From Stomorhina lunata (taxonomy: Eukaryota > Arthropoda > Insecta > Diptera > Rhiniidae), in contig OW121741.1 of the NCBI GenBank assembly GCA_933228675.1, forward strand, positions 59,733,363-59,797,362: a stretch of DNA of 64,000 nucleotides, read 5' to 3'. The number at the start of each line of letters is the position of its first letter. Position 1 is the stretch's first letter. This document shows, one piece after another, positions 1 through 64,000 of this stretch. Both the position numbers and the translations under genes were made by a program. The notes below the pieces were generated by a model that searched no databases, was not told the origin of the DNA, and was given only the letters and a program-made list of their open reading frames with translations.

Positions 1-2013
1 GATGCCCTTACATTTGCAATAGCACATCGATTTGATAAAGTTTAAGTATTCTGACATGCAACCCAAAAACGCTGTGCCCAGTGAGGGTTGTGCACTTTAA
101 TTCGTACGAATTATCCAACTAGTAAAAGTTCATGATTAGTTATGTAAAACTCTGAAGTTAGCGGACTGATTTAGGTCAAAGCTTTAACAATGATTGTCAA
201 TGTATACAAGCCTTAAAATTATAGGGTATACACTCTTAGTTTTAGATACATACGTGAAATATATAGCTTTTGAATGGATGGTTATCAGCTTTGTCGGAAA
301 AGTTTACTTATTAATTTGAAGTTAGTTAATTAATTAAAATGAACACTTCATCAATAATATTTTTGATGTATAGTTCTTTCGATCTGTCCGATGGATGTTT
401 GGAAAGTTTTGCTCTAGTTCTTTGTGCAATTTTAATGTGATTTAATTTATCAGCATTAAATCGATTCCCGGTCGGGTTTATATGGGAGATTTCACTAAAT
501 GTGAATAGAGCTCGCCCATTTTCAATATCGAACTTTTCAAGAGATCAGAAATACTTTTGCCAAATGTTGTCCCTCTAGAAAGTTTATTTTAGGCGCTATT
601 GTCCTGAAAATCAATATTGTACAACGTCTTTATACTAAATGTCATCATCGTATCTATTATAATTTGTCATTTATTAGCTACTAAGAGATTGCCTTAGGCG
701 AAGTTATAGGGGATCAATTGTCAAACGTGAACGGATTTCTCCCAATTGCAATTAAAAAATTTAAATTTTTGTTGATATGTGAGATACTTACATACATATG
801 TAGGTTTTGAACGGATATCATGTAATTAGCTGCATTTTTGTACTTCCTAGGAAGATTACCTATAATTTGATATATAATACATTCTCAAATGTTATCATAA
901 TGTTCAAAAGTCAGACACAAAATTAAGATAAATGCAGTGTGTCTGTCTGCTAAAACCAGATTTGTGGAGCTCTTGAATTGTCCCACCCTGAATTTCAACA
1001 ATGTCGATCAAAACACCATCGCTTAAACGCTAAATTATATCTACCACAAATTACAGAATGCATCAGGATTTAGGTAATCCCCTGCGAAGGACGCTATTAA
1101 ACTTCATCAAAATAAACATCTGAGATATCGACAAAACAGGAGCTCCAAAAACTTGACTACAACAGAAAAAAGGACAGACAGGTGGACGGACGGACATGTA
1201 GACGGACGGACAAACAAACAGACGGACGGACGGGCAAACAAACAGACAGACGGACGGAGGTCGCGAAATCGATTCTTGTGCCGATTCTGAGTTGATCGGT
1301 ACAATTTGAATGGTATTCATAATCAGATTTGTGGAGTATATATATCAGATTTTAGAAAATCCTCCCATAAAGAACGATGTTCAATTTCATCACAATCGGT
1401 CCATAAACACCTGAGATATCGCTGAAAAAATACTTACAAAATGTAAACAAAATTTCTTAGACACGTACTTTGGGCAATTTGCTGTACATCAAATGTAGTG
1501 TTATGGCGATATCTCAATTGTTTATAGACCGCTTTTGATAAAATTTAATAACGTGCTTGGTGGGGGAATTTCCTAAAATCTGATATAAAATTTATGTAGG
1601 TCTGTACTAAAGGAGGATAGTTTTTCCTATTTCTGCATTTAATTTTTTCAACAAACATTCTCTAATGTGTACTTTGGGCAATTTGCGATACATCAAATTC
1701 AGTGTTTTGGCGATATCTCAGTTGTTTATGGACCGATTTGATAAAAAATTACAGAGTGCTTTGGGAAAATATTTCCTACAATCTGATATATAACATATTA
1801 TCACATGTACACCAGGAGTATATTTTTTCTCTTGTTATTTAAAAGTGTGTTTCAATCAAAAATTTTTGGTATTTTTTCGATATTTTCGGTGTTTATAAAC
1901 CGATTTTAATGAAATTTAATAGCGTTCATTGCGGGAGAATTTGCTAAAATCTGATATGTAATTTATGTAAGTCCATCCTCCAGGGGCTTCAGAAACTTGA
2001 TTTCAACAGACAG

Positions 2014-2048
<35 letters not shown>

Positions 2049-2187
2049 GACATCGCCTAATCGATTCTCCTCCCGATTCTGAGTCGATCGGTATAATTTT
2101 TATGGGGTCTACGATCACTAATAAAAAAATTACAAACGGAATCACAAACTTATAATACCCTTTCACCTATTGGTGAAGGGTATAAAA
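1..2187 (-). mobile_element. Helentron-associated (DINE-like) non-autonomous repeat, truncated by the window edge
   Basis: This matches the complete copy at 59,332-61,838 from about its position 59,703 onward, in the same orientation. The right edge carries the palindromic end in which CACCTATTGGTGAAGGGTAT is followed by an A-run. Interior landmarks are GACA/GACG tetranucleotide tracts (1,165-1,260 and 2,005-2,050) and repeated gatatctcaggtgtttat-type stretches. There is no credible coding sequence: short reading frames over the GACA tracts are translated microsatellite. The minus orientation assumes that the hairpin end seen in other copies is the 3' end. Confidence 0.7.
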
Positions 2188-2189
2188 AA

Positions 2190-2739
2190 ACTAGGTAATA
2201 TGTAAGTATTATTAAGCAAAAATTAAAATTAGGGCCACCCTAATAAAAATACTGTAAATACCTCAACGAGAAAAGGGGCACCCTAAGGATAACAAAATAT
2301 TAAATTGCTATCCAAGGACGACTTGTGGCCCAAATTTGAGCCAAATCGGTTAAGAGAAAGTGGGTCAAAAATGAGTTGGCAGATTTGAAACAAAATAAAA
2401 ATTAAAAAAATCGAAAATTGAATTTCTAGCTTAAATTTCTTAAGAACCACTGTACCGATCTTAATAAAACCTACAATCGAAAATGCTACAGATGTTATCT
2501 ATTGATTAAAAAAAGAACTACTAAAAAATCTTTAATAGTTAAAAAGTTACAGAGTTTTGGCCAATGAAAAACGATTCTGAACCACTGTGCGGTGTTTGTA
2601 AATTTTTAAGTTGTTTAAGATCATCAAATAAATTTCCATAAAAATCAAGTTCACTAGATAATGCGGACAATTTATTTTTTAGATTAAAAAAGGTGTTCTT
2701 AGTGGATTGGAAAAAACGGAAGAATTCAACGTCAATTTT
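2190..2739. other. AT-rich stretch without recognised feature
   Basis: The stretch lies between the Helentron-like copy and the LINE remnant. It holds two imperfect copies of a gggccaccctaa-like motif (near 2,232 and 2,275). I see no supported gene here. Confidence 0.4.
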
Positions 2740-5050
2740 TTGGACACTCATTGCAGCACCATTTCAAGCTTTTTATGTTATGAACAGATTCAGCAACAAG
2801 TATTGTCAGTCCACTACACTTATAATGGCAAAGACCATGACATAGCCATAGACATCTTATTGATAACTGGAAGGTTTCAAGTAAGTGTTCCTTATCGGGA
2901 TCTCCTTTCCTGTTAATGTTAAGAAAGTCAAACCGGAAGAAAGTCATAGAAACCCCCGAAAAACAAATTGGGAGTCCTTTAGGAGTATATCGGACACCAT
3001 GGTGCGTAATATCACACTTAGAACCTATTCTGAGATGGAAACGAACGCTATGGTGACAAAGCTCACGGAAAGTTATGTGACTAGCTATGAACATAGCTGT
3101 CCATTAACCTTCATTAAACAGCCTAATCAGTGGACGAAGGATCTCAAGAACCTCAGGACAACTGTAAGAATATTGTTTAATAAGGCCAAACTTACTCGCA
3201 GGGATGATAATAGGTCTAATTATAGAGGGAGTTTTAACAAGTATAAGAGTGATCGCAAAAAAAGCTAAAATTCAACATTATTAACTTATTGTGAGATCAT
3301 TGATTCTGTAAATGAGCTGTCAAGATATAGGAAATTACTGTCCAAGGATCCAATGGTCCCTGGATTTATCCAAAAACCTCACTTCCCTAGTAACTGGACT
3401 CCAGATCCGATTATTCATGAGCCATCTTTAGATATAATTAAGTAGGCCGTGAGTACGTTCTTGTCGTACAAGCCACCAGGCCCGGATGGCATTATTCCTG
3501 CTATGCTACAGAATTCTTCCGACTATTGTTTATCCATTCTTCATAGAATTTTTGTTAGCTGTCTCTATGGGGGCTTCACTCCTAGTGGGTACAGGGTGGT
3601 AAGAGTGATTTTCATTCCTAAAGCAGGGAAGGCTAGTCACTCTAAACCTAAAGATTTTAGGCCAATCAACCTGTAGTCTTTTCATTTGAAAACACTCGAG
3701 CGACTGGTCGACCTATTTCTTAGGAACTCTTTAGGAACGCGCATTATTAGCAACGTTCAGCATGCTTATCTTAAGGCTAAATCTGTTGAGAGTACGCTGC
3801 ATGATGTGGTCGGTTTTATTGAAAAGGGCCTAGAATTCAAGGAATATACTTTGGCCGCTTTCCTCGATATCGAGGGTGTTTCAACAATATTACGATTGAA
3901 GCAATTAGGGGTTCACTTGAAGACATTAATATACAGGGCTTTTTAATAGATTTGATTTTGAACATGCTTAATAGTAGGATCATCAACTCGAATCTAGGTG
4001 ACTGCAGTTTACGTAAAAAAGTAACTAGGGGTACTCCACAAGGAGGGGTTCTATCACCATTGCTATGGTTGTTGGCTGTTAATGTCATCCTTAGAAGACT
4101 TGACCAGCTGGGGCGAAAGGTCGTTGCCTACGCCGATGACGCAGTATTGTTCAGGCTCAGGCAAATTTCCAGATACAATAAGTGATATTTTGCAATCGGT
4201 TCTAGTGTGAAGCTGTTAGCAAAGGTTTATTCCTGGCTTCTCTCAACAACGTTGTGCTAGTATTGGTATAACCGGTGCCCTTAAAAGCACACCTCAAGCA
4301 GCCCTAGACATCGTGCTGTCACTCTTGATATTTTCATAAAGGGAGTGGCAACCAGAAGTCTAGTAAGGCTGTACGAGTCGGGTAACTTAGATATAGGCAT
4401 GCGGGACACTCCAGTAGCTTAACAGTGCAATATCTTCCAGGTAGAGATTTTTGCCATTTGGAAGGCTACAGAGTTCATCCGAGTCTTATAGCTGAAAATA
4501 GGGAGGTGACTATATACGTCAACAGCCAGGCTGCGCTCAAGGCGCTGCGGGTACATAGTATTATCTCCAAACTAGTTATCATTCAGTTAAAGGATTAGAT
4601 TGTACTGGGTTCTGAATGGATCAAGCTTAAGAAGAATAGATCAAGCTTAAGAAGATGTGCAGGGTTCTTAACGGGACACTGTGCCTTAAATTCGAGGTGA
4701 AATAGGTGAAATGGTAGCATTCCGGACCTCTGCAGACTATGTTTCGATGAGGATTAGTCCGAGTCAGTAGAACACATTCTCTGTCACTGTCCAAGGCTAC
4801 AAAATCTAATGCTCAGACATGTAGGCAGAATCTTTGTTGAACTGTGCAATTTGCAACAGTGCAATTTGCAAGATATTGTAGGGTTCATCACTAATCTCAA
4901 TTGGCTTAGACAGGGTACTCTCCTTCTCCCACTATACTATTCTTTTCTCTTCCTCTCTCTTCAATCTCCTCATTAGTAAAGGATCGCAATGGACTCCTGG
5001 GGTCTCCGAGTGAAGGTGTCGCTTGACACTAATATAAAACCTAACCTATT
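2740..5050 (+). pseudogene. Dead LINE (non-LTR retrotransposon) with reverse transcriptase, LOA/Jockey-like
   Basis: Broken reading frames run in order: the end of an endonuclease-like region and linker (2,885-3,268), then reverse transcriptase pieces at 3,449-3,676 (PPGPDGI and FIPKAGK motifs), 3,686-3,946 (LDIEG, the degenerate palm aspartate motif) and 3,952-4,185 (TPQGGVLSPLLW followed by the YADD active site). Weak coding traces continue to about 4,850 and include a GALKSTPQAALDIVLSL-like stretch and a C-x-C/H-rich segment near 4,730-4,800, typical of the C-terminal part of fly LINEs. The 3' end runs into a gacactaatataaaacctaacc-like tail. Stops and frameshifts are numerous. The clade (LOA versus other RNase H-bearing LINEs) is inferred; LINE identity is firm. 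Confidence 0.85.
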
Positions 5051-5171
5051 TGCACAATACAACAAGCCGTTTTGTTTATTAATACTACTTGCAAAAAACA
5101 TAATATTGGTATAAATACTTTTATGTATTTTTTAAGAATAGATATAATAAAAAAATATGTATGTAAATACC

Positions 5172-5397
5172 TTAGAGTGACAATTTGTTATATTGGAAAT
5201 TTTTTAATTTTTTAATGTTAAGGCGTGCCAGCCCGAATATTATGACACTAGGTCTTAAACTTCAATTCTGAAAAATTTGAATCGAAAATAATTAGTTTTT
5301 ACAAGAAAAATAATGGAATATTAAAGAGGACTAATCCAGCTTTAAGACATAGTGTCATAATATTCCGCAAGGCAACTCGAAATCTGTCACCTTAAGA
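5172..5397. mobile_element. Small TIR element (MITE), about 225 bp
   Basis: The ends read TTAGAGTGACA on the left and, in reverse complement, TTAAGGTGACA on the right. The interior contains two inverted copies of a tattatgacactagg-like motif, and atgtcataatattccg-type sequence recurs in the element at 10,172-10,400, which suggests one family. It has no coding capacity. The boundaries are approximate because the target duplication is not clear. Confidence 0.5.
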
Positions 5398-5507
5398 TAC
5401 ATATTTATATTTCTTTATATAAAAACTTAAATCTTTGTGTTAAAATTTGTTAGTGTGAATGCAGTAATATCGTAAATTTATAAAAATTACTTATATATAA
5501 TATTTTT

Positions 5508-8500
5508 ATACCCTTCACCAATAGGTGAAAGGGTATTATAAGTTTGTCTTTCAGTTTGTAATTTTTTCATTATTCGTCTTAGACCCTATAAAAATTATAC
5601 CGATCGACTCAGAATCGCCAGGAGAATCGATTTAGCCATGTCCGTCTTTCTGTCTGTCTGCCTGTCTGTCCGTCTGTTGAAATCAAGTTTGTGGAGCTCC
5701 TGGAGATATCGGCAAAATACTAAAATTCGATGGGTACAAATTGACGAATTTAAATTTTTTTTTTTTAAATTTACATATTTTTAAAATAAATTTTTTTAAT
5801 TCTCATCGAATTTTGAATTTTGGCGATATCTCTGGTGTTTATGTTACAAAAAAATATATTTAAAAAAAAAAATATATATATATTTTTTTTACAAAAAAAT
5901 ATATTTTTTTACAAAAAAATATTTTAAATTCGGCAATTTGCGGGACATCGAATTTGGAGTTTTGGCTATATCTCAGATTGTTATATACCGATTTTGATGA
6001 TATTTAATATCGTTTTGCTTTAGTGGATTTCCTAAGATCTGACATATTAACACTACTTGTGATGTACAGAAAATTGCCCAAAGTACGTGTCTAAGAAATT
6101 TTGTTTACATTTTGTAAGTATTGTCTCAGCGATATCTCAGGTGTTTATGGACCGATTGTAATGAAATTTGACAGCGTTCTTTGTGGGAGGATTTCCTAAA
6201 ATCTAATATATAAACTCCACAAATTCGATTATGAATACCATTCAAATTGTACCGATCGACTCAGAATCGGCACGAGAATCGATTTTGCTACGTCCGTCCG
6301 TCCGTTTGTTTGTCCGTCCGTCTACCTGTATGTCCTTTTTATACCCTTCACCAATAGGTAGAGGGTATTATAAGTTTGTGATTCCGTTTGTAATTTATTA
6401 GTGATCGTAGACCCCATAAAAATTATACCGATCGACTCAGAATCGGGAGGAGAATCGATTAAGCGATGTCCGTCTGTCTGTCTGTCTGTCTGTTGAAATC
6501 AAGTTTCTGAAGCCCCTGGAGGATGGACTTACATAAATTATATATCAGATTTTAGGAAATTCTCCCGCAATGAACGCTATTAAATTTCATTAAAATCGGT
6601 TTATAAACACCGAAATATCGGTAGATATAATTTAGCGTTTAAGCGATGGTGTTTTGATCGACAATGTTGAAATTCAGGGTGGGACAATTCAGGAGCTCCA
6701 CAAATCTGATTTTAGCAGACAGACACTCTGCATTAATCTTAATTTTGTGTCTGACTTTTGAACATTATGATAACATTTGAGAATGTATTATATATTAAAT
6801 TATAGGTAATCTTCCTAGGAAGTACAAAAATGCAGCTAACTACATGATATCCGTTCAAAACCTACATATGTATGTAAGTATCTCACATATCAACGAAAAT
6901 TTAAATTTTTTAATTGCAATTGGGAGAAATCCGTTCACGTTTGACAATTGATCCCGTATAACTTCGCCTAAGATACGATGATGACATTAAGTATAAAGAC
7001 GTTGTACAATATTGATATTCAGGGCGATAGCACCTAAAATAAACTTTCTAGAGGGACAACATTTGACAAAAGTATTTCTGATCTCTTGAAAAGTTCGATA
7101 TTGAAAATGGGCGAGCTCTATTCACATTTAGTGAAATCTCCCATATAACCCCGACCGGGAATCTACTTAATGCTGATAAATTAAATCACATTAAAATTGC
7201 ACAAGGAACTAGAGCAAAACTAAATAGTCTAACAAGCTAATTTCAAAATCGTTATACATATCATGTTAATGTTAATATTTTTTTTTTTTATATATATTTT
7301 AATGTTTACTTAATTTAATTTATAAACTTTTTTTTTTTATATATCTATTGTACTTTTTAACAACTCAATTCGCACACTATAATTATAAGATTTATATCTT
7401 GTTGTGTGCGTTATACAAAATAAATAAATAAATAAAAATAAATAAATAAAACTTTCCAAACATCCATCGGGCAGATCGAAAGAACAATACATACCAAATA
7501 TTATTGATGAAGTGTTCATTTTAATTAACTAACTTCAGATTAATAAGTAAATCTTTAATAACTTTTCCGACAAAGCTGATATCCATCCATTCAAAAGCTA
7601 TATATTTCACGTATGTATCTAAAACTAAGATTTAAACTATAATTTTAAGGCTTATCATTCTTAAAGCTTTGACCTAAATCAGTCCGCTAACTTCAGAGTT
7701 TTACATAACTAATCAAGAACTTTTACTAGTTGGATAATTCGTACGAATTAAAGTGCACAACCCTCACTGGGCACTGTGTTTTTGGGCTGTATGCCAGAAT
7801 ACTTCAACTTCATCAAATCGATGTGCTATTGCAAATGTAAGGGCATCTACATTTTGAAGCATCTTTTCTGCATGGTTTATCTGGTCTATCGAACTTTATT
7901 AAATGTTCGTAAAATATGTATGTGTCTATTTTATTTCGAAGCTACTGGCTGGCTTAAATATGCATTCTCTACTTGTAGTCTAGTAATCATTATCTTCCAC
8001 AAAGGGACCACTTTAGAACCCAAGTGAAGCTTCCCTAGACATCAGCCACCTGCCCAACCTAACCTTTGGGTGCATAACTATTCTAGATGATGACGCCACC
8101 GAAAAGCTTTTCTTTTTCCGACTCTTAATTTTAAAGACTCTTTGCATATAATACTAGTATAACCAAATTTTGCTAGGAATTACATTAAGTAGTGTTGCAA
8201 AACACCATTGGTGAAGGGTATCCAAGATTCGGCAAAGCCGAATATACCACTCTTACTTGTTTCTGTTGTAGTCAAGTTTTTGGAGCTCCTGTTTTGTCGA
8301 TATCTCAGATGTTTATTTTGATGAAATTTAATGGCGTACTTAGCAGGGATTACCTAAATTCTGATGCATTCGGTAATTTGTGGTAGATATAATTTAGTGT
8401 TTAAGCGATATTTCAGGTGTTTTGATCGACAACGATGAAATTCAGGGTGGGACGATATCCTAAAATGTTGTGTAAAATGCATATGGGTATACCTTCCAGG

Positions 8501-8960
8501 AGCTCCACACTTTTAGACACAAGAGCAAGACCTATATATTCTGAATCTACGTCGAAAAATAAAATACCCGTATCTCCCAGTTTTTCCAGATCAATTCGTT
8601 TTTCAAGAAAAATGTGAATATATCTTTCGTAAAAATACTTATACTAATATTATTGTTGAAGTATTCATCTAAATTAGTTAACTAACTTTAGATTAATAAG
8701 TAAATCTTCAATTACTTTTCCGACAAAGTTTATATCCATCCATTTATCTAAAGTAATTTTATCTAAAACTAAGAGTGCATACCTTATAATTCTAAGGCTT
8801 GTATACATTGACAATCATTGTTGAAGCCTTGACCTAAATCAGTCCGCTAACTTCAGAGTTTTACATAACTAATCAAGAACTTTTACTAGTTGGATAATTC
8901 GTATGAATTAAAGTACACAACTCTCTTTGGGCAATGTGTTTTTAGGTTGCTTGTCAGAAT
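5508..8960 (+). mobile_element. Two self-nested Helentron-like repeats
   Basis: The outer copy spans 5,508-6,336 and resumes at about 8,260-8,960. Inside it lies a second copy of the same family, about 6,336-8,260. The break is visible because intact copies (for example near 55,778-55,800) read through from the tetranucleotide tract into ctgttgtagtcaag without interruption. The inner copy starts TATACCCTTCACC after a T-run and ends with the TTCGGC-AAA-GCCGAA hairpin followed by CTTACTTG before TTT. Insertion into a T-tract, subterminal hairpins and an inverted ATACCCTTCACCAAT placed asymmetrically at the two ends fit Helentron-associated elements such as DINE-1. No genes are present. Confidence 0.7.
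7222..7453. mobile_element. Short retroposed insert with AAAT-repeat tail
   Basis: The insert interrupts the inner Helentron-like copy. Sister copies read aactagagcaaaactttcc without a gap, whereas here about 232 bp are inserted and flanked by AAAACT on both sides (7,216-7,221 and 7,448-7,453), a target site duplication. The insert ends in an AAATAAATAAAT-type tail just before the second AAAACT. This is the signature of target-primed reverse transcription, so it is a SINE or the 3' end of a LINE. The source element is not recognised. Confidence 0.65.
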
Positions 8961-10171
8961 ACTTAATCTTCATTTAAATCGAAAAATGAAAAAAATAAAT
9001 AAATATTTGTGAATATATCACTACATACGTAGATATTTAAAATATTTTAATATAATGTGATTTTTCGGACACCATTAAATAAAATCAAAAATTAAAATAC
9101 TTCAGCATAAAATAAAATAGAAAAAAAGAAGTTATATAAAATAATGGAATAAAAGAAAACTGTATAAACGCCACATATAAAAAAAATTATTAATTAAATT
9201 AAAATATGTGTATATGTAAAGAGCTAAAATTAGAATTGAAACAATTATTAACAAAACGCAAAAAAAAAGGCAGAAAAAAAAGAAGAGTTTTGAAAAACCT
9301 CGTTAAAAGAATAATAAGGCAAAAAGCAAAAAAAAAACGCAAAAAAACTACAAAAAGAAATCATAGCAAATGCAATGAAAAAAAAAAGAATAATAAATAA
9401 AAAAAGTCGTCTCAAGACTTATAACGGTCAAAACTAATATTCCAACTAAAAATATAAAAAAGTGGTGAAAAAAAAAACAGTGAAAACCATCGAAACACAT
9501 GTGTATTTAAAACAAATTTAACGAAAAAACAAGTGGCGAAAAAGAAAATTAAAAGAAATAAGTAAAAAAAAGATAAATAAAATAAATTTATACAAAAAAA
9601 AAAAAAAATACAAGAACTAAATACCAGAGTTCTGCATCAAAACATTTGAAAAGCTTTTCAACACATTCGCTTTTTTTTAGATTCAACTCTTTATTCGTTT
9701 TTGTTCACACGAATCAAATTCGTGTAGAAACAAAAAAGACACAAAATTAAAAAAACACACAAAAGAACTGTAGAGAACTGTCGAGAGTAAAAAACTCGAC
9801 ACGACAACAAACAATTTCAGCAATCACAGTTTTGTTTCATAAAATATCGAATTAACACGAATCATTCGAGTTCATTTCTAGGTATATAAACATTTTTGCG
9901 TTGAAATGAAAAAAAAAAAAATAAAATTAATGTTTACTTTCTTATTTTTATTTTTTATTTAACTTAAAAGTTCTTAAGAAAATTATTAAATAATTAAAAC
10001 ATAAGAATACATTCAATGTATACAAAACTAAAATTAATTCTTTACTAATTTTTAAAGTTATAATAAAATATACTTTTGTTTTATATTTGTGTATATTGCA
10101 AATTATCAGACTTTTCAACAGTTTTGTCTAGTTATAAAATATTTATGTAAATTATATACATATGTATGTAC
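8961..10171. other. A-rich intergenic DNA, no supported gene
   Basis: The stretch is dominated by A-runs. A lysine-rich 64-codon frame at 9,206-9,400 is a product of the A-richness. A 19-bp interrupted palindrome, ACACGAATcaaATTCGTGT, lies near 9,707-9,725. A gtatataaa TATA-like motif occurs near 9,882. Neither can be tied to a transcript. Confidence 0.4.
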
Positions 10172-10400
10172 ATTAGGTTGGCACCGAAATTTTGTTTCCT
10201 TAATTTAAACGGGTTATGACAAATCGGACGTTTTATGGTCCAAAGTTTAAGAGGCCATTGGTATGGGGAAAAATGGGTTATTTTTTGTTTTTGAGAAATT
10301 TCGACCAAAAATAATTCTTAGATGTCATAATATTCCGTTGAAAAAGCCATAAAATTCGGACAAAAATTTTCTAACATACAAAAAATTATCACCCTAATGT
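10172..10400. mobile_element. Small TIR element (MITE), relative of the 5.2-kb copy
   Basis: The left end begins acatTAGGTTGGCA and the right end, reverse-complemented, reads acatTAGGGTGATA. Length is about 230 bp, and the shared internal motif atgtcataatattccg links it with the element at 5,172-5,397. There is no coding sequence and the exact ends are approximate. Confidence 0.4.
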
Positions 10401-10859
10401 ACATAGGTAAATACATTTTTTATAATTCTTTTTATTAGTATTTCATAGTAATGTTTTTAAGATATAATGATTTTTATGGCATAATTTTAAAATAGATTAA
10501 ACATTTTTTTTTAACTTTCTACCAAAAAATCTTGAAATGGAGTGAAAACGAAATACTCAACTTCACCTTCTCCGATTTTGATGAAATTTAAATTTCGCTT
10601 TGGGTCAGATAAAGTCTGAACCAAAGCGAAATTCAAATTTAAAAAAATAAAAGAACATGAACTACAGGACATACGCGAAAATATGACATTAATATATTAA
10701 AAAAATAAAATTTTGAGGAACCTTTAAAACTATATGTGTAAGGAGGATTTTTTTACAATCAATCAATATGTGACAGTTATTTTGATTTAATATTATATCA
10801 AGCAATGACTGCTTTTTATTTTGTGATTAAATTTTTTAAGCAATTTCTGAGCGATATCT

Positions 10860-11975
10860 TTTAAAATTGATTTTTTAGAGCAGGAATTTTATTTTTTTAT
10901 ATAAAATCGGAAATTTTGAAAATTTTCCATAAAAATAGGAAAATTTAAAAATTTCCCATCAAAAAGGGAAATTTTTAAAATATCCTATATAAATGGGAAA
11001 TTTTGGAAATTTCCCATAAACATTGAAAATTTTGAAACCTTCTTACAAAAATTTAAACTTTTAAAACTTCTTATAATAATAGGAAATTTTTAAAAATAAA
11101 ATTTTTGAAATTTCGAATAAAAAGGAAAATTTCCCATAGAAATGGGAAAAAAATTTAAAATTTCTAATAAAAATGGGAAATTTTTAAAATATCCTAAAAA
11201 ACAGATATTTTAAAAAGGAAAACTTTTAAGTTTTCCAATTTTTCCATTTTTATGGAAAAGTTTTAAAATTTCCTATTTTTAAGGGATATTTTTAAAATTT
11301 CCCATTTTTATGGTAAATTTTAGAATTTTCGCATTAATATGAGAAAATTTTAGAAATTTCCCATAAAACTGGGAAAATACTAAAATTTCCCATTCTTATT
11401 TTCAAAATTTCCTACTTTTATGGGAAATTTTCAAAATTGACCATTTTTATGTGAAATTTTTAAAATTTATCATTTTTATGGCAAATTTTCAAAATTGACC
11501 ATTTTAATCGGAAATTTTCAAAATTTCCCTTTTTTATGTGAAATTTTCAAAATTTACCATTTTTATGGGAAATTTTCAAAATTTACCATTTTTATGGGAA
11601 ATTTTTAAAATTTACCATTTTTATGGGAAGTTTTCAAAATTTACATTTTTATCGGATATTTTCAAAATTTCCCATTTTTATGGCAAATTTTCAAAATTGA
11701 CCATTTTAATCGGAAATTTTCAAAATTTCCCTTTTTTATTGCAAATTTTCAAAATTTACCATTTTTATGGAAAATTTTCAAAATTTACTATTTTTTATCG
11801 GAAATTTCAAAATTTAACATTTTTATCGGAAATTTTCAAAATTTATTATTTTTATGGCAAATTTTCAAAATTGACCATTTTTATGTGAAATTTTCAAAAT
11901 TAACCATTTTTACGGAAAATTTTCAAATATTACCATTTTTATTGGAAATTTTCAAAATTTACCATTTTTATTATG
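10860..11975. repeat. Degenerate ~29-bp minisatellite
   Basis: Imperfect tandem units contain gggaaattttcaaaattt joined by ccatttttat. Spacing of the ttacc motif is 29 bp at 11,556, 11,585 and 11,614. The left third (10,900-11,400) holds units in mixed orientation and is more diverged. Because 29 bp is not a multiple of three, translation gives a 29-residue super-repeat; the open frame at 11,538-11,888 is therefore only a consequence of the array. The motif resembles the homogeneous 31-bp array at 29,716-31,561. Confidence 0.85.
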
Positions 11976-13277
11976 CAAATACAGAATATTAAAAATATAT
12001 GTATACTAACCTCTTAATTTTTTACTTCTTTCACAAAAAAAATTATCAATTAATCAATCACTTCTTTCACAAAAAAATGTTTTTTAATTAGCAGTTAATC
12101 AATCACTTAAAGAAAGGAATGTGCAACTGTCATTCATTTATTTAGATTGTTTTTAGAATTTTTAGTGTTACTCTCTTAATATACATGAAAGAAAAAAACA
12201 CACGTTGTAAATGAAACAAACAATGTCTTTTGCACTGATCGACACCATTTAAGAATTTTACTGTGATTTGAGATTAAGAATGTTTCATTGCAGAAGTCTG
12301 CTAAATACCTAAATCTGAAATGAAAACAACTAAACAAAAATATTGTACACTAAAATTTATAACGTCTTAATATAAAAAAAAAATATTTTTAAATACGGGA
12401 GTTATTTGTGTAAAGAAAAAAAAAAACAACATAATATAATACCCCAAACTTTACTATGATGGAAAAAAAGTGACAACAAAAGCAAAATTATAAATTGAAA
12501 AACATAATTTAAAGCTAAACTTATAAAAAAAATCAAACTTAAAAGCTTAACAATTATAACTTTTAAATTTTACATCAAGTACTGAAAAAAAGAAAAAGAA
12601 TTAACAGTGATTAAAAGCTGAATAAAAGATAACAAAAAAAAAATAATTAAACAAATATAGGACAAAAAAATGGAAGTACCACAAATCATAGAAAAGTGAA
12701 TTTCCGAATCAAAAAAAAAAAAAAAATAAATAAATTACAAAAAAAATAAAAAAAAACAGCTAAAATAAAAAGACCGAAAACAATACCAAAAATGAATATA
12801 CCAAAAAAGGTAACGGTCATTAGTTAAGAACATATTAAAAGAAAAAAAAAACAACCTCTAAAATAAAAGTAATAACCAGAGAAAAAAAGCTTATAATAAA
12901 GAGAGGAAGAAACAAATTAAAAATAGAGAAATATCACCAACACCAGCAAAGTGATCAAGGAGAAACTACAAAAGAATTTTAAAAGCAAATGAGAAGGAAG
13001 ACACATACAACAACAACATATTTTCTACATATTTATGTATTATTTACTTAATAGCTATATTCATATTATTCAAAAACTTATATTCTATACCCATATACTT
13101 AAAATTCTATCTATGTATATACTCAAAATTCCTTATACCTAAACTTTTTATTTACTAATTATTTTAAAATTATTTTATGTATTCGCTTATATGAACATAA
13201 TTAATTATAATATAATTATAGCTCATATAAAATCTTTTTTATAAAAATAAAAAAAAATAATATATTTTATATATATA
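11976..13277. other. A/T-rich intergenic DNA, nothing recognised
   Basis: The stretch contains long A-runs, short repeats of aatcaatcacttctttcac (12,050-12,110) and TA-rich tracts. No gene or mobile element end could be supported before the Tc1 element. Confidence 0.4.
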
Positions 13278-14753
13278 CAGTGGTGGTCACGTATTTAGCA
13301 CAAATGATACCTGTTATCTCTTATAGGAAATATTAAGTCCTAATTCAATTTTTTTCACTACTTTTTTCTTGTAATGTATTACACGTGATGAGAAGATGAA
13401 GTCGTATTCCTTTTATATACATATTTTTTTTAAAATTATATTTATTTTTGCAATTATTTAAAACTAACCCATAAAAAATACTGGACATATTTTTAGCACA
13501 AATTAAAAACAATATTTATTAAAAATCAAAAACAAGTTATTAATTAAAATTTCTTGAAAAAAACCTAATATTTTGTAGGATATCCTTTATTTTGTATAAC
13601 TGCCGCATATCTTTTAGGCACACTCTTCACAAGAGCCAGGTATCGCTCATTTGGGATAGCGTGGCATATTTTTTGGGTTCCTGTCCATAAATCATTTAAG
13701 TTGTTAGGTTTTATGCTTGTTATATGCTTCTCTATATCATTCCAAAGATTCTCAATTGGACTGAGATCTGGAGATTGAGCTGGCCATTTCAAAACATCTA
13801 TTTGACTCTCCTCCAAGCAACACTTCACAGTACGTAAAGTGTGTTTAGGGTCATTGTCATGCATGAAGCGCCAGCTAGGTGGCATCTTTGCCTCTGCTTA
13901 TGGTATAATGATATCGGCTAGAATATTTTTATGCAGAATGCAAGCCACACCATCACATTTCCTCCACCATGTTTTACAGTCTTTGACGTATACTTTGGTT
14001 TGTGCTGCATGTTCGGAAGATACCATACATATCTCTTTCCATCAGATCCAAATCTGCAAAACTTTGATTCGTCGCTCCAAAGTATGTTTTTCCAAAAATC
14101 TAATGGCTTTTCCAAATGGCTTTTCCAAATGCCAAAGTGATGACACTTCACTATTTATTTCACTGGAGCTCTAAAAAGGGTCGGCCACTGACATTCTATG
14201 TATTAAATAATCCTCTTTTGTTATCGTTGTTCTTGGTGTAGGTGCCCGTGAACCCTTTTTAATTGTTCCGTGTGCTTTTATAAGGCTCAAAGCATTATAT
14301 ACCATCTTTCTGGAGCAATTTAAAATACTTGCTATTTCATTTACAGGACATCCTCTCGAATTTATTTCACAAATCACCTGTCGTTGCGTATCTGTGCACT
14401 ATTTATTTTTGGCCATGTCTAATAAATATTTTATTTCTGAAAAACCTTCAACTGTACACAATATGATGAAAAACTTACCAAAAATTAATTAAAAATTCAA
14501 TAAATAACAGAAATGTTAAATGTTTAATATTTGTGCTAAATTTGTGTCCAGCTTCAATTACGTATTACCAACAAATAAATTATATATGAAGCAATTGAAG
14601 AAAGGGAATAACAAAAAGAGTAACGGGACTTGTCGATCACACCATAAGCTACACATCGTGTCAAAAAAAAAAAGAAAATTATTACTCCAACAGAAAAATA
14701 TACGGTTTTGAAAAAAACGCATAACTAGTGTGCTAAATATGTGACCACTACTG
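13278..14753 (-). mobile_element. Tc1-like DNA transposon (dead)
   Basis: The element is 1,476 bp long and flanked by TA on both sides (13,276-13,277 and 14,754-14,755). Its inverted termini read CAGTGGTGGTCACGTATTTA at the left and CAGTAGTGGTCACATATTTA, reverse-complemented, at the right. A minus-strand transposase remnant fills the centre. TA target duplications and the DDE signature place it in the IS630-Tc1-mariner superfamily, Tc1 branch. Confidence 0.93.
13565..14412 (-). pseudogene. Tc1-type transposase remnant
   Basis: Three minus-strand pieces follow the protein order. Residues at 14,377-14,171 form a helix-turn-helix (NEIASILNCSRKMVYNAL). The piece 14,151-13,918 contains the first catalytic aspartate in WSDESKF and the GGGNVMVW motif. 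The piece 13,885-13,565 contains the second aspartate in MHDNDPKHT and the catalytic glutamate in SPIENLWNDIE, the D34E spacing of Tc1 elements. Frame breaks near 14,160 and 13,900 separate them, so no intact DNA-cleaving transposase can be made. It is the only gene in its element. Confidence 0.9.
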
Positions 14754-14755
14754 TA

Positions 14756-15247
14756 TGTATATAATATAATAATATGTACATTTAATCTTTATCTAAATAT
14801 AATTCAATTATAATCTAATTTTATCAAAATTAGTTTATAATTAAATTATATATGTATATATACATAAATTAATATAAAAAAAAAATAAAAAAAAATGTTA
14901 AAATATAAATATGAATACTGACATTTCTAACGTAAATATTTTTAACATACTTCTATGTATATATTTTTAACATACTTTTATGTATATATTTTTACCAAAA
15001 AGTTTCATTTAAATAAATTTAATTCCAAGATAAAAAAAATGAAATTTACTTTTGTATATATTTTTTTTGGAATTTATGACATTTTTAACATAAGCTGAAG
15101 AGAAAAAAAAGGTAAAATTTTTTTTTTTTGAAATAATTTTATATGTATAAAATAAAGAGAACCCTCATAAATACTACACTCTTAAAATGCTATGTTTGCA
15201 TTCTGTTAACTACATTTTTAACAACATTTTAAATAATGTTATCAAAA
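14756..15247. other. AT-rich intergenic DNA
   Basis: Apart from two direct copies of aacatacttttatgtatata (14,945-14,995) there is no recognisable feature. Confidence 0.35.
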
Positions 15248-15249
15248 TA

Positions 15250-15364
15250 CAGTAGACGCCCAGAAATTAGAACCACTTTGTTTTTAGGGCGATTCAAATT
15301 TCTTAATTATTCTAATTCCTGGAAATTCTAACCGCCGAGTATTCTAATAAGTCAGTATCTACTG
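15250..15364. mobile_element. 115-bp MITE, Tc1/mariner or pogo type
   Basis: The ends CAGTAGACGCC and, in reverse complement, CAGTAGATACTG are flanked by TA on both sides (15,248-15,249 and 15,365-15,366). The interior contains inverted attctaa/ttagaac motifs. It is too short to code for protein, and its autonomous partner is unknown. Confidence 0.6.
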
Positions 15365-15386
15365 TAATAAAATAAGTTTGTTATAA

Positions 15387-16429
15387 ATGACAACATTTAA
15401 CAAAGAAGAATTTAAAGAAATTGTTGAGAAATTTTTCACCATCAAAAAAGGAATTTTACAAAATCGACCATTGTCAACAAAAGAAGAGAAAATAAGAGAA
15501 TACATTTATTGACTAATTAATGGTTATAATGAAATTTTATCATATGCTAGTTTACATATACATGACTTACCACCTACTGATAAAGAAGATACATTTTAAA
15601 AAATTTGGCACTGTAGAGAACTTTTAGTTAGATGTTTTGGAAAATTAGACTGCAAAATCAAGGTACCTCACGACATTAACTTATTTGAACTGGTTAATGA
15701 GGAAATATTCTCAGATTCTGACTCAGATTTAGGGGCTGCAAAAACTGAAAAAGATATTAAGGTTAATGTCGAAGAAATTGCCCAAGAAAACGTATTACGT
15801 ATTACAAACGTTATAGTAGAAGGTGAAACTAACGATAACACAGCTCAAGGTCAGTTTATTGTCACAAACACTCTAAAAACAAACATGGCAACCAGTGATC
15901 AAAAAAGGTCGTATATTGGTATGTGCGCCAATATCATTAGGGATAACTATGACGAAAGCCCTTTAGCTTTAGAATCATTTTTAGATAAAATTGTCTTAAT
16001 AGAGGATTTAACGGACGAAAATCTTAAAAGCACTTTTGTCACATTTTTAAAATCGAAATTGGAGGGCAAAGCCCGTGAGGCTTTACCGGAAAACGTGAGT
16101 ACTGTTGAGGATATAAAAAATGCTCTTAAAGAGAAACTTAAACCGGATAACTCCAAAATAATAGCAGGCAAAATTGCTGCACTAACCGTTAGGAACAATA
16201 ATTTTACAGAATTTGCAAAACAAGCTGAAGATTTGGCAGATGCGCTAAAACGAACAGTACTCAATATAACTATAACAATCATAGTAGTAACCATCGTAAT
16301 CAATCAAACAATAGAAATCAAACAAATTACCGTGGTAACAATAGAAGCCCAAGAGCACATGTTAGGACTTTAAACGAGGAAGTCCCTCAACCGACGTTGA
16401 GGGTAGTAGAAGACGATCAGCAGAATTAA
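15387..16429 (+). pseudogene. gag of the gypsy-type element
   Basis: The frame opens at ATG 15,387 and would encode the capsid polyprotein of the retrotransposon particle. It is stopped by TGA at 15,510 and TAA at 15,597, both in an otherwise continuous frame. The best preserved part, about 15,885-16,250, has the helical KLEGKAREALPEN region seen in insect gypsy capsids. Near 16,255 the frame changes; the other frame continues as an Asn/Arg-rich tail to the TAA at 16,427-16,429. No CCHC zinc knuckle was found. Confidence 0.75.
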
Positions 16430-16479
16430 ATAATGGAGGAGTATCAATATAATCAAATTTTCAAAAATCCGTTTATACA

Positions 16480-16812
16480 TTAAATCTCAATTATGCTGAT
16501 TTTATAAAATTAGATTGTACTGACACTAATCAATCTTGTACATACCTTGTTGACACCCAAGCTGATATATCCTTGATTAAAATCTCATGCCTTAACTCTG
16601 ATTCTGTTTTTAATGAGAACCAAATCATTACCATTACTGGTATAACCAAAAATCCCATTTTTACTCTAGGCAAAATTTGCACAAATTTAATAATTTCTAA
16701 TCAATTAATACCACAAGTTTTTCACGTAGTCAATGACGATTTTAATGGAATCCTGGGAAAAGATTTTCTTAAAAACAACAGCTGTAAAATTGATTATGAG
16801 GATTTACGATAA
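16480..16812 (+). pseudogene. gypsy aspartic protease domain
   Basis: The frame shows the retropepsin pattern: LVDTQADISLIK near 16,546-16,580 at the active site and, downstream, FNGILGKDFL (about 16,740-16,770), the conserved flap-distal GxDxL-type motif. The usual catalytic triad is D-T/S-G; here the glycine is glutamine, which should abolish activity. It lies between gag and reverse transcriptase, as expected for a gypsy pol polyprotein. Confidence 0.72.
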
Positions 16813-16898
16813 CCATTAATTTAAAAAATAAAATTTCAAAAATACCAATTTTACACGGGTCAGGTGACTATACATGTATAATACCCCCTAGAAGTGAA

Positions 16899-18678
16899 GT
16901 GTTTCGTATTTTCAATTTACAAAACATAAGTGAACCGATGTTCGTCAACTCTCAAGAAATTGTCCAAGGTGTTTTTATAAGTAAAGGGATTATAGACCCT
17001 TGCAACTCTGTTTTACGTATACTTAATACAACTGATGAATTTAAATGTATCAGAAATGATAAAATCATAGCAGAGAAACTAAGAAACTATTATGTATACT
17101 CATTAAATGAGAATAAAATAGATGATGATCGTAAAACTAAATTAATTAATATTTTAAAAAGTCAAATCCCTGATAACGTTAAGAATATTTTAATACCAAT
17201 TTGCGAACAATATGCGGATATTTTTTCTTTAGATAGTGATAAAATGACTATCAATAATTTTTATGAACAAAAACTCAGATTAACGGATTCAGCTCCAGTT
17301 ATGTAAAGAATTACAGGCTTCCTTATAGTCAGAGGGACGAAATAAACAGACAAGTCAAGAATTTGCTAGAAAATGATTTAATTGAACCTAGCAGTTCAAA
17401 TTTCAACAGCCTATTAATTTTAGTTCCCAAACTAAAATTAATGGGCTGATAAATTCCCGTTGCCACGCATCGATGATATTTTAGATAATTTAGGTCGGGC
17501 AAAATATTTTACAATTATAGATTTATTTTCTGGTTTCCACCAAATTCCGCTGCATACAGATTCTCGCGATATCACTGCTTTTAGCATGGATAATGGTTCG
17601 TTTCGTTGGAAAGTGCTACCTTTTGGATTAAATGTAGCGCCCAACTCTTTTTCACATATGATGACAATAGCTTCTTCTGGTCTTACACCTAATAAAGCTT
17701 TTTTATATGTCGACGACATAATTATTACTGGTTGTAGTAAACTACATCATTTAAATAATCTAAGAGACGTTTTTGACATTTTAAGAAAATGGAATTTGAA
17801 AATAAACCCTTATAAATGCAACTTTTTTCGACCTGAAGTTACATTTTTAGGTCATAAATGCACAGCAAATGGACTATTACCAGACGATAACAAAATCAAA
17901 GCAGTGAAAGATTATCCAATTCCAACTGATAAAGACTCAATCAGGCGTTTTGTGGCACTAGCTAATTATTACAGACGATTTATACCAAATTTTGCAATTT
18001 TAGCAGCACCATTAAACCAAATGACAAGAAAAAATATTCAATTCAATTGGAATGAAAAATGTCATAACTCGTTTCAAAGCTTAAAATCTGCTCTCTTATC
18101 ACCTGAAATTTTACAATACCCAGATTTTTTTAAACCATTTCTAGTAACGGTAGATGCATCCAAGTTTGGTTGTGGCGCGATATTAATCCAAAATTTTAAT
18201 GGCAGTGACTTACCAATTTCTTTTGCTTCGAAAAGCTTTTCAAAATCAGAACAGAAAAAAACAATAATAGAACTAGAACTTTTAGCTATTCACTTTGCGA
18301 TTAAACAATTTCGACCTTACGTCTATGGCACTAAATTTACGGTACGATCCGATCACAGACCTCTAGTCTATCTTTTTAATATCAAAGATCCTTCGTCAAA
18401 GTTAACAAGAATACGTCTGGAGCTTTCTGAATATAATTTTACGGTGGAACATATTAAAGGTAAGGACAATGTAGGAGCCGATGCTTTATCGAGAGTTTCA
18501 ATCAGCGAATTGAAGGACTCAGGTGAGCAAATTTTTGATATAACTCGTTCGATGACACAAAAAGATAAAACTATTTCGAAAAATTCTATTGAAAAACAAA
18601 GTGATAACAAATTAAAAATCTACGACAAATTTTCCCATGACTTTGACAAAAATATCCCAAAAATAAAAACAAAAATAA
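16899..18678 (+). pseudogene. gypsy reverse transcriptase and RNase H
   Basis: A linker segment (16,899-17,306) precedes the polymerase. A frame change near 17,303 and a deletion near 17,440 have removed part of the fingers. From 17,460 a long open frame holds DLFSGFHQIPL, LPFGLNVAPNSF and the catalytic YVDDIIITG, then the connection and an RNase H with D in VTVDASKFGCG, E in IIELELLAI and D in RSDHRPLVY. Coding stops at 18,678 where the CACTG-ended transposon begins. The product would copy element RNA into DNA in the cytoplasmic particle. Confidence 0.92.
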
Positions 18679-21333
18679 CACTGTAATACACGGGAAAAAT
18701 GCAGGGGTTCTCATATACTAATTCTGTTTTGGGGGAGTCCATGGAGTACGAAAATAGTAATATTTTTTTTGATCACTTCGTTAAGTATATTTTTTAACAG
18801 CAAATGTAACGTAAAACCATTATTTACGAAAATTTAAAGAAAAAAATCATAACTTCTTTATTTGACAGTCGATTTAACTTTTGTTTTCAATGGATATTAG
18901 ATGCGAATTCGGCTTTTCTGAAAATATTTTCCGTTTGAAGATCGCCCATAAAATGGCTATTTTATAGCGCTTAAAATAAAAAAAATGCAATTTTTTCAAC
19001 AAATTTTCATTTTCTGCCGGATCCCAATTTTTTGTTGGGCAACAAATTTATGTTTTATAAATTTTATTTAAAAGTACATTTAGTTGGCTTTTTAAAATGT
19101 ACAAGTAGACTTCGAGTTTCTCATCGAAAGGTTGCGCAATTTGGTATTATTAGTAATAAAAATAAATTAAAAAAATTAATATTTCTTTAAAAATGTGTGA
19201 TAAAAGTAATAATTTTTGTTTCATTTGTGGACTTTTTGTGGACAAAAAAAAAATGAAATTGATTTATCGGTTAATGAACATGTTATTCCATTATACGAAG
19301 AGTACTTTAGTCGTTGTTTTGTTCGTGGATTGTGGTATGTACCCTCTGTTTGCTGTTCATCGTGCTATTCGACACTTAGATCTTGGAAAATGCAAAGTGG
19401 CTCCACTGCAATGCCTTTCGTTGAACCCGTTGCTTGGCTTCCACAACGTGTACATAGACCAAATAATTGCTATTTTTGTTTAACTTGCACTAAAGGTTAC
19501 CACTTTAAAATAAGAAAATTAATTAAATACGTAGACGTTGACCATGTTATTAAATCAGTATTGCGTCAAAATAAAGATTTAATCAAAGAAAACACAGCAG
19601 AATTATCACCAGAGTCAATTGAGCCTGAAACATTTCCAACCCTTTATGAAAGGCCAGCATCAGAATTTATCCCACCAGAAGCTGAACTAAGAGAACAACG
19701 CTTAATTTCATCAGGAGAATTTCATGACCTGGTACGCGATTTAGAACTGTCAAAGAGACAGACGGAACTTTTAGGATCAAGAATGAAACAATGGAATTTC
19801 TTAGATGAGAGTGTCAATATTACTTTTCGTAGAAGTGAAGAAATGGGTTTTTTTTTTTTCAAAATTTCTGTTTTGTATATACAATATATATAAACTTTAG
19901 GCCTGAAAGCAGTACTTTTACATAACGGGAACTTATTTCCATCAGTTCCTTTGGCTTACGCTACTGACATCAAGGAATCGTACGAGAGTATGTCTGAAAT
20001 TTTGAATTTAATAGACTACAATTCTCATAACTGGCAAATTGTTGCTGATTTTAAAGTATTGACCATTTTAAATGGTATGCAAGGTGGCAACACAAAGTTT
20101 CCATGCTATTTTTGCGAATGGAACAGCCGTGCAACTGAGCAACATTATATTCAGAAAAATTGGCCTCCTCGTACAGCGTTTGTTGTTGGTGAAAAAAATA
20201 GTATAAACATTCCTTTAGTCAACCCAGCAAATATAATTTTACCACCTTTACATATTAAGCTGGGTTTAATAAAACAGTTTGTCAAAGCACTTGATAAAAA
20301 TGGTTTAACATTTAAATATCTTGAAAGAAGTTTTCCACGAATAACGTATTTTTTGTGATGCAGACATTAAAAAAATTAAAATATATATTCTACAACAGGT
20401 ATATTTGTCGGTCCACAAATAAGACAACTAATGAGAGACCAAAATTTCTTAGAACAAATGTCGTATTTAGAAAAAAAAATGCATGGGAAGGCTTTGTTGC
20501 AGTGTGCGAAAACTTTCTTGGGAACAAAAAATGTAAAAACTACGAAGAAGTGGTTAGTAAAATGCTTTCTTCCTACCATTCGATGGGTTGCAAAATGTCA
20601 ATCAAACTGCACCATCTCCATGCTCATTTAAATATGTTCCCGTCAAATTTAGGACAAATGAGCGACGAACAAGGTGAGAGATTTCACCAAGAAATTTTTA
20701 AAATAGAACAGCGCTATGTTGGAAAAAACAAAATAAGTATGCTTTCTAACTACTGTTGGTCCATTAAGCGTGATACGAGCACAGAAAATTATAATAAGCA
20801 GGTGAAACGCAAGCATTTCTAAGAAAAAACAAAAAAAAATAAAATTTGCATTTAAAAAAACTAAAAATTTTCGGTTCGTTTTTCTTTAAATTTGCTTGTT
20901 CTTAACCATTTTGGAAAGCCTATTTAATGAGGTTTTTAACGAAATAAAAAAAAATATATTTACTGTCACACAAAAATATACAGACAGACAGAAAATGAAA
21001 ATTGATAAAAGTTATTTTTGTTTGTAATATAAATGCCAATAAAATTGCCATTTCTTGGCTGATTTTTAAAAGGACATTTTTTTAGTGAGGCAAGGCATGT
21101 ATCCTTCAAAATGTAGAAAAAAAATTTAAGTAGTTTTAAAAATAAAAAGTTACGATTTTTTTTACTTAAATTTTCGTGAATAGAGATTTTAAGCTATATT
21201 TGCTGTTAAAAAATATACTTAACGAAGTGACCAAAAGAAATTGTTACTACTTTCGTACTCTATGGACTCCCCCAAAACAGAATTGGTATGTGAGAACCCC
21301 TGCATTTTTTTTCTTTACATTTAGATCACAGTG
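18679..21333 (+). mobile_element. DNA transposon with CACTG ends and long TIRs (CACTA/Mirage/Chapaev type)
   Basis: The 2,655-bp element splits the gypsy pol gene. It begins CACTGTAAT and ends ATCACAGTG, and TAA on both sides (18,676-18,678 and 21,334-21,336) is a 3-bp target duplication. Behind a short variable stretch the arms match over about 180 bp, for example tgcaggggttctca and ttctgttttgggggagtcca. A decayed transposase lies between them. CACWG ends with a TWA duplication suggest the CMC superfamily, perhaps Chapaev3-like; the superfamily name is an inference. A sister element with homologous protein is at 57,126-62,252. Confidence 0.82.
19193..20822 (+). pseudogene. Transposase remnant of the CACTG-ended element
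   Basis: Pieces in order: an N-terminal CFICG zinc-type motif (19,193 onward), a frame change at an A9 run near 19,243, a segment to 19,893 with a NNCYFCLTCTKGYH cluster, a break at 19,845-19,900, then 19,951-20,358 with VADFKVLTILNGMQGG and CYFCEWNSRATEQHY, and 20,355-20,822 with MSIKLHHLHAHL and DEQGERFHQE. The last two motifs also occur in the sister element at 58.2 kb. The stretch between 19,845 and 19,900 looks like a lost segment or non-canonical intron. The protein family is common in animal genomes, but I am not certain of its formal name. Confidence 0.72.
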
Positions 21334-21525
21334 TAATTAATATCAATAATAACGGTAAAATATTATTATGTTTATTTCAGTTTATTCAGAAATTTAAAAA
21401 AGTGCTAACTGTTGAATTTGAGTTTGTTAACGAAACAATTAACTTAGATTATTTGCTTTCGAGACTGCAGAGTACAGTCAACAATCACAAAATATACAAA
21501 GCAGAATGGCAAAAAAAATGATTTA

Positions 21526-22663
21526 TTTTTTACAATTTATAAAATACAAGAATTAAAAGAGCGCGGTACCAATATTTTAAAAACCTTAGAGATAATTTTA
21601 ACAGAAACAATTGAGACGATATTTGAGGACGAAAAGAAACAAAAGCTTATGCAAATATACCACAGTGATCCTATTCTAGGCGGACATTGCGGTCAAAAGA
21701 AATTATATGCAAAGCTTCGTACTAAGTTTTATTGGAAGAAAATGACAAAAGACATTGCAAAATTTGTTAAGAATTGCCCTGATTGTATTTTAAATAAAGT
21801 TAGGTCAACAAATTTAGAACAACTTGTTTTTGCACCAACTCCAACAAAAGCATTTGATATATTAGTTATAGACACAATAGGCCCGTTACCTCAATCTGCA
21901 CACGATAATAAATACGCATTAACATTAATGTGTGATTTGACTAAATACTTGATAACAATAGCTATACCTGATAAGTCGGCACAAACAGTTGCCCGAGCAA
22001 TTTTTGAAAACTACATTTTAGTATATGGGAAAGCCAACACCATAAAGTCAGGTATGGGAACAGAATTTAAAAACGAACTTTTTTCGGAACTATGCAAATT
22101 TTTTCAAATAGATTTAAAATTGTCGACTGCCTATCATCATCAGACAATAGGAACGGTTGAACGTAATCATCGCACCTTTATTGATTATCTTCGTGCCTTC
22201 ATAAATGAAAACATGTCTGACTGGGACACATATCTGAGATATTTTACTTTTTACCATAATACCACATCAAATACCGTCTTTGACAATAAATTTAGTCCTT
22301 TTGAGCTAGTTTTTGGGAAAAAAGCCTAATGAAGTATGTAACAATCTGGATCCAGTTAATAACGTGGACAACTACAGTAAGGAAGTTAGGTATAGATTAC
22401 AAAAAACAAATATACTAGCACGACAACTGATTGATAAACATATGACAAGAAACAAGAAATTCTATGATAAACTTTCAAAACCTATAACCTTGAAAATTAA
22501 TGATTCAGTATTATTACAAAAAGAGCCATATAATAAACATGAAAGTATTTACGAGGGTCCATACACTGTAACAAATATTGACAACACAAATGTAACTATA
22601 TATGATAAACAAGTAAATATAAAACAGTACACAAAAATAGAATCAGAACATGTTAAAACATAA
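21526..22663 (+). pseudogene. gypsy integrase
   Basis: This is the continuation of pol after the inserted transposon. An HHCC zinc domain is seen in YHSDPILGGHCGQ and CPDC (21,658-21,790). The DDE core has D in LVIDTIGPL and E in TIGTVERNHRTF, but the second aspartate is replaced by glycine in KSGMGTEF (about 22,050). A frame change near 22,320 leads into the C-terminal domain, which ends at 22,663 with EGPYTVTNID. Neither integration nor particle formation can be expected from this copy. Confidence 0.88.
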
Positions 22664-22969
22664 AATTTTTTGAAATCAACTATTTAATGATTTAATTAAA
22701 TTGTAACTAAAAGCGAACAAAAAAAATCTTATTGTAAACATATTTCTTAGATAAATCTTTAAAACTTATTTTAGATAAAGTTTGAGAAATATTAAAGCAG
22801 CTAAGATTGATCACCTTGCTTGATTTAATATTTCTCATATAATAAAGGGAGGTACGTAGGTACGGCCAATACCTATAATGCTAAACTTTAATTAAAACAT
22901 ATACATACTTCAAATTTTGTTATTATATTATATTATATTATATTTTATTTTTTGTTATTAAAAGGGAGG

Positions 22970-23156
22970 TGTAGTGAATCCCCTTAATTACTCTAAGTCT
23001 TTATTATAAATATCTCTTAATCATATTCATTAAGTACCAAATAATCGTTAAGTATAAAATATTCTGATATAAAATAGAGCAAATAAAGAAGAGGACAGTC
23101 TTTCTTGAACCCAATTCGGGGACACATGTTTTATTTCCACGAAACGTATTACAACA
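22970..23156 (+). repeat. 3' LTR of the gypsy-type element
   Basis: It starts TGTAGTGAAT directly after the purine tract and ends ATTACAACA, so it has the expected TG...CA limits and is about 187 bp. It contains an AATAAA polyadenylation signal near 23,083. No second copy exists upstream of gag, so it cannot be confirmed by LTR comparison. Confidence 0.65.
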
Positions 23157-23157
23157 T

Positions 23158-23312
23158 ATCAAGCATTTGTGTGGGGCTCAACTAAGTCAGTAATCAGAAA
23201 CTATATAATAATCAATATATTCTTACGATTTTGTACTTTACTTTTGAAACACCATTGGTGAAGGGTATCCAAGATTCGGCAAAGCCGAATATACCACTCT
23301 TACTTGTTTAAA
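23158..23312 (+). mobile_element. 3' end of a Helentron-like repeat
   Basis: This is the same 155-bp stretch as 62,680-62,833, running from agcatttgtgtggggctcaac through the TTCGGC-AAA-GCCGAA hairpin to CTTACTTGTTT. The gypsy element therefore inserted into, or was joined to, a member of this repeat family. The 5' part of the copy is missing. Confidence 0.7.
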
Positions 23313-23699
23313 TATTGTAGAGTCATAAATGATTTGTTATAATATAATATTTTTTAAAAAATATAATAAAAACTCGGTTACAAAATTTTGAACACAGAAT
23401 AAAAAATTAAAAAATTTTTAATAATATAAAAAATTAAAGAAAACGATTGCAATATTCATTAAATATGTTCAAATAATTCAAAATACCGTGTCTTAAAATA
23501 AAAAAATAGAACTGGTAAGTAATTGTAACATTGATTTGAATTTCCTTTGATATTTATATTAGTATCATTTCTTTATAACAGGTTTCAAGAGGTTTTTTAA
23601 TTCAAACTTGTCCAAATTAGAATTTATTTAAGTACTACATTCATACATAATTCACAGGACATTCCAATTATAGCAACGGATACTTCTCTCATACAATGA

Positions 23700-23850
23700 G
23701 CTGCACCTGATTTTATTTTTAGACTCATTGAAAGGGACCTACGTGTTAACTTCGGCTCCGAACGCCTAGCTGAGTTTAGAAAATTTGTTTTTTCAAGTGG
23801 GTCTGGCCGGGGATCGAACTTGAGACCTCAGCTATACCACGGCGGCTCAC
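23700..23850 (-). mobile_element. tRNA-derived SINE remnant
   Basis: On the minus strand, gccgccgtggtatagctgag is followed by caagttcgatccccggcc. The second half fits the tRNA B-box (GTTCGAtCC) and the first resembles an A-box at suitable spacing. The sequence lacks a full cloverleaf, and a non-tRNA body follows, which points to a SINE rather than a working tRNA. Ends and duplications were not defined. Confidence 0.45.
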
Positions 23851-24457
23851 GAGTAAGTATTATTTTGTTGTTTTGAATATTTATAAATTGTATTATTATA
23901 AACCTATATCCGTTTTATATTTTAAGGTAAACATCGCCGTGCTAAAAACACAAATTCGTTTAAAGCAAAATAATTCATATGGAAGCAATGGCACATAAAT
24001 AGAACGGAGAATCTATAGCCGCTAAGAAAATGTATGTCATTCTTTTATCTTTTATCACTTTGCAAATGATTTAATACATAATTCACAAATAAATCTGACA
24101 ATAAGTACAGAGCTTAAAATGCAGTTTATTTCTTAGTTTATTTATTTCGTTATGATATCATTATGATATTGTTTGGTTTGTTGGGTTACTACATATATTT
24201 TCACTACATATGCAACGCAATGTTTGTACTTGTTACGTTGCAAAATAATTTGCATACAGATTATGTAATAGAAATGATATGATACATATACTAGCTTAAA
24301 ATTTCCAAATTTCCAGTTCTTAAGGAAAATTCAAAGTTCTAATATTTTCTCCATAAATCACAAATTCTGACAAAAAATTTTAAAATAGTACCTTAAAATT
24401 GACCAACGTTTAGTTTTAAATAGTTTTAAATAAAAATCTTAAGAGTTAATTTCTTAC

Positions 24458-24841
24458 CATATTTTGGTAAATCAAAGCATGCCTCTCCTGTTCGTTGCAA
24501 ATTCAATAAGTGGTTTAGCCATGTACTCACATCCTCTTCAGATTCCATAACAATTCCAAAACCACCTTCTTTAGATGCAAGAACAATAACAAATTCATGT
24601 TTACTAAACAATCGTCGATTTATGTTGAAACAATTTTTAATTATAATTGTTCGTTTAGGAGTAACCCCCGATTTATACTTTTTTTCATTGTCGTAATATT
24701 CAATTCTCGCGACACTGTTGGATGTCTCGCTATATAATACAAAATATTTTTTTTTCATAGTTTTTAACTTTTTATAATAACCGCTTAGCAAAACGCCATC
24801 GTCCCTTAAAACTGATAAATGTTGCTTTGACATCTTGCTTC
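24458..24841 (-). CDS. chico: First coding exon of insulin receptor substrate (PH domain)
   Basis: The exon follows a TTTTTAG acceptor (24,842-24,843), starts at ATG 24,833 and ends at a GTAAGA donor (24,457). It encodes about 125 residues with a pleckstrin-homology fold: SGYYKKLKTMKKKYFVLY in the first strands, EYYDNEKKYKSG and CFNINRRL in the middle, and the invariant tryptophan in STWLNHLLNLQ. These are the N-terminal features of IRS proteins, called chico in flies, which dock on the activated insulin receptor at the plasma membrane. The frame is uninterrupted. The phosphotyrosine-binding exon should lie further left on the same strand but is not in the window; the intervening repeats would then be intronic. 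It is the only confident host gene. Confidence 0.8.
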
Positions 24842-25501
24842 CTAAAAATAAAAAGATAATTACATTTAGAAAATTTTATTAGTTTGAAACTTAGAATTTT
24901 ATCAAGTTAAGTCCGACTATTTGATACCCATTACGTCTGTAGTAAAGTGTAAACTATTCAATAAATTTAAAAGTTTTCCTTAATGAGAGCTTATTTTTTA
25001 TCACAGAAAAATATTTCAAATTTTAGAAATGTCACGAAATTTTTGTGCAAACAAGTGGGGATCACATCTAATTTATCATTGGCCTTACTTCATCTAGAAT
25101 GAAGATGGAAGTGCTGGAACCGTAAATGGAGAGCGGTATCCCGTTTATGATAGAAAATTTATTACGTCCTGCTCTTGAACAGGGGGCTTATTATGTAATT
25201 CGATTCGAAAGACAAATCATTCGTATTTGAACAATTCGTATTATGTAGTACTATTTTCGAATAATTATTTACGAAAGTACGGAAATTTCTTTCGATTCGA
25301 AAATAGTACTTTTTTTTCCTTCGTAAATACAATTATGTAGTACGAAAACGTATGTAAAAAGAAGTTGAAATTTTCGTATCACATTCGAAAGCAATTTAGT
25401 GTCGAAAGGTATAAAAAAATATAAAATGTAAGTACATAAATCAAAATAAATAATAAATAAATAAATTTTAAAAACAAATTTCTATATTTATTAATGTAGG
25501 A

Positions 25502-26499
25502 GTGAAGTACAAAAAAAAAAGCAATACTAAGCAAAGGCAGTATGAGGTGATGGTTGACTTTATGACCAAACATTCCGATTTGGCAAAGGGCCTTCTAAAT
25601 GTTTCAAATGCGAAAAGTAAGTCAAAGGAATTGTGGGACAGCTTGGTTTTAGATTTAAATTCAGCGGGACCGCCTGTACATGATTGCACAAAATGGAAAA
25701 AGGTATGTAATTAATCTAAAAGTCTATCTGTTACGGTTTTTAAAACATGGCGTCTTTTTTGTATAAGTTCTTCAAACATAAATTTGGTATAAATGTGATC
25801 ATTTAATTTCCCTTTCGTGAATGTTAGCAATTTTAAAATAATTTTAAATATTTTTAGGTATGGGCTGACTACAAAAACCACATTAAGATAAAATGCCGGC
25901 AAAATAAGAAAAGTGTGTCAGGAACTCGTGGTGGGCCGAGCAAATTTTGTTCTTTAACACAGACTGAAAAAAAAGTTGTCGAACTACTTTCTATTAATAA
26001 AGCTGTTAGTGGAATAGAAGGAACGTTCCGCTTTGGAGTTAATGAAAATACTCTATCAACTTCCAATTTAGATGAAGAAAGTCTCATGGAAAACTTTTTA
26101 AATATAGCATCAGATGAACCGCTTGCTGATGAAATATCAAATGAGAGTCCTCAAAAAAAACAAAGGACACAAAGTGTATCAAAAGAGACTCTTCTTGAAA
26201 AACAAGTTAACAACCAAATTAAATTTCAAGAAAACTCAGTCAATATTCTAACTGAGGTGAACAAAAATGTTAATGACTGCCTTCACGTTTTAAAAGGTGT
26301 TAACGAAAACCTATCAGAGGTAAAAAGATATTTAAAAAGAAGTTGTGACTATCAGGAAAAGAGCTACGAACTCGGTAAAGAAAAATTTGAGTTCAAAAAG
26401 AGAATTGAGTTGGAAAACACGAGGCAAAAAATGCAGCAGTTGGAATTGAAAAAAGAAATACTTGAACTAAAATCAAAAAAATATAAAAACAGTAAATAA
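25502..26499 (+). CDS. Myb/SANT-like DNA-binding protein of PIF/Harbinger
   Basis: Exon 25,502-25,702 and exon 25,858-26,499 join across a 155-nt intron with GTATGT donor and TTTTTAG acceptor, phase 0. The product is about 281 residues: a Myb/SANT-like trihelix (W residues in ELWDSL, TKWKK and VWADYKNHIK) and a C-terminal coiled coil rich in K, E and L (about residues 180-281). In PIF/Harbinger this second protein escorts the transposase to DNA and the nucleus. The first codon of the listed frame is GTG, so the true start is unresolved and may lie in an upstream exon. No stop or frameshift is seen. Confidence 0.82.
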
Positions 26500-26587
26500 T
26501 TTAAAAATATTTTTAAGTTTTTTTATTTAATATTTTAAATGGATTTTTTTTTTATGGTAGATATAATAAAATTTTGTTGTTTTTTTT

Positions 26588-27843
26588 TTAATTCCTTTGT
26601 ATATTATTTTTTATTTCATCTCTTATATTTTTTGCAATGATGGAGTATGAACTTTCTCTTTCGCAATGGCTGTTATTTGTTGAACAATTAGGAATTTCAT
26701 TAAAATCAACTGGGGGAAGTTCAACGTTATACTGCACACAAATGTTATGTAATGCACAACAGACATTTAAAATTGTAACAGCTTTTTTTGGGGCGTAATG
26801 CAATTCCCTTGCTGCTAAAAGACAACGAAACCTTGATTTTAACAATCCAAACGTTCTTTCAACTATGGATCTTCCTTTTGAATGTTGGCTGTTAAAAAAG
26901 GATTCCGGAGAACTTTCTGCAGCATTTCTGTATGGAGTCAGAAGCCAAGGTTCAAGAGGATATCCAGAATCACCTAGAACAATTTTATTTAGTATTAAAA
27001 AATTAAAAAATACGTTAAAGGCTTTACCAAGTATTCTTGTTCCTGTATCTCCACATAAATACTTTTCTTTTAAATATTCTCGTTCTTGAGATAAATTCCA
27101 TACATGTGAATCGTGGCAAGCTCCATCAACAAATCTTCCATCAACCGCTCTAATATACATTTCGTGGTCGCAAATCTAAAAAGAAAAACTGTAAAGATTC
27201 TTGAATTATATTTAGTGATTACTTACGACCATTGCGTTGATGCTATGCTTCAGTTTTCTATTAAAAAAAAGATGCTCATCTTCAACCGGCCTTATAATTT
27301 GGATATGTGTGCCATCCACTGCCCCTATTATTCCGGGTATTCCACATTTTTGAAGAAAAGCTCTTTTTGCCTCTCTCATCTTTTCATCCGTCATTTGGAG
27401 CACAATTGTTTTAGTACAAATGTTTTTTTCAATGGCTTTACATACCTCCGTCATCTGTACAGAAATTGAAGACTGGGAAAATCCCAATAAACGTTCTTGC
27501 CCAATTTGATGTTGGTATCCACCTTGGGCCAAAAATTTTAATGTAGCAGCCAATTTTAACAATGGTGAAATGGCGGTAGATCTTTCTGCAGGCTTTAAAT
27601 CATGTTGTACGCTTTTTAAAACATACAGAAAGGCTTCTTTATTAAGTCTAAAGTTTTTTATAAAACTAATGAAATGTTTTTAATAACTACACATAACAGT
27701 TTTAAATAATTTAAATATATTTACTTTTTATCGCTAAGTTGCATTATATCCGATGAATCCCGAATTATCTTGCGTTGTACTCTTTCTGGAGTCGTATCAC
27801 TATCATCCTCACTGCCGCTTGTCCACAATGAAACACAATCCAT
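26588..27843 (-). CDS. PIF/Harbinger DDE transposase (HARBI1-like)
   Basis: Three exons are supported: 27,843-27,725, 27,665-27,227 and 27,175-26,588, with introns of 59 and 51 nt bounded by GT...AG (GTAAAT/CATTAG and GTAAGT/TTTTAG). The spliced frame is 1,146 nt, 381 residues, without interruption. The catalytic residues are D in GAVDGTHIQI, D in VLGDSGYPLEPWLL and E in SIVERTFGLLKSRFRCL. It would cut and paste the element in the nucleus together with the Myb-like partner encoded convergently. Tiny introns are ordinary in flies. The start is the first ATG after an A-rich leader. Confidence 0.93.
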
Positions 27844-28170
27844 TTTATTTTAAATAAATTAAATTTATTATTTATCTTTCTTTTTTGTCAGTTTTGACTG
27901 AAAATAAATATGGTGCCAAGTTTTCAACCGATGAAAAACTTTGGCAGCACCGGTGTCTAGTACTCTTTTTACATTTTTTTCTTAATGCAACATTGAATTA
28001 CATTCGAACGAATTAAGTAATACCATTTTACTTTCGAATCGGAAATTTCTTTCGAATCGATTTGACTTTCGAATCGAATTACATAATAAGCCCCCAGGCC
28101 TCGTGTGTGGTTTCAACACTGCCCGAGACACAATGGCACTTTTGGCGCACCCTATATTTGAGAGTTGCTT

Positions 28171-28432
28171 TTGATAAGCCGCATTGACATAAAATTTTGC
28201 ACGTTCATTGATTTTAACAACTTAAACATTTACCAAACGGACCCAATCTGTAAAATGGGCGTGGCAAATTTTTTATATAATAAAATATAAAATATCCTCT
28301 ATTTTGTAAAATAACTTTTTTTATTTATCTAAAATTTGAAATTTTTATCACAAATTTAAATCTATATTAATAGGAGCTATAAAAAGAAATAATTTTAGCA
28401 AAAACAGATTATACGACAGCATTAAGTTTCTT
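28171..28432. other. AT-rich spacer
   Basis: Nothing recognisable is seen between the mariner remnant and the next Helentron-like fragment. Confidence 0.35.
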
Positions 28433-28640
28433 ATTATACCCTTCACCAATAGGTGAAAGGGTATTATAAGTTTGTGATTCCGTTTGTAATTTTTTTATTA
28501 GTGATCGTAGACCCCATAAAAATTATACCGATCGACTCAGAATCGGGAGGAGAATCGATTAAGCGATGTCCGTCTGTCTGTCTGCCAAGTTTCAAGTTTC
28601 TGAAGCCCCTGGAGGATGGACTTACATAAATTATATATGG
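28433..28640 (+). mobile_element. 5' fragment of a Helentron-like repeat
   Basis: About 208 bp from TTATACCCTTCACCAATAGG through the GTCCGTCTGTCTG tract to acataaattatatat, nearly identical to the 5' ends of the copies at 5.5, 6.3 and 54.8 kb. The rest of the element is absent. Confidence 0.75.
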
Positions 28641-29195
28641 GTTAATTCCAAACACAATGCTTTTTTTTCGTCTCAAGCTTTTTATTTCTTTCATGTAAAA
28701 GAAAATAAAAAAACAAAAACGGCAAGTAAGCTCTAAAATAATTAGCAACAAACAAAAGTAGTTGTTATTATTGTAAAACTTTCTGCTAAATTGTGCAAAT
28801 GGTGCTTTACCTGTATATCATGCCTATTACATACAAATATACCTGTCTCCACACATGTTATTCATTAAGCAACATGGAAAAAGAGTTGAAAACAATAGAA
28901 CAATAATAAAAAATTCAACTGTTTTTCAATGATTGTATTTATTTTTATAGCTTTTTCCTGGTTTTACCTGAAAAATGTTATCAATGTCATTTTGACGTCT
29001 AATTTTACTTTGTCTCTGCGTTTTTTCCGTAATGTCACATTTTTTTTAATTAAGTCATAATCATTACTTGAGCTGTTTCGTTTGCTTTATGTGCATCGCT
29101 ATTAAAAAGTGCAAGAAGTGATAAATTGATTAAGATAAAAAATAAAATAATAAAATCAATTATTTGGTGTTTTCAAGTGAATTTATAATCGCACG

Positions 29196-29652
29196 ATGGT
29201 AAGTACAGCTAAAAATTTCCGTACTGTCACACAGTTATTTAATAAAAAATCGTAAAAAATAAAATAAATAAAAATGTATATTAATATATTACGAAGTTTT
29301 GATCACTTTTTCTTGTTTTTATTTTCCGTGAAATAACCTTTTAGAAGAAAAAAACAAAAAAAAATATCACAAATTTCTTTACTGTCACTTTTAAGTAAAA
29401 AGGTTTTTTTATTTTAAAAGCTTATTTCTCGAAAATTCTGATTGATTTCAATACTGTAGTTCTTTTGATGTAAAGACAATTTGTTATATTACTTTGAATG
29501 ACTATTGTTGTTGTTATTCTTCTAAAATCTTAAAGGTTAAAACAAAGGCAAAGTTGACGGGAGCTGAAAGAGCAAAACGTTATCCCCCTATAAATAGGGG
29601 GAACATGATAGTTTTTCCTTTTGTTATTTTGTTGCATTTAAGCAGTTGTTAA
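29196..29652 (+). CDS. Possible small two-exon gene (weak)
   Basis: An ATG at 29,196 is followed at once by a strong GTAAGT donor, and an AG at 29,534-29,535 precedes a frame beginning VKTKAKLTGAERAKRY that runs to TAA at 29,650-29,652. The KTKAK-TGAERAKRY start recalls short basic N-termini of insect proteins of unknown function. Inside the second exon sits a perfect interrupted palindrome around a TATA motif, CCCCCTATaaATAGGGGG (about 29,583-29,600). With only 39 codons this could be chance. Upstream 28,641-29,195 shows nothing else. Confidence 0.22.
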
Positions 29653-29715
29653 TTCGGTTTATAAATTACTCACGTTTTTTGGTAAGTGAAAATAAAATTT
29701 AACAAATTTTCTTCT

Positions 29716-31561
29716 TGGAAATTTTTCTTATTTTTATAGGAAATTTTTCAAAAATTTCCTATTTTTAAAGGAAATTTTTCAAAAATTTCCTATTTTTATA
29801 GCAAAAAAATTTCCTATTTTTATAGCAAAAAAATTTCCTATTTTTATAGGAAATTTTTCAAAAATTTCCTATTTTTATAGGAAATTTTTCAAAAATTTCC
29901 TATTTTTATAGGAAATTTTTCAAAAATTTCCTGTTTTTATAGGAAATTTTTCAAAAATTTCCTATTTTTATAGGAAATTTTTCAAAAATTTCCTATTTTT
30001 ATAGGAAATTTTTCAAAAATTTCCTATTTTTATAGGAAATTTTTCAAAAATTTCCTATTTTTATAGGAAATTTTTCAAAAATTTTTCAAAATTTCTATTT
30101 TTATAGGAAATTTTTCAAAAATTTCCTATTTTTATAGGAAATTTTTCAAAAATTTCCTATTTTTATAGGAAATTTTTCAAAAATTTCCTATTTTTATAGG
30201 AAATTTTTCAAAAATTTCCTATTTTTATAGGAAATTTTTCAAAAATTTCCTATTTTTATAGGAAATTTTTCAAAAATTTCCTATTTTTATAGGAAATTTT
30301 TCAAAAATTTCCTATTTTTATAGGAAATTTTTCAAAAATTTCCTATTTTTATAGGAAATTTTTCAAAAATTTCCTATTTTTATAGGAAATTTTTCAAAAA
30401 TTTCCTATTTTTATAGGAAATTTTTCAAAAATTTCCTATTTTTATAGGAAATTTTTCAAAAATTTCCTATTTTGATAGGAAATTTTTCAAAAATTTCCTA
30501 TTTTGATAGGAAATTTTTGAAAAATTTCCTATTTTGATAGGAAATTTTTCAAAAATTTCCTATTTTGATAGGAAATTTTTCAAAAATTTCCTATTTTGAT
30601 AGGAAAATTTTCAAAAATTTCCTATTTTGATAGGAAATTTTTCAAAAATTTCCTATTTTGATAGGAAATTTTTCAAAAATTTCCTATTTTGATAGGAAAA
30701 TTTTCAAAAATTTCCTATTTTGATAGGAAATTTTTCAAAAATTTCCTATTTTGATAGGAAATTTTTCAAAAATTTCCTATTTTGATAGGAAATTTTTCAA
30801 AAATTTCCTATTTTGATAGGAAATTTTTCAAAAATTTCCTATTTTTATAGGAAATTTTTCAAAAATTTCCTATTTTTATAGGAAATTTTTCAAAAATTTC
30901 CTATTTTTATAGGAAATTTTTCAAAAATTTCCTATTTTTATAGGAAATTTTTCAAAAATTTCCTATTTTTATAGGAAATTTTTCAAAAATTTCCTATTTT
31001 TATAGGAAATTTTTCAAAAATTTCCTATTTTTATAGGAAATTTTTCAAAAATTTCCTATTTTTATAGGAAATTTTTCAAAAATTTCCTATTTTTATAGGA
31101 AATTTTTCAAAAATTTCCTATTTTTATAGGAAATTTTTCAAAAATTTCCTATTTTTATAGGAAATTTTTCAAAAATTTCCTATTTTTATAGGAAATTTTT
31201 CAAAAATTTCCTATTTTTATAGGAAATTTTTCAAAAATTTCCTATTTTTATAGGAAATTTTTCAAAAATTTCCTATTTTTATAGGAAATTTTTCAAAAAT
31301 TTCCTATTTTTATAGGAAATTTTTCAAAAATTTCCTATTTTTATAGGAAATTTTTCAAAAATTTCCTATTTTTATAGGAAATTTTTCAAAAATTTCCTAT
31401 TTTTATAGGAAATTTTTCAAAAATTTCCTATTTTTATAGGAAATTTTTCAAAAATTTCCTATTTTTATAGGAAATTTTTCAAAAATTTCCTATTTTTATA
31501 GGAAATTTTTCAAAAATTTCCTATTTTTATAGGAAATTTTTCAAAAATTTCCTATTTTTAT
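29716..31561. repeat. Homogeneous 31-bp palindromic minisatellite, about 58 copies
   Basis: The unit is a 23-bp near-perfect palindrome, AGGAAATTTTT-C-AAAAATTTCCT, plus the spacer atttttat. Most units are identical. A block at about 30,470-30,835 carries the variant spacer attttgat, which implies segmental amplification of a mutated unit. A few units near 29,800-29,840 and 30,080 are shortened. The array ends exactly where the Polinton left terminus begins; the AG at 31,562-31,563 could belong to either. Confidence 0.97.
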
Positions 31562-31931
31562 AGTTATTTTTGGCGGTTGTGAAAAGTAGCGGGTAGGATG
31601 GTGAGAATGAGAAAAGTAGGGTATGTAATGTGTACGATATTTCTGTAATTTTAATTATTGTTTTGTGGTTAACTTGAGGTTTTAAATAGTTGGTTGGTGT
31701 ATGTGTGTGTGTGTATGTTGATGTGCGGTGCACGACTTTATTTGAAATGTATTTTGAGTATATTAAAATGTATTTTTTTCTTTTGCGGTTTTAGCACTTG
31801 CTTCAATGGGGAGAGTATTGTAAGATTTAGTTTAAGAAAAGCGTATGTGTCCGTCTGTCTGAATGTACTAGGTGAACGTTTCTATATGAAAATAGTTCCA
31901 TTAATGAATAAAAATAAGAATTTTATATTTA
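31562..31931 (+). repeat. Left terminal inverted repeat of the Polinton
   Basis: About 370 bp that recur, inverted, at 51,311-51,763 with few differences. Includes a GT-rich run (31,690-31,720). The inner limit is where similarity stops after aagaattttatatt. Short open frames inside are not genes. Confidence 0.93.
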
Positions 31932-31999
31932 TTTTATAATTCATAAAATTGTTTTTTATTAATCTATATACATATATTTATATTAAAAGTTTTAAAATT

Positions 32000-32314
32000 T
32001 TATTTATTAAAGTGACAATTATTACATTTTGAAAGATTATAGAAATTTATAATTTCTCTAGCGCTGTTTTCTGCTATCCTCTCAGCTAGTTCATAGCTAT
32101 AACAATGACAGGTATCGGGTCCAGTTCTAGTGTTTTCATCAGCCCAAACACAGTCTTCCAAATGTTGACCGTGTTTGGTTTTTATTCTTGGTAGTTGTTT
32201 TACAAATTCAAGATATTCTACCTGTGACTGGATTGCTAAAAGTTGTTGTCTATGTTCTTCCGAAACAACACTACAAAATGTTTTTAAAAAGTTAAATATA
32301 TCCTTCAACACCAT
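32000..32314 (-). CDS. Hypothetical Polinton protein, 104 residues
   Basis: Clean ATG-to-stop frame, the leftmost gene of the element, 68 bp inside the TIR. The first half is predicted helical (KDIFNFLKTFCSVVSEEHRQQL). The second half has cysteines and histidines, CHCYSYEL and KCNNCHFNK, that could bind metal. No signal peptide or membrane segment. I do not recognise a family. Its 3' end faces the TIR and its 5' end the gene of the secreted paralogue. Confidence 0.5.
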   Translation of the reverse strand: MVLKDIFNFLKTFCSVVSEEHRQQLLAIQSQVEYLEFVKQLPRIKTKHGQHLEDCVWADENTRTGPDTCHCYSYELAERIAENSAREIINFYNLSKCNNCHFNK

Positions 32315-32329
32315 ATTGATTTATGTGTG

Positions 32330-32937
32330 TTACTGTATACGCATATGTAATGTTTGCGAGTAATCTTTTAAATCGATTGTTCTAATATTTATACTGTTGT
32401 GTGGTGATTCGAATAGTGGACTTGTTATTCCTACTCCTCCTCGTTCTCCTCCTCGTCGTTCTACTCCTCTCCTTTCTTCTTCTTCAATAATGGAATTAAA
32501 TTCGAAACAGTAAATGTTGAGTTTACGATATTGATAGTTACTATAATAACTACATCTTAATCTAACTTCACAATTATCATATTTTAAATTGAAATGCCGA
32601 TAGAATACTGAAGAACTTTCAATGATACCACCTATATTAATTTCTTTTTCCACAAGATCTCTTTTAAAAGCTTCAGTTGCTTCGTTAATAGTAAATGATT
32701 GGATGGAATCGTTGTAACCTTTTGCTTCTCTCACACGAATTCTTAGTTCTGGTGATGGTGGATTATCATTATTCAATTGAATTGATAATTGTACCCTTAC
32801 CCTCAGTGTATTATTAAGATGTTTTAGACGAAAATACTTGTATCACCTTCAAAAGCTGTCGGCTTATAAATAGATTGCTGACAATTACAAAAATGTATAT
32901 AGATAAAAATGATTAGGGATAATACGATTCTTAACAT
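32330..32937 (-). pseudogene. Secreted-protein paralogue, frameshifted
   Basis: An ATG at 32,937 opens a frame with a hydrophobic leader (RIVLSLIIFIYIHF) typical of a signal peptide, ending at TAA 32,824-32,826. The remainder of the protein continues in another frame to 32,330. Its core (about 32,700-32,500) contains NEATEAFKRDLVEKEINIGG and FYRHFNLKYDN and aligns with the neighbouring gene at 33,064-33,705. The C-terminal part adds an E/R/G-rich tail with a RRGGERGG run that the neighbour lacks. One frameshift near 32,830 separates leader and body. Function unknown; secretion is inferred. Confidence 0.65.
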
Positions 32938-33063
32938 TTTTTTTTTTTTTTGATTTTCTTCCTTCAACAATCATCGATAAACTAATGTTTATTTACTTAT
33001 TCGATGCTCATTTTATATGTTTGAGGGTAGTTCTTAAGATTGACAATTTGTATGTCATGTAAT

Positions 33064-33705
33064 TTAATCTGGTATGCGAACTCTTTCAATCTCACCATTA
33101 CTTAAAATTCGTTCTTGTTCAAATTCTCTGTATTCGAAACAGCTTATTTTAAGTTTATGTTTCTCGAATATACTTTCATATGTACAGCGAATAGGTATAT
33201 CAATATTTTCATATTTTAGATTAAAATGTCGATAAAATGGATGTTCAGATTCTAGTATACCGCCAATATTTATTTCTTGATTTATTAGATCTTTACGAAA
33301 AGCTTCGATGGCGTCATCGACTGTAAAATATTTAATTGAAGGATCATCTGTAGTTATAGTGGGTGGGATAAAGGTGGTTGTAGAAGTTGTTGTTGTTGTT
33401 TCATTTATAATATCATCATTCTGAGTATCATAGTCAGCATAATCTATATCTTTTGTTGCTAATTGTTCACTTTCCTTCAACATTAGGAATGAAATATTAA
33501 CTTTTAAAATTTGTTGATTAGGAAGTGTAAAATTGAATTCTATAGTTTTTGAGTTTTCAGTACTGAGGTTGTTATTATTGATGTTGTTGTTGTTAATGTT
33601 CTCAACAATTTTATGGTGAACATCCTCAATTGGTAATGTATTAGCTTTTATTGTATTATATGTTAAGAAGGTAAAAATGTAAAACAAAAGTATAGGAAAT
33701 TCCAT
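33064..33705 (-). CDS. Secreted protein of unknown function, intact
   Basis: Starts at ATG 33,705 (upstream frame lacks ATG) and encodes 213 residues. Residues 1-20 form a hydrophobic signal peptide (FPILLFYIFTFLTYN). Asparagine-rich and Thr-rich low-complexity stretches follow (about 35-50 and 100-115). The C-terminal third carries DAIEAFRKDLINQEINIGG and FYRHFNLKYEN with two later cysteines (IRCTYE and KISCFEY). The tandem paralogue next door shares only this domain, so it is the likely functional unit. Upstream DNA holds two 70-bp repeats with a hairpin. No family known to me. Confidence 0.7.
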   Translation of the reverse strand: MEFPILLFYIFTFLTYNTIKANTLPIEDVHHKIVENINNNNINNNNLSTENSKTIEFNFTLPNQQILKVNISFLMLKESEQLATKDIDYADYDTQNDDIINETTTTTSTTTFIPPTITTDDPSIKYFTVDDAIEAFRKDLINQEINIGGILESEHPFYRHFNLKYENIDIPIRCTYESIFEKHKLKISCFEYREFEQERILSNGEIERVRIPD

Positions 33706-33774
33706 AATTAGCTTTTTTTCTTTTTTCGACAGAGATGTAGTCTTAATCAAACTTAAATACTTAATAGCGAAAGA

Positions 33775-33925
33775 ATTTAGAAAAAAGTTCTTTTATATAC
33801 AATTAAAGAGAGAGAGTTGAAATTTCACAGTCTTGCGAAATCATTAAATACTTAAAAAAGGTCTTTTTATATACAATTAGAGAGAGTTGATATTTCACAG
33901 TCTTGTGAAATCACTAAATACTTAC
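33775..33925. promoter_or_regulatory. Duplicated upstream element with hairpin
   Basis: Two ~70-bp direct copies lie just upstream of the secreted-protein gene. Each contains tttttatatacaatta, an AGAGAG tract and the inverted repeat ATTTCAC-agtctt-GTGAAAT. The position and a TATA-like tatatac suggest a promoter unit; this is inferred from layout only. Confidence 0.45.
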
Positions 33926-34003
33926 ATCGCCTTGATAGATTGTAAAAAAAAAAAGGAATAAAAATATAAATTTTTTCTTTATTTTATTTAATAAAACATT
34001 ACA

Positions 34004-34902
34004 TTATTTTTTTAACTTCATTTGTAAGAGGAATGTACTGAAATATTTTATCATGTATAATTTTAAACAGTATGCAGATGTATTAGCTGGTATAGTCTTA
34101 AGAGTTTTAATCTCAATACGAATATCGATTGGTCCTGTTTTAACCATTTCATTTTGATGAGTTACATCCAAAACTACTAATGGGGCTTCCGTTTTGAATT
34201 TTTCACGTGACAACAATGGTTGGGCCATATGAAAATAGTAGTTTTGTTGAAATTTGTAGTACATGTCATACAATAGAGCAAAACGATTTCTATCAAATTT
34301 AAGATTAAGATCATCATATGGATAAGTTTCAGAATTGAGATGAACTTTTATGTCAGCCAAATCACAATGTATAAATTTGTTATCCCAGCTCCTGAATGGT
34401 ATATTTAACGCTTGACGGTTGTTGATTATTTTAAACATTTGTAGTTTGTAGGCATCAGCAAGTTGAATATGTGGCACTTTCCACGTTATATTTAGAATAG
34501 ACAATTTAATCTTTTCTGTGACATCGGTCGACTTGAAAACTTGATTATCGTCTTTTGCACGTAAAAGGATCAATTCATGTTTAGAGTTGACTATAATCTT
34601 GTTGTAATCTTCTGCAAATCCCAGTAGTTGAGTTCATATCGAATTTCATCGAATATATGTGCCATACAATTGTTTAAGAGTTGAATATTTGATGATATTG
34701 TTGAATCTTCTTTCGTTGCATATCCTTCAATATATAAGAGACTTTCGTGTGGTAGAATGTATAAATCTTGATTTTGAATCGATATACGAATCTCATCGTT
34801 GTTCTTAAATGATTGTAGATATGATGTATAGCTATGGTAGTCTTTTTTGATAATAGAATTATCAATTTGTGGTTTTTGTAAAACATTAATATTATCACTC
34901 AT
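34004..34902 (-). pseudogene. Candidate major capsid protein, decayed
   Basis: The N-terminal part (ATG 34,902 to 34,591) has NNDEIRISIQNQDLYILP and a FDEIRYEL stretch. A second part in another frame (to about 34,004) has KIKLSILNITWKVPHIQ, FRSW, DIKVHLNSETYPYDDLNL and FALLYDMYYKFQQNYY. These fit a family found widely in insect Polinton-like elements that I take to be the double jelly-roll capsid gene. Relative to that family one segment is missing after FDEIRYEL (near 34,600) and another after FRSW (near 34,375). The last codons also change frame near 34,070. Position downstream of the penton candidate supports a structural role. It cannot yield a full capsid protein. Confidence 0.58.
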
Positions 34903-35098
34903 TTTTCAAACGGAATCCTAATTTTTTTAAAAACTCTTGATTGTTTTTGGTTAGCGAATAAGTTTTTTTTGTTGTTGTTGTTGATGATGATTTTTCTCTT
35001 ACTTTCAATGTTGACGATGCAAGACTGAATGATGGTTCATCATTCAAATTGTTTATATATCTGTTGTTATTGTTGTTGTTTTTATTATATATAATCAT
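34895..35098 (-). CDS. Small basic protein between penton and capsid candidates
   Basis: 67 residues from ATG 35,098. Asn-rich start, Ser/Thr/Lys middle, and a C-terminal helix QEFLKKLGFRLKNE. Overlaps the start of the capsid candidate by 8 bp, which is typical of compact virus-like gene blocks. A short basic gene is common at this place in related elements; role unknown. Confidence 0.5.
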   Translation of the reverse strand: MIIYNKNNNNNNRYINNLNDEPSFSLASSTLKVREKSSSTTTTKKTYSLTKNNQEFLKKLGFRLKNE

Positions 35099-35103
35099 TT
35101 CTA

Positions 35104-35794
35104 TTAGTATGTTTTTAAATGTAGTTTTATTGATATTCTTTCTCCACGAAAATTTAATAAGTTACCATCCTGATCGGTAACTTTTAAAATTAGAGTATTA
35201 ATTGTTCTAGTATTAACTGGTAAATATATTACGTTGGACGGTGACTCTGTTATTTTATAACCTGGAGGGACCGCAATTGAAAACTGATGAAGAGTATGTG
35301 CCAACTGATCATTTATATATGATCCAGAAATAATATTACATTCAATTAATATTGTATTTATTTTGGATATATCTATAGTTTTATCTGAATAGTGTTCTTC
35401 ACCTAAAACATGGTGAAGATACTCTTTTAGAGAATCCGAGCAATGGACCGACTGATCGATCCTTATTAAAATATATTGGATCTTCAGAGCTTGATATGTA
35501 TGTTTGTATTGTATTATTGTTGGACTTAATGTTGAGTTTTCCGGTCATGTTTAGTTTCGAATATTTTGTTGTAAGCACTTCGGCAATGTCAGAAAGTTCA
35601 TAGGAGCCTACAGGAATTTCAATTTCATGTTTTCCAATATGAAACAAGTTGTTTCCTACATCAATATTTGGTATTGAGTGATATGTATCAAAGTTTATTA
35701 ATCCGCATACATAATTGTCTTTGAGTTGAATTGGTGGAAAATAGTTTGCAATTAATAACGAACTATTTCCGTTTACGGTTAGTGTAATTGTCAT
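35104..35794 (-). pseudogene. Candidate penton/minor capsid protein, frameshifted
   Basis: ATG at 35,794 (the preceding GTG is less likely) opens a 131-codon frame with SSLLIANYFPPIQLKDNYV, IEIPVGSYELSDIAEVL and GPLLGFS. Near 35,410 the frame changes, and the body continues with GSYIN, VPPGYKI, VIYLPVNTRTIN and DQDGNLLNFRGERISI to the stop at 35,104. Total about 230 residues, beta-rich, as expected for a single jelly-roll vertex protein. The function is inferred from size, fold-like pattern and place next to the capsid candidate. Confidence 0.58.
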
Positions 35795-35844
35795 CTTCAC
35801 AATCGACTTGAAATTAAGTTAATTTATAAATTTGCTAATGTTTT

Positions 35845-36813
35845 TCATATAAATGATGATGATGATGATGATGTTGTTGATGTTGATAATGATGAATTGT
35901 TAATCCAAGAGTTATGTTCTGATGAAAATCCCAACCATTTAACGTATAACATATCACCTCTCTTCTTTATAACTTTTTCAATTAGATACGTGTCGGGATA
36001 TTTAGTTTTCATTAGTTCGTAATTATAAAACCCACCTTTAATATCATGACCTTGATAGTCTTGTAGTATATATGTTTTTGGGTTTGTATTTCGTACAGTC
36101 TTAACTTTAAAGATTTCCGTTGTCCAATTTGGTGTGTAACCCTTTTCGAAGACATGTTTATATTTACTTATTCGAACATTGTCGCCAACTTTAAACTTTG
36201 GTCTTTGAAAGACTTTTAATTTGTTGTAGACAGTATTAAATAGTGGTTTCTCATTCGATGAATTTACTTGATTCGGTGTCATCTTAAAAGTTCTATGATA
36301 TGTATTATTATACAAATCTAAAAGATTTTTATATTTATGAATCCATTTGTATGTTCCCTGATAGCTAAACTCCTTCCACATTAGTCCTTTTAATGTTCTA
36401 TTGAAACGTTCAATAATTGATGCTTTTAAGACACTATAGGTTGAATAGTGGTTGATTTGTTTCGATTGCATCAGATGATGAAATTGAGCGTTGAAAAACT
36501 CTTTACCGTCATCAGTTTGTAGATTTTTCGGCTTTCGGTGACTCTCATCAAATATGGTTTTCATAGCGTTTGTAACACTTTGAGCAGTTTTATTTTTTAC
36601 AGCAAGGGCCCAAGCCTTCTTCGAAAATGTGTCTATTACAGTTAAGAGATAGCGATATCCATTGTTGTAAGTAGCGTAACTACCCATTTCTACTAAATCT
36701 GCTTGCCATAAATCATCAATTCCCTTTACGATAACTCTTCTTCTTTTAAAATTTTTTCTCGCCTGTCTATGCAACTCATTAACAATATCTCTTTTGTCGA
36801 CATTTAAATTCAT
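35845..36813 (-). CDS. Polinton integrase with chromodomain
   Basis: Intact 322-residue frame. The retroviral-type catalytic core has D39 (LWQADLVEM), D101 (LQTDDGKEF) and E135 (ASIIERFNRT), the DD(34)E arrangement. Then follows an SH3-like segment (FKVGDNVRISKYKHVFEKG) and a C-terminal chromodomain (about 275-310, LIEKVIKKRGDMLYVKWLGF and HNSWI). The enzyme would join element ends to chromosomal DNA in the nucleus, with the chromodomain steering it to histone marks. The tail is Ser/Thr repeats. A preceding ~103-bp duplication has created the first codons, so the ancestral N-terminus may differ. Confidence 0.93.
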   Translation of the reverse strand: MNLNVDKRDIVNELHRQARKNFKRRRVIVKGIDDLWQADLVEMGSYATYNNGYRYLLTVIDTFSKKAWALAVKNKTAQSVTNAMKTIFDESHRKPKNLQTDDGKEFFNAQFHHLMQSKQINHYSTYSVLKASIIERFNRTLKGLMWKEFSYQGTYKWIHKYKNLLDLYNNTYHRTFKMTPNQVNSSNEKPLFNTVYNKLKVFQRPKFKVGDNVRISKYKHVFEKGYTPNWTTEIFKVKTVRNTNPKTYILQDYQGHDIKGGFYNYELMKTKYPDTYLIEKVIKKRGDMLYVKWLGFSSEHNSWINNSSLSTSTTSSSSSSFI

Positions 36814-36990
36814 ATTTTTTTTTTTTTAAAGTTAGACCTTTCAACAATATTATTATTATAAAGATAATCTTCAATGTTGTCTATTCGTCTCTTTTGTCAA
36901 CATTTAAATTCAGAACTTTTTTTTAAAAGTTTAGACCTTTCAACATCAACAATATTATTATAAAGATAATCTTCAATGTTGTCTATTCTT
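36786..36990. repeat. ~103-bp tandem duplication at the integrase/fibre junction
   Basis: Two adjacent copies contain cttttgtcgacatttaaattc (with a/g change), agacctttcaacaatatta and taaagataatcttcaatgtt. The right copy lies in the 3' end of the fibre-like gene, the left copy in the integrase leader. It explains why the first integrase codons mirror the fibre gene end on the same strand. Confidence 0.8.
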
Positions 36991-37796
36991 TGACCTATTG
37001 CGACCCACTTGAAAATGTACTCTTCGACTTTGTTAAATCTCTCATCAACTTTAGTTGTAAATGCTTTGTTCGAATTTAGAGTATATTTTTTAACAATTTC
37101 TTCAATTGTTTTCTCTTGTTTACTTATATGATTTTGTACAGCTTTGTTAATCACGTCTATATTCGTATAAATCTTTTCTAGATTGTTGTTCAGTGTTCTA
37201 CTTGTATCAATTTTCAACTGTTTAATATCAGTTGTATGTGAAATATTTATATTTTTTATATCATTGTCTAGATGATTAAGTTTTTCAATATCATTTTTAT
37301 GTTTAACCTTTATATCTTCTATTTCCGTGAGCAACTTTGTCGAACTACTTTTAATATTTTTAACATCACTATAAACGTTTTGTAGATTAATTTTTAGTGA
37401 AGTATTTATTTCATGTTTAATCTCTTTCATATCATTTGTGTGAGTATAATTTAGGCTATTAATTTTTTCATCAATCACTTTTATATCATTTGTATGTGTA
37501 TTATTTAGATTATTAATTTTTTCAACAATCTGTTTTATATCGTTTGTATGAGTATTAGTTATGTCACTAATTTTATTAGTTAGATATGCTTTGGTAACAG
37601 CATCTTTAGAGTTAACAGGTGATAAGAGATTGCTGATTCTTTTCTTGCGAACATCTAAACATTGATTATCTACAGTAATATCGAACACCTTTAATAGTTC
37701 TATATGTAATTTCCTATCATCATCATCATTAACTTTAACATCAGTTGTTCTTGGTCGTTTATTCAAAATTTCTCCAAATTTGTTAATATAACTCAT
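36897..37796 (-). CDS. Fibre-like coiled-coil protein
   Basis: Intact, 299 residues from ATG 37,796. After a short N-terminal domain, residues about 58-75 read LSPVNSKDAVTKAYLTNKI; a DAVxKxYL motif heading a coiled coil is familiar from trimeric phage and virus fibres. Three to four imperfect repeats of about 17 residues follow (NNTHTNDIKQIVEKIN and variants, 80-130), then a long heptad-rich region to about 280. The gene sits between integrase and the DUF8207-like gene in a structural block. An attachment spike is my inference; another coiled-coil scaffold role is possible. Confidence 0.6.
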   Translation of the reverse strand: MSYINKFGEILNKRPRTTDVKVNDDDDRKLHIELLKVFDITVDNQCLDVRKKRISNLLSPVNSKDAVTKAYLTNKISDITNTHTNDIKQIVEKINNLNNTHTNDIKVIDEKINSLNYTHTNDMKEIKHEINTSLKINLQNVYSDVKNIKSSSTKLLTEIEDIKVKHKNDIEKLNHLDNDIKNINISHTTDIKQLKIDTSRTLNNNLEKIYTNIDVINKAVQNHISKQEKTIEEIVKKYTLNSNKAFTTKVDERFNKVEEYIFKWVAIGQRIDNIEDYLYNNIVDVERSKLLKKSSEFKC

Positions 37797-37850
37797 TTTC
37801 TTTCTTAGTGTTTTTCTTTTGTTAATGTGTGTGTGTGTGTGTGTGTATGT

Positions 37851-39309
37851 TTAATAAATTATATTAGCCTCCTTTAGTTCTTCAACAATAGAAATTATTT
37901 CGTTTTTATGATTGTTGTGGCCGACACCTTCTGATGAAAGAAGTAAACGTAGTCTGTTTACTAATTCATTAGGATTATCCCAATATATATAGTTTGGTTT
38001 GCTACCGTCTACAGATTTTAGTAATAATCCACTACCCTCTGTCAGAACATTATTCTTTTTTTTAAATAATTTTTTTATAACACGTTGATACTTAAATGCT
38101 TTTGTACCTTTAATTTGTTTATTTGGTTGATAGTTGCGTTTGTGTACATTCGTAGTTACTATAATACTTTTATATTTCTCCAAATCGGTTTTAGTGTAAT
38201 GTAAAGGTTTAGAATGGAATAATAATTCAAATAATCCTGGTGTCACGTTAATCTTTATATCTCCTATATTTAACACATTATCACTACGAAATTTTAATTT
38301 ATTAGTTCCATAACGCCAATCCCCACTTTGATATATATTAAATCCATAGATTTTATCTAACATTTTATTCGCCATTAATAATTTTATATTTTCTATCAAT
38401 GATGATGATGATTTATTATTGTTATTATTTTCGCTTAATTTAATTCTTTTCTTATCAGTATTCAATTGTGTTTTACTCTTTCGTTTTGAGAAAATATGCA
38501 TTGTTTTATTTCGCTTTTTATCATCTTCATCGAAATTGCTCAACAAAGAGGTATTCTTTCGTTTTTTGATTTTCTCCTTTTTTAACGTTACTGGTTTGTT
38601 TATGTTATCTCTATCAGTTTCATGATTATTCGATAACAAATGTGAGGAACTTGAAGGCAACATAGATAATGATGATTGAATTCCTTTTTTACGTTTATAA
38701 TTTATGCTTGAATCGTAAGTTGTCATTGATGATCTATTCCTTTTAAGATTTTTTTCCACTTCTTTAGCATTCTCAAAACTCATATTAAAATCAGAATCAT
38801 TCTGAGATTGTTTATTATGTTGTTATTGATGATGGAGACCAACGGGACTACCAATATCAAATGATAATGAATGTGGTTTACTTTGAAATGAATGTATAGA
38901 GTTTGAACGAGTTTCCTTTTTTGGTGTTGAAGTTACTAACATATGGTTTTTTGAATTGAAGAAGTTGGACATGTTTTCACTAGCTTCATCATCATCATCA
39001 TCATCATTATTATAATCCATATCGTTATTTATACCGATGAAATCAGTTTTGTCATAACTATCATCATAATCCATTGCACTATCCGATGATGATAATGAAG
39101 ATGATGATGGTTTCACTTTTTTATTGTTTAATTCAAGTGCTTTTACATTATCAAGTTTACTTATTATATTTTTTAGTGGTTTTGTTATAGGTTGAAAGGT
39201 ATCCTCCAACATATTAAATGTATCGATTTCATTTAATTTTATTTTTTTTTAGTTTTTCTTTTAATACCGTTCTAGTATTTATAAGTTCTTTCATTAGTTT
39301 TTTATTCAT
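37851..39309 (-). pseudogene. DUF8207-like virus-element protein, interrupted
   Basis: Reads from ATG 39,309 to 37,851, about 486 codons in all. An early frame change lies at an A9 run (about 39,243). Then come a TFQPITKPLKNII helix, an Asp/Ser-rich acidic segment (39,120-38,970), an in-frame TAA at 38,823-38,825, a Lys/Arg/Ser-rich linker and a conserved C-terminal domain with MLDKIYGFNIYQSGDW, VTPGLFELLFHSKP and DLEKYKSIIVTTNVH. That domain resembles one annotated as DUF8207 in insect elements; I recall it but could not check. Function unknown; charged linkers suggest nucleic acid or virion interior contact. Confidence 0.55.
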
Positions 39310-39329
39310 GATTATGCTTTTTATCAACT

Positions 39330-39480
39330 CTCAAAGAGCTATCGAATTGTTATCGAACTGCTATCCAACTGCTATCGAACTGGTTCTGAACTGCTATCGA
39401 TCAGCTTTTATACTACTTCTGATGAGCTATCGATCAGCTTTTATACTGCTTCTGATGAGCTATCGATTAGTTTTATATCT
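39330..39480. promoter_or_regulatory. Repeat cluster upstream of the DUF8207-like gene
   Basis: Repeats of a gctatcgaactg-like 12-mer (39,338-39,400) are followed by two ~34-bp copies of gagctatcgatcagctttta plus ctgcttctgat. It lies in the only gap between two minus-strand genes. Binding-site-like iteration suggests control of transcription, but this is layout evidence only. Confidence 0.4.
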
Positions 39481-39489
39481 ATTATCACT

Positions 39490-40176
39490 TTACAATTGAA
39501 TAAAATTATCAAAACCCTTTCTATAACGGCCTTTGATAACTGAATCATCCTTACTTATGACCAGAAAACCATATTTGTCTCTCCAACATTCACTACAAAT
39601 TTTTTTAAATTCATTAAATGACATATCACCGATAACATGATCATTGTAGATATGACGTAAATTCATTTCATCTTGTTTAAATACAACAATCATATTTGCA
39701 TTGTCACGAATCAAATGTTTAGGAATTTTCGCGTATGTTTGACACAAGTAGAAACAATCTATATTTTTATGTCTGCCCATGCAAAAGTAATCTCTTATGG
39801 TGTTTTGTTTACCGCAAATTACATCATCGAATATTATTATAGAATGTTGTTTCGCTTTCTCTGGACTCAAAACTTTTTCGTTTTCCGAAAAAGTAAATAG
39901 TTTTATGCCTTTAATTGACTCAATCAATCTCTTCAGATAACAATATTTTGGTTGATATAACGACTTTGAATATATGTATATGTTTTTAAAACAAAGACCG
40001 TTAGGACTCTCTATAAGACTTAACATAACATTAGTCTTGTCACAATATGACGGTCCTACAATTAATGCTCGTATTGAATTGGGTAGTAGAGTACTATGTC
40101 GTGTTTTACATTTTTTTTCCTGTTCACTATCAGCATTTCTAATTATTATTTTTTAATCTTGTTTAATTAAACGCAT
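39490..40176 (-). pseudogene. A32/FtsK-like genome-packaging ATPase, damaged
   Basis: Frame from ATG 40,176 is cut at once by TAA 40,153-40,155, then stays open to 39,490. The P-loop region reads LIVGPSYCDKTNVM, where the usual GxxxxGK(T/S) has aspartate for the last glycine. Walker B is HSIIIFDDVICG, followed by the sensor-like GRHKNIDCFYLCQTYAKIP and a conserved RDNANMIVVF. Size (about 229 codons) fits Polinton packaging ATPases, which pump DNA into capsids. Both the stop and the P-loop change argue against activity. The divergent promoter gap to the PLA2 gene is about 90 bp. Confidence 0.85.
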
Positions 40177-40265
40177 TTTGACGACTAATGACTGAATCGA
40201 AATACAAAAACTATCTTATATACCGTATAAAACATGTACTTTTCCTAGTTATACCTTAATTGTAT

Positions 40266-41204
40266 ATGGTTTGCAGACTAAGAATGGTAATAATTTATTG
40301 TAAAAACAAAAATAGACATCAGTCTATAACAGGAAGTGGTTTGGTAAACACACTAATAAACCAATTACCCTTTGAATTACATTTACCTGGATATCAGTTT
40401 TGTGGACCTGGTACAAAACTTAAAGAACGTCTAGCAAGAGGAGATAAGGGAATAAATTTATTAGGCTCTGCATGCAGAGATCACGATATTGCATACTCGC
40501 AATCAAAAGATTTAAGTGAAAGACATAAAGCTGATCAAATATTAGCTAAAAAAGCTTGGCAACGTGTAAAAGCTAAAGATAGTAATTTTAATGAACGAGT
40601 GAATGCTTGGTTTGTTACGAACGCAATGAAAGCAAAAGTTAAATTTTGATTAGGTATGAAGCAAACATCACAAACTAAAAGACGTAAATCGAAGAAAAAT
40701 GCTAAATTTGGATTAGGTATGAAGTAAACATCACGAACTAAAAGATGTAAATCGAAGAAAAATGGCAAGAGAAAGAGTCGAAAGACATGTAATAAGAAAT
40801 TATTTTCGAGCACCGTTAAGAATACACTGAAACTTTTGAAGAAAGAAAATCCTAACAATATATACGATGCTGTTAAAATTGCAAAAAAAGCTGTTAACAC
40901 AAATTTCAGGGGTAAAAGGAGATCTAATATAAGTGTACCAAGAGTGATTCCATTACCAAAAGTTGGAGGTTTTCTCCCATTAGTTCCTGTCTTGACAGCA
41001 CTATCTGCATTGGGCAGCTTAGCTACAGGTGGATCAGCTATAGTGAAAGCTATAAATAGCATTAAAGATGGAAAGGAACAACTATCAGAAGCTACTCGTC
41101 ACAATAGACATATGGAAGCAATTGCTATGGGAAAAGGTCTCTTTCTAAAACCTTATAAGACTGGTTACGGATTGTACTATAGTCCATATTCAAAAAACTT
41201 TTAA
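40266..41204 (+). pseudogene. Phospholipase A2 and membrane-active minor virion protein, interrupted
   Basis: From ATG 40,266 (40,284 also possible). A parvovirus VP1-type PLA2 covers about residues 30-95: calcium loop YQFCGPGT and catalytic HD in ACRDHDIAYS. A Lys/Arg-rich linker contains a 21-codon tandem duplication (63 bp, copies starting 40,641 and 40,704). TGA at 40,647-40,649 and TAA at 40,725-40,727 interrupt an otherwise unbroken frame. The C-terminal part has a hydrophobic GGFLPLVPVLTALSALGSLA segment and GKGLFLKPYKTGYGLYYSPY. Such proteins breach endosomal membranes during entry. The next gene, the protease, begins in an overlapping frame. Confidence 0.87.
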
Positions 41205-41560
41205 AAAATCTACCTAATCGTCCACTAACGGATATAGACATACGAAAATATGGTAAACATCTTAAATATTTTAGAGGTGTTTTCATGCGTGACTCTCTAC
41301 CGAAAAGACCATCAAAACAAGAATGTGGTATCGTTAATTTGGATGATACAAAAGGCGCTGGAACACATTGGGTAGCATATTATAAAAACCATAACTATAA
41401 GGAATATTTTAAAAGTTTTGGAGACTTGCAGCCACCAATTGAAGTCATTAACTACTTAAAACCACCCATTCAATATAATTACAATAGAAAGCAGAAATTC
41501 AATACATTTAATTGTGGTCACTTGTGTTTAAAATTTTTATTCAATAAATACGATAAATAA
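41190..41560 (+). CDS. Adenain-like cysteine protease
   Basis: The coding frame is open from about 41,190, overlapping the end of the PLA2 gene, to TAA at 41,558-41,560, but no ATG occurs before 41,285, so the start codon seems lost or altered. The upstream part (LPNRPLTDIDIRKYGKHL) fits the family. Catalytic features are H in AGTHWVAYY, an acidic residue in KSFGDLQPP, Q in RKQKFN and the nucleophile in FNCGHLCLKFL. Adenain-type proteases mature virion proteins. Length, about 123 codons, is short for the family but complete in motifs. Convergent with the polymerase gene. Confidence 0.78.
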
Positions 41561-41648
41561 AACAAAAAAATTCTTGTTGTTTTTTATAGCTTTATTTTTA
41601 TTGTTTATATTTTTTTGTTTATTCATATTATATAAAGTAATACTCTAC

Positions 41649-44600
41649 TTATAGTCTACATATATCAATATTAAGAAGCATATCATTATCATCATCATCA
41701 TCTTTTTCCGATTGTAACAATATTGATGGATAATTTATTTTACAATGTCCCCATGCATAGGTTTCAATGCCATTTTCTTTTATAAATCGCTTATCATCTA
41801 AATAGCTTAATGTTAACTTACTTATATGTTGCGTATAAATTTGATGTATTTTAGATCTAAATATATACATGGAGTCATAATACAATTTTTTCTCTTGCAA
41901 ACATTTTCTAAAGTCATCAATTGATAATTTAGCTGTTACACATTGCTTAATACCTTTAATTTTTTTTTATTTCTTTATCATCTCTATCAATTTTAATCGA
42001 ATACATTTTTGCTCTCAATCCAATGAATTCCTTAATCACTTTACCGTTACACTCATCTTTCATCATTCCCAATACTTTTTTATTTACCAGCGGTATATTA
42101 TAAATATTATCCTTTGGATATGCAGATGTATCGAAATGCTTAGTAATATCATTTCGAATATCATCATAAAAGTCATTTGTTCTGATTTCATATATAAATG
42201 AATCTGTATCCATATAATTTAGATTTATGTTATCAAGATATTTAGGTTTCATATATTCATAATGAAAACTATACATTTTCAATTTTGATAACTCTAGAAC
42301 ACAAAACCCAATATATATCGGTTTATTATATATTGTTTTTACCCTTTTCATTTCGATTGCCACCATATTTTCATTAATTTGAAGAGCACTATGAAAGTTT
42401 GGTTTAGCTACAAGAGACCTAGCACTCCCACTCACAAACTATTTTGATATCCTTTCTCTTATCAACATTTTCCATTGTCTTACCATATACTGCATTATTA
42501 AGCAATTTAAAAAAGTTTTGTTCAAAGGAATTTTTTGATAAAGTTCTATGATAATTGTTTAAATCAATGTATTTTTTTAACCAATCCGATTGATTAAATT
42601 CAAGAATTCTATGATTTTTTTTTAAATCATTCCATGATGAAGACACTGCTGAAGATTACGATAATGTATTACATAGTTTGTTTTATTATTAAGGTCCGCT
42701 ATCAATTTTTTATTTTTCATAATTTCAATTTTTTTATTGTCTACACAAAATGGTAAGTCATTATGGTAATCATGTAATGTGTTTGGATATTTTAAATCTA
42801 CTTCTAATATATACCCTATTGATGAATCTTCGTCTACATTACTAAGATTGAAATTTTCAATGTTTTCCATCCATTTAAAGTTTTTGTAAGGAAGATATTG
42901 CGACATTGCATAGCCATATAAATTATTTATATCTAAATATATTAAATAGTTTGATTCCTTAGTGGAGTCATAATCACTAATATATTTATTGTTTGCAATA
43001 GAATGACGTTTAGCACATTGTACAATACCTCCTCTAATTCCTCGTACAATAAAGTTGTACATGTCAATATCAGTTAATAACTCTAACTGTATATTTGTTG
43101 TTTTCAACATAGCATCCCAAGACAGACCGGGTATTGTATAATATTGACACGGATCTAGGTTGTAAATATTTTTACAAACTTTACGAAAATTTTCAAAAAC
43201 ATCAGCTAACAAAAGAACATCTACTTTTAGATATAAAAGTAGGTAATCGTTTAACGTTCTACACTGAAATTTATTCCAAATCTTTTCAGCAAATTCATAT
43301 TGATCAACACTACATGATACATTAGTGAGTTTATTAAAGAAGACTGAACGAGGTGGTAATTGATTCTCTTTAAGACGATTTAATGAATCTATATAATCAT
43401 AAGGAAAAACGCCTTTGCGTTTCATTAAATCGAACTCATCCACATTGTTATAAAATGACCTTACAAGTTTTAAATCATCATGACATGAATCGAAATGAAT
43501 CGAGAAAACGTAATTCAATAGTATGATTGTCATTTATTGAAATTTTCTTAGATATTGATATATATAATTCTTTATTTAAAGGAATTATATTTATATCACC
43601 TTCAATAGTTGAAAGTTCTCTTACAAATAAATGACAATCATATGCAGAAAAATTATGAAAAAATATTGGAATGAAATTAGCAATCTGATATTCTAAATTA
43701 CAATTGCTATGGGCAGGACCTCTATATTCACCCGTTAAATGACAATGATCTGCCACTCGATTGTGAAAATCTAAATTTTTTCCAAGGAATTCATTGGTTT
43801 CTTTTTACTTAAATAATTATTATAAATATCTAAAGTATCATCTACTAAGCTCTTAAAGAAATGCTTTGACGCATCATTACCACTATATATTCTAAACTTA
43901 TCTAAACTAGAGTTATACGAACACTTAATATAATAACTATACGCATAAGGTGTATGTTTCTGCACCGAAACTACATTTTTATTTCGTATACTCACTGGCT
44001 CCAGTATGCACTCGAAATCAGCGTATACTACAAATGGTACATCCATTTGTTTTTTTAAATTCTTATAGTGTAACGAATTGTTCTCTAAGGTAGGCATTGT
44101 TGTTACCATCCTGTTACATTCCTTCTTATGTTTTATTAGCGATGATTCATTATGGAAATGAATTAAACATGTATTACATATATGCACTTTTTTATGTGCT
44201 TTTGTTAGTTGGCTTCTAATTAATCTGTAGAAGAAAAAAGTATATATTTTTTAGTATATATATTTTTAGTATATTTTTATTTTTTCTTCTTAAAAATTAT
44301 GAAAAATAGAAAAGAAAAACATACCTTGAAACATTTTTGATGTAGACATAGTGAAATTTATCAGCATCTTCTATTAGCAACAAGTTGATGTGAGTTTCCT
44401 TCTCCGACTGGGTGAAATAGTATGGACCAATTACAGTAGTATTTTCCAGGCCAAATACGTTTATGCTAATATCTGGATTATTTATTTTGAAATCTTTAAT
44501 TTTGTTCACCGGCAGTGGAAAATATAAATTTTCAAAATTCAAAACTCTCCCACTTTCCAATCTTATGATATCATCACTAATATTTATAATTTTGTAAGCT

Positions 44601-45456
44601 GTACATCTATTTGAGTATTCAGATGCAACGGGATATAGGGCTGATATTATTGCCCACTTGAAACAATAATTATCATTATTTTTTACATTGATGCATGCTC
44701 TCCTGCTGACAATTGCATGAGGTAAAGGTAAATAATGTGAACCTTTAAGGCACTCGTATTTATTTACATTAATCTCAAGATGAGAGATTTCTGTAAGAGT
44801 CCATCCACTATCACGTTCTTGAAACTCACTCATCTTTGTCACTAAATCCTCGCATTGATTAGTAAAACATTGCTCGATGTCTGTATTTGTTTGTGCAGAA
44901 TTTATTATAATCATTTTTGTTTGATGTGATTTTATATCTGTAGTAGAAAAATCATCATCATCTTTTAACAACACATATTCGCAAAACAGTTCGCAATTAA
45001 ATTTAACGTTTAAATGTTTTTGTAATAGTACCTTTAATAAGGTAACTACTTTCGGTTTAATTTCACTTCAAAAAATTTCCGGTATTAAGTTCCTTTTATG
45101 TTCATTCTCAATTAAATATGACGCGATTCGATTTTTGAAACAAGAGTTTATTGATTGTATACCATTCTCTAATTGTTTAGTACTTTTGTTTTTATGGGCA
45201 TTTGTTCTTACATGATAATGCCAAAGTGTTTTTAAAATTTTAAAATTTTTTCGCATACATTACAAAAGACACTATCACTTTCCGCATGTTCTACTAAATT
45301 TAAATGTTTTTTCAAGTCTTGATTTGTTGAAAAATTTAAATTACACCGTGAATAAAGTGACGATGAAGGGCCATCGTGATTTAATCTTACATGTCTTCTT
45401 AAGGAAGAACTAAGTTTAAAATTTTTTTTATATATTTCACACACGAAGTTTGCCAT
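41649..45456 (-). pseudogene. Protein-primed family B DNA polymerase with one intron, broken
   Basis: Begins at ATG 45,456 with zinc-finger-like C/H motifs (SLRRHVRLNH, DLKKHLNLVEH, FCNVCEK), then KWAIISALYPV region, exonuclease motifs (YADFEC ~44,019; HNFSAYDCH ~43,660; YLKVDVLLLADVF ~43,210), a DHCHLTGEYRGPAH motif, motif A DINNLYGYAM (~42,933), motif [11 protein letters not shown] (~42,499) and motif C YMDTDS (~42,210). A 100-nt intron lies at 44,225-44,324. Frame changes occur near 45,245, 43,772, 43,485, 42,630, 42,425 and 41,950, and an in-frame TGA at 45,068-45,070. The enzyme replicates Polintons from a terminal protein. Some changes are in A-runs; as sequenced the gene is dead. Confidence 0.95.
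44225..44324 (-). other. Spliceosomal intron inside the polymerase gene
   Basis: Donor GTATGT at 44,324 and acceptor TTTTTTCTTCTACAG ending at 44,225, with an AT-rich interior. The exons meet in the serine-arginine codons of NVSR and continue LIRSQLTKAHKK in frame, matching the family without a gap, whereas the unspliced reading hits stops. Confidence 0.88.
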
Positions 45457-45779
45457 TTTTTCTTTTTGGTTTTTTTTCTGATAAAGACCTGTTCCGTTTT
45501 AAATGAATACTTGAAATGTTTTAATTGTATGCATACAATAGTATTTATACCTATTATGTATTTAATAAAATATTTGTGTAACAAGAATTGTAAATATACT
45601 TACATATATATATATATATATTGTATAACATTTAGTATAGTTTTTAAAAAATTATTTTATTAGAAATTCTAAAAAACCACAAATAAAAAATTATTTAAGT
45701 ATAGTTATAAAAAAAATTTATTTTATTTATTAATTTTTTTCAAAAAATTACATTATAATAATTTTATAATATGAAAAAA
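45457..45779. other. AT-rich spacer in the Polinton
   Basis: Contains a TA dinucleotide run (45,605-45,623). It separates the polymerase gene from the next minus-strand gene and may hold the polymerase promoter; no specific motif is convincing. Confidence 0.4.
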
Positions 45780-46151
45780 TTATCTTAATGCAACACTTTT
45801 ATGATCTAATATATTATAGTATATAGGTGGTATAAGAGTATCGTCCCAGCAACCACCATCCACTTGAATATAGCTGTCCTCTTCAGCATCATATTTTGAC
45901 AGCTCCCTGTCTCCGTCATGGTACTCAAACAAGTACGTTGTTTGATTAATAGTCATTTTGTTGTTCCCATAGTTATAGGGAAAAGCCACCTGTTGTGGCA
46001 CATCTACCGCGTAACATAGGTAGTTGTCTTCGTTAATACGAGTCACCAATTTAATGTCAAAAAATACACGATTATTTAGGATAAAGTGTAACTCTTTTAA
46101 AAGTTTTTTATATAAATTTAAATATTCAAGAGGATTACTAATGTTTGCCAT
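45780..46151 (-). CDS. Hypothetical Polinton protein, 123 residues
   Basis: Clean ATG-to-stop frame upstream of the polymerase gene. Acidic, mixed alpha/beta in appearance: helical start (NPLEYLNLYKKLLKELHFIL), then FFDIKLVTRINEDNYLCYAV and an acidic DGDRELSKYDAEEDSY stretch. No signal peptide or known motif. A weakly similar FDI-x8-DD pattern occurs in the broken gene at 49,293-49,599, but I cannot claim homology. Confidence 0.5.
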   Translation of the reverse strand: MANISNPLEYLNLYKKLLKELHFILNNRVFFDIKLVTRINEDNYLCYAVDVPQQVAFPYNYGNNKMTINQTTYLFEYHDGDRELSKYDAEEDSYIQVDGGCWDDTLIPPIYYNILDHKSVALR

Positions 46152-46264
46152 TATGTTTACTCTTAATAATTTTTAACCGAACTATGATTTATTATTATCG
46201 ACAGAAGATTTTTATAGCAAACATTTTTTAAACCAACATTATAAGAATCTAAACTATATATGTA

Positions 46265-46622
46265 CAGGGTGGCCCAGAAAGACCGAAGTGGTGTGAATTG
46301 CTTATAACTTTTTATTTAAGAGATATTTTTTTAATTTTTGTTTTTAAATACTCGAAAATTTGCAACCAGACGGTTTATTGTTGACTGAGAGGGTGCAACC
46401 CGCACATTAAATTGACGACGGTATGCACGCTGAGTCAACACAATGGACCGTTGATTTGAAAAGTAAATTTCAACAATTTGGGCACGTTGTTCAATTGTGT
46501 ATTGCTCCATTATAAATTATCCAAGTCTTCTTTACAAAATACTGAAAAGAAAAGAAAAAAAAAAATTATAATAAAAAAGTTATAAGGAATTCACACCACT
46601 TCGGTCTTTCTGGGCCACCCTG
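46265..46622 (-). mobile_element. 358-bp mariner-type MITE carrying a transposase N-terminus
   Basis: Perfect inverted ends CAGGGTGGCCCAGAAAGACC extend to about 36 bp, flanked by TA (46,263-46,264 and 46,623-46,624). On the minus strand, ATG at 46,510 opens a frame for the helix-turn-helix start of a mariner-family transposase (EQYTIEQRAQIVEIYF, INRLVANF); the catalytic part is deleted. It is inserted within the Polinton and so is younger. Confidence 0.9.
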
Positions 46623-46629
46623 TATATAT

Positions 46630-46922
46630 ATTTACATTAATTGTAAGACCATAAACAAATTTATATGTATACGAGGAAATTATTAAGGAACTTAAATACA
46701 TTGTATTAGTTTCTTGTTAGGCTTTTTTTTTATTAATTGTAGAAACTGCAACCAAATTTAAATCATAAGAATTCAAACTATTTTTTTGCATTAATTGTAA
46801 ACCCAGCAAAAAATTTGAAATGTATGTGGAGAAATTTTAAAAAACTAAAATACGTTGTATTAGTTTCTTGTGGGGTTTTTTTTTTATTAAATCATAATAA
46901 TCTAAACTATTTTTTTTCCAAT

Positions 46923-46980
<58 letters not shown>

Positions 46981-49240
46981 TATATTCTTAAACGAGCAAT
47001 AATTGTTCATATATATATATATATAGAATGGCTATCTCGAAAACGGCTCTAACGATTTTGATAAAATTTGGACAGTGGGTATCTTTTTTGATGTATAGGT
47101 CGAAGAAGAAGGGACTTTTGGAACTTTTACCTCTAAGAGGGTAAAAACGGGTAAAAAGGGGAAAAAATCGAAAACGCTATGTCTCCTAAAGTAATAGGTA
47201 TAGAAACAAAATTAAAATTACGTTTTAAACAGCTTTGAAAATAAGCGGACAGGTGTTTGGTACTTTTTTGAAACTATGTCCGATAGGGGGTAAAAAAGGG
47301 TGAAAATAGTTTTTTTTGCACCTTTTTAACCCACTCTTATATTTTAAACTAAAGAATATAGAAAGAAACTTGGTACTGCAATCAATAGATGTAAAAAAAA
47401 CATGAAACACGTATTTGGTACTTTTTTGATTTTGGAGCCAAAATGGGTAAAAAAGGGATAAAATGATAACTTAACATCTCCAAAGTAATATGAATAGGAA
47501 CATTATACATTATGTTAAATGCGTTTTAAAAAATGTACCGAATTCAATTGGCACCAAAAAAGTACCAAATATACATATGGAACTTTTAGAAATTAGGGAA
47601 TAAAAAGGGGGAAAAATTAGTATTATTTTAAACAAATGAATGTTTGTCTGTATGTATGTTCTTTATAGAATAGTAAACTGTGAATTTGATTGTGTTATGC
47701 TCTTTAGCGAAGATGTTGCGGATAAGCCGGCGAAGGTTTTAAAGTTGATAAGACTAATTTCCGACAGATGGCGCCACTGAAAATTACTAAAAATTAATTA
47801 AATCCTAAACTGTACATTTGATCATGCTATGATCTTTAGCAAAGTTGTAGCGCATGAGCCGACGAAGGCTTTTTAGTTGGTATGAATAATTTCCGACAGG
47901 TGGCGCTACAGAAACTTACTCAAAGTCAATTTAATCGTAATCTGTACATTTAATCATGCTACAATCTTTAGCAAAGTTGTTGCACATGAGCCGACGAAGG
48001 TTTCTTAGTTGGTATGAAGAAATTTCGACAGGTGGCGCTACTGAAATTTACTCAAAGTCAATTTAATCGTATGCTGTACATTTAATCATGCTATAATCTT
48101 CAGCAAAGTTGTTACGGATAAGCCGAAGAAGGTTTATGAATTGGAATAAGCAAAGTCAGACAGTTGGCGCAACAGAAAACTACTCAAAATGAATTAAATC
48201 GTAAACTGTGCATTTGATCAGACTATAATCTTTAGCAAAGTTGTTGCGCATGAGTCGACAGAGGTTTCTGTTGATATGAATAATTTCCAAAATTATTCAA
48301 AATGAGTTAAACTGTAAACTATGCAAACTATGTGTTGGTCGGACAAAATAAATCAAATAATTCAAAATTAACTGAATATTTCTACAATGTCTTTCCTCTA
48401 AATTTATTTTAGCACTTTATAATATAAAATATATAAAAACTTTTAAATTTTCCTCAAAATGCTTATCATAAGCTCCGAGCAAGGCTCGGTCTACCAGGTA
48501 CTATATATATTAATTATATAACTTAAAAAAATCTAAGTGCATATGAGGGAATTTTAAAGAATGTTGTGGGTTTTTTCTTTAAAATACAATGCTTTATTTT
48601 TAATTTTTTATGATAATGTAATATTTGCGATAATAGTTATTTAAAAATTTAAAGAACTTAAATACGTTGTATTAGTTTCTTGTTGGTTTTTTTTTTATTT
48701 AAAATAATAATCTAAACTATTTTTTGCATTAATTGTAAAAAACGCAAACAATTTTAAATGCATATGGAGAAATTTTAAAGAACTTAAATACATTGTATTA
48801 GTTTCTTGTTGAGCTTTTTTTTTTTTTATTAATTGTAGAAACCGCAAACAAATTTAAATCATAAGAATTCAAACTATTTTTTACATTAATTGTAAAACCA
48901 GTAAAAAATTTGTAATGCACGTGGGGAAATTTTAAAAAACTTAAATTCAGATTAGTTGTATTAGTTTCTTGTTAGGGTTTTTTTTATTAAAGTCATAATA
49001 ATCTAAACTATTTTTTTCTAATACAAATATATATATAAATATATATGTATAAATATATATGTATAAATATATACAAATATATATATTACATTAATTGTAT
49101 AACTTAAAAAAATCTAAGTGCATATGAGGGAATTTTAAAGAATGTTGTGGCTTTTTTCTTTTAATTACAATGTTTCATTTGTTAATTTTTTATGATAATG
49201 TAATATTTGCGATAATATTTATTTAAAAAAGTGGTATAAA
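46630..49240. repeat. Dispersed ~130-150 bp repeats in the Polinton right third
   Basis: Five copies of a unit containing tgtattagtttcttgtt and an aacttaaata lead lie near 46,705, 46,857, 48,670, 48,796 and 48,957. A second unit, taacttaaaaaaatctaagt...gataatgtaatatttgcgata, occurs at 48,520-48,650 and 49,095-49,230. The Helitron-like element at 47.0-48.5 kb is embedded among them. Some could be relics of repeated leader sequences of lost genes. A TA microsatellite lies at 46,927-46,978. Confidence 0.75.
47025..48507 (+). mobile_element. Helitron/Helentron-like non-autonomous element with central tandem repeats
   Basis: Starts near gaatggctatctcgaaaacgg. Five copies of a 132-bp unit run from 47,675 to about 48,330 (start points 47,675, 47,807, 47,939, 48,071, 48,203; shared ctttagcaaagttgttgc). 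The 3' end has a perfect hairpin CCGAGC-AAG-GCTCGG at 48,475-48,489 followed by tctaccaggtactat. Central tandem repeats plus a 3' hairpin recall DINE-TR1-type elements. No transposase. Boundaries approximate. Confidence 0.5.
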
Positions 49241-49292
49241 TACTTTTTAACATTTAATTAGAAATTTATAAGTTTTTATTTCTTTAATAAAC

Positions 49293-49599
49293 ATGGAGGG
49301 ATTTCGTCTAAACAGAATCAACGCGATTTATTAATTCGGGACTTGCAAAGGATGTTTAAAAAAATTGTGGGTTATAATATCTATTTTGATATAGATTTTA
49401 ACCTACAAAAAATGGATGACCATACTTCGTATTACGATGTCAAGATATCGAATTTTGGGATAAGGAGCCTATAAAAATTGAAAAGCAAGAGTTCGAGGTA
49501 TTTATTCATGAGGGATACGCAACTCTTACTAAAAAAATTGACGATGGTTACGTTAGCCTGGAAACATGGATAATAAGTGAACTGCCATCGGAATATTAA
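49293..49599 (+). pseudogene. Broken small Polinton gene
   Basis: ATG at about 49,290 is followed by frame changes near 49,330, 49,360 and 49,450. Coherent pieces are KKIVGYNIYFDIDFNLQKMD and a longer one ending ETWIISELPSEY at TAA about 49,597-49,599. Roughly 100 codons in total, followed by an AT-rich repeated leader that also precedes the next gene. Family unknown. Confidence 0.45.
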
Positions 49600-49955
49600 A
49601 GAATTAAAATATTTATGTATTAATTGTATAATATTTTTCTATTACTTAATAAAAAACCTAAGAATATTAAAGAACTAAAATATTTGTATATTAATTGTAG
49701 AATATTTTTGTATTAATTAATAAAAAATCTAAATAAATATGGTGAAATTCAAAAGAACAAAAGTATTTTTCACTGAAAATTTTCACTATAAATTGTCGGA
49801 TAACAAGAGTAATAACATCAGTTCGATCTTAAAGCTTGTTAGCTAAAGTAGTTGAAAAAAGCAATAAAAAATAATTTAAAAAAGAATACGTTGAATTTTA
49901 TTAATAATATTGGTGAAAAAAAAAATTTAAAAAAAGTACACTAACCTTGAAAGAA
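49600..49955. other. AT-rich leader region
   Basis: Two direct copies of taattgtataatatttttctatta with taataaaaaacctaa (49,618-49,740). Probably the upstream region of the next plus-strand gene; no defined promoter motif. Confidence 0.4.
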
Positions 49956-50177
49956 ATGCCGATAAATGAAGCGTTTAAAATCTTAAAGTGTGAACGCAAA
50001 ATTACAACCTTTGGTGCTAGAACTATGCTGGAGTTGGAAGAACATGTAATTTTTCTTCCAGAAAAATATAGTTTCCTCCCCGACGAAGTCATGACGGATT
50101 TATCATCAGGACATTTTAATGTAAAGAGGATTCCAAACGGAACTTATTATAAATTTATATTTGAAATAAATAATTAA
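49956..50177 (+). CDS. Small OB-fold-like protein, candidate ssDNA-binding
   Basis: 73 residues from ATG 49,956 (the TTG upstream is not a likely start). Pattern of five short strands: ERKITTFGARTMLELEEHVI, FLPEKYSFLPDEVMTDL, HFNVKRIP and YYKFIFEI. Similar small proteins accompany insect Polinton-like elements, and an OB-fold role in single-strand binding is my guess. Intact frame, first of three small plus-strand genes at the right end. Confidence 0.5.
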   Translation: MPINEAFKILKCERKITTFGARTMLELEEHVIFLPEKYSFLPDEVMTDLSSGHFNVKRIPNGTYYKFIFEINN

Positions 50178-50285
50178 AAACAAAATCTATGTATATATTT
50201 TTATTAAAAAAATTAAATAAAAGTAAAAGCTATAAAAACTATAAAAAAATAATTATGCGTTTTTAATGTCAGTTGTATAAGAACA

Positions 50286-50825
50286 ATGAATTCGAATAGA
50301 TTCATAGTAATTGATGTTCAAGGATTTGTTATTGCTAATAAATTATTTGCTAAAGAAGTTTGCATTTTACACAATGTCAATGATGATTTTAAAACTAAAA
50401 CTTTTCTAATAAAATCTCCCTACAAATTCTCTGACCTAACAAATAAAGAAAAGAGGACAAATAAATGGTTATATTGGAATTTACATGGTCTAAGTTGGAA
50501 TGATGGTAACTCTACCCTTAAAGATGTAATCGAATACTTAACATTAATTATTGAAAACGAAAAATGTTCTATATGTTAAAGGATCTGAAAAAGAAAAATG
50601 GTTACAAGAACTATTTAGAACAACAGAACAGAAAATATGTATATTTAATTTAACCTCTTCTGAAAATATAACTTATATAAAAATAATTCACACATAAATA
50701 TTTGTAATTATCATAAGCAAAACATAATTAATAATTCATATCTGTGTGCTGAAAAGAGTGTTATTTTAATTCGGAATTATATTTCTTTATGTTTAGTTGA
50801 AGAAAAACTTGATGAACTCTTTTAA
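50286..50825 (+). pseudogene. Exonuclease-like (DEDD/RNase H fold?) accessory protein, frameshifted
   Basis: Starts at ATG 50,286 with FIVIDVQGF, an exonuclease-I-like pattern in which the second acidic residue is glutamine, then KEVCILHNVNDDF and WLYWNLHGLSWNDG. A frame change near 50,565 leads to a VLYVKGSEKEKWLQELF segment, and another near 50,697 leads to the last part ending at TAA about 50,823-50,825. Total about 178 codons. I recognise the family from insect elements but do not know its function; the nuclease link is weak. Confidence 0.5.
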
Positions 50826-50922
50826 CTTTTTTTAATAATTAGTTGTTAATTATTCACCATACGGATAGCAGTAAAATATTTATATACGGATAACTTCAAA
50901 TCAATAAAAGAAAATTAAAAAA

Positions 50923-51213
50923 ATGATGACATCTGAAGAACTAAAGGAATTTTTAAATAAATATAATGATAAAATAGATTATAATCATTTAAATATATTT
51001 CTTAAAATGATTAATGAATTGCGAATGTATAACAACATTAGTACACCATTTATATATTTTAATAATAACATTCACAAATATGATTGTGAAAATATTCAAA
51101 CAAAATCTTTTAATATATGTGCATGTCAATCATATTATGATCAATATATGTATACACTAAAACTTTATAAATTATATAAACGTATTTTTAATTTTTCTCC
51201 AAAAGAAAATTAA
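50923..51213 (+). CDS. Hypothetical Polinton protein, 96 residues
   Basis: Intact frame with start ATG 50,923 (ATG-ATG). Mostly helical, Asn/Tyr-rich, two cysteines in NICACQSYYDQYMYTLKLY. No known motif. Last gene before the right TIR. Confidence 0.5.
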   Translation: MMTSEELKEFLNKYNDKIDYNHLNIFLKMINELRMYNNISTPFIYFNNNIHKYDCENIQTKSFNICACQSYYDQYMYTLKLYKLYKRIFNFSPKEN

Positions 51214-51310
51214 ATTAAAGATAACATAATTGTAATTTTATTTCTTAAGATTTTTTTATATATTTGTATTTAACAAACATACAAAATAAAACCTAAAACA
51301 TACAAATCAA

Positions 51311-51763
51311 TATAAAATTCTTATTTTTATTCATTAATGGAAATATTTTCATATAGAAATGTTCACCTAGTACATTCAGACAGACGGACATAAATAAAAA
51401 ATTCTTATTTTTTATTCATTAATGGAACTATTTTCATATAGAAACGTTTACCTAGTACATTCAGACAGACGGACACATACGCTTTTCTTAAACTAAATCT
51501 TTCAATACTCTCCCCATTGAAGCAAGTGCTAAAACCGCAAAAGAAAAAAATACATTTTAATATACTCAAAATACATTTCAAATAAAGTCGTGCACCGCAC
51601 ATCAACATACACACACACACACATACACCAACCAACTATTTAAAACCACAAGTTAACCACAAAACAATAATTAAAATTACAGAAATATCGTACACATTAC
51701 ATACCCTACTTTTCTCATTCTCACCATCCTACCCGCTACTTTTCACAACCGCCAAAAATAACT
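51311..51763 (-). repeat. Right terminal inverted repeat of the Polinton
   Basis: Inverted match to the left TIR, longer by about 83 bp because the inner segment with catatagaaa and acattcagacagacggaca is present twice (51,330-51,391 and 51,412-51,472). Ends CCGCCAAAAATAACT at 51,763. Confidence 0.93.
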
Positions 51764-52132
51764 TCCCCCCCACACCCCCATTCAGACCCCGCCCTCCCAA
51801 AAACAACAACCTTGCCAAACTGATTTACTTGTACGGGGGGCGGACCAACCACCTTGCCACAATTATTTATACACGGGCGGACCAACCACCCGTTCCCCCG
51901 CCCACACTTATTTACACGGACGGACAAATGTCTCATACAATACAACAAACTTAACATACCGACTTTTTTCAAATACTACACACCTTTTCAAATACTATAC
52001 ACACTCCCATCCCTGCATGAGTCACACATTTGCATAATTTTTTCCATTTCTTAATACTATACATACTCCCAGCTATGCATGAGCCGGCGATTCCATACAA
52101 AGTGCTGCTGTTCAACGTCTATAAACATACTA
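51764..52132. other. GC-richer flank of unknown origin
   Basis: Begins with a C-run, then C-rich DNA with direct copies of gcggaccaaccacc (about 51,839 and 51,877) and of caaatactacacacctt-like and atactatacatactccc-like segments. Its composition contrasts with all neighbours. No gene is supported. Confidence 0.5.
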
Positions 52133-54216
52133 CTAAAATCGGTCCATAAATAACTGAGATATCGCCAAAACACTGAATTTGATGTATCGCAAATTGCCCA
52201 AAGCTCGCATTAGAGACTGTTTGTTGAAAAAATGAAATGCAGAAATAGGAAAAACCATTCTCCTTTAGCACGGACCTACATAAATTTTATATCAGATTTT
52301 AGGAAATTCCCCCTCCAAGCACGTTATTAAATTTTATCAAAAGCGGTCCATAAACAATTGAGATATCGCCATAACACTACATTTGATGTACAGCAAATTG
52401 CCCAAAGTACGTGTCTAAGAAATTTTGTTTACATTTTGTAAGTATTGTTTCAGCGATATCTCAGGTGTTTATGGACCGATTGTGATGAAATTGGACATCG
52501 TTCTTTGTGTGAGGATTTTCTAAAATCTATACTCCACAAATCTGATTACGACTACCATTCAAATTGTACCGATCAACTCAGAATCGGCAGGAGAATCGAT
52601 TTCGCGACCTCCGTCCGTCCGTCTGTTTGTCCGTCCGTCCGTCTACCTGTCTGTAATTTTTTCTGTTGTAGTCAAGTTTTTGGAGCTCCTGTTTTGTGGA
52701 TATCTCAGGTGTTTATTTTGATGAAATTTAATAGCGTATTTCGCAGGGGATTATCTAAATCTTGATGCATTCGGTAATTTGTGGTAGATATAATTTAGCG
52801 TTTAAGCGATGGTGTTTTGATCGACAATGATAAAATTCAGGGTGGGACAATATCCTAAAATTTTGTATAAAATCCAAGAGCTCCACAAATCTGATTTTAG
52901 CAGACAGACACTCTGCATTAATCTTAATTTTGTGTCTGACTTTTGAACATTATGATAACATTTGAGAATGTATTACATATCAAATTATAGGTAATCTTCC
53001 TAGGAAGTACAAAAATGCAGCTAACTACATGATATCCGTTCAAAACCTACATATGTATGTAAGTATCTCACATATCAACGACAATTTAAATTTTTTAATT
53101 ACAATTGGGAGAAATCCGTTCACGTTTGACAATTGATAACGTATAACTTCGGCTAAGATACGATGATGACATTTAGTATAAAGACGTTGTACAATATTGA
53201 TATTCAGGGCGATAACGTCTAAAATAAACTTTCTAGAGGGACAACATTTGACAAAAGTATTTCTGATCTCTTGAAAAGTTCGATATTGAAAATGGGCGAG
53301 CTCTATTCACATTTAGTGAAATCTCCCATATAACCCCGACCGGGAATCGATTTAATGCTGATAAATTAAATCACATTAAAATTGCACAAGGAACTAGAGC
53401 AAAACTTTCCAAACATCCATCGGACAGATCGAAAGAACAATACATCACAAATATTATTGATGAAGTGTTCATTTTAATTAATTAACTAACTTCAGATTAA
53501 AAAGTAAATCTTTAATAACTTTTCCGACAAAGCTGATATCCATCCATTCAAAAGCTATATATTTCACGTATGTATCTAAAACTAAGAGTGTATACCCTAT
53601 AATTTTAAGGCTTATCATTGTTAAAGCTTTGACCTAAATCAGTCCGCTAACTTCAGAGTTTTACATAACTAATCAAGAACTTTTACTGGTGGGATAATTC
53701 GTACGAATTAAAGTGCACAACCCTCACTGGGCACTGTGTTTTTGGGTTGCATGCCAGAATACTTAAACTTCATCAAATCGATGCGCTATTGCAAATGTAA
53801 GGGCATCTACATTTTGAAGCATCTTTTCTGCATGGTTTATCTGGTCTATCGAACTTTATTAAGTGTTCATAAAATATGTGTCTATTTTAATTCGAAGCTA
53901 CTGGCTGGCTTAAATATGCATTCTCTATTTGTAGTCTAGTAATCATTATCTTTCACAAAGGGACTACTTGGGTTTTAACAAGTGAAGCTTCAGTAGACAT
54001 CAGCCACCTGCCCAACCTAACCTTTGGGTGCATAACTATTCTAGATGATGACGCCACCGAAAAGCTTTTCTTTTTCCGACTCTTAATTTTAAAGACTCTT
54101 TGCATATAATACTAGTATAACCAAATTTTGCTAGGAATTACATTAAGTACTTTTGCAACACCATTGGTGAAGGGTATCCAAGATTCGGCAAAGCCAAATA
54201 TACCACTCTTAAGTGT
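52133..54216 (+). mobile_element. Helentron-like repeat, 5'-truncated
   Basis: Runs from the conserved cggtccataaataactgagat segment through tetranucleotide tracts (52,610-52,650) to the 3' hairpin (here GGCAAAGCC with one arm change) at 54,180-54,200. Same family as the copies at 5.5-9.0 and 59.3-61.8 kb. No ORF. Confidence 0.75.
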
Positions 54217-54826
54217 TTTTAGTATAGTGAAATGCCAAGCATCTAAAAGCTTCTCATAGTGATGGACATTTTAAACTCTAAACCAAATAAAAACCATTTC
54301 GGCAAAAACTGAGAGCTGTGTTATAAAACAAAACACATGTATCAAGAGTATATTTTATGAAGCTATATACCGTTAAAAATCGCTAAGCCTCTTCTTTTAA
54401 CATCGGGTATAAAAAACCGTTTTTTACCCGTAACTTCAGATTTTGGGGGTGTTTTGAAAATTCCAAAAATAGTGTTGTTCTACTCTACCTACCTACCAGT
54501 AAAATGGTATAACATCTCAGAAACTTTCACTTCATTTTTTTTTGTCGCAGTGTGTAATAAACAAAAAATTTACCATTTTGCACTGTGGACACTTGTTAAC
54601 TTATTTTCAAACAAAATATTTAGTTTCGAAAATACTTTGTTCCGGCTTAGTGGAAAATTTAGACCACTTTCAAACTTTCTGAGACCTTTTTAGATTACCT
54701 TGTCTTCAAAAAAAAATAGTCAATAGTGTCTTTTTTTTCTAAACACTGTTTCCTACAGTTATATTTTGAATAAGTTAGTAAAAAAGTGGAAACCCTCGCA
54801 CAGTGGTTTACGGACACTTTTTTTTA
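54217..54826. other. Stretch without recognised feature
   Basis: Moderately AT-rich; the frame at 54,454-54,693 has no family signature. Nothing supported. Confidence 0.35.
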
Positions 54827-55926
54827 TACCCTTCACCAATATGTGAAAGGGTTTTTTAAGTTTGTGATTCCGTTTGTAATTTTTTTATTAGTGATCGTAG
54901 ATAAAAATTATACCGATCGACTCAGAATCGGGAGGAGAATCGATTAAGCGATGTCCGTCTGTCTGTCTGTCTGTCCGTCTGTCTGTCTGTCTGTCTGTTG
55001 AAATCAAGTTTCTGAAGCCCCTGCTATTAAATTTCATTAAAATCGGTTTATAAACACCGAAAAAATACCAAAATTTAGACGAAAATTTTAAAATTTTTGA
55101 TTGAAACATACTTTTAAATAACAAGAGAAAAGAGATACTCCTGGTATACATGTGATAATATATTATATATTAGATTGTAGGAAATGGTTCCCCAAAGCAC
55201 TTTGTAAAATTTTATCAAAATCGGTTCATAAACCACTGAGATATCGCCAAAACACTAAATTTGATGTATCGCAAATTACCCAAAGTACGCATTAGTGAAT
55301 GTTTGTTGAAAAAATGAAATGCAGAAATAGGAAAAAACCATCCTTCTTTAGCACGGACATACACAAATTTTATATCCGATTTTAGGAAATTCCCACGTCA
55401 AGCACATTATTAAATTTTATCAAAAGCGGTCCATAAACAACTGAGACATCGCCAAAACACTACTTGTGATGTACACCAAATTACCCAAAGTACGTGTCTA
55501 AAAAATTACATTTACATTTTGTAAGTATTGTTTCAGCGATATCTCAGGTGTTTATGGACCGAATGTGATGAAATTTGAAATTTTTTTCAGCGTTCTTTGT
55601 GGGAGGATTTCCTAAAATCTGATGTATAAACTCTACAAATCTGATTCTGAATACCAATCAAATTATTCCGATCGACTCAGAATCGGCAGGTGAATCGATT
55701 TCGCGACCTCCGTCCGTCTGTCTGTTTGTCTGTCCGTCCATCTATCTGTCTGTCCGTCCGTCCGTCTACCTGTCTGTCCTTTTTTCTGTTGTAGTCAAGT
55801 TTTCGGATGAAATTGATGAAATTTAATAGCGTACTTCGCAGGGGATTACCTAAATTCTGATGCGTTCGGCAATTTGTGGTAAATATAATTTAGTGTTTAA
55901 GTGATATTTCAGGTGTTTTAAGTATG

Positions 55927-56461
55927 AAACACAATTGGAACGAACGACCAATTTTTCGGAACGAATATTCGTCGTTAGAAATAGAACATATGGGCATGTA
56001 AGAGTGTGCTCACAATTGATGCGTACGACGAAATTCGTCGTGCGTATCGAACAGTGCGATAGGTTTATTTCCATTTCATACGCAGACGAACGACGACTAA
56101 ACTGGATTAGAGTGGCTGTATATATATTTCTGTTGTAAAATATTAGAAATTATATGTGTTCTTGTTCAATATGGTCACCTTATAAAATGTAAACAAAAAA
56201 TATTTATTTCAAATAAGATTATTTAAATACAATAATCTTGTGTAATAATAAAAGAATAAAATAAAAAAAAAATTGCAAATGTTGTGAGTGCGCGATATGT
56301 CCGAAAGTGTAAGTAATTTGTGCAAATAAAAAATCAACAAAAATGGCGTCAACAACGTTTATTCGTCGCAAATGTGTTCAATCGACGAATTTACAAGACG
56401 AATTTTTAAATCCGAATTCGTCGTGCTGGACGAAATTAGTCATTCGTCCCAATTGTGTTTC
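55927..56461. mobile_element. 535-bp MITE
   Basis: Inverted ends GAAACACAATTGGAACGAA and, reverse-complemented from the right, GAAACACAATTGGGACGAA, with repeated ATTCGTCG-type motifs inside. It interrupts the Helentron-like copy between gtgttttaag and the continuation cgacaatgatgaaat. No coding capacity; superfamily not determined (no clear duplication). Confidence 0.7.
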
Positions 56462-58201
56462 TACCTTTAATCGACAATGATGAAATTTAGGATGAGACGA
56501 TATCCTAAAATTTTGTGTAAAATGCATATGTTTATACCTTCCAGGAGCTCCACAAATCTGATTTTAACAAACAGACACACTGCATTTATCTTAATTTTGT
56601 GTCTGACCTCTGAATATTATGATAACATTTGAGAATGTATTATATATCAAATTATAGGTAATCTTCCTAGGAAGTACAAAAATACAACTGAGTACATGAT
56701 ATCTGTTCAAAACCTACATATGTATGTATGTATCTCACATATCAACGAAAATTTAAATTTTTTAATTACAATTGCTTCCGTATAACTTCGCCTGAGGCAA
56801 TCTCTTAGTAGCTAATAAATGACAAATTTTAATAGATACGATGATGACATTTAGTATAAAGACATTGTACAATATCGTTATTCAGGGCGATAACGCCTAA
56901 AATAAACTTTCAAGAGGGACAACATTTGACAAAAGTATTTTTGATCTCTTGAAAAGTTCGGTATTGAAAATGGTCAAGCTCGGTTCACATTTAGTGAAAT
57001 CTCCCATGTAACCTCGACCGGGAATCACTTTAATGCTGATAAATTAAATCACATTATAATTGCACTAAGAACTAGAGCAAAAGTTTCCACACATCCATCT
57101 GACAGGTCGAAAGAACAATACATTACACAGGTCAACAGCAAAAATGTGCTCGAGTTACCACTATATACATTTGATGTATCATGGCTACCATAGTACAAAA
57201 ATGGTAAAATTTTTAAATTCTATGGCAAGATTTAAAAAAAAAAAAAATTTTTTTAAATTGCAATTTTTTTTAGACGTTTCTTCAAATAATTAATGATAAC
57301 TTAAAACTACTAGTCCGATATTATTAACATAAAATCAGAAAAATTAAGATTTACATAGCCTTTAATTCGTCTATATATCGCGTTTCAATCGGATCAATAG
57401 TATCGGAGTTATAAGAAAAAACTTAAGAAAAAATATATTTTTTACGTAAAAATGGCAAAAATTTCCGTTTTAAAAAAATCATGAAAAATCGAAAACGGCA
57501 AAAAACTTCCAGATTTATTATTTTATCGCATAGCGACATATAATAACAACAAAATGAGATATCGACCATAAAAATCGATTGATTTTTTTTCGAATTTATT
57601 CTCAATTTAGTGAATTCGCTCATTTCCACAAAATTTTAGTTTTTTGCTTGATATACGCATTATAGCGGGTTTTCAAATGTATGTAAAAAATAAATTTTCC
57701 AATTTTCCATGTCGGATTATTGTGAGATTTGGTGAGAAACTTCCACCCACAAAATTTTAGTCGAATTGGACAACGTTAACACGTAGTGCATAGGCCCCAA
57801 ATCTGAAAAATAGCGTTTAAATCGAAAAAAATTCTCAAATTTTCAGTTTTTTCAAAATTAAAGCTATTTATTCCCCCTTTTGAAAAAAGTGGATCCTGGT
57901 CCTTAGGACAAACTCAATGAGATTTCCAATAAGCAACATATCTTTAAAATCGGTCAAACAGTTTTCGAGTTACTACAATTTGCACTGGCCATTACATGTC
58001 CTTGAGGACTTGCCGAGGGCAATTGACCAAAAAATGTGACAAAGTCAAATCGATGGAATAGATCAAAAATGTATTTCATTGTTTTATTCGTGTATTTTAT
58101 TTTATATTTTATTTTTTTAATTTATTACAACATATAAAATAAGGAAATAAATAAATATTATAAACTACAAACTTTGGAATTTTCTTTTATGACATTTTCT
58201 A

Positions 58202-58610
58202 TTATTGAATAACGAAGTGTTGCTCTGAATACTCTGGCAAAAAATCTGCCATCATGTGTGCATCCCAGCGACCCTGGTATCTTTCCTCCATTGTCGGAAT
58301 ATCTTGGTGAAATCGTTCGCCCTGTTCCTCACTTAAGTCTCCTAGATTTTCAGGAAAACGATCTAAGTGACTGTGAAGGTAATGTAACTTGATGCTCATG
58401 TTGCATCCAAGATTCTGGAAGTGAGTTAACATCTCTTCAACGTGCGCAACATAACCATCATTCTTGTTATTTCCTAAGAAATGTTGAATAACCTATACAA
58501 ACGAATCCCATGCATTTTTCTCAATTTCTGACATTGAACTGAGAAAATCGGTATCTTTGACCAATTTGCGAATTTGTGGGCCGTCAAATATTCCTGCTCT
58601 CAGCCTTCAA
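58202..58610 (-). pseudogene. Transposase C-terminal remnant of the CACAG-ended element
   Basis: The 58,432-58,202 frame has NMSIKLHYLHSHLDRFPENL and EEQGERFHQDIPTMEERY, matching the 20.6-kb transposase. Weaker coding signal extends upstream to about 58,600 (a DGPQIRKLV-like stretch). The rest of the gene is missing between the arms, so mobility would need a helper. Confidence 0.75.
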
Positions 58611-59331
58611 TACTGTATTTCCACAGTAACACGTGTCTCACAGAAATACGTGTTTTGCCCAAAACAGTATTTCGCGTACTTGTTTTGCCATACATTTCTC
58701 ATTCGTCCAAAACACTTTGGCAGTACCTGGATATTGTATAGTGGTTTCAAAAGCATCGAATTTTTTTATTTTGTTTCGTTGTGTAATAGGAAGGTATCCG
58801 TCAATTTTAGCGAAATTTTATATTTTATTGTTGACATGTATATTGTAAGTTAAAAAATAAAAAAATTTAAACTAAGTAAAATGTTTTTGTAAATTGTCTT
58901 CGGCAAGTCCTCAATGACATATAATGGCCAGTGAAAATTGTTATAACTCTAAAACTCTTTAACCGATTTATGTAGCTTATTGGAAAAACTATTGCCTTTG
59001 CACTAAGAACTAGAATCCACTTTTTTGCAAAAGGGGGAATAAATAGCTTTAGTTTTGCAAAAACTGAAAATTTGTCAACTTTTTTTCGATTTAAAAGCTA
59101 TTTTTCAGATTTGGGGCCTATGCGCTACGTGTTAACGTTGTCCAATTCGACTAAAATTTTGTGGGTGGAAGTTTCTCACCAAATCTCACAATAATTCGAC
59201 AGGCACCCCTTGAAATTGGAAAATTTATTTTTTTCATACATTTGAAAACCCGCTATAATGCGTATATCAAGCAAAAAACTAAAATTTTGTGAAAATGAGC
59301 GAATTCACTAAATTGCGAATAAATTCGAAAA

Positions 59332-61667
59332 CAAGTAAGAGTGGTATATTCGGCTTTGCCGAATCTTGGATACCCTTCACCAATGGCGTTGCAAAAGTAC
59401 TTAATGTAATTCCTAGCAAAATTTGGTTATACTAGTATTATATGCAAAGAGTCTTTAAAATTAAGAGTCGGAAAAAGAAAAGCTTTTCGGTGGCGTCATC
59501 ATCTAGAATAGTTATGCACCCAAAGGTTAGGTTGGGCAGGTGGCTGATGTCTAGGGAAGCTTCACTTTGGTTCTAAAGTGGTCCCTTTGTGAAAGATAAT
59601 GATTACTAACCTACATATTTAAGCCATAGACACATATTTTACGAACATTTAATAAAGTTCGATAGACCAGATAAACCATGCAGAAAAGATGCTTCAAAAT
59701 ATAGATGCCCTTACATTTGCAATAGCACATCGATTTGATGAAGTTTAAGTATTCTGGCATGCAACCCAAAAACACAGTGCCCAGTGAGGGTTGTGCACTT
59801 TAATTCGTACGAATTATCCAACTAGTAAAAGTTCTTGATTAGTTATGTAAAACTCTGAAGTCAGTGGACTGATTTAGGTCAAAGCTTTAACAATGATAAG
59901 CCTTAAAATTATAGGGTATACACTCTTAGTTTTAGATACATACGTGAAATATATAGCTTTTGAATGGATGGATATCAGCTTTGTCGGAAAAGTTATTAAA
60001 GATTTACTTATTAATCTGAAGTTAGTTAATTAATTTAAATGAACACTTCATCAATAATATTTGGGATGTATTGTTCTTTCGATCTGTCCGATGTATGTTT
60101 GGAAAGTTTTGCTCTAGTTCCTTGTGCAATTTTAATGTGATTTAATTTATCAGCATTAAATCGATTCCCGGTCGGGGTTATATGGGAGATTTCACTAAAT
60201 GCGAATAGAGCTCGCCCATTTTCAATATCGAACTTTTCAAGAGATCAGAAATACTTTTGTCAAATGTTGTCCCTCTAGAATGTTTATTTTAGGCGCTATC
60301 GCCCTGAATATCAATATTGTACAACGAAGTTATACGGGATCAATTGTCAAATGTGAACGAATTTCTCCCAATTACAATTAAAAAATTTAAATTTTCGTTG
60401 ATATGTAACATACTTACATACATATGTAGGTTTTGAACGGATATCATGTAGTACTTCCTAGGAAGATTATCTATAACTTGATATATAATACATTCTCAAA
60501 TGTTATCATAATGTTCAAAAGTCAGACACAAAATTAAGATTAATGCAGAGTGTCTGTCTGCTAAAATCAGATTTGTGGAGCTCCTGGATTTTACACAAAA
60601 TTTTAGGATATTGTCCCACCCTGAATTTTATCATTGTACCATCGCTTAAATGCTAAATTATATCTACCACAAATTACGGAATGCATCAGGATTTAGGTAA
60701 TCCCCTGCGAAGGACGCTATTAAATTTCATCAAAATAAACACCTGAGATATCGACAAAACAGGAGCTCCAAAAACTTGACTACAACAGAAAAAATTACAG
60801 ACAGGTAGACGGACGGACAAAAAAACAGACGGACGGACAAACAAACAGACGGACGGACGGACAGACAGATAAACAGACGGACGGACGGAGGTCGCGAAAT
60901 CGATTCTCCTGCCGATTCTGAGTTGATCGGTACAATTTGAATGGTATTCGTAATCAGATTTGTGGAGTATAGATTTTAGAAAATCCTCACACAAAGAACG
61001 ATGTCAAATTTTATCACAATCGGTCCATAATCACCTGAGATATCGCTAAAACAATACTTACAAAAGTTAACAAAATTTCTTAGACACGTACTTTGGGCAA
61101 TTTGCTGTACATCAAATGTAGTGTTATGGCGATATCTCAATTGTTTATGGACCGCTTTTGATAAAATTTAATAACGTGCTTGGCGGGGGAATTTCCTAAA
61201 ATCTGATATAAAATTTATGTAGGTCCGTGCTAAAGGAGGATGGTTTTTCCTATTTCTGCATTTCATTTTTTCAACAAACATTCTCTAATGCGAACTTTGG
61301 GCAATTTGCGATACATCAAATTCAGTGTTTTGGCGATATCTCAGTTGTTTATGGACCGATTTTGATAAAATTTTAGAGAGTGCTTTGGGAAACTATTTCC
61401 TACAATCTGATATATAACATATTATCACATGTACACCAGGAGTATCTTTTTTCTCTTGGTATTTAAAAGTGTGTTTCAATCAAAAATTTTAAAATTTTCG
61501 TCTAATTTTTGGTATTTTTTCGATATTTTCGGTGTTTATAAACCGATTTTAATGAAATTTAATAGCGTTCATTGCGGGAGAATTTCCTAAAATCTGATAT
61601 ATAATTTATGTAAGTCCATTCTCCAGGGGCTTCAGAAACTTGATTTCAACAGACAGACAGACAGACG

Positions 61668-61699
<32 letters not shown>

Positions 61700-61838
61700 G
61701 ACATCGCTTAATCGATTCTCCTCCCGATTCTGAGTCGATCGGTATAATTTTTATGGGGTCTACGATCACTAATAAAAAAATTACAAACGGAATCACAAAC
61801 TTATAATACCCTTTCACCTATTGGTGAAGGGTATAAAA
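59332..61838 (-). mobile_element. Complete Helentron-like repeat nested in a transposon arm
   Basis: Starts CAAGTAAGAGTGGTATATTC with the hairpin TTCGGC-TTT-GCCGAA and ends CACCTATTGGTGAAGGGTAT before an A-run; about 2.5 kb. The left arm of the host transposon shows the unoccupied site as an uninterrupted A8 run between attcg and tcaatcg, so the ends are known to within a few bases. This copy defines the family. No ORF. Confidence 0.85.
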
Positions 61839-62833
61839 ATCAATCGATTTTTATGGTCGATATCTCATTTTGTTGCTATTATATGTCGCTATGCGATAAA
61901 ATAATAAATCTGGAAGTTTTTTTGCCGTTTTCGATTTTTTTTCTTAAGTTTTTTATTATAACTCCGATACTATTGATCCGATTGATCCGATATACAGACG
62001 AATTAAAGCTTATGTAAGTCTTAATTTTTCTGATTTTATTTTAATAATATCGGACTAGTAGTTTTTGAGTTATCATTAATTATTTGAAGAAATGTCTAAA
62101 AAAAATGCAATTAAAAAAAAAAACAAAAAAAAAAATCTTGCCATAGAATTTAAAAATTTTACCATTTTTGTACAAAGGTAGTCATGATACATCAAAATTG
62201 TATAGTGGTTTTAAGAGCACATGAAATTTTTTTTATTTTGTTGTGCTGTGTTATTATTGATGAAGTATTCATCTTAATTCCATTTAAAAGCTATATATTT
62301 CACGTATGTATCTAAAACTAAGAGTTTATACCCCATAATTCTCATAAAGCTTTGACCTAAATCAGTCAGCTAACTTCAAAGTTTTACATAACTAATCAAG
62401 AATCAAGTATGCCAGAATACTTAATCTTCATCAAATCGATGTGCTTTTGCAAATCTAAGGGCATCTACATTTTGAAGCATCTTTTATTAAGTGTTCGTAA
62501 AATATACACATATATCGAAGCTACTGGCTGGCTTAAATAAGCATTTTCTACCTGCCCAACCTAACCTTTGGGTCCATAACTATTCTAGATGATGACTCCA
62601 CCGGAAAGGTTTTCGTTTTCCGACATAGCTAAATATTGCTAGGAATTACATTTAGTATGAACAAAAGAAAATTAATATACATACTAAGCATTTGTGTGGG
62701 GCTCAACTAAGTCAGTAATCAGAAACTATATAATTATCAATATATTCTTACGATTTTGTACTTTACTTTTGGAACACCATTGGTGAAGGGTATCCAAGAT
62801 TCGGAAAAGCCGAATATACCACTCCTACTTGTT

Positions 62834-63835
62834 GGAGATAATTCTGTAACTTTTGATCGACTGGAGATATTTAAATGAAATTTGGCATGGTGATAGTCAA
62901 GGAGTCTCCATGAGGGGTCGGGAGAGTAATTGATGGACCTTCAAAGTTGGTCGACTTTTTTAAAAATTCGCCAAAAATCTATTTGTGGATGGATTGAAAA
63001 GATTAAACTTAAGTTGTCTTTGAGAAGATCTACAAAAAATACTCTTACATGTGTAGGTTATCTTCTTTGGGTTTCGAGATATTTGGGTAAAAAGGAATTT
63101 TTGTGTTGGTTTTTTACCTAAATTTTTAAGCTTTTTTTGATCTGGTGGACGCATCTGAGGAATATTCGTTAAATTTGTATAATTTTTGAATAATTTTTGT
63201 CCAAGTCGGTTATAGATATCTTCTTTCGTTTAAAAGTTAAAATTATTCAAAGTTGAAACTTAAAAAAAATTGCGCTTTTTTTTAGTTTTTCCCTAAAAGA
63301 TAGCTATATTTTTTCACTAATAAAATAATATTTTCTTAAGAAACATAAAAAGATTTTTACATTTTTGAAAGAAAACATAATGAGAATGTGTATAAAACAA
63401 ATTTCTTGCTAATTGGACTTTTAGTCCTAGCACATGCCCTCTCCAAAAAATACCCATTTGTAAAAAAAAAATTATTTTAAATAAAAATTTCGCAAAAGGC
63501 ACGCTACCGATTTGAAAAAAAATAAAATGTTCATGTTTTCTAATATATTTGTTATTGATTAGATAAGTTTTTTCTGAAACGAGCTCAGTGTCAGTGCTGC
63601 CATTTTTGTAAAAAAAAACTAATTTTTTGAAACCCTTTTTTCTCGAGTTGGGAATTGGGAAATTTTTAGTTAAAATCGGAATTTTTTTAGTCTTTTGCTT
63701 TTAGATCTTATTGGCCTACATAACTACAAAATTTTATTGTGATATATTTATCTATGTCATTTCTACAAAATATCAAAAATTGAAATTATTATCCTTAAAA
63801 AAGTAGAAAAATAATATTTTTTTGTTTTACGATAC
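62834..63835. other. Stretch without recognised feature
   Basis: Frames at 62,930-63,121 and 63,317-63,502 lack any family signature. No mobile element ends or splice-supported exons were found. Confidence 0.35.
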
Positions 63836-63851
63836 AAAGTGTAAAAAGATT

Positions 63852-63939
63852 AACATACATACATACATACCTACATATGTATATACATACGTACATACAT
63901 ACATACAAACATACAAACATACACACATACATACATACA

Positions 63940-63970
<31 letters not shown>

Positions 63971-64000
63971 GTATGTATATACATACGTACATACATACAT
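63852..64000. repeat. CATA/CATG tetranucleotide microsatellite
   Basis: Imperfect acat repeats run to the window edge and may continue beyond it. Confidence 0.95.

What the first reader, a model, noticed from the sequence alone, without database searches (positions are those of the whole stretch)
31562..51763. 20-kb Polinton/adintovirus-like element with a complete virion and replication gene set
Seen: AG...CT terminal inverted repeats and recognisable polymerase B, integrase, packaging ATPase, PLA2, adenain-like protease and capsid-region genes in one unit. Known: Polintons and adintoviruses carry this kit. Inference: an integrated virus that once made particles in a fly lineage.
Basis: partly seen in the sequence, partly recalled or inferred. 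Interest (0 to 1): 0.92.

Follow-up and report, generated by a model that had tools for sequence, protein, structure and literature searches.

The report
Decayed fly Polinton (virus-like giant transposon)
This is a 20-kb Polinton/Maverick, a virus-like giant transposon, probably sitting in a fly genome; its kind is well known and this copy is damaged, but beside its capsid genes it carries a conserved pair of genes for probably secreted proteins whose job is unknown.

Summary
The observation largely holds. AG...CT terminal inverted repeats lie exactly at 31562-31932 and 51390-51763 (367 matches, 4 mismatches, 2 gaps). Between them: an intact integrase with chromodomain, a double-jelly-roll capsid gene, a packaging ATPase, PLA2, a weakly matched protease and a DNA polymerase B (PolB) in six pieces. 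Integrase and PolB each have thousands of database relatives. In a 35-row tree PolB pairs with tsetse (99/84), in a 10-row group with all five named flies of that tree. So it is an insect-type Polinton/Maverick, a known kind; the same core set is published for Spodoptera. 'Complete' is too strong: PolB has five frame breaks, the capsid gene lacks about 58 residues and changes frame, the penton-like gene appears broken, the ATPase Walker A is atypical, and no target-site duplication was found. About 5 kb of the right arm is non-coding repeats with a nested mini-transposon. Least explained is a tandem pair of secreted-looking genes beside the capsid gene, with relatives in tsetse and blowfly and no Pfam domain. 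The host genome could not be searched.

The parts
31562..31932 (+). left terminal inverted repeat (371 bp)
   Evidence: 98.1% to right TIR
51390..51763 (-). right terminal inverted repeat (374 bp); its inner 85 bp is tandemly duplicated at 51306-51389
32000..32320 (-). small ORF, unknown
   Evidence: only a sub-cut-off Pfam match
32330..32842 (-). second member of the secreted-type pair (paralogue of the next gene, 56% over 70 aa); no signal-like start in this open frame
33064..33792 (-). secreted-type protein: signal-like start, Thr-rich linker, conserved domain with two Cys; ends earlier at the C-terminus than most aligned relatives
   Evidence: 30 relatives incl. Glossina and Lucilia; alignment
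34004..34905 (-). major capsid protein (DJR-like, PF21738), in two frames, about 58 residues absent relative to tsetse relative P0028
35104..35818 (-). penton-like minor capsid gene by position and recall (identity not confirmed), apparently in two frames
35845..36825 (-). integrase (rve) with C-terminal chromodomain, intact ORF, catalytic D, D, E present (roles recalled)
36897..37850 (-). ORF with 54-bp tandem repeats, function unknown
37851..38822 (-). ORF, unknown
38823..39248 (-). acidic, low-complexity ORF, unknown
39490..40152 (-). A32-like packaging ATPase; Walker A reads GPSYCDKT, not GxxxxGK[ST]
40260..40649 (+). parvovirus-like phospholipase A2 domain, Ca-loop and His-Asp motif present (motif roles recalled)
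40728..41204 (+). ORF after PLA2, adenovirus pX-like by recall only; a 63-bp tandem duplication at 40640-40764 lies across the break from PLA2
41183..41560 (+). adenain-like cysteine protease, weak matches only
41649..44250 (-). DNA polymerase B in six overlapping open pieces (five frame breaks), with an Endonuclease VII-like PF02945 piece at 43478-43804
44297..45067 (-). N-terminal part of PolB (matches 7 of 120 listed PolB relatives); OTU-like by recall only
45235..45498 (-). C2H2 zinc-finger-like piece, below Pfam's cut-off
   Evidence: PF00096 3.4e-4
45780..46172 (-). ORF, unknown
46256..46631 (.). nested mini-transposon: about 65-87 bp inverted repeats around a DUF4817 helix-turn-helix piece (46334-46516, -)
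46631..51305 (.). non-coding right arm: direct repeats of about 360 bp (46631-46986 / 48723-49087, 85%), 132-bp tandem array (47669-48288), 71-bp tandem pair
29724..31563 (.). 31-bp satellite array abutting the left TIR (flank, not element)

Best explanation
A Polinton/Maverick of the insect type, integrated in what is most likely a fly genome, and now damaged. When its lineage was active the integrase-chromodomain protein inserted the linear DNA, a protein-primed PolB copied it from its terminal inverted repeats, and capsid protein, penton, ATPase, protease and the PLA2 protein built a particle whose PLA2 would open a membrane during entry. Shown here: TIRs, gene families, frame breaks, relationship to fly elements. 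Inferred from the named families: protein priming, particle formation, entry role of PLA2; inferred from nearest relatives: fly host.
For: TIRs. Pfam matches for integrase plus chromodomain, DJR capsid, A32 ATPase, PLA2, Endonuclease VII piece and PolB piece. Integrase: 6,787 relatives at E up to 1e-3 among 7,170 candidates, best 87% identical; the only organism-named one of the 120 listed is a Glossina fuscipes protein whose gene model joins integrase and DJR capsid parts. PolB piece: 7,428 relatives of 7,992 scored, best by E-value a Glossina morsitans 'DNA-directed DNA polymerase', 76% over 80% of the query; the six PolB pieces lie in order on those relatives. Tree of 35 rows. The same ATP, INT+chromodomain, PLA2, PRO and POLB+Endonuclease VII set is published for Spodoptera Mavericks (PMC5803895, part 1 of section 11 and passages).
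Against: No 4-8 bp target-site duplication at the borders. Protease match is weak. Penton not confirmed: PDB search gave only unrelated weak rows and the fold model was poor. No relatives found in IMG/VR in three scans. Further copies in the genome not tested: the genome search did not complete (10 tries).
Confidence: 0.93

Rival explanations
1. A recently integrated, still competent adintovirus whose frame breaks are mostly assembly indel errors.
For: TIRs differ by only 4 substitutions but 2 indel events, a high indel share. The six PolB pieces follow each other with short overlaps, so frame changes alone, without in-frame stops, can account for the five breaks. Integrase and PLA2 motifs are intact.
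Against: About 58 capsid residues present in tsetse protein P0028 are absent, with the two capsid pieces adjacent in the DNA; the ATPase Walker A is atypical and the protease frame lacks an early ATG; only 2 of 7 break zones contain a homopolymer run of 6 or more, in or within 6 bases of the overlap, against a baseline of 13% per 31 bp.
Confidence: 0.07
2. A defective copy moved in trans: genes were already broken when this copy inserted, which would explain near-identical TIRs beside broken genes.
For: 98% TIR identity beside five PolB frame breaks plus breaks in the capsid and penton-like genes.
Against: The TIR indel rate (2 events in about 742 bp) is enough by itself to account for the number of frame breaks after insertion (my arithmetic).
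Confidence: 0.2
3. Not one element but two unrelated TEs side by side.
For: Right arm 46.2-51.3 kb is non-coding repeats unlike the rest.
Against: Outer TIRs match each other at 98% and enclose the whole unit.
Confidence: 0.03

Closest known systems
Spodoptera frugiperda Maverick 1 and 2 (PMC5803895; part 1 of 2 of section 11 and passages seen)
   Same: A32-like ATPase, rve integrase with chromodomain, PLA2-bearing 'CAP', adenain-like protease, PolB with Endonuclease VII domain, several small unknown ORFs
   Different: There the eight small ORFs are in tandem on one strand; here PLA2, the next ORF and the protease are on the opposite strand between PolB and ATPase. Ours is broken in several genes
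Drosophila-associated adintoviruses 1-3 (PMC8363768; section 3.7 and passages seen)
   Same: PolB, integrase, capsid, protease, FtsK-type ATPase reported for no. 1; fly-associated
   Different: 13.3-14.6 kb contigs; ours is 20.2 kb of which about 14.2 kb (32.0-46.2 kb) carries genes; sequence comparison with them was not done here. Their authors think other hosts possible, above all for no. 3
Glossina (tsetse) proteins P0028, P0130, P0123, P0151
   Same: 76% identity to integrase (P0028) and PolB (P0151); capsid sequence next to the secreted-type domain (P0130); two secreted-type domains in tandem (P0123)
   Different: Known here only as database proteins (gene models); their elements were not examined
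Adintoviruses as defined in PMC11071296 (passages seen)
   Same: Integrase with C-terminal chromodomain; adenovirus-like gene kit
   Different: OTU-like N-terminal domain of PolB and hexon relationship not shown here

Membership tests
Polinton/Maverick | terminal inverted repeats around a giant element (15-30 kb as stated in a passage of PMC8504770) | tested here: met
   20.2 kb, 371/374-bp TIRs
Polinton/Maverick | family B DNA polymerase | tested here: met
   reading frame broken
Polinton/Maverick | retrovirus-like integrase | tested here: met
Polinton/Maverick | A32/FtsK-type packaging ATPase | tested here: met
   PF04665 2e-7, above its cut-off
Polinton/Maverick | adenovirus-like protease | tested here: inconclusive
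   weak matches only
Polinton/Maverick | double jelly-roll major capsid protein | tested here: met
   PF21738 4.7e-71
Polinton/Maverick | single jelly-roll penton | tested here: inconclusive
   position and recall only; searches gave nothing usable
Polinton/Maverick | short target-site duplication (6 bp, recalled; a mark of an undisturbed insertion rather than part of the gene-kit definition) | tested here: not met
   no 4-8 bp match at the borders; left border abuts a satellite array
Adintovirus (PMC11071296) | PolB with N-terminal OTU-like domain | tested here: inconclusive
   44297-45067 is PolB N-terminal sequence but has no Pfam or PDB match; OTU resemblance recalled
Adintovirus (PMC11071296) | hexon recognisable by BLASTp against adintovirus hexons | not tested
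   no reference hexons at hand
Adintovirus (PMC11071296) | integrase with C-terminal chromodomain | tested here: met
   PF00385 6e-4, below Pfam's cut-off; 6 of the 120 listed relatives carry PF00385

The most novel reading that the evidence does not exclude
Fly Polintons carry a dedicated, duplicated module next to the capsid gene that makes secreted glycoprotein-like proteins (signal peptide, Thr-rich stalk, one conserved domain with two cysteines, no membrane anchor) of a fold not yet recognised, used at the host surface or against host defences, as a non-particle, extracellular arm of these elements.
Probability: 0.25. Interest if true: 0.5.

Novelty: new member of a known kind. Interest (0 to 1): 0.27.

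Why it matters
It adds a well-bounded dipteran-type Polinton with both TIRs and shows PolB of five named flies grouping apart from those of ants and other Hymenoptera, beetles, butterflies and arachnids in one tree of hand-picked rows. The conserved secreted-type gene pair is a concrete lead on how such elements might meet their hosts. Otherwise it is ordinary: Polintons are common in insects and this copy is damaged.
Full report
What was claimed and what is there. Both outer ends are exact: 31562 and 51763. The two terminal repeats (371 and 374 bp) align with 367 matches, 4 mismatches and 2 gap events of 3 columns. An 85-bp inner part of the right repeat is duplicated in tandem. No 4-8 bp duplication lies at the two borders. 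The left border abuts a 31-bp satellite array (29724-31563) and the right border C-rich DNA that does not resemble it, so the original target site is not visible.

Genes. On the minus strand, reading from right to left: an unknown ORF (46172-45780), a zinc-finger piece, the N-terminal part of PolB, PolB itself, then (after a plus-strand block) ATPase, three ORFs of unknown function, integrase, a penton-like gene, the capsid gene, two related secreted-type genes and a small ORF. On the plus strand, between PolB and ATPase: PLA2, a following ORF and the protease-like ORF. Pfam matches: DJR capsid 4.7e-71, rve integrase 1e-14 with chromodomain 6e-4, PLA2 1.2e-12, Pox_A32 ATPase 2e-7, Endonuclease VII 1.6e-3, PolB PF03175 7.4e-5 on a 78-residue piece; the chromodomain, Endonuclease VII and PolB matches lie below Pfam's curated cut-offs. 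A profile of 20 integrases (the query plus 19 of the 120 listed relatives) matches 23 distinct PDB sequences, 22 of them named integrase or Pol. PLA2 matches the N-terminal part of capsid proteins in the PDB, weakly (E 0.047; parvovirus by recall), with the calcium-loop and His-Asp motifs present (motif roles recalled). The protease rests on weak matches and on neighbourhood; the penton on position and recall.

Relatives. The integrase has 6,787 relatives at E up to 1e-3 among 7,170 candidates; the best is 87% identical. The only organism-named one of the 120 listed is a Glossina fuscipes protein whose gene model joins integrase and DJR capsid parts, which puts the two genes side by side in tsetse. 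A 303-residue PolB piece has 7,428 relatives among 7,992 scored (a capped set); the best by E-value is from Glossina morsitans, 76% over 80% of the query. A tree of that piece with 34 hand-picked hits of the 120 listed gives a 10-row group with 100/99 support that holds the window, the five named flies (Glossina, three Drosophila species, Haematobia) and four unnamed rows; the other 25 rows, ants and other Hymenoptera, beetles, butterflies, spiders and a scorpion, lie outside; the window pairs with Glossina at 99/84. The root was drawn at the midpoint, so this is a split rather than a rooted clade.

Condition. PolB is open only in six pieces with five frame breaks in overlaps of 8 to 53 bp. 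That the six are one gene was checked against the 120 listed relatives: each piece hits 4 to 120 of them, and wherever two neighbouring pieces hit the same relative they lie in order (5 of 5, 45 of 45, 79 of 79, 32 of 32, 3 of 3); the piece 44300-45067 hits 7 and the zinc-finger piece none. The capsid gene consists of two adjacent pieces in different frames; against tsetse protein P0028 they match residues 259-345 and 404-483, so about 58 residues are absent. The penton-like gene appears to change frame. The ATPase Walker A reads GPSYCDKT rather than GxxxxGK[ST] (motif recalled). The protease frame has its first ATG at residue 35 of 125, and has Lys where S273R has Asn in the pairwise alignment (whether that position is catalytic is recalled, not tested). 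The integrase is intact with D39, D101 and E135. Two of seven break zones, taken with 6 bases on either side, contain a homopolymer of 6 or more, against a baseline of 0.128 per 31 bp, so homopolymer errors do not explain most breaks, though assembly errors are not excluded. Two indels and four substitutions in about 742 bp of TIR are enough, by simple scaling, to yield the observed number of breaks after insertion, so no earlier damage need be assumed.

Right arm. From 46.2 to 51.3 kb no element gene was recognised. There is a nested mini-transposon (46256-46631) with 64-87-bp inverted repeats around a DUF4817 piece, direct repeats of about 360 bp 2.1 kb apart, and a 132-bp tandem array. The gene-bearing part is thus about 14.2 kb, close to the 13.3-14.6 kb reported for Drosophila-associated adintoviruses (PMC8363768, section 3.7 and passages).

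Secreted-type pair. The gene at 33064-33792 has 30 relatives at E up to 1 among 155 candidates, including proteins of four Glossina species at 57-62% identity over 77% of the query (G. brevipalpis, G. austeni, G. fuscipes, G. pallidipes), a G. morsitans protein (56% over 68%) and a Lucilia cuprina protein (63% over 30%); the rest are mostly unnamed. The gene at 32330-32842 is a paralogue (56% over 70 residues). In P0130 (G. morsitans) the domain follows capsid sequence, and P0123 (G. brevipalpis) has two such domains in tandem, so the arrangement is seen in tsetse gene models too. The alignment has 30 rows: 28 of the 30 relatives (P0130 and P0150 left out) and the two window pieces. By a simple hydropathy rule 23 of the 30 have a signal-like start, 7 do not (the window's second gene among them), and none has a membrane-like segment later. 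Fold prediction of P0121 was of low confidence and matched nothing convincingly.

Comparison with what is known. Spodoptera Mavericks carry the same ATP, INT with chromodomain, PLA2, PRO and PolB with Endonuclease VII set (PMC5803895, part 1 of section 11 and passages). Capsid and penton genes in Polintons were described in 2014 (PMC4028283, abstract and passages). PLA2 in such elements is therefore not new. The gene order here, with PLA2 to protease inverted, differs from the Spodoptera description. A search for papers holding both 'Glossina' and 'Polinton' listed five; I saw passages of two (PMC8363768, PMC8504770), and those passages do not describe tsetse Polinton genes. This is not proof that the pair is undescribed.

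Verdict. A real, well-bounded, damaged insect Polinton of known kind. Interest is low to moderate, mainly for the conserved secreted-type pair.

Noticed in passing
15600-22660 (+): A decayed LTR retrotransposon: aspartic protease, reverse transcriptase with RNase H, and H2C2/rve integrase pieces.
   Followed up: no
26588-27679 (-): A DDE_Tnp_4 transposase (PIF/Harbinger type by recall) in two pieces.
   Followed up: no
10903-11971 and 29724-31563: Two sets of A+T-rich, partly palindromic 29- and 31-bp satellites with similar-looking units; the second ends at the Polinton's left TIR.
   Followed up: partly
24429-24875 (-): A PH-domain ORF (PF00169 1.5e-7), possibly a host exon.
   Followed up: no
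46256-46631: Mini-transposon with a DUF4817 helix-turn-helix piece nested in the right arm.
   Followed up: partly
PolB relatives, tree: A PolB named as from the bee Lasioglossum baleicum (P0185) falls inside the ant rows, which could mean transfer between hosts or contamination.
   Followed up: no
1172-1258, 55709-55779, 60807-60889, 63853-64000: Repeated GGAC/GACA-type and ACAT microsatellites.
   Followed up: no
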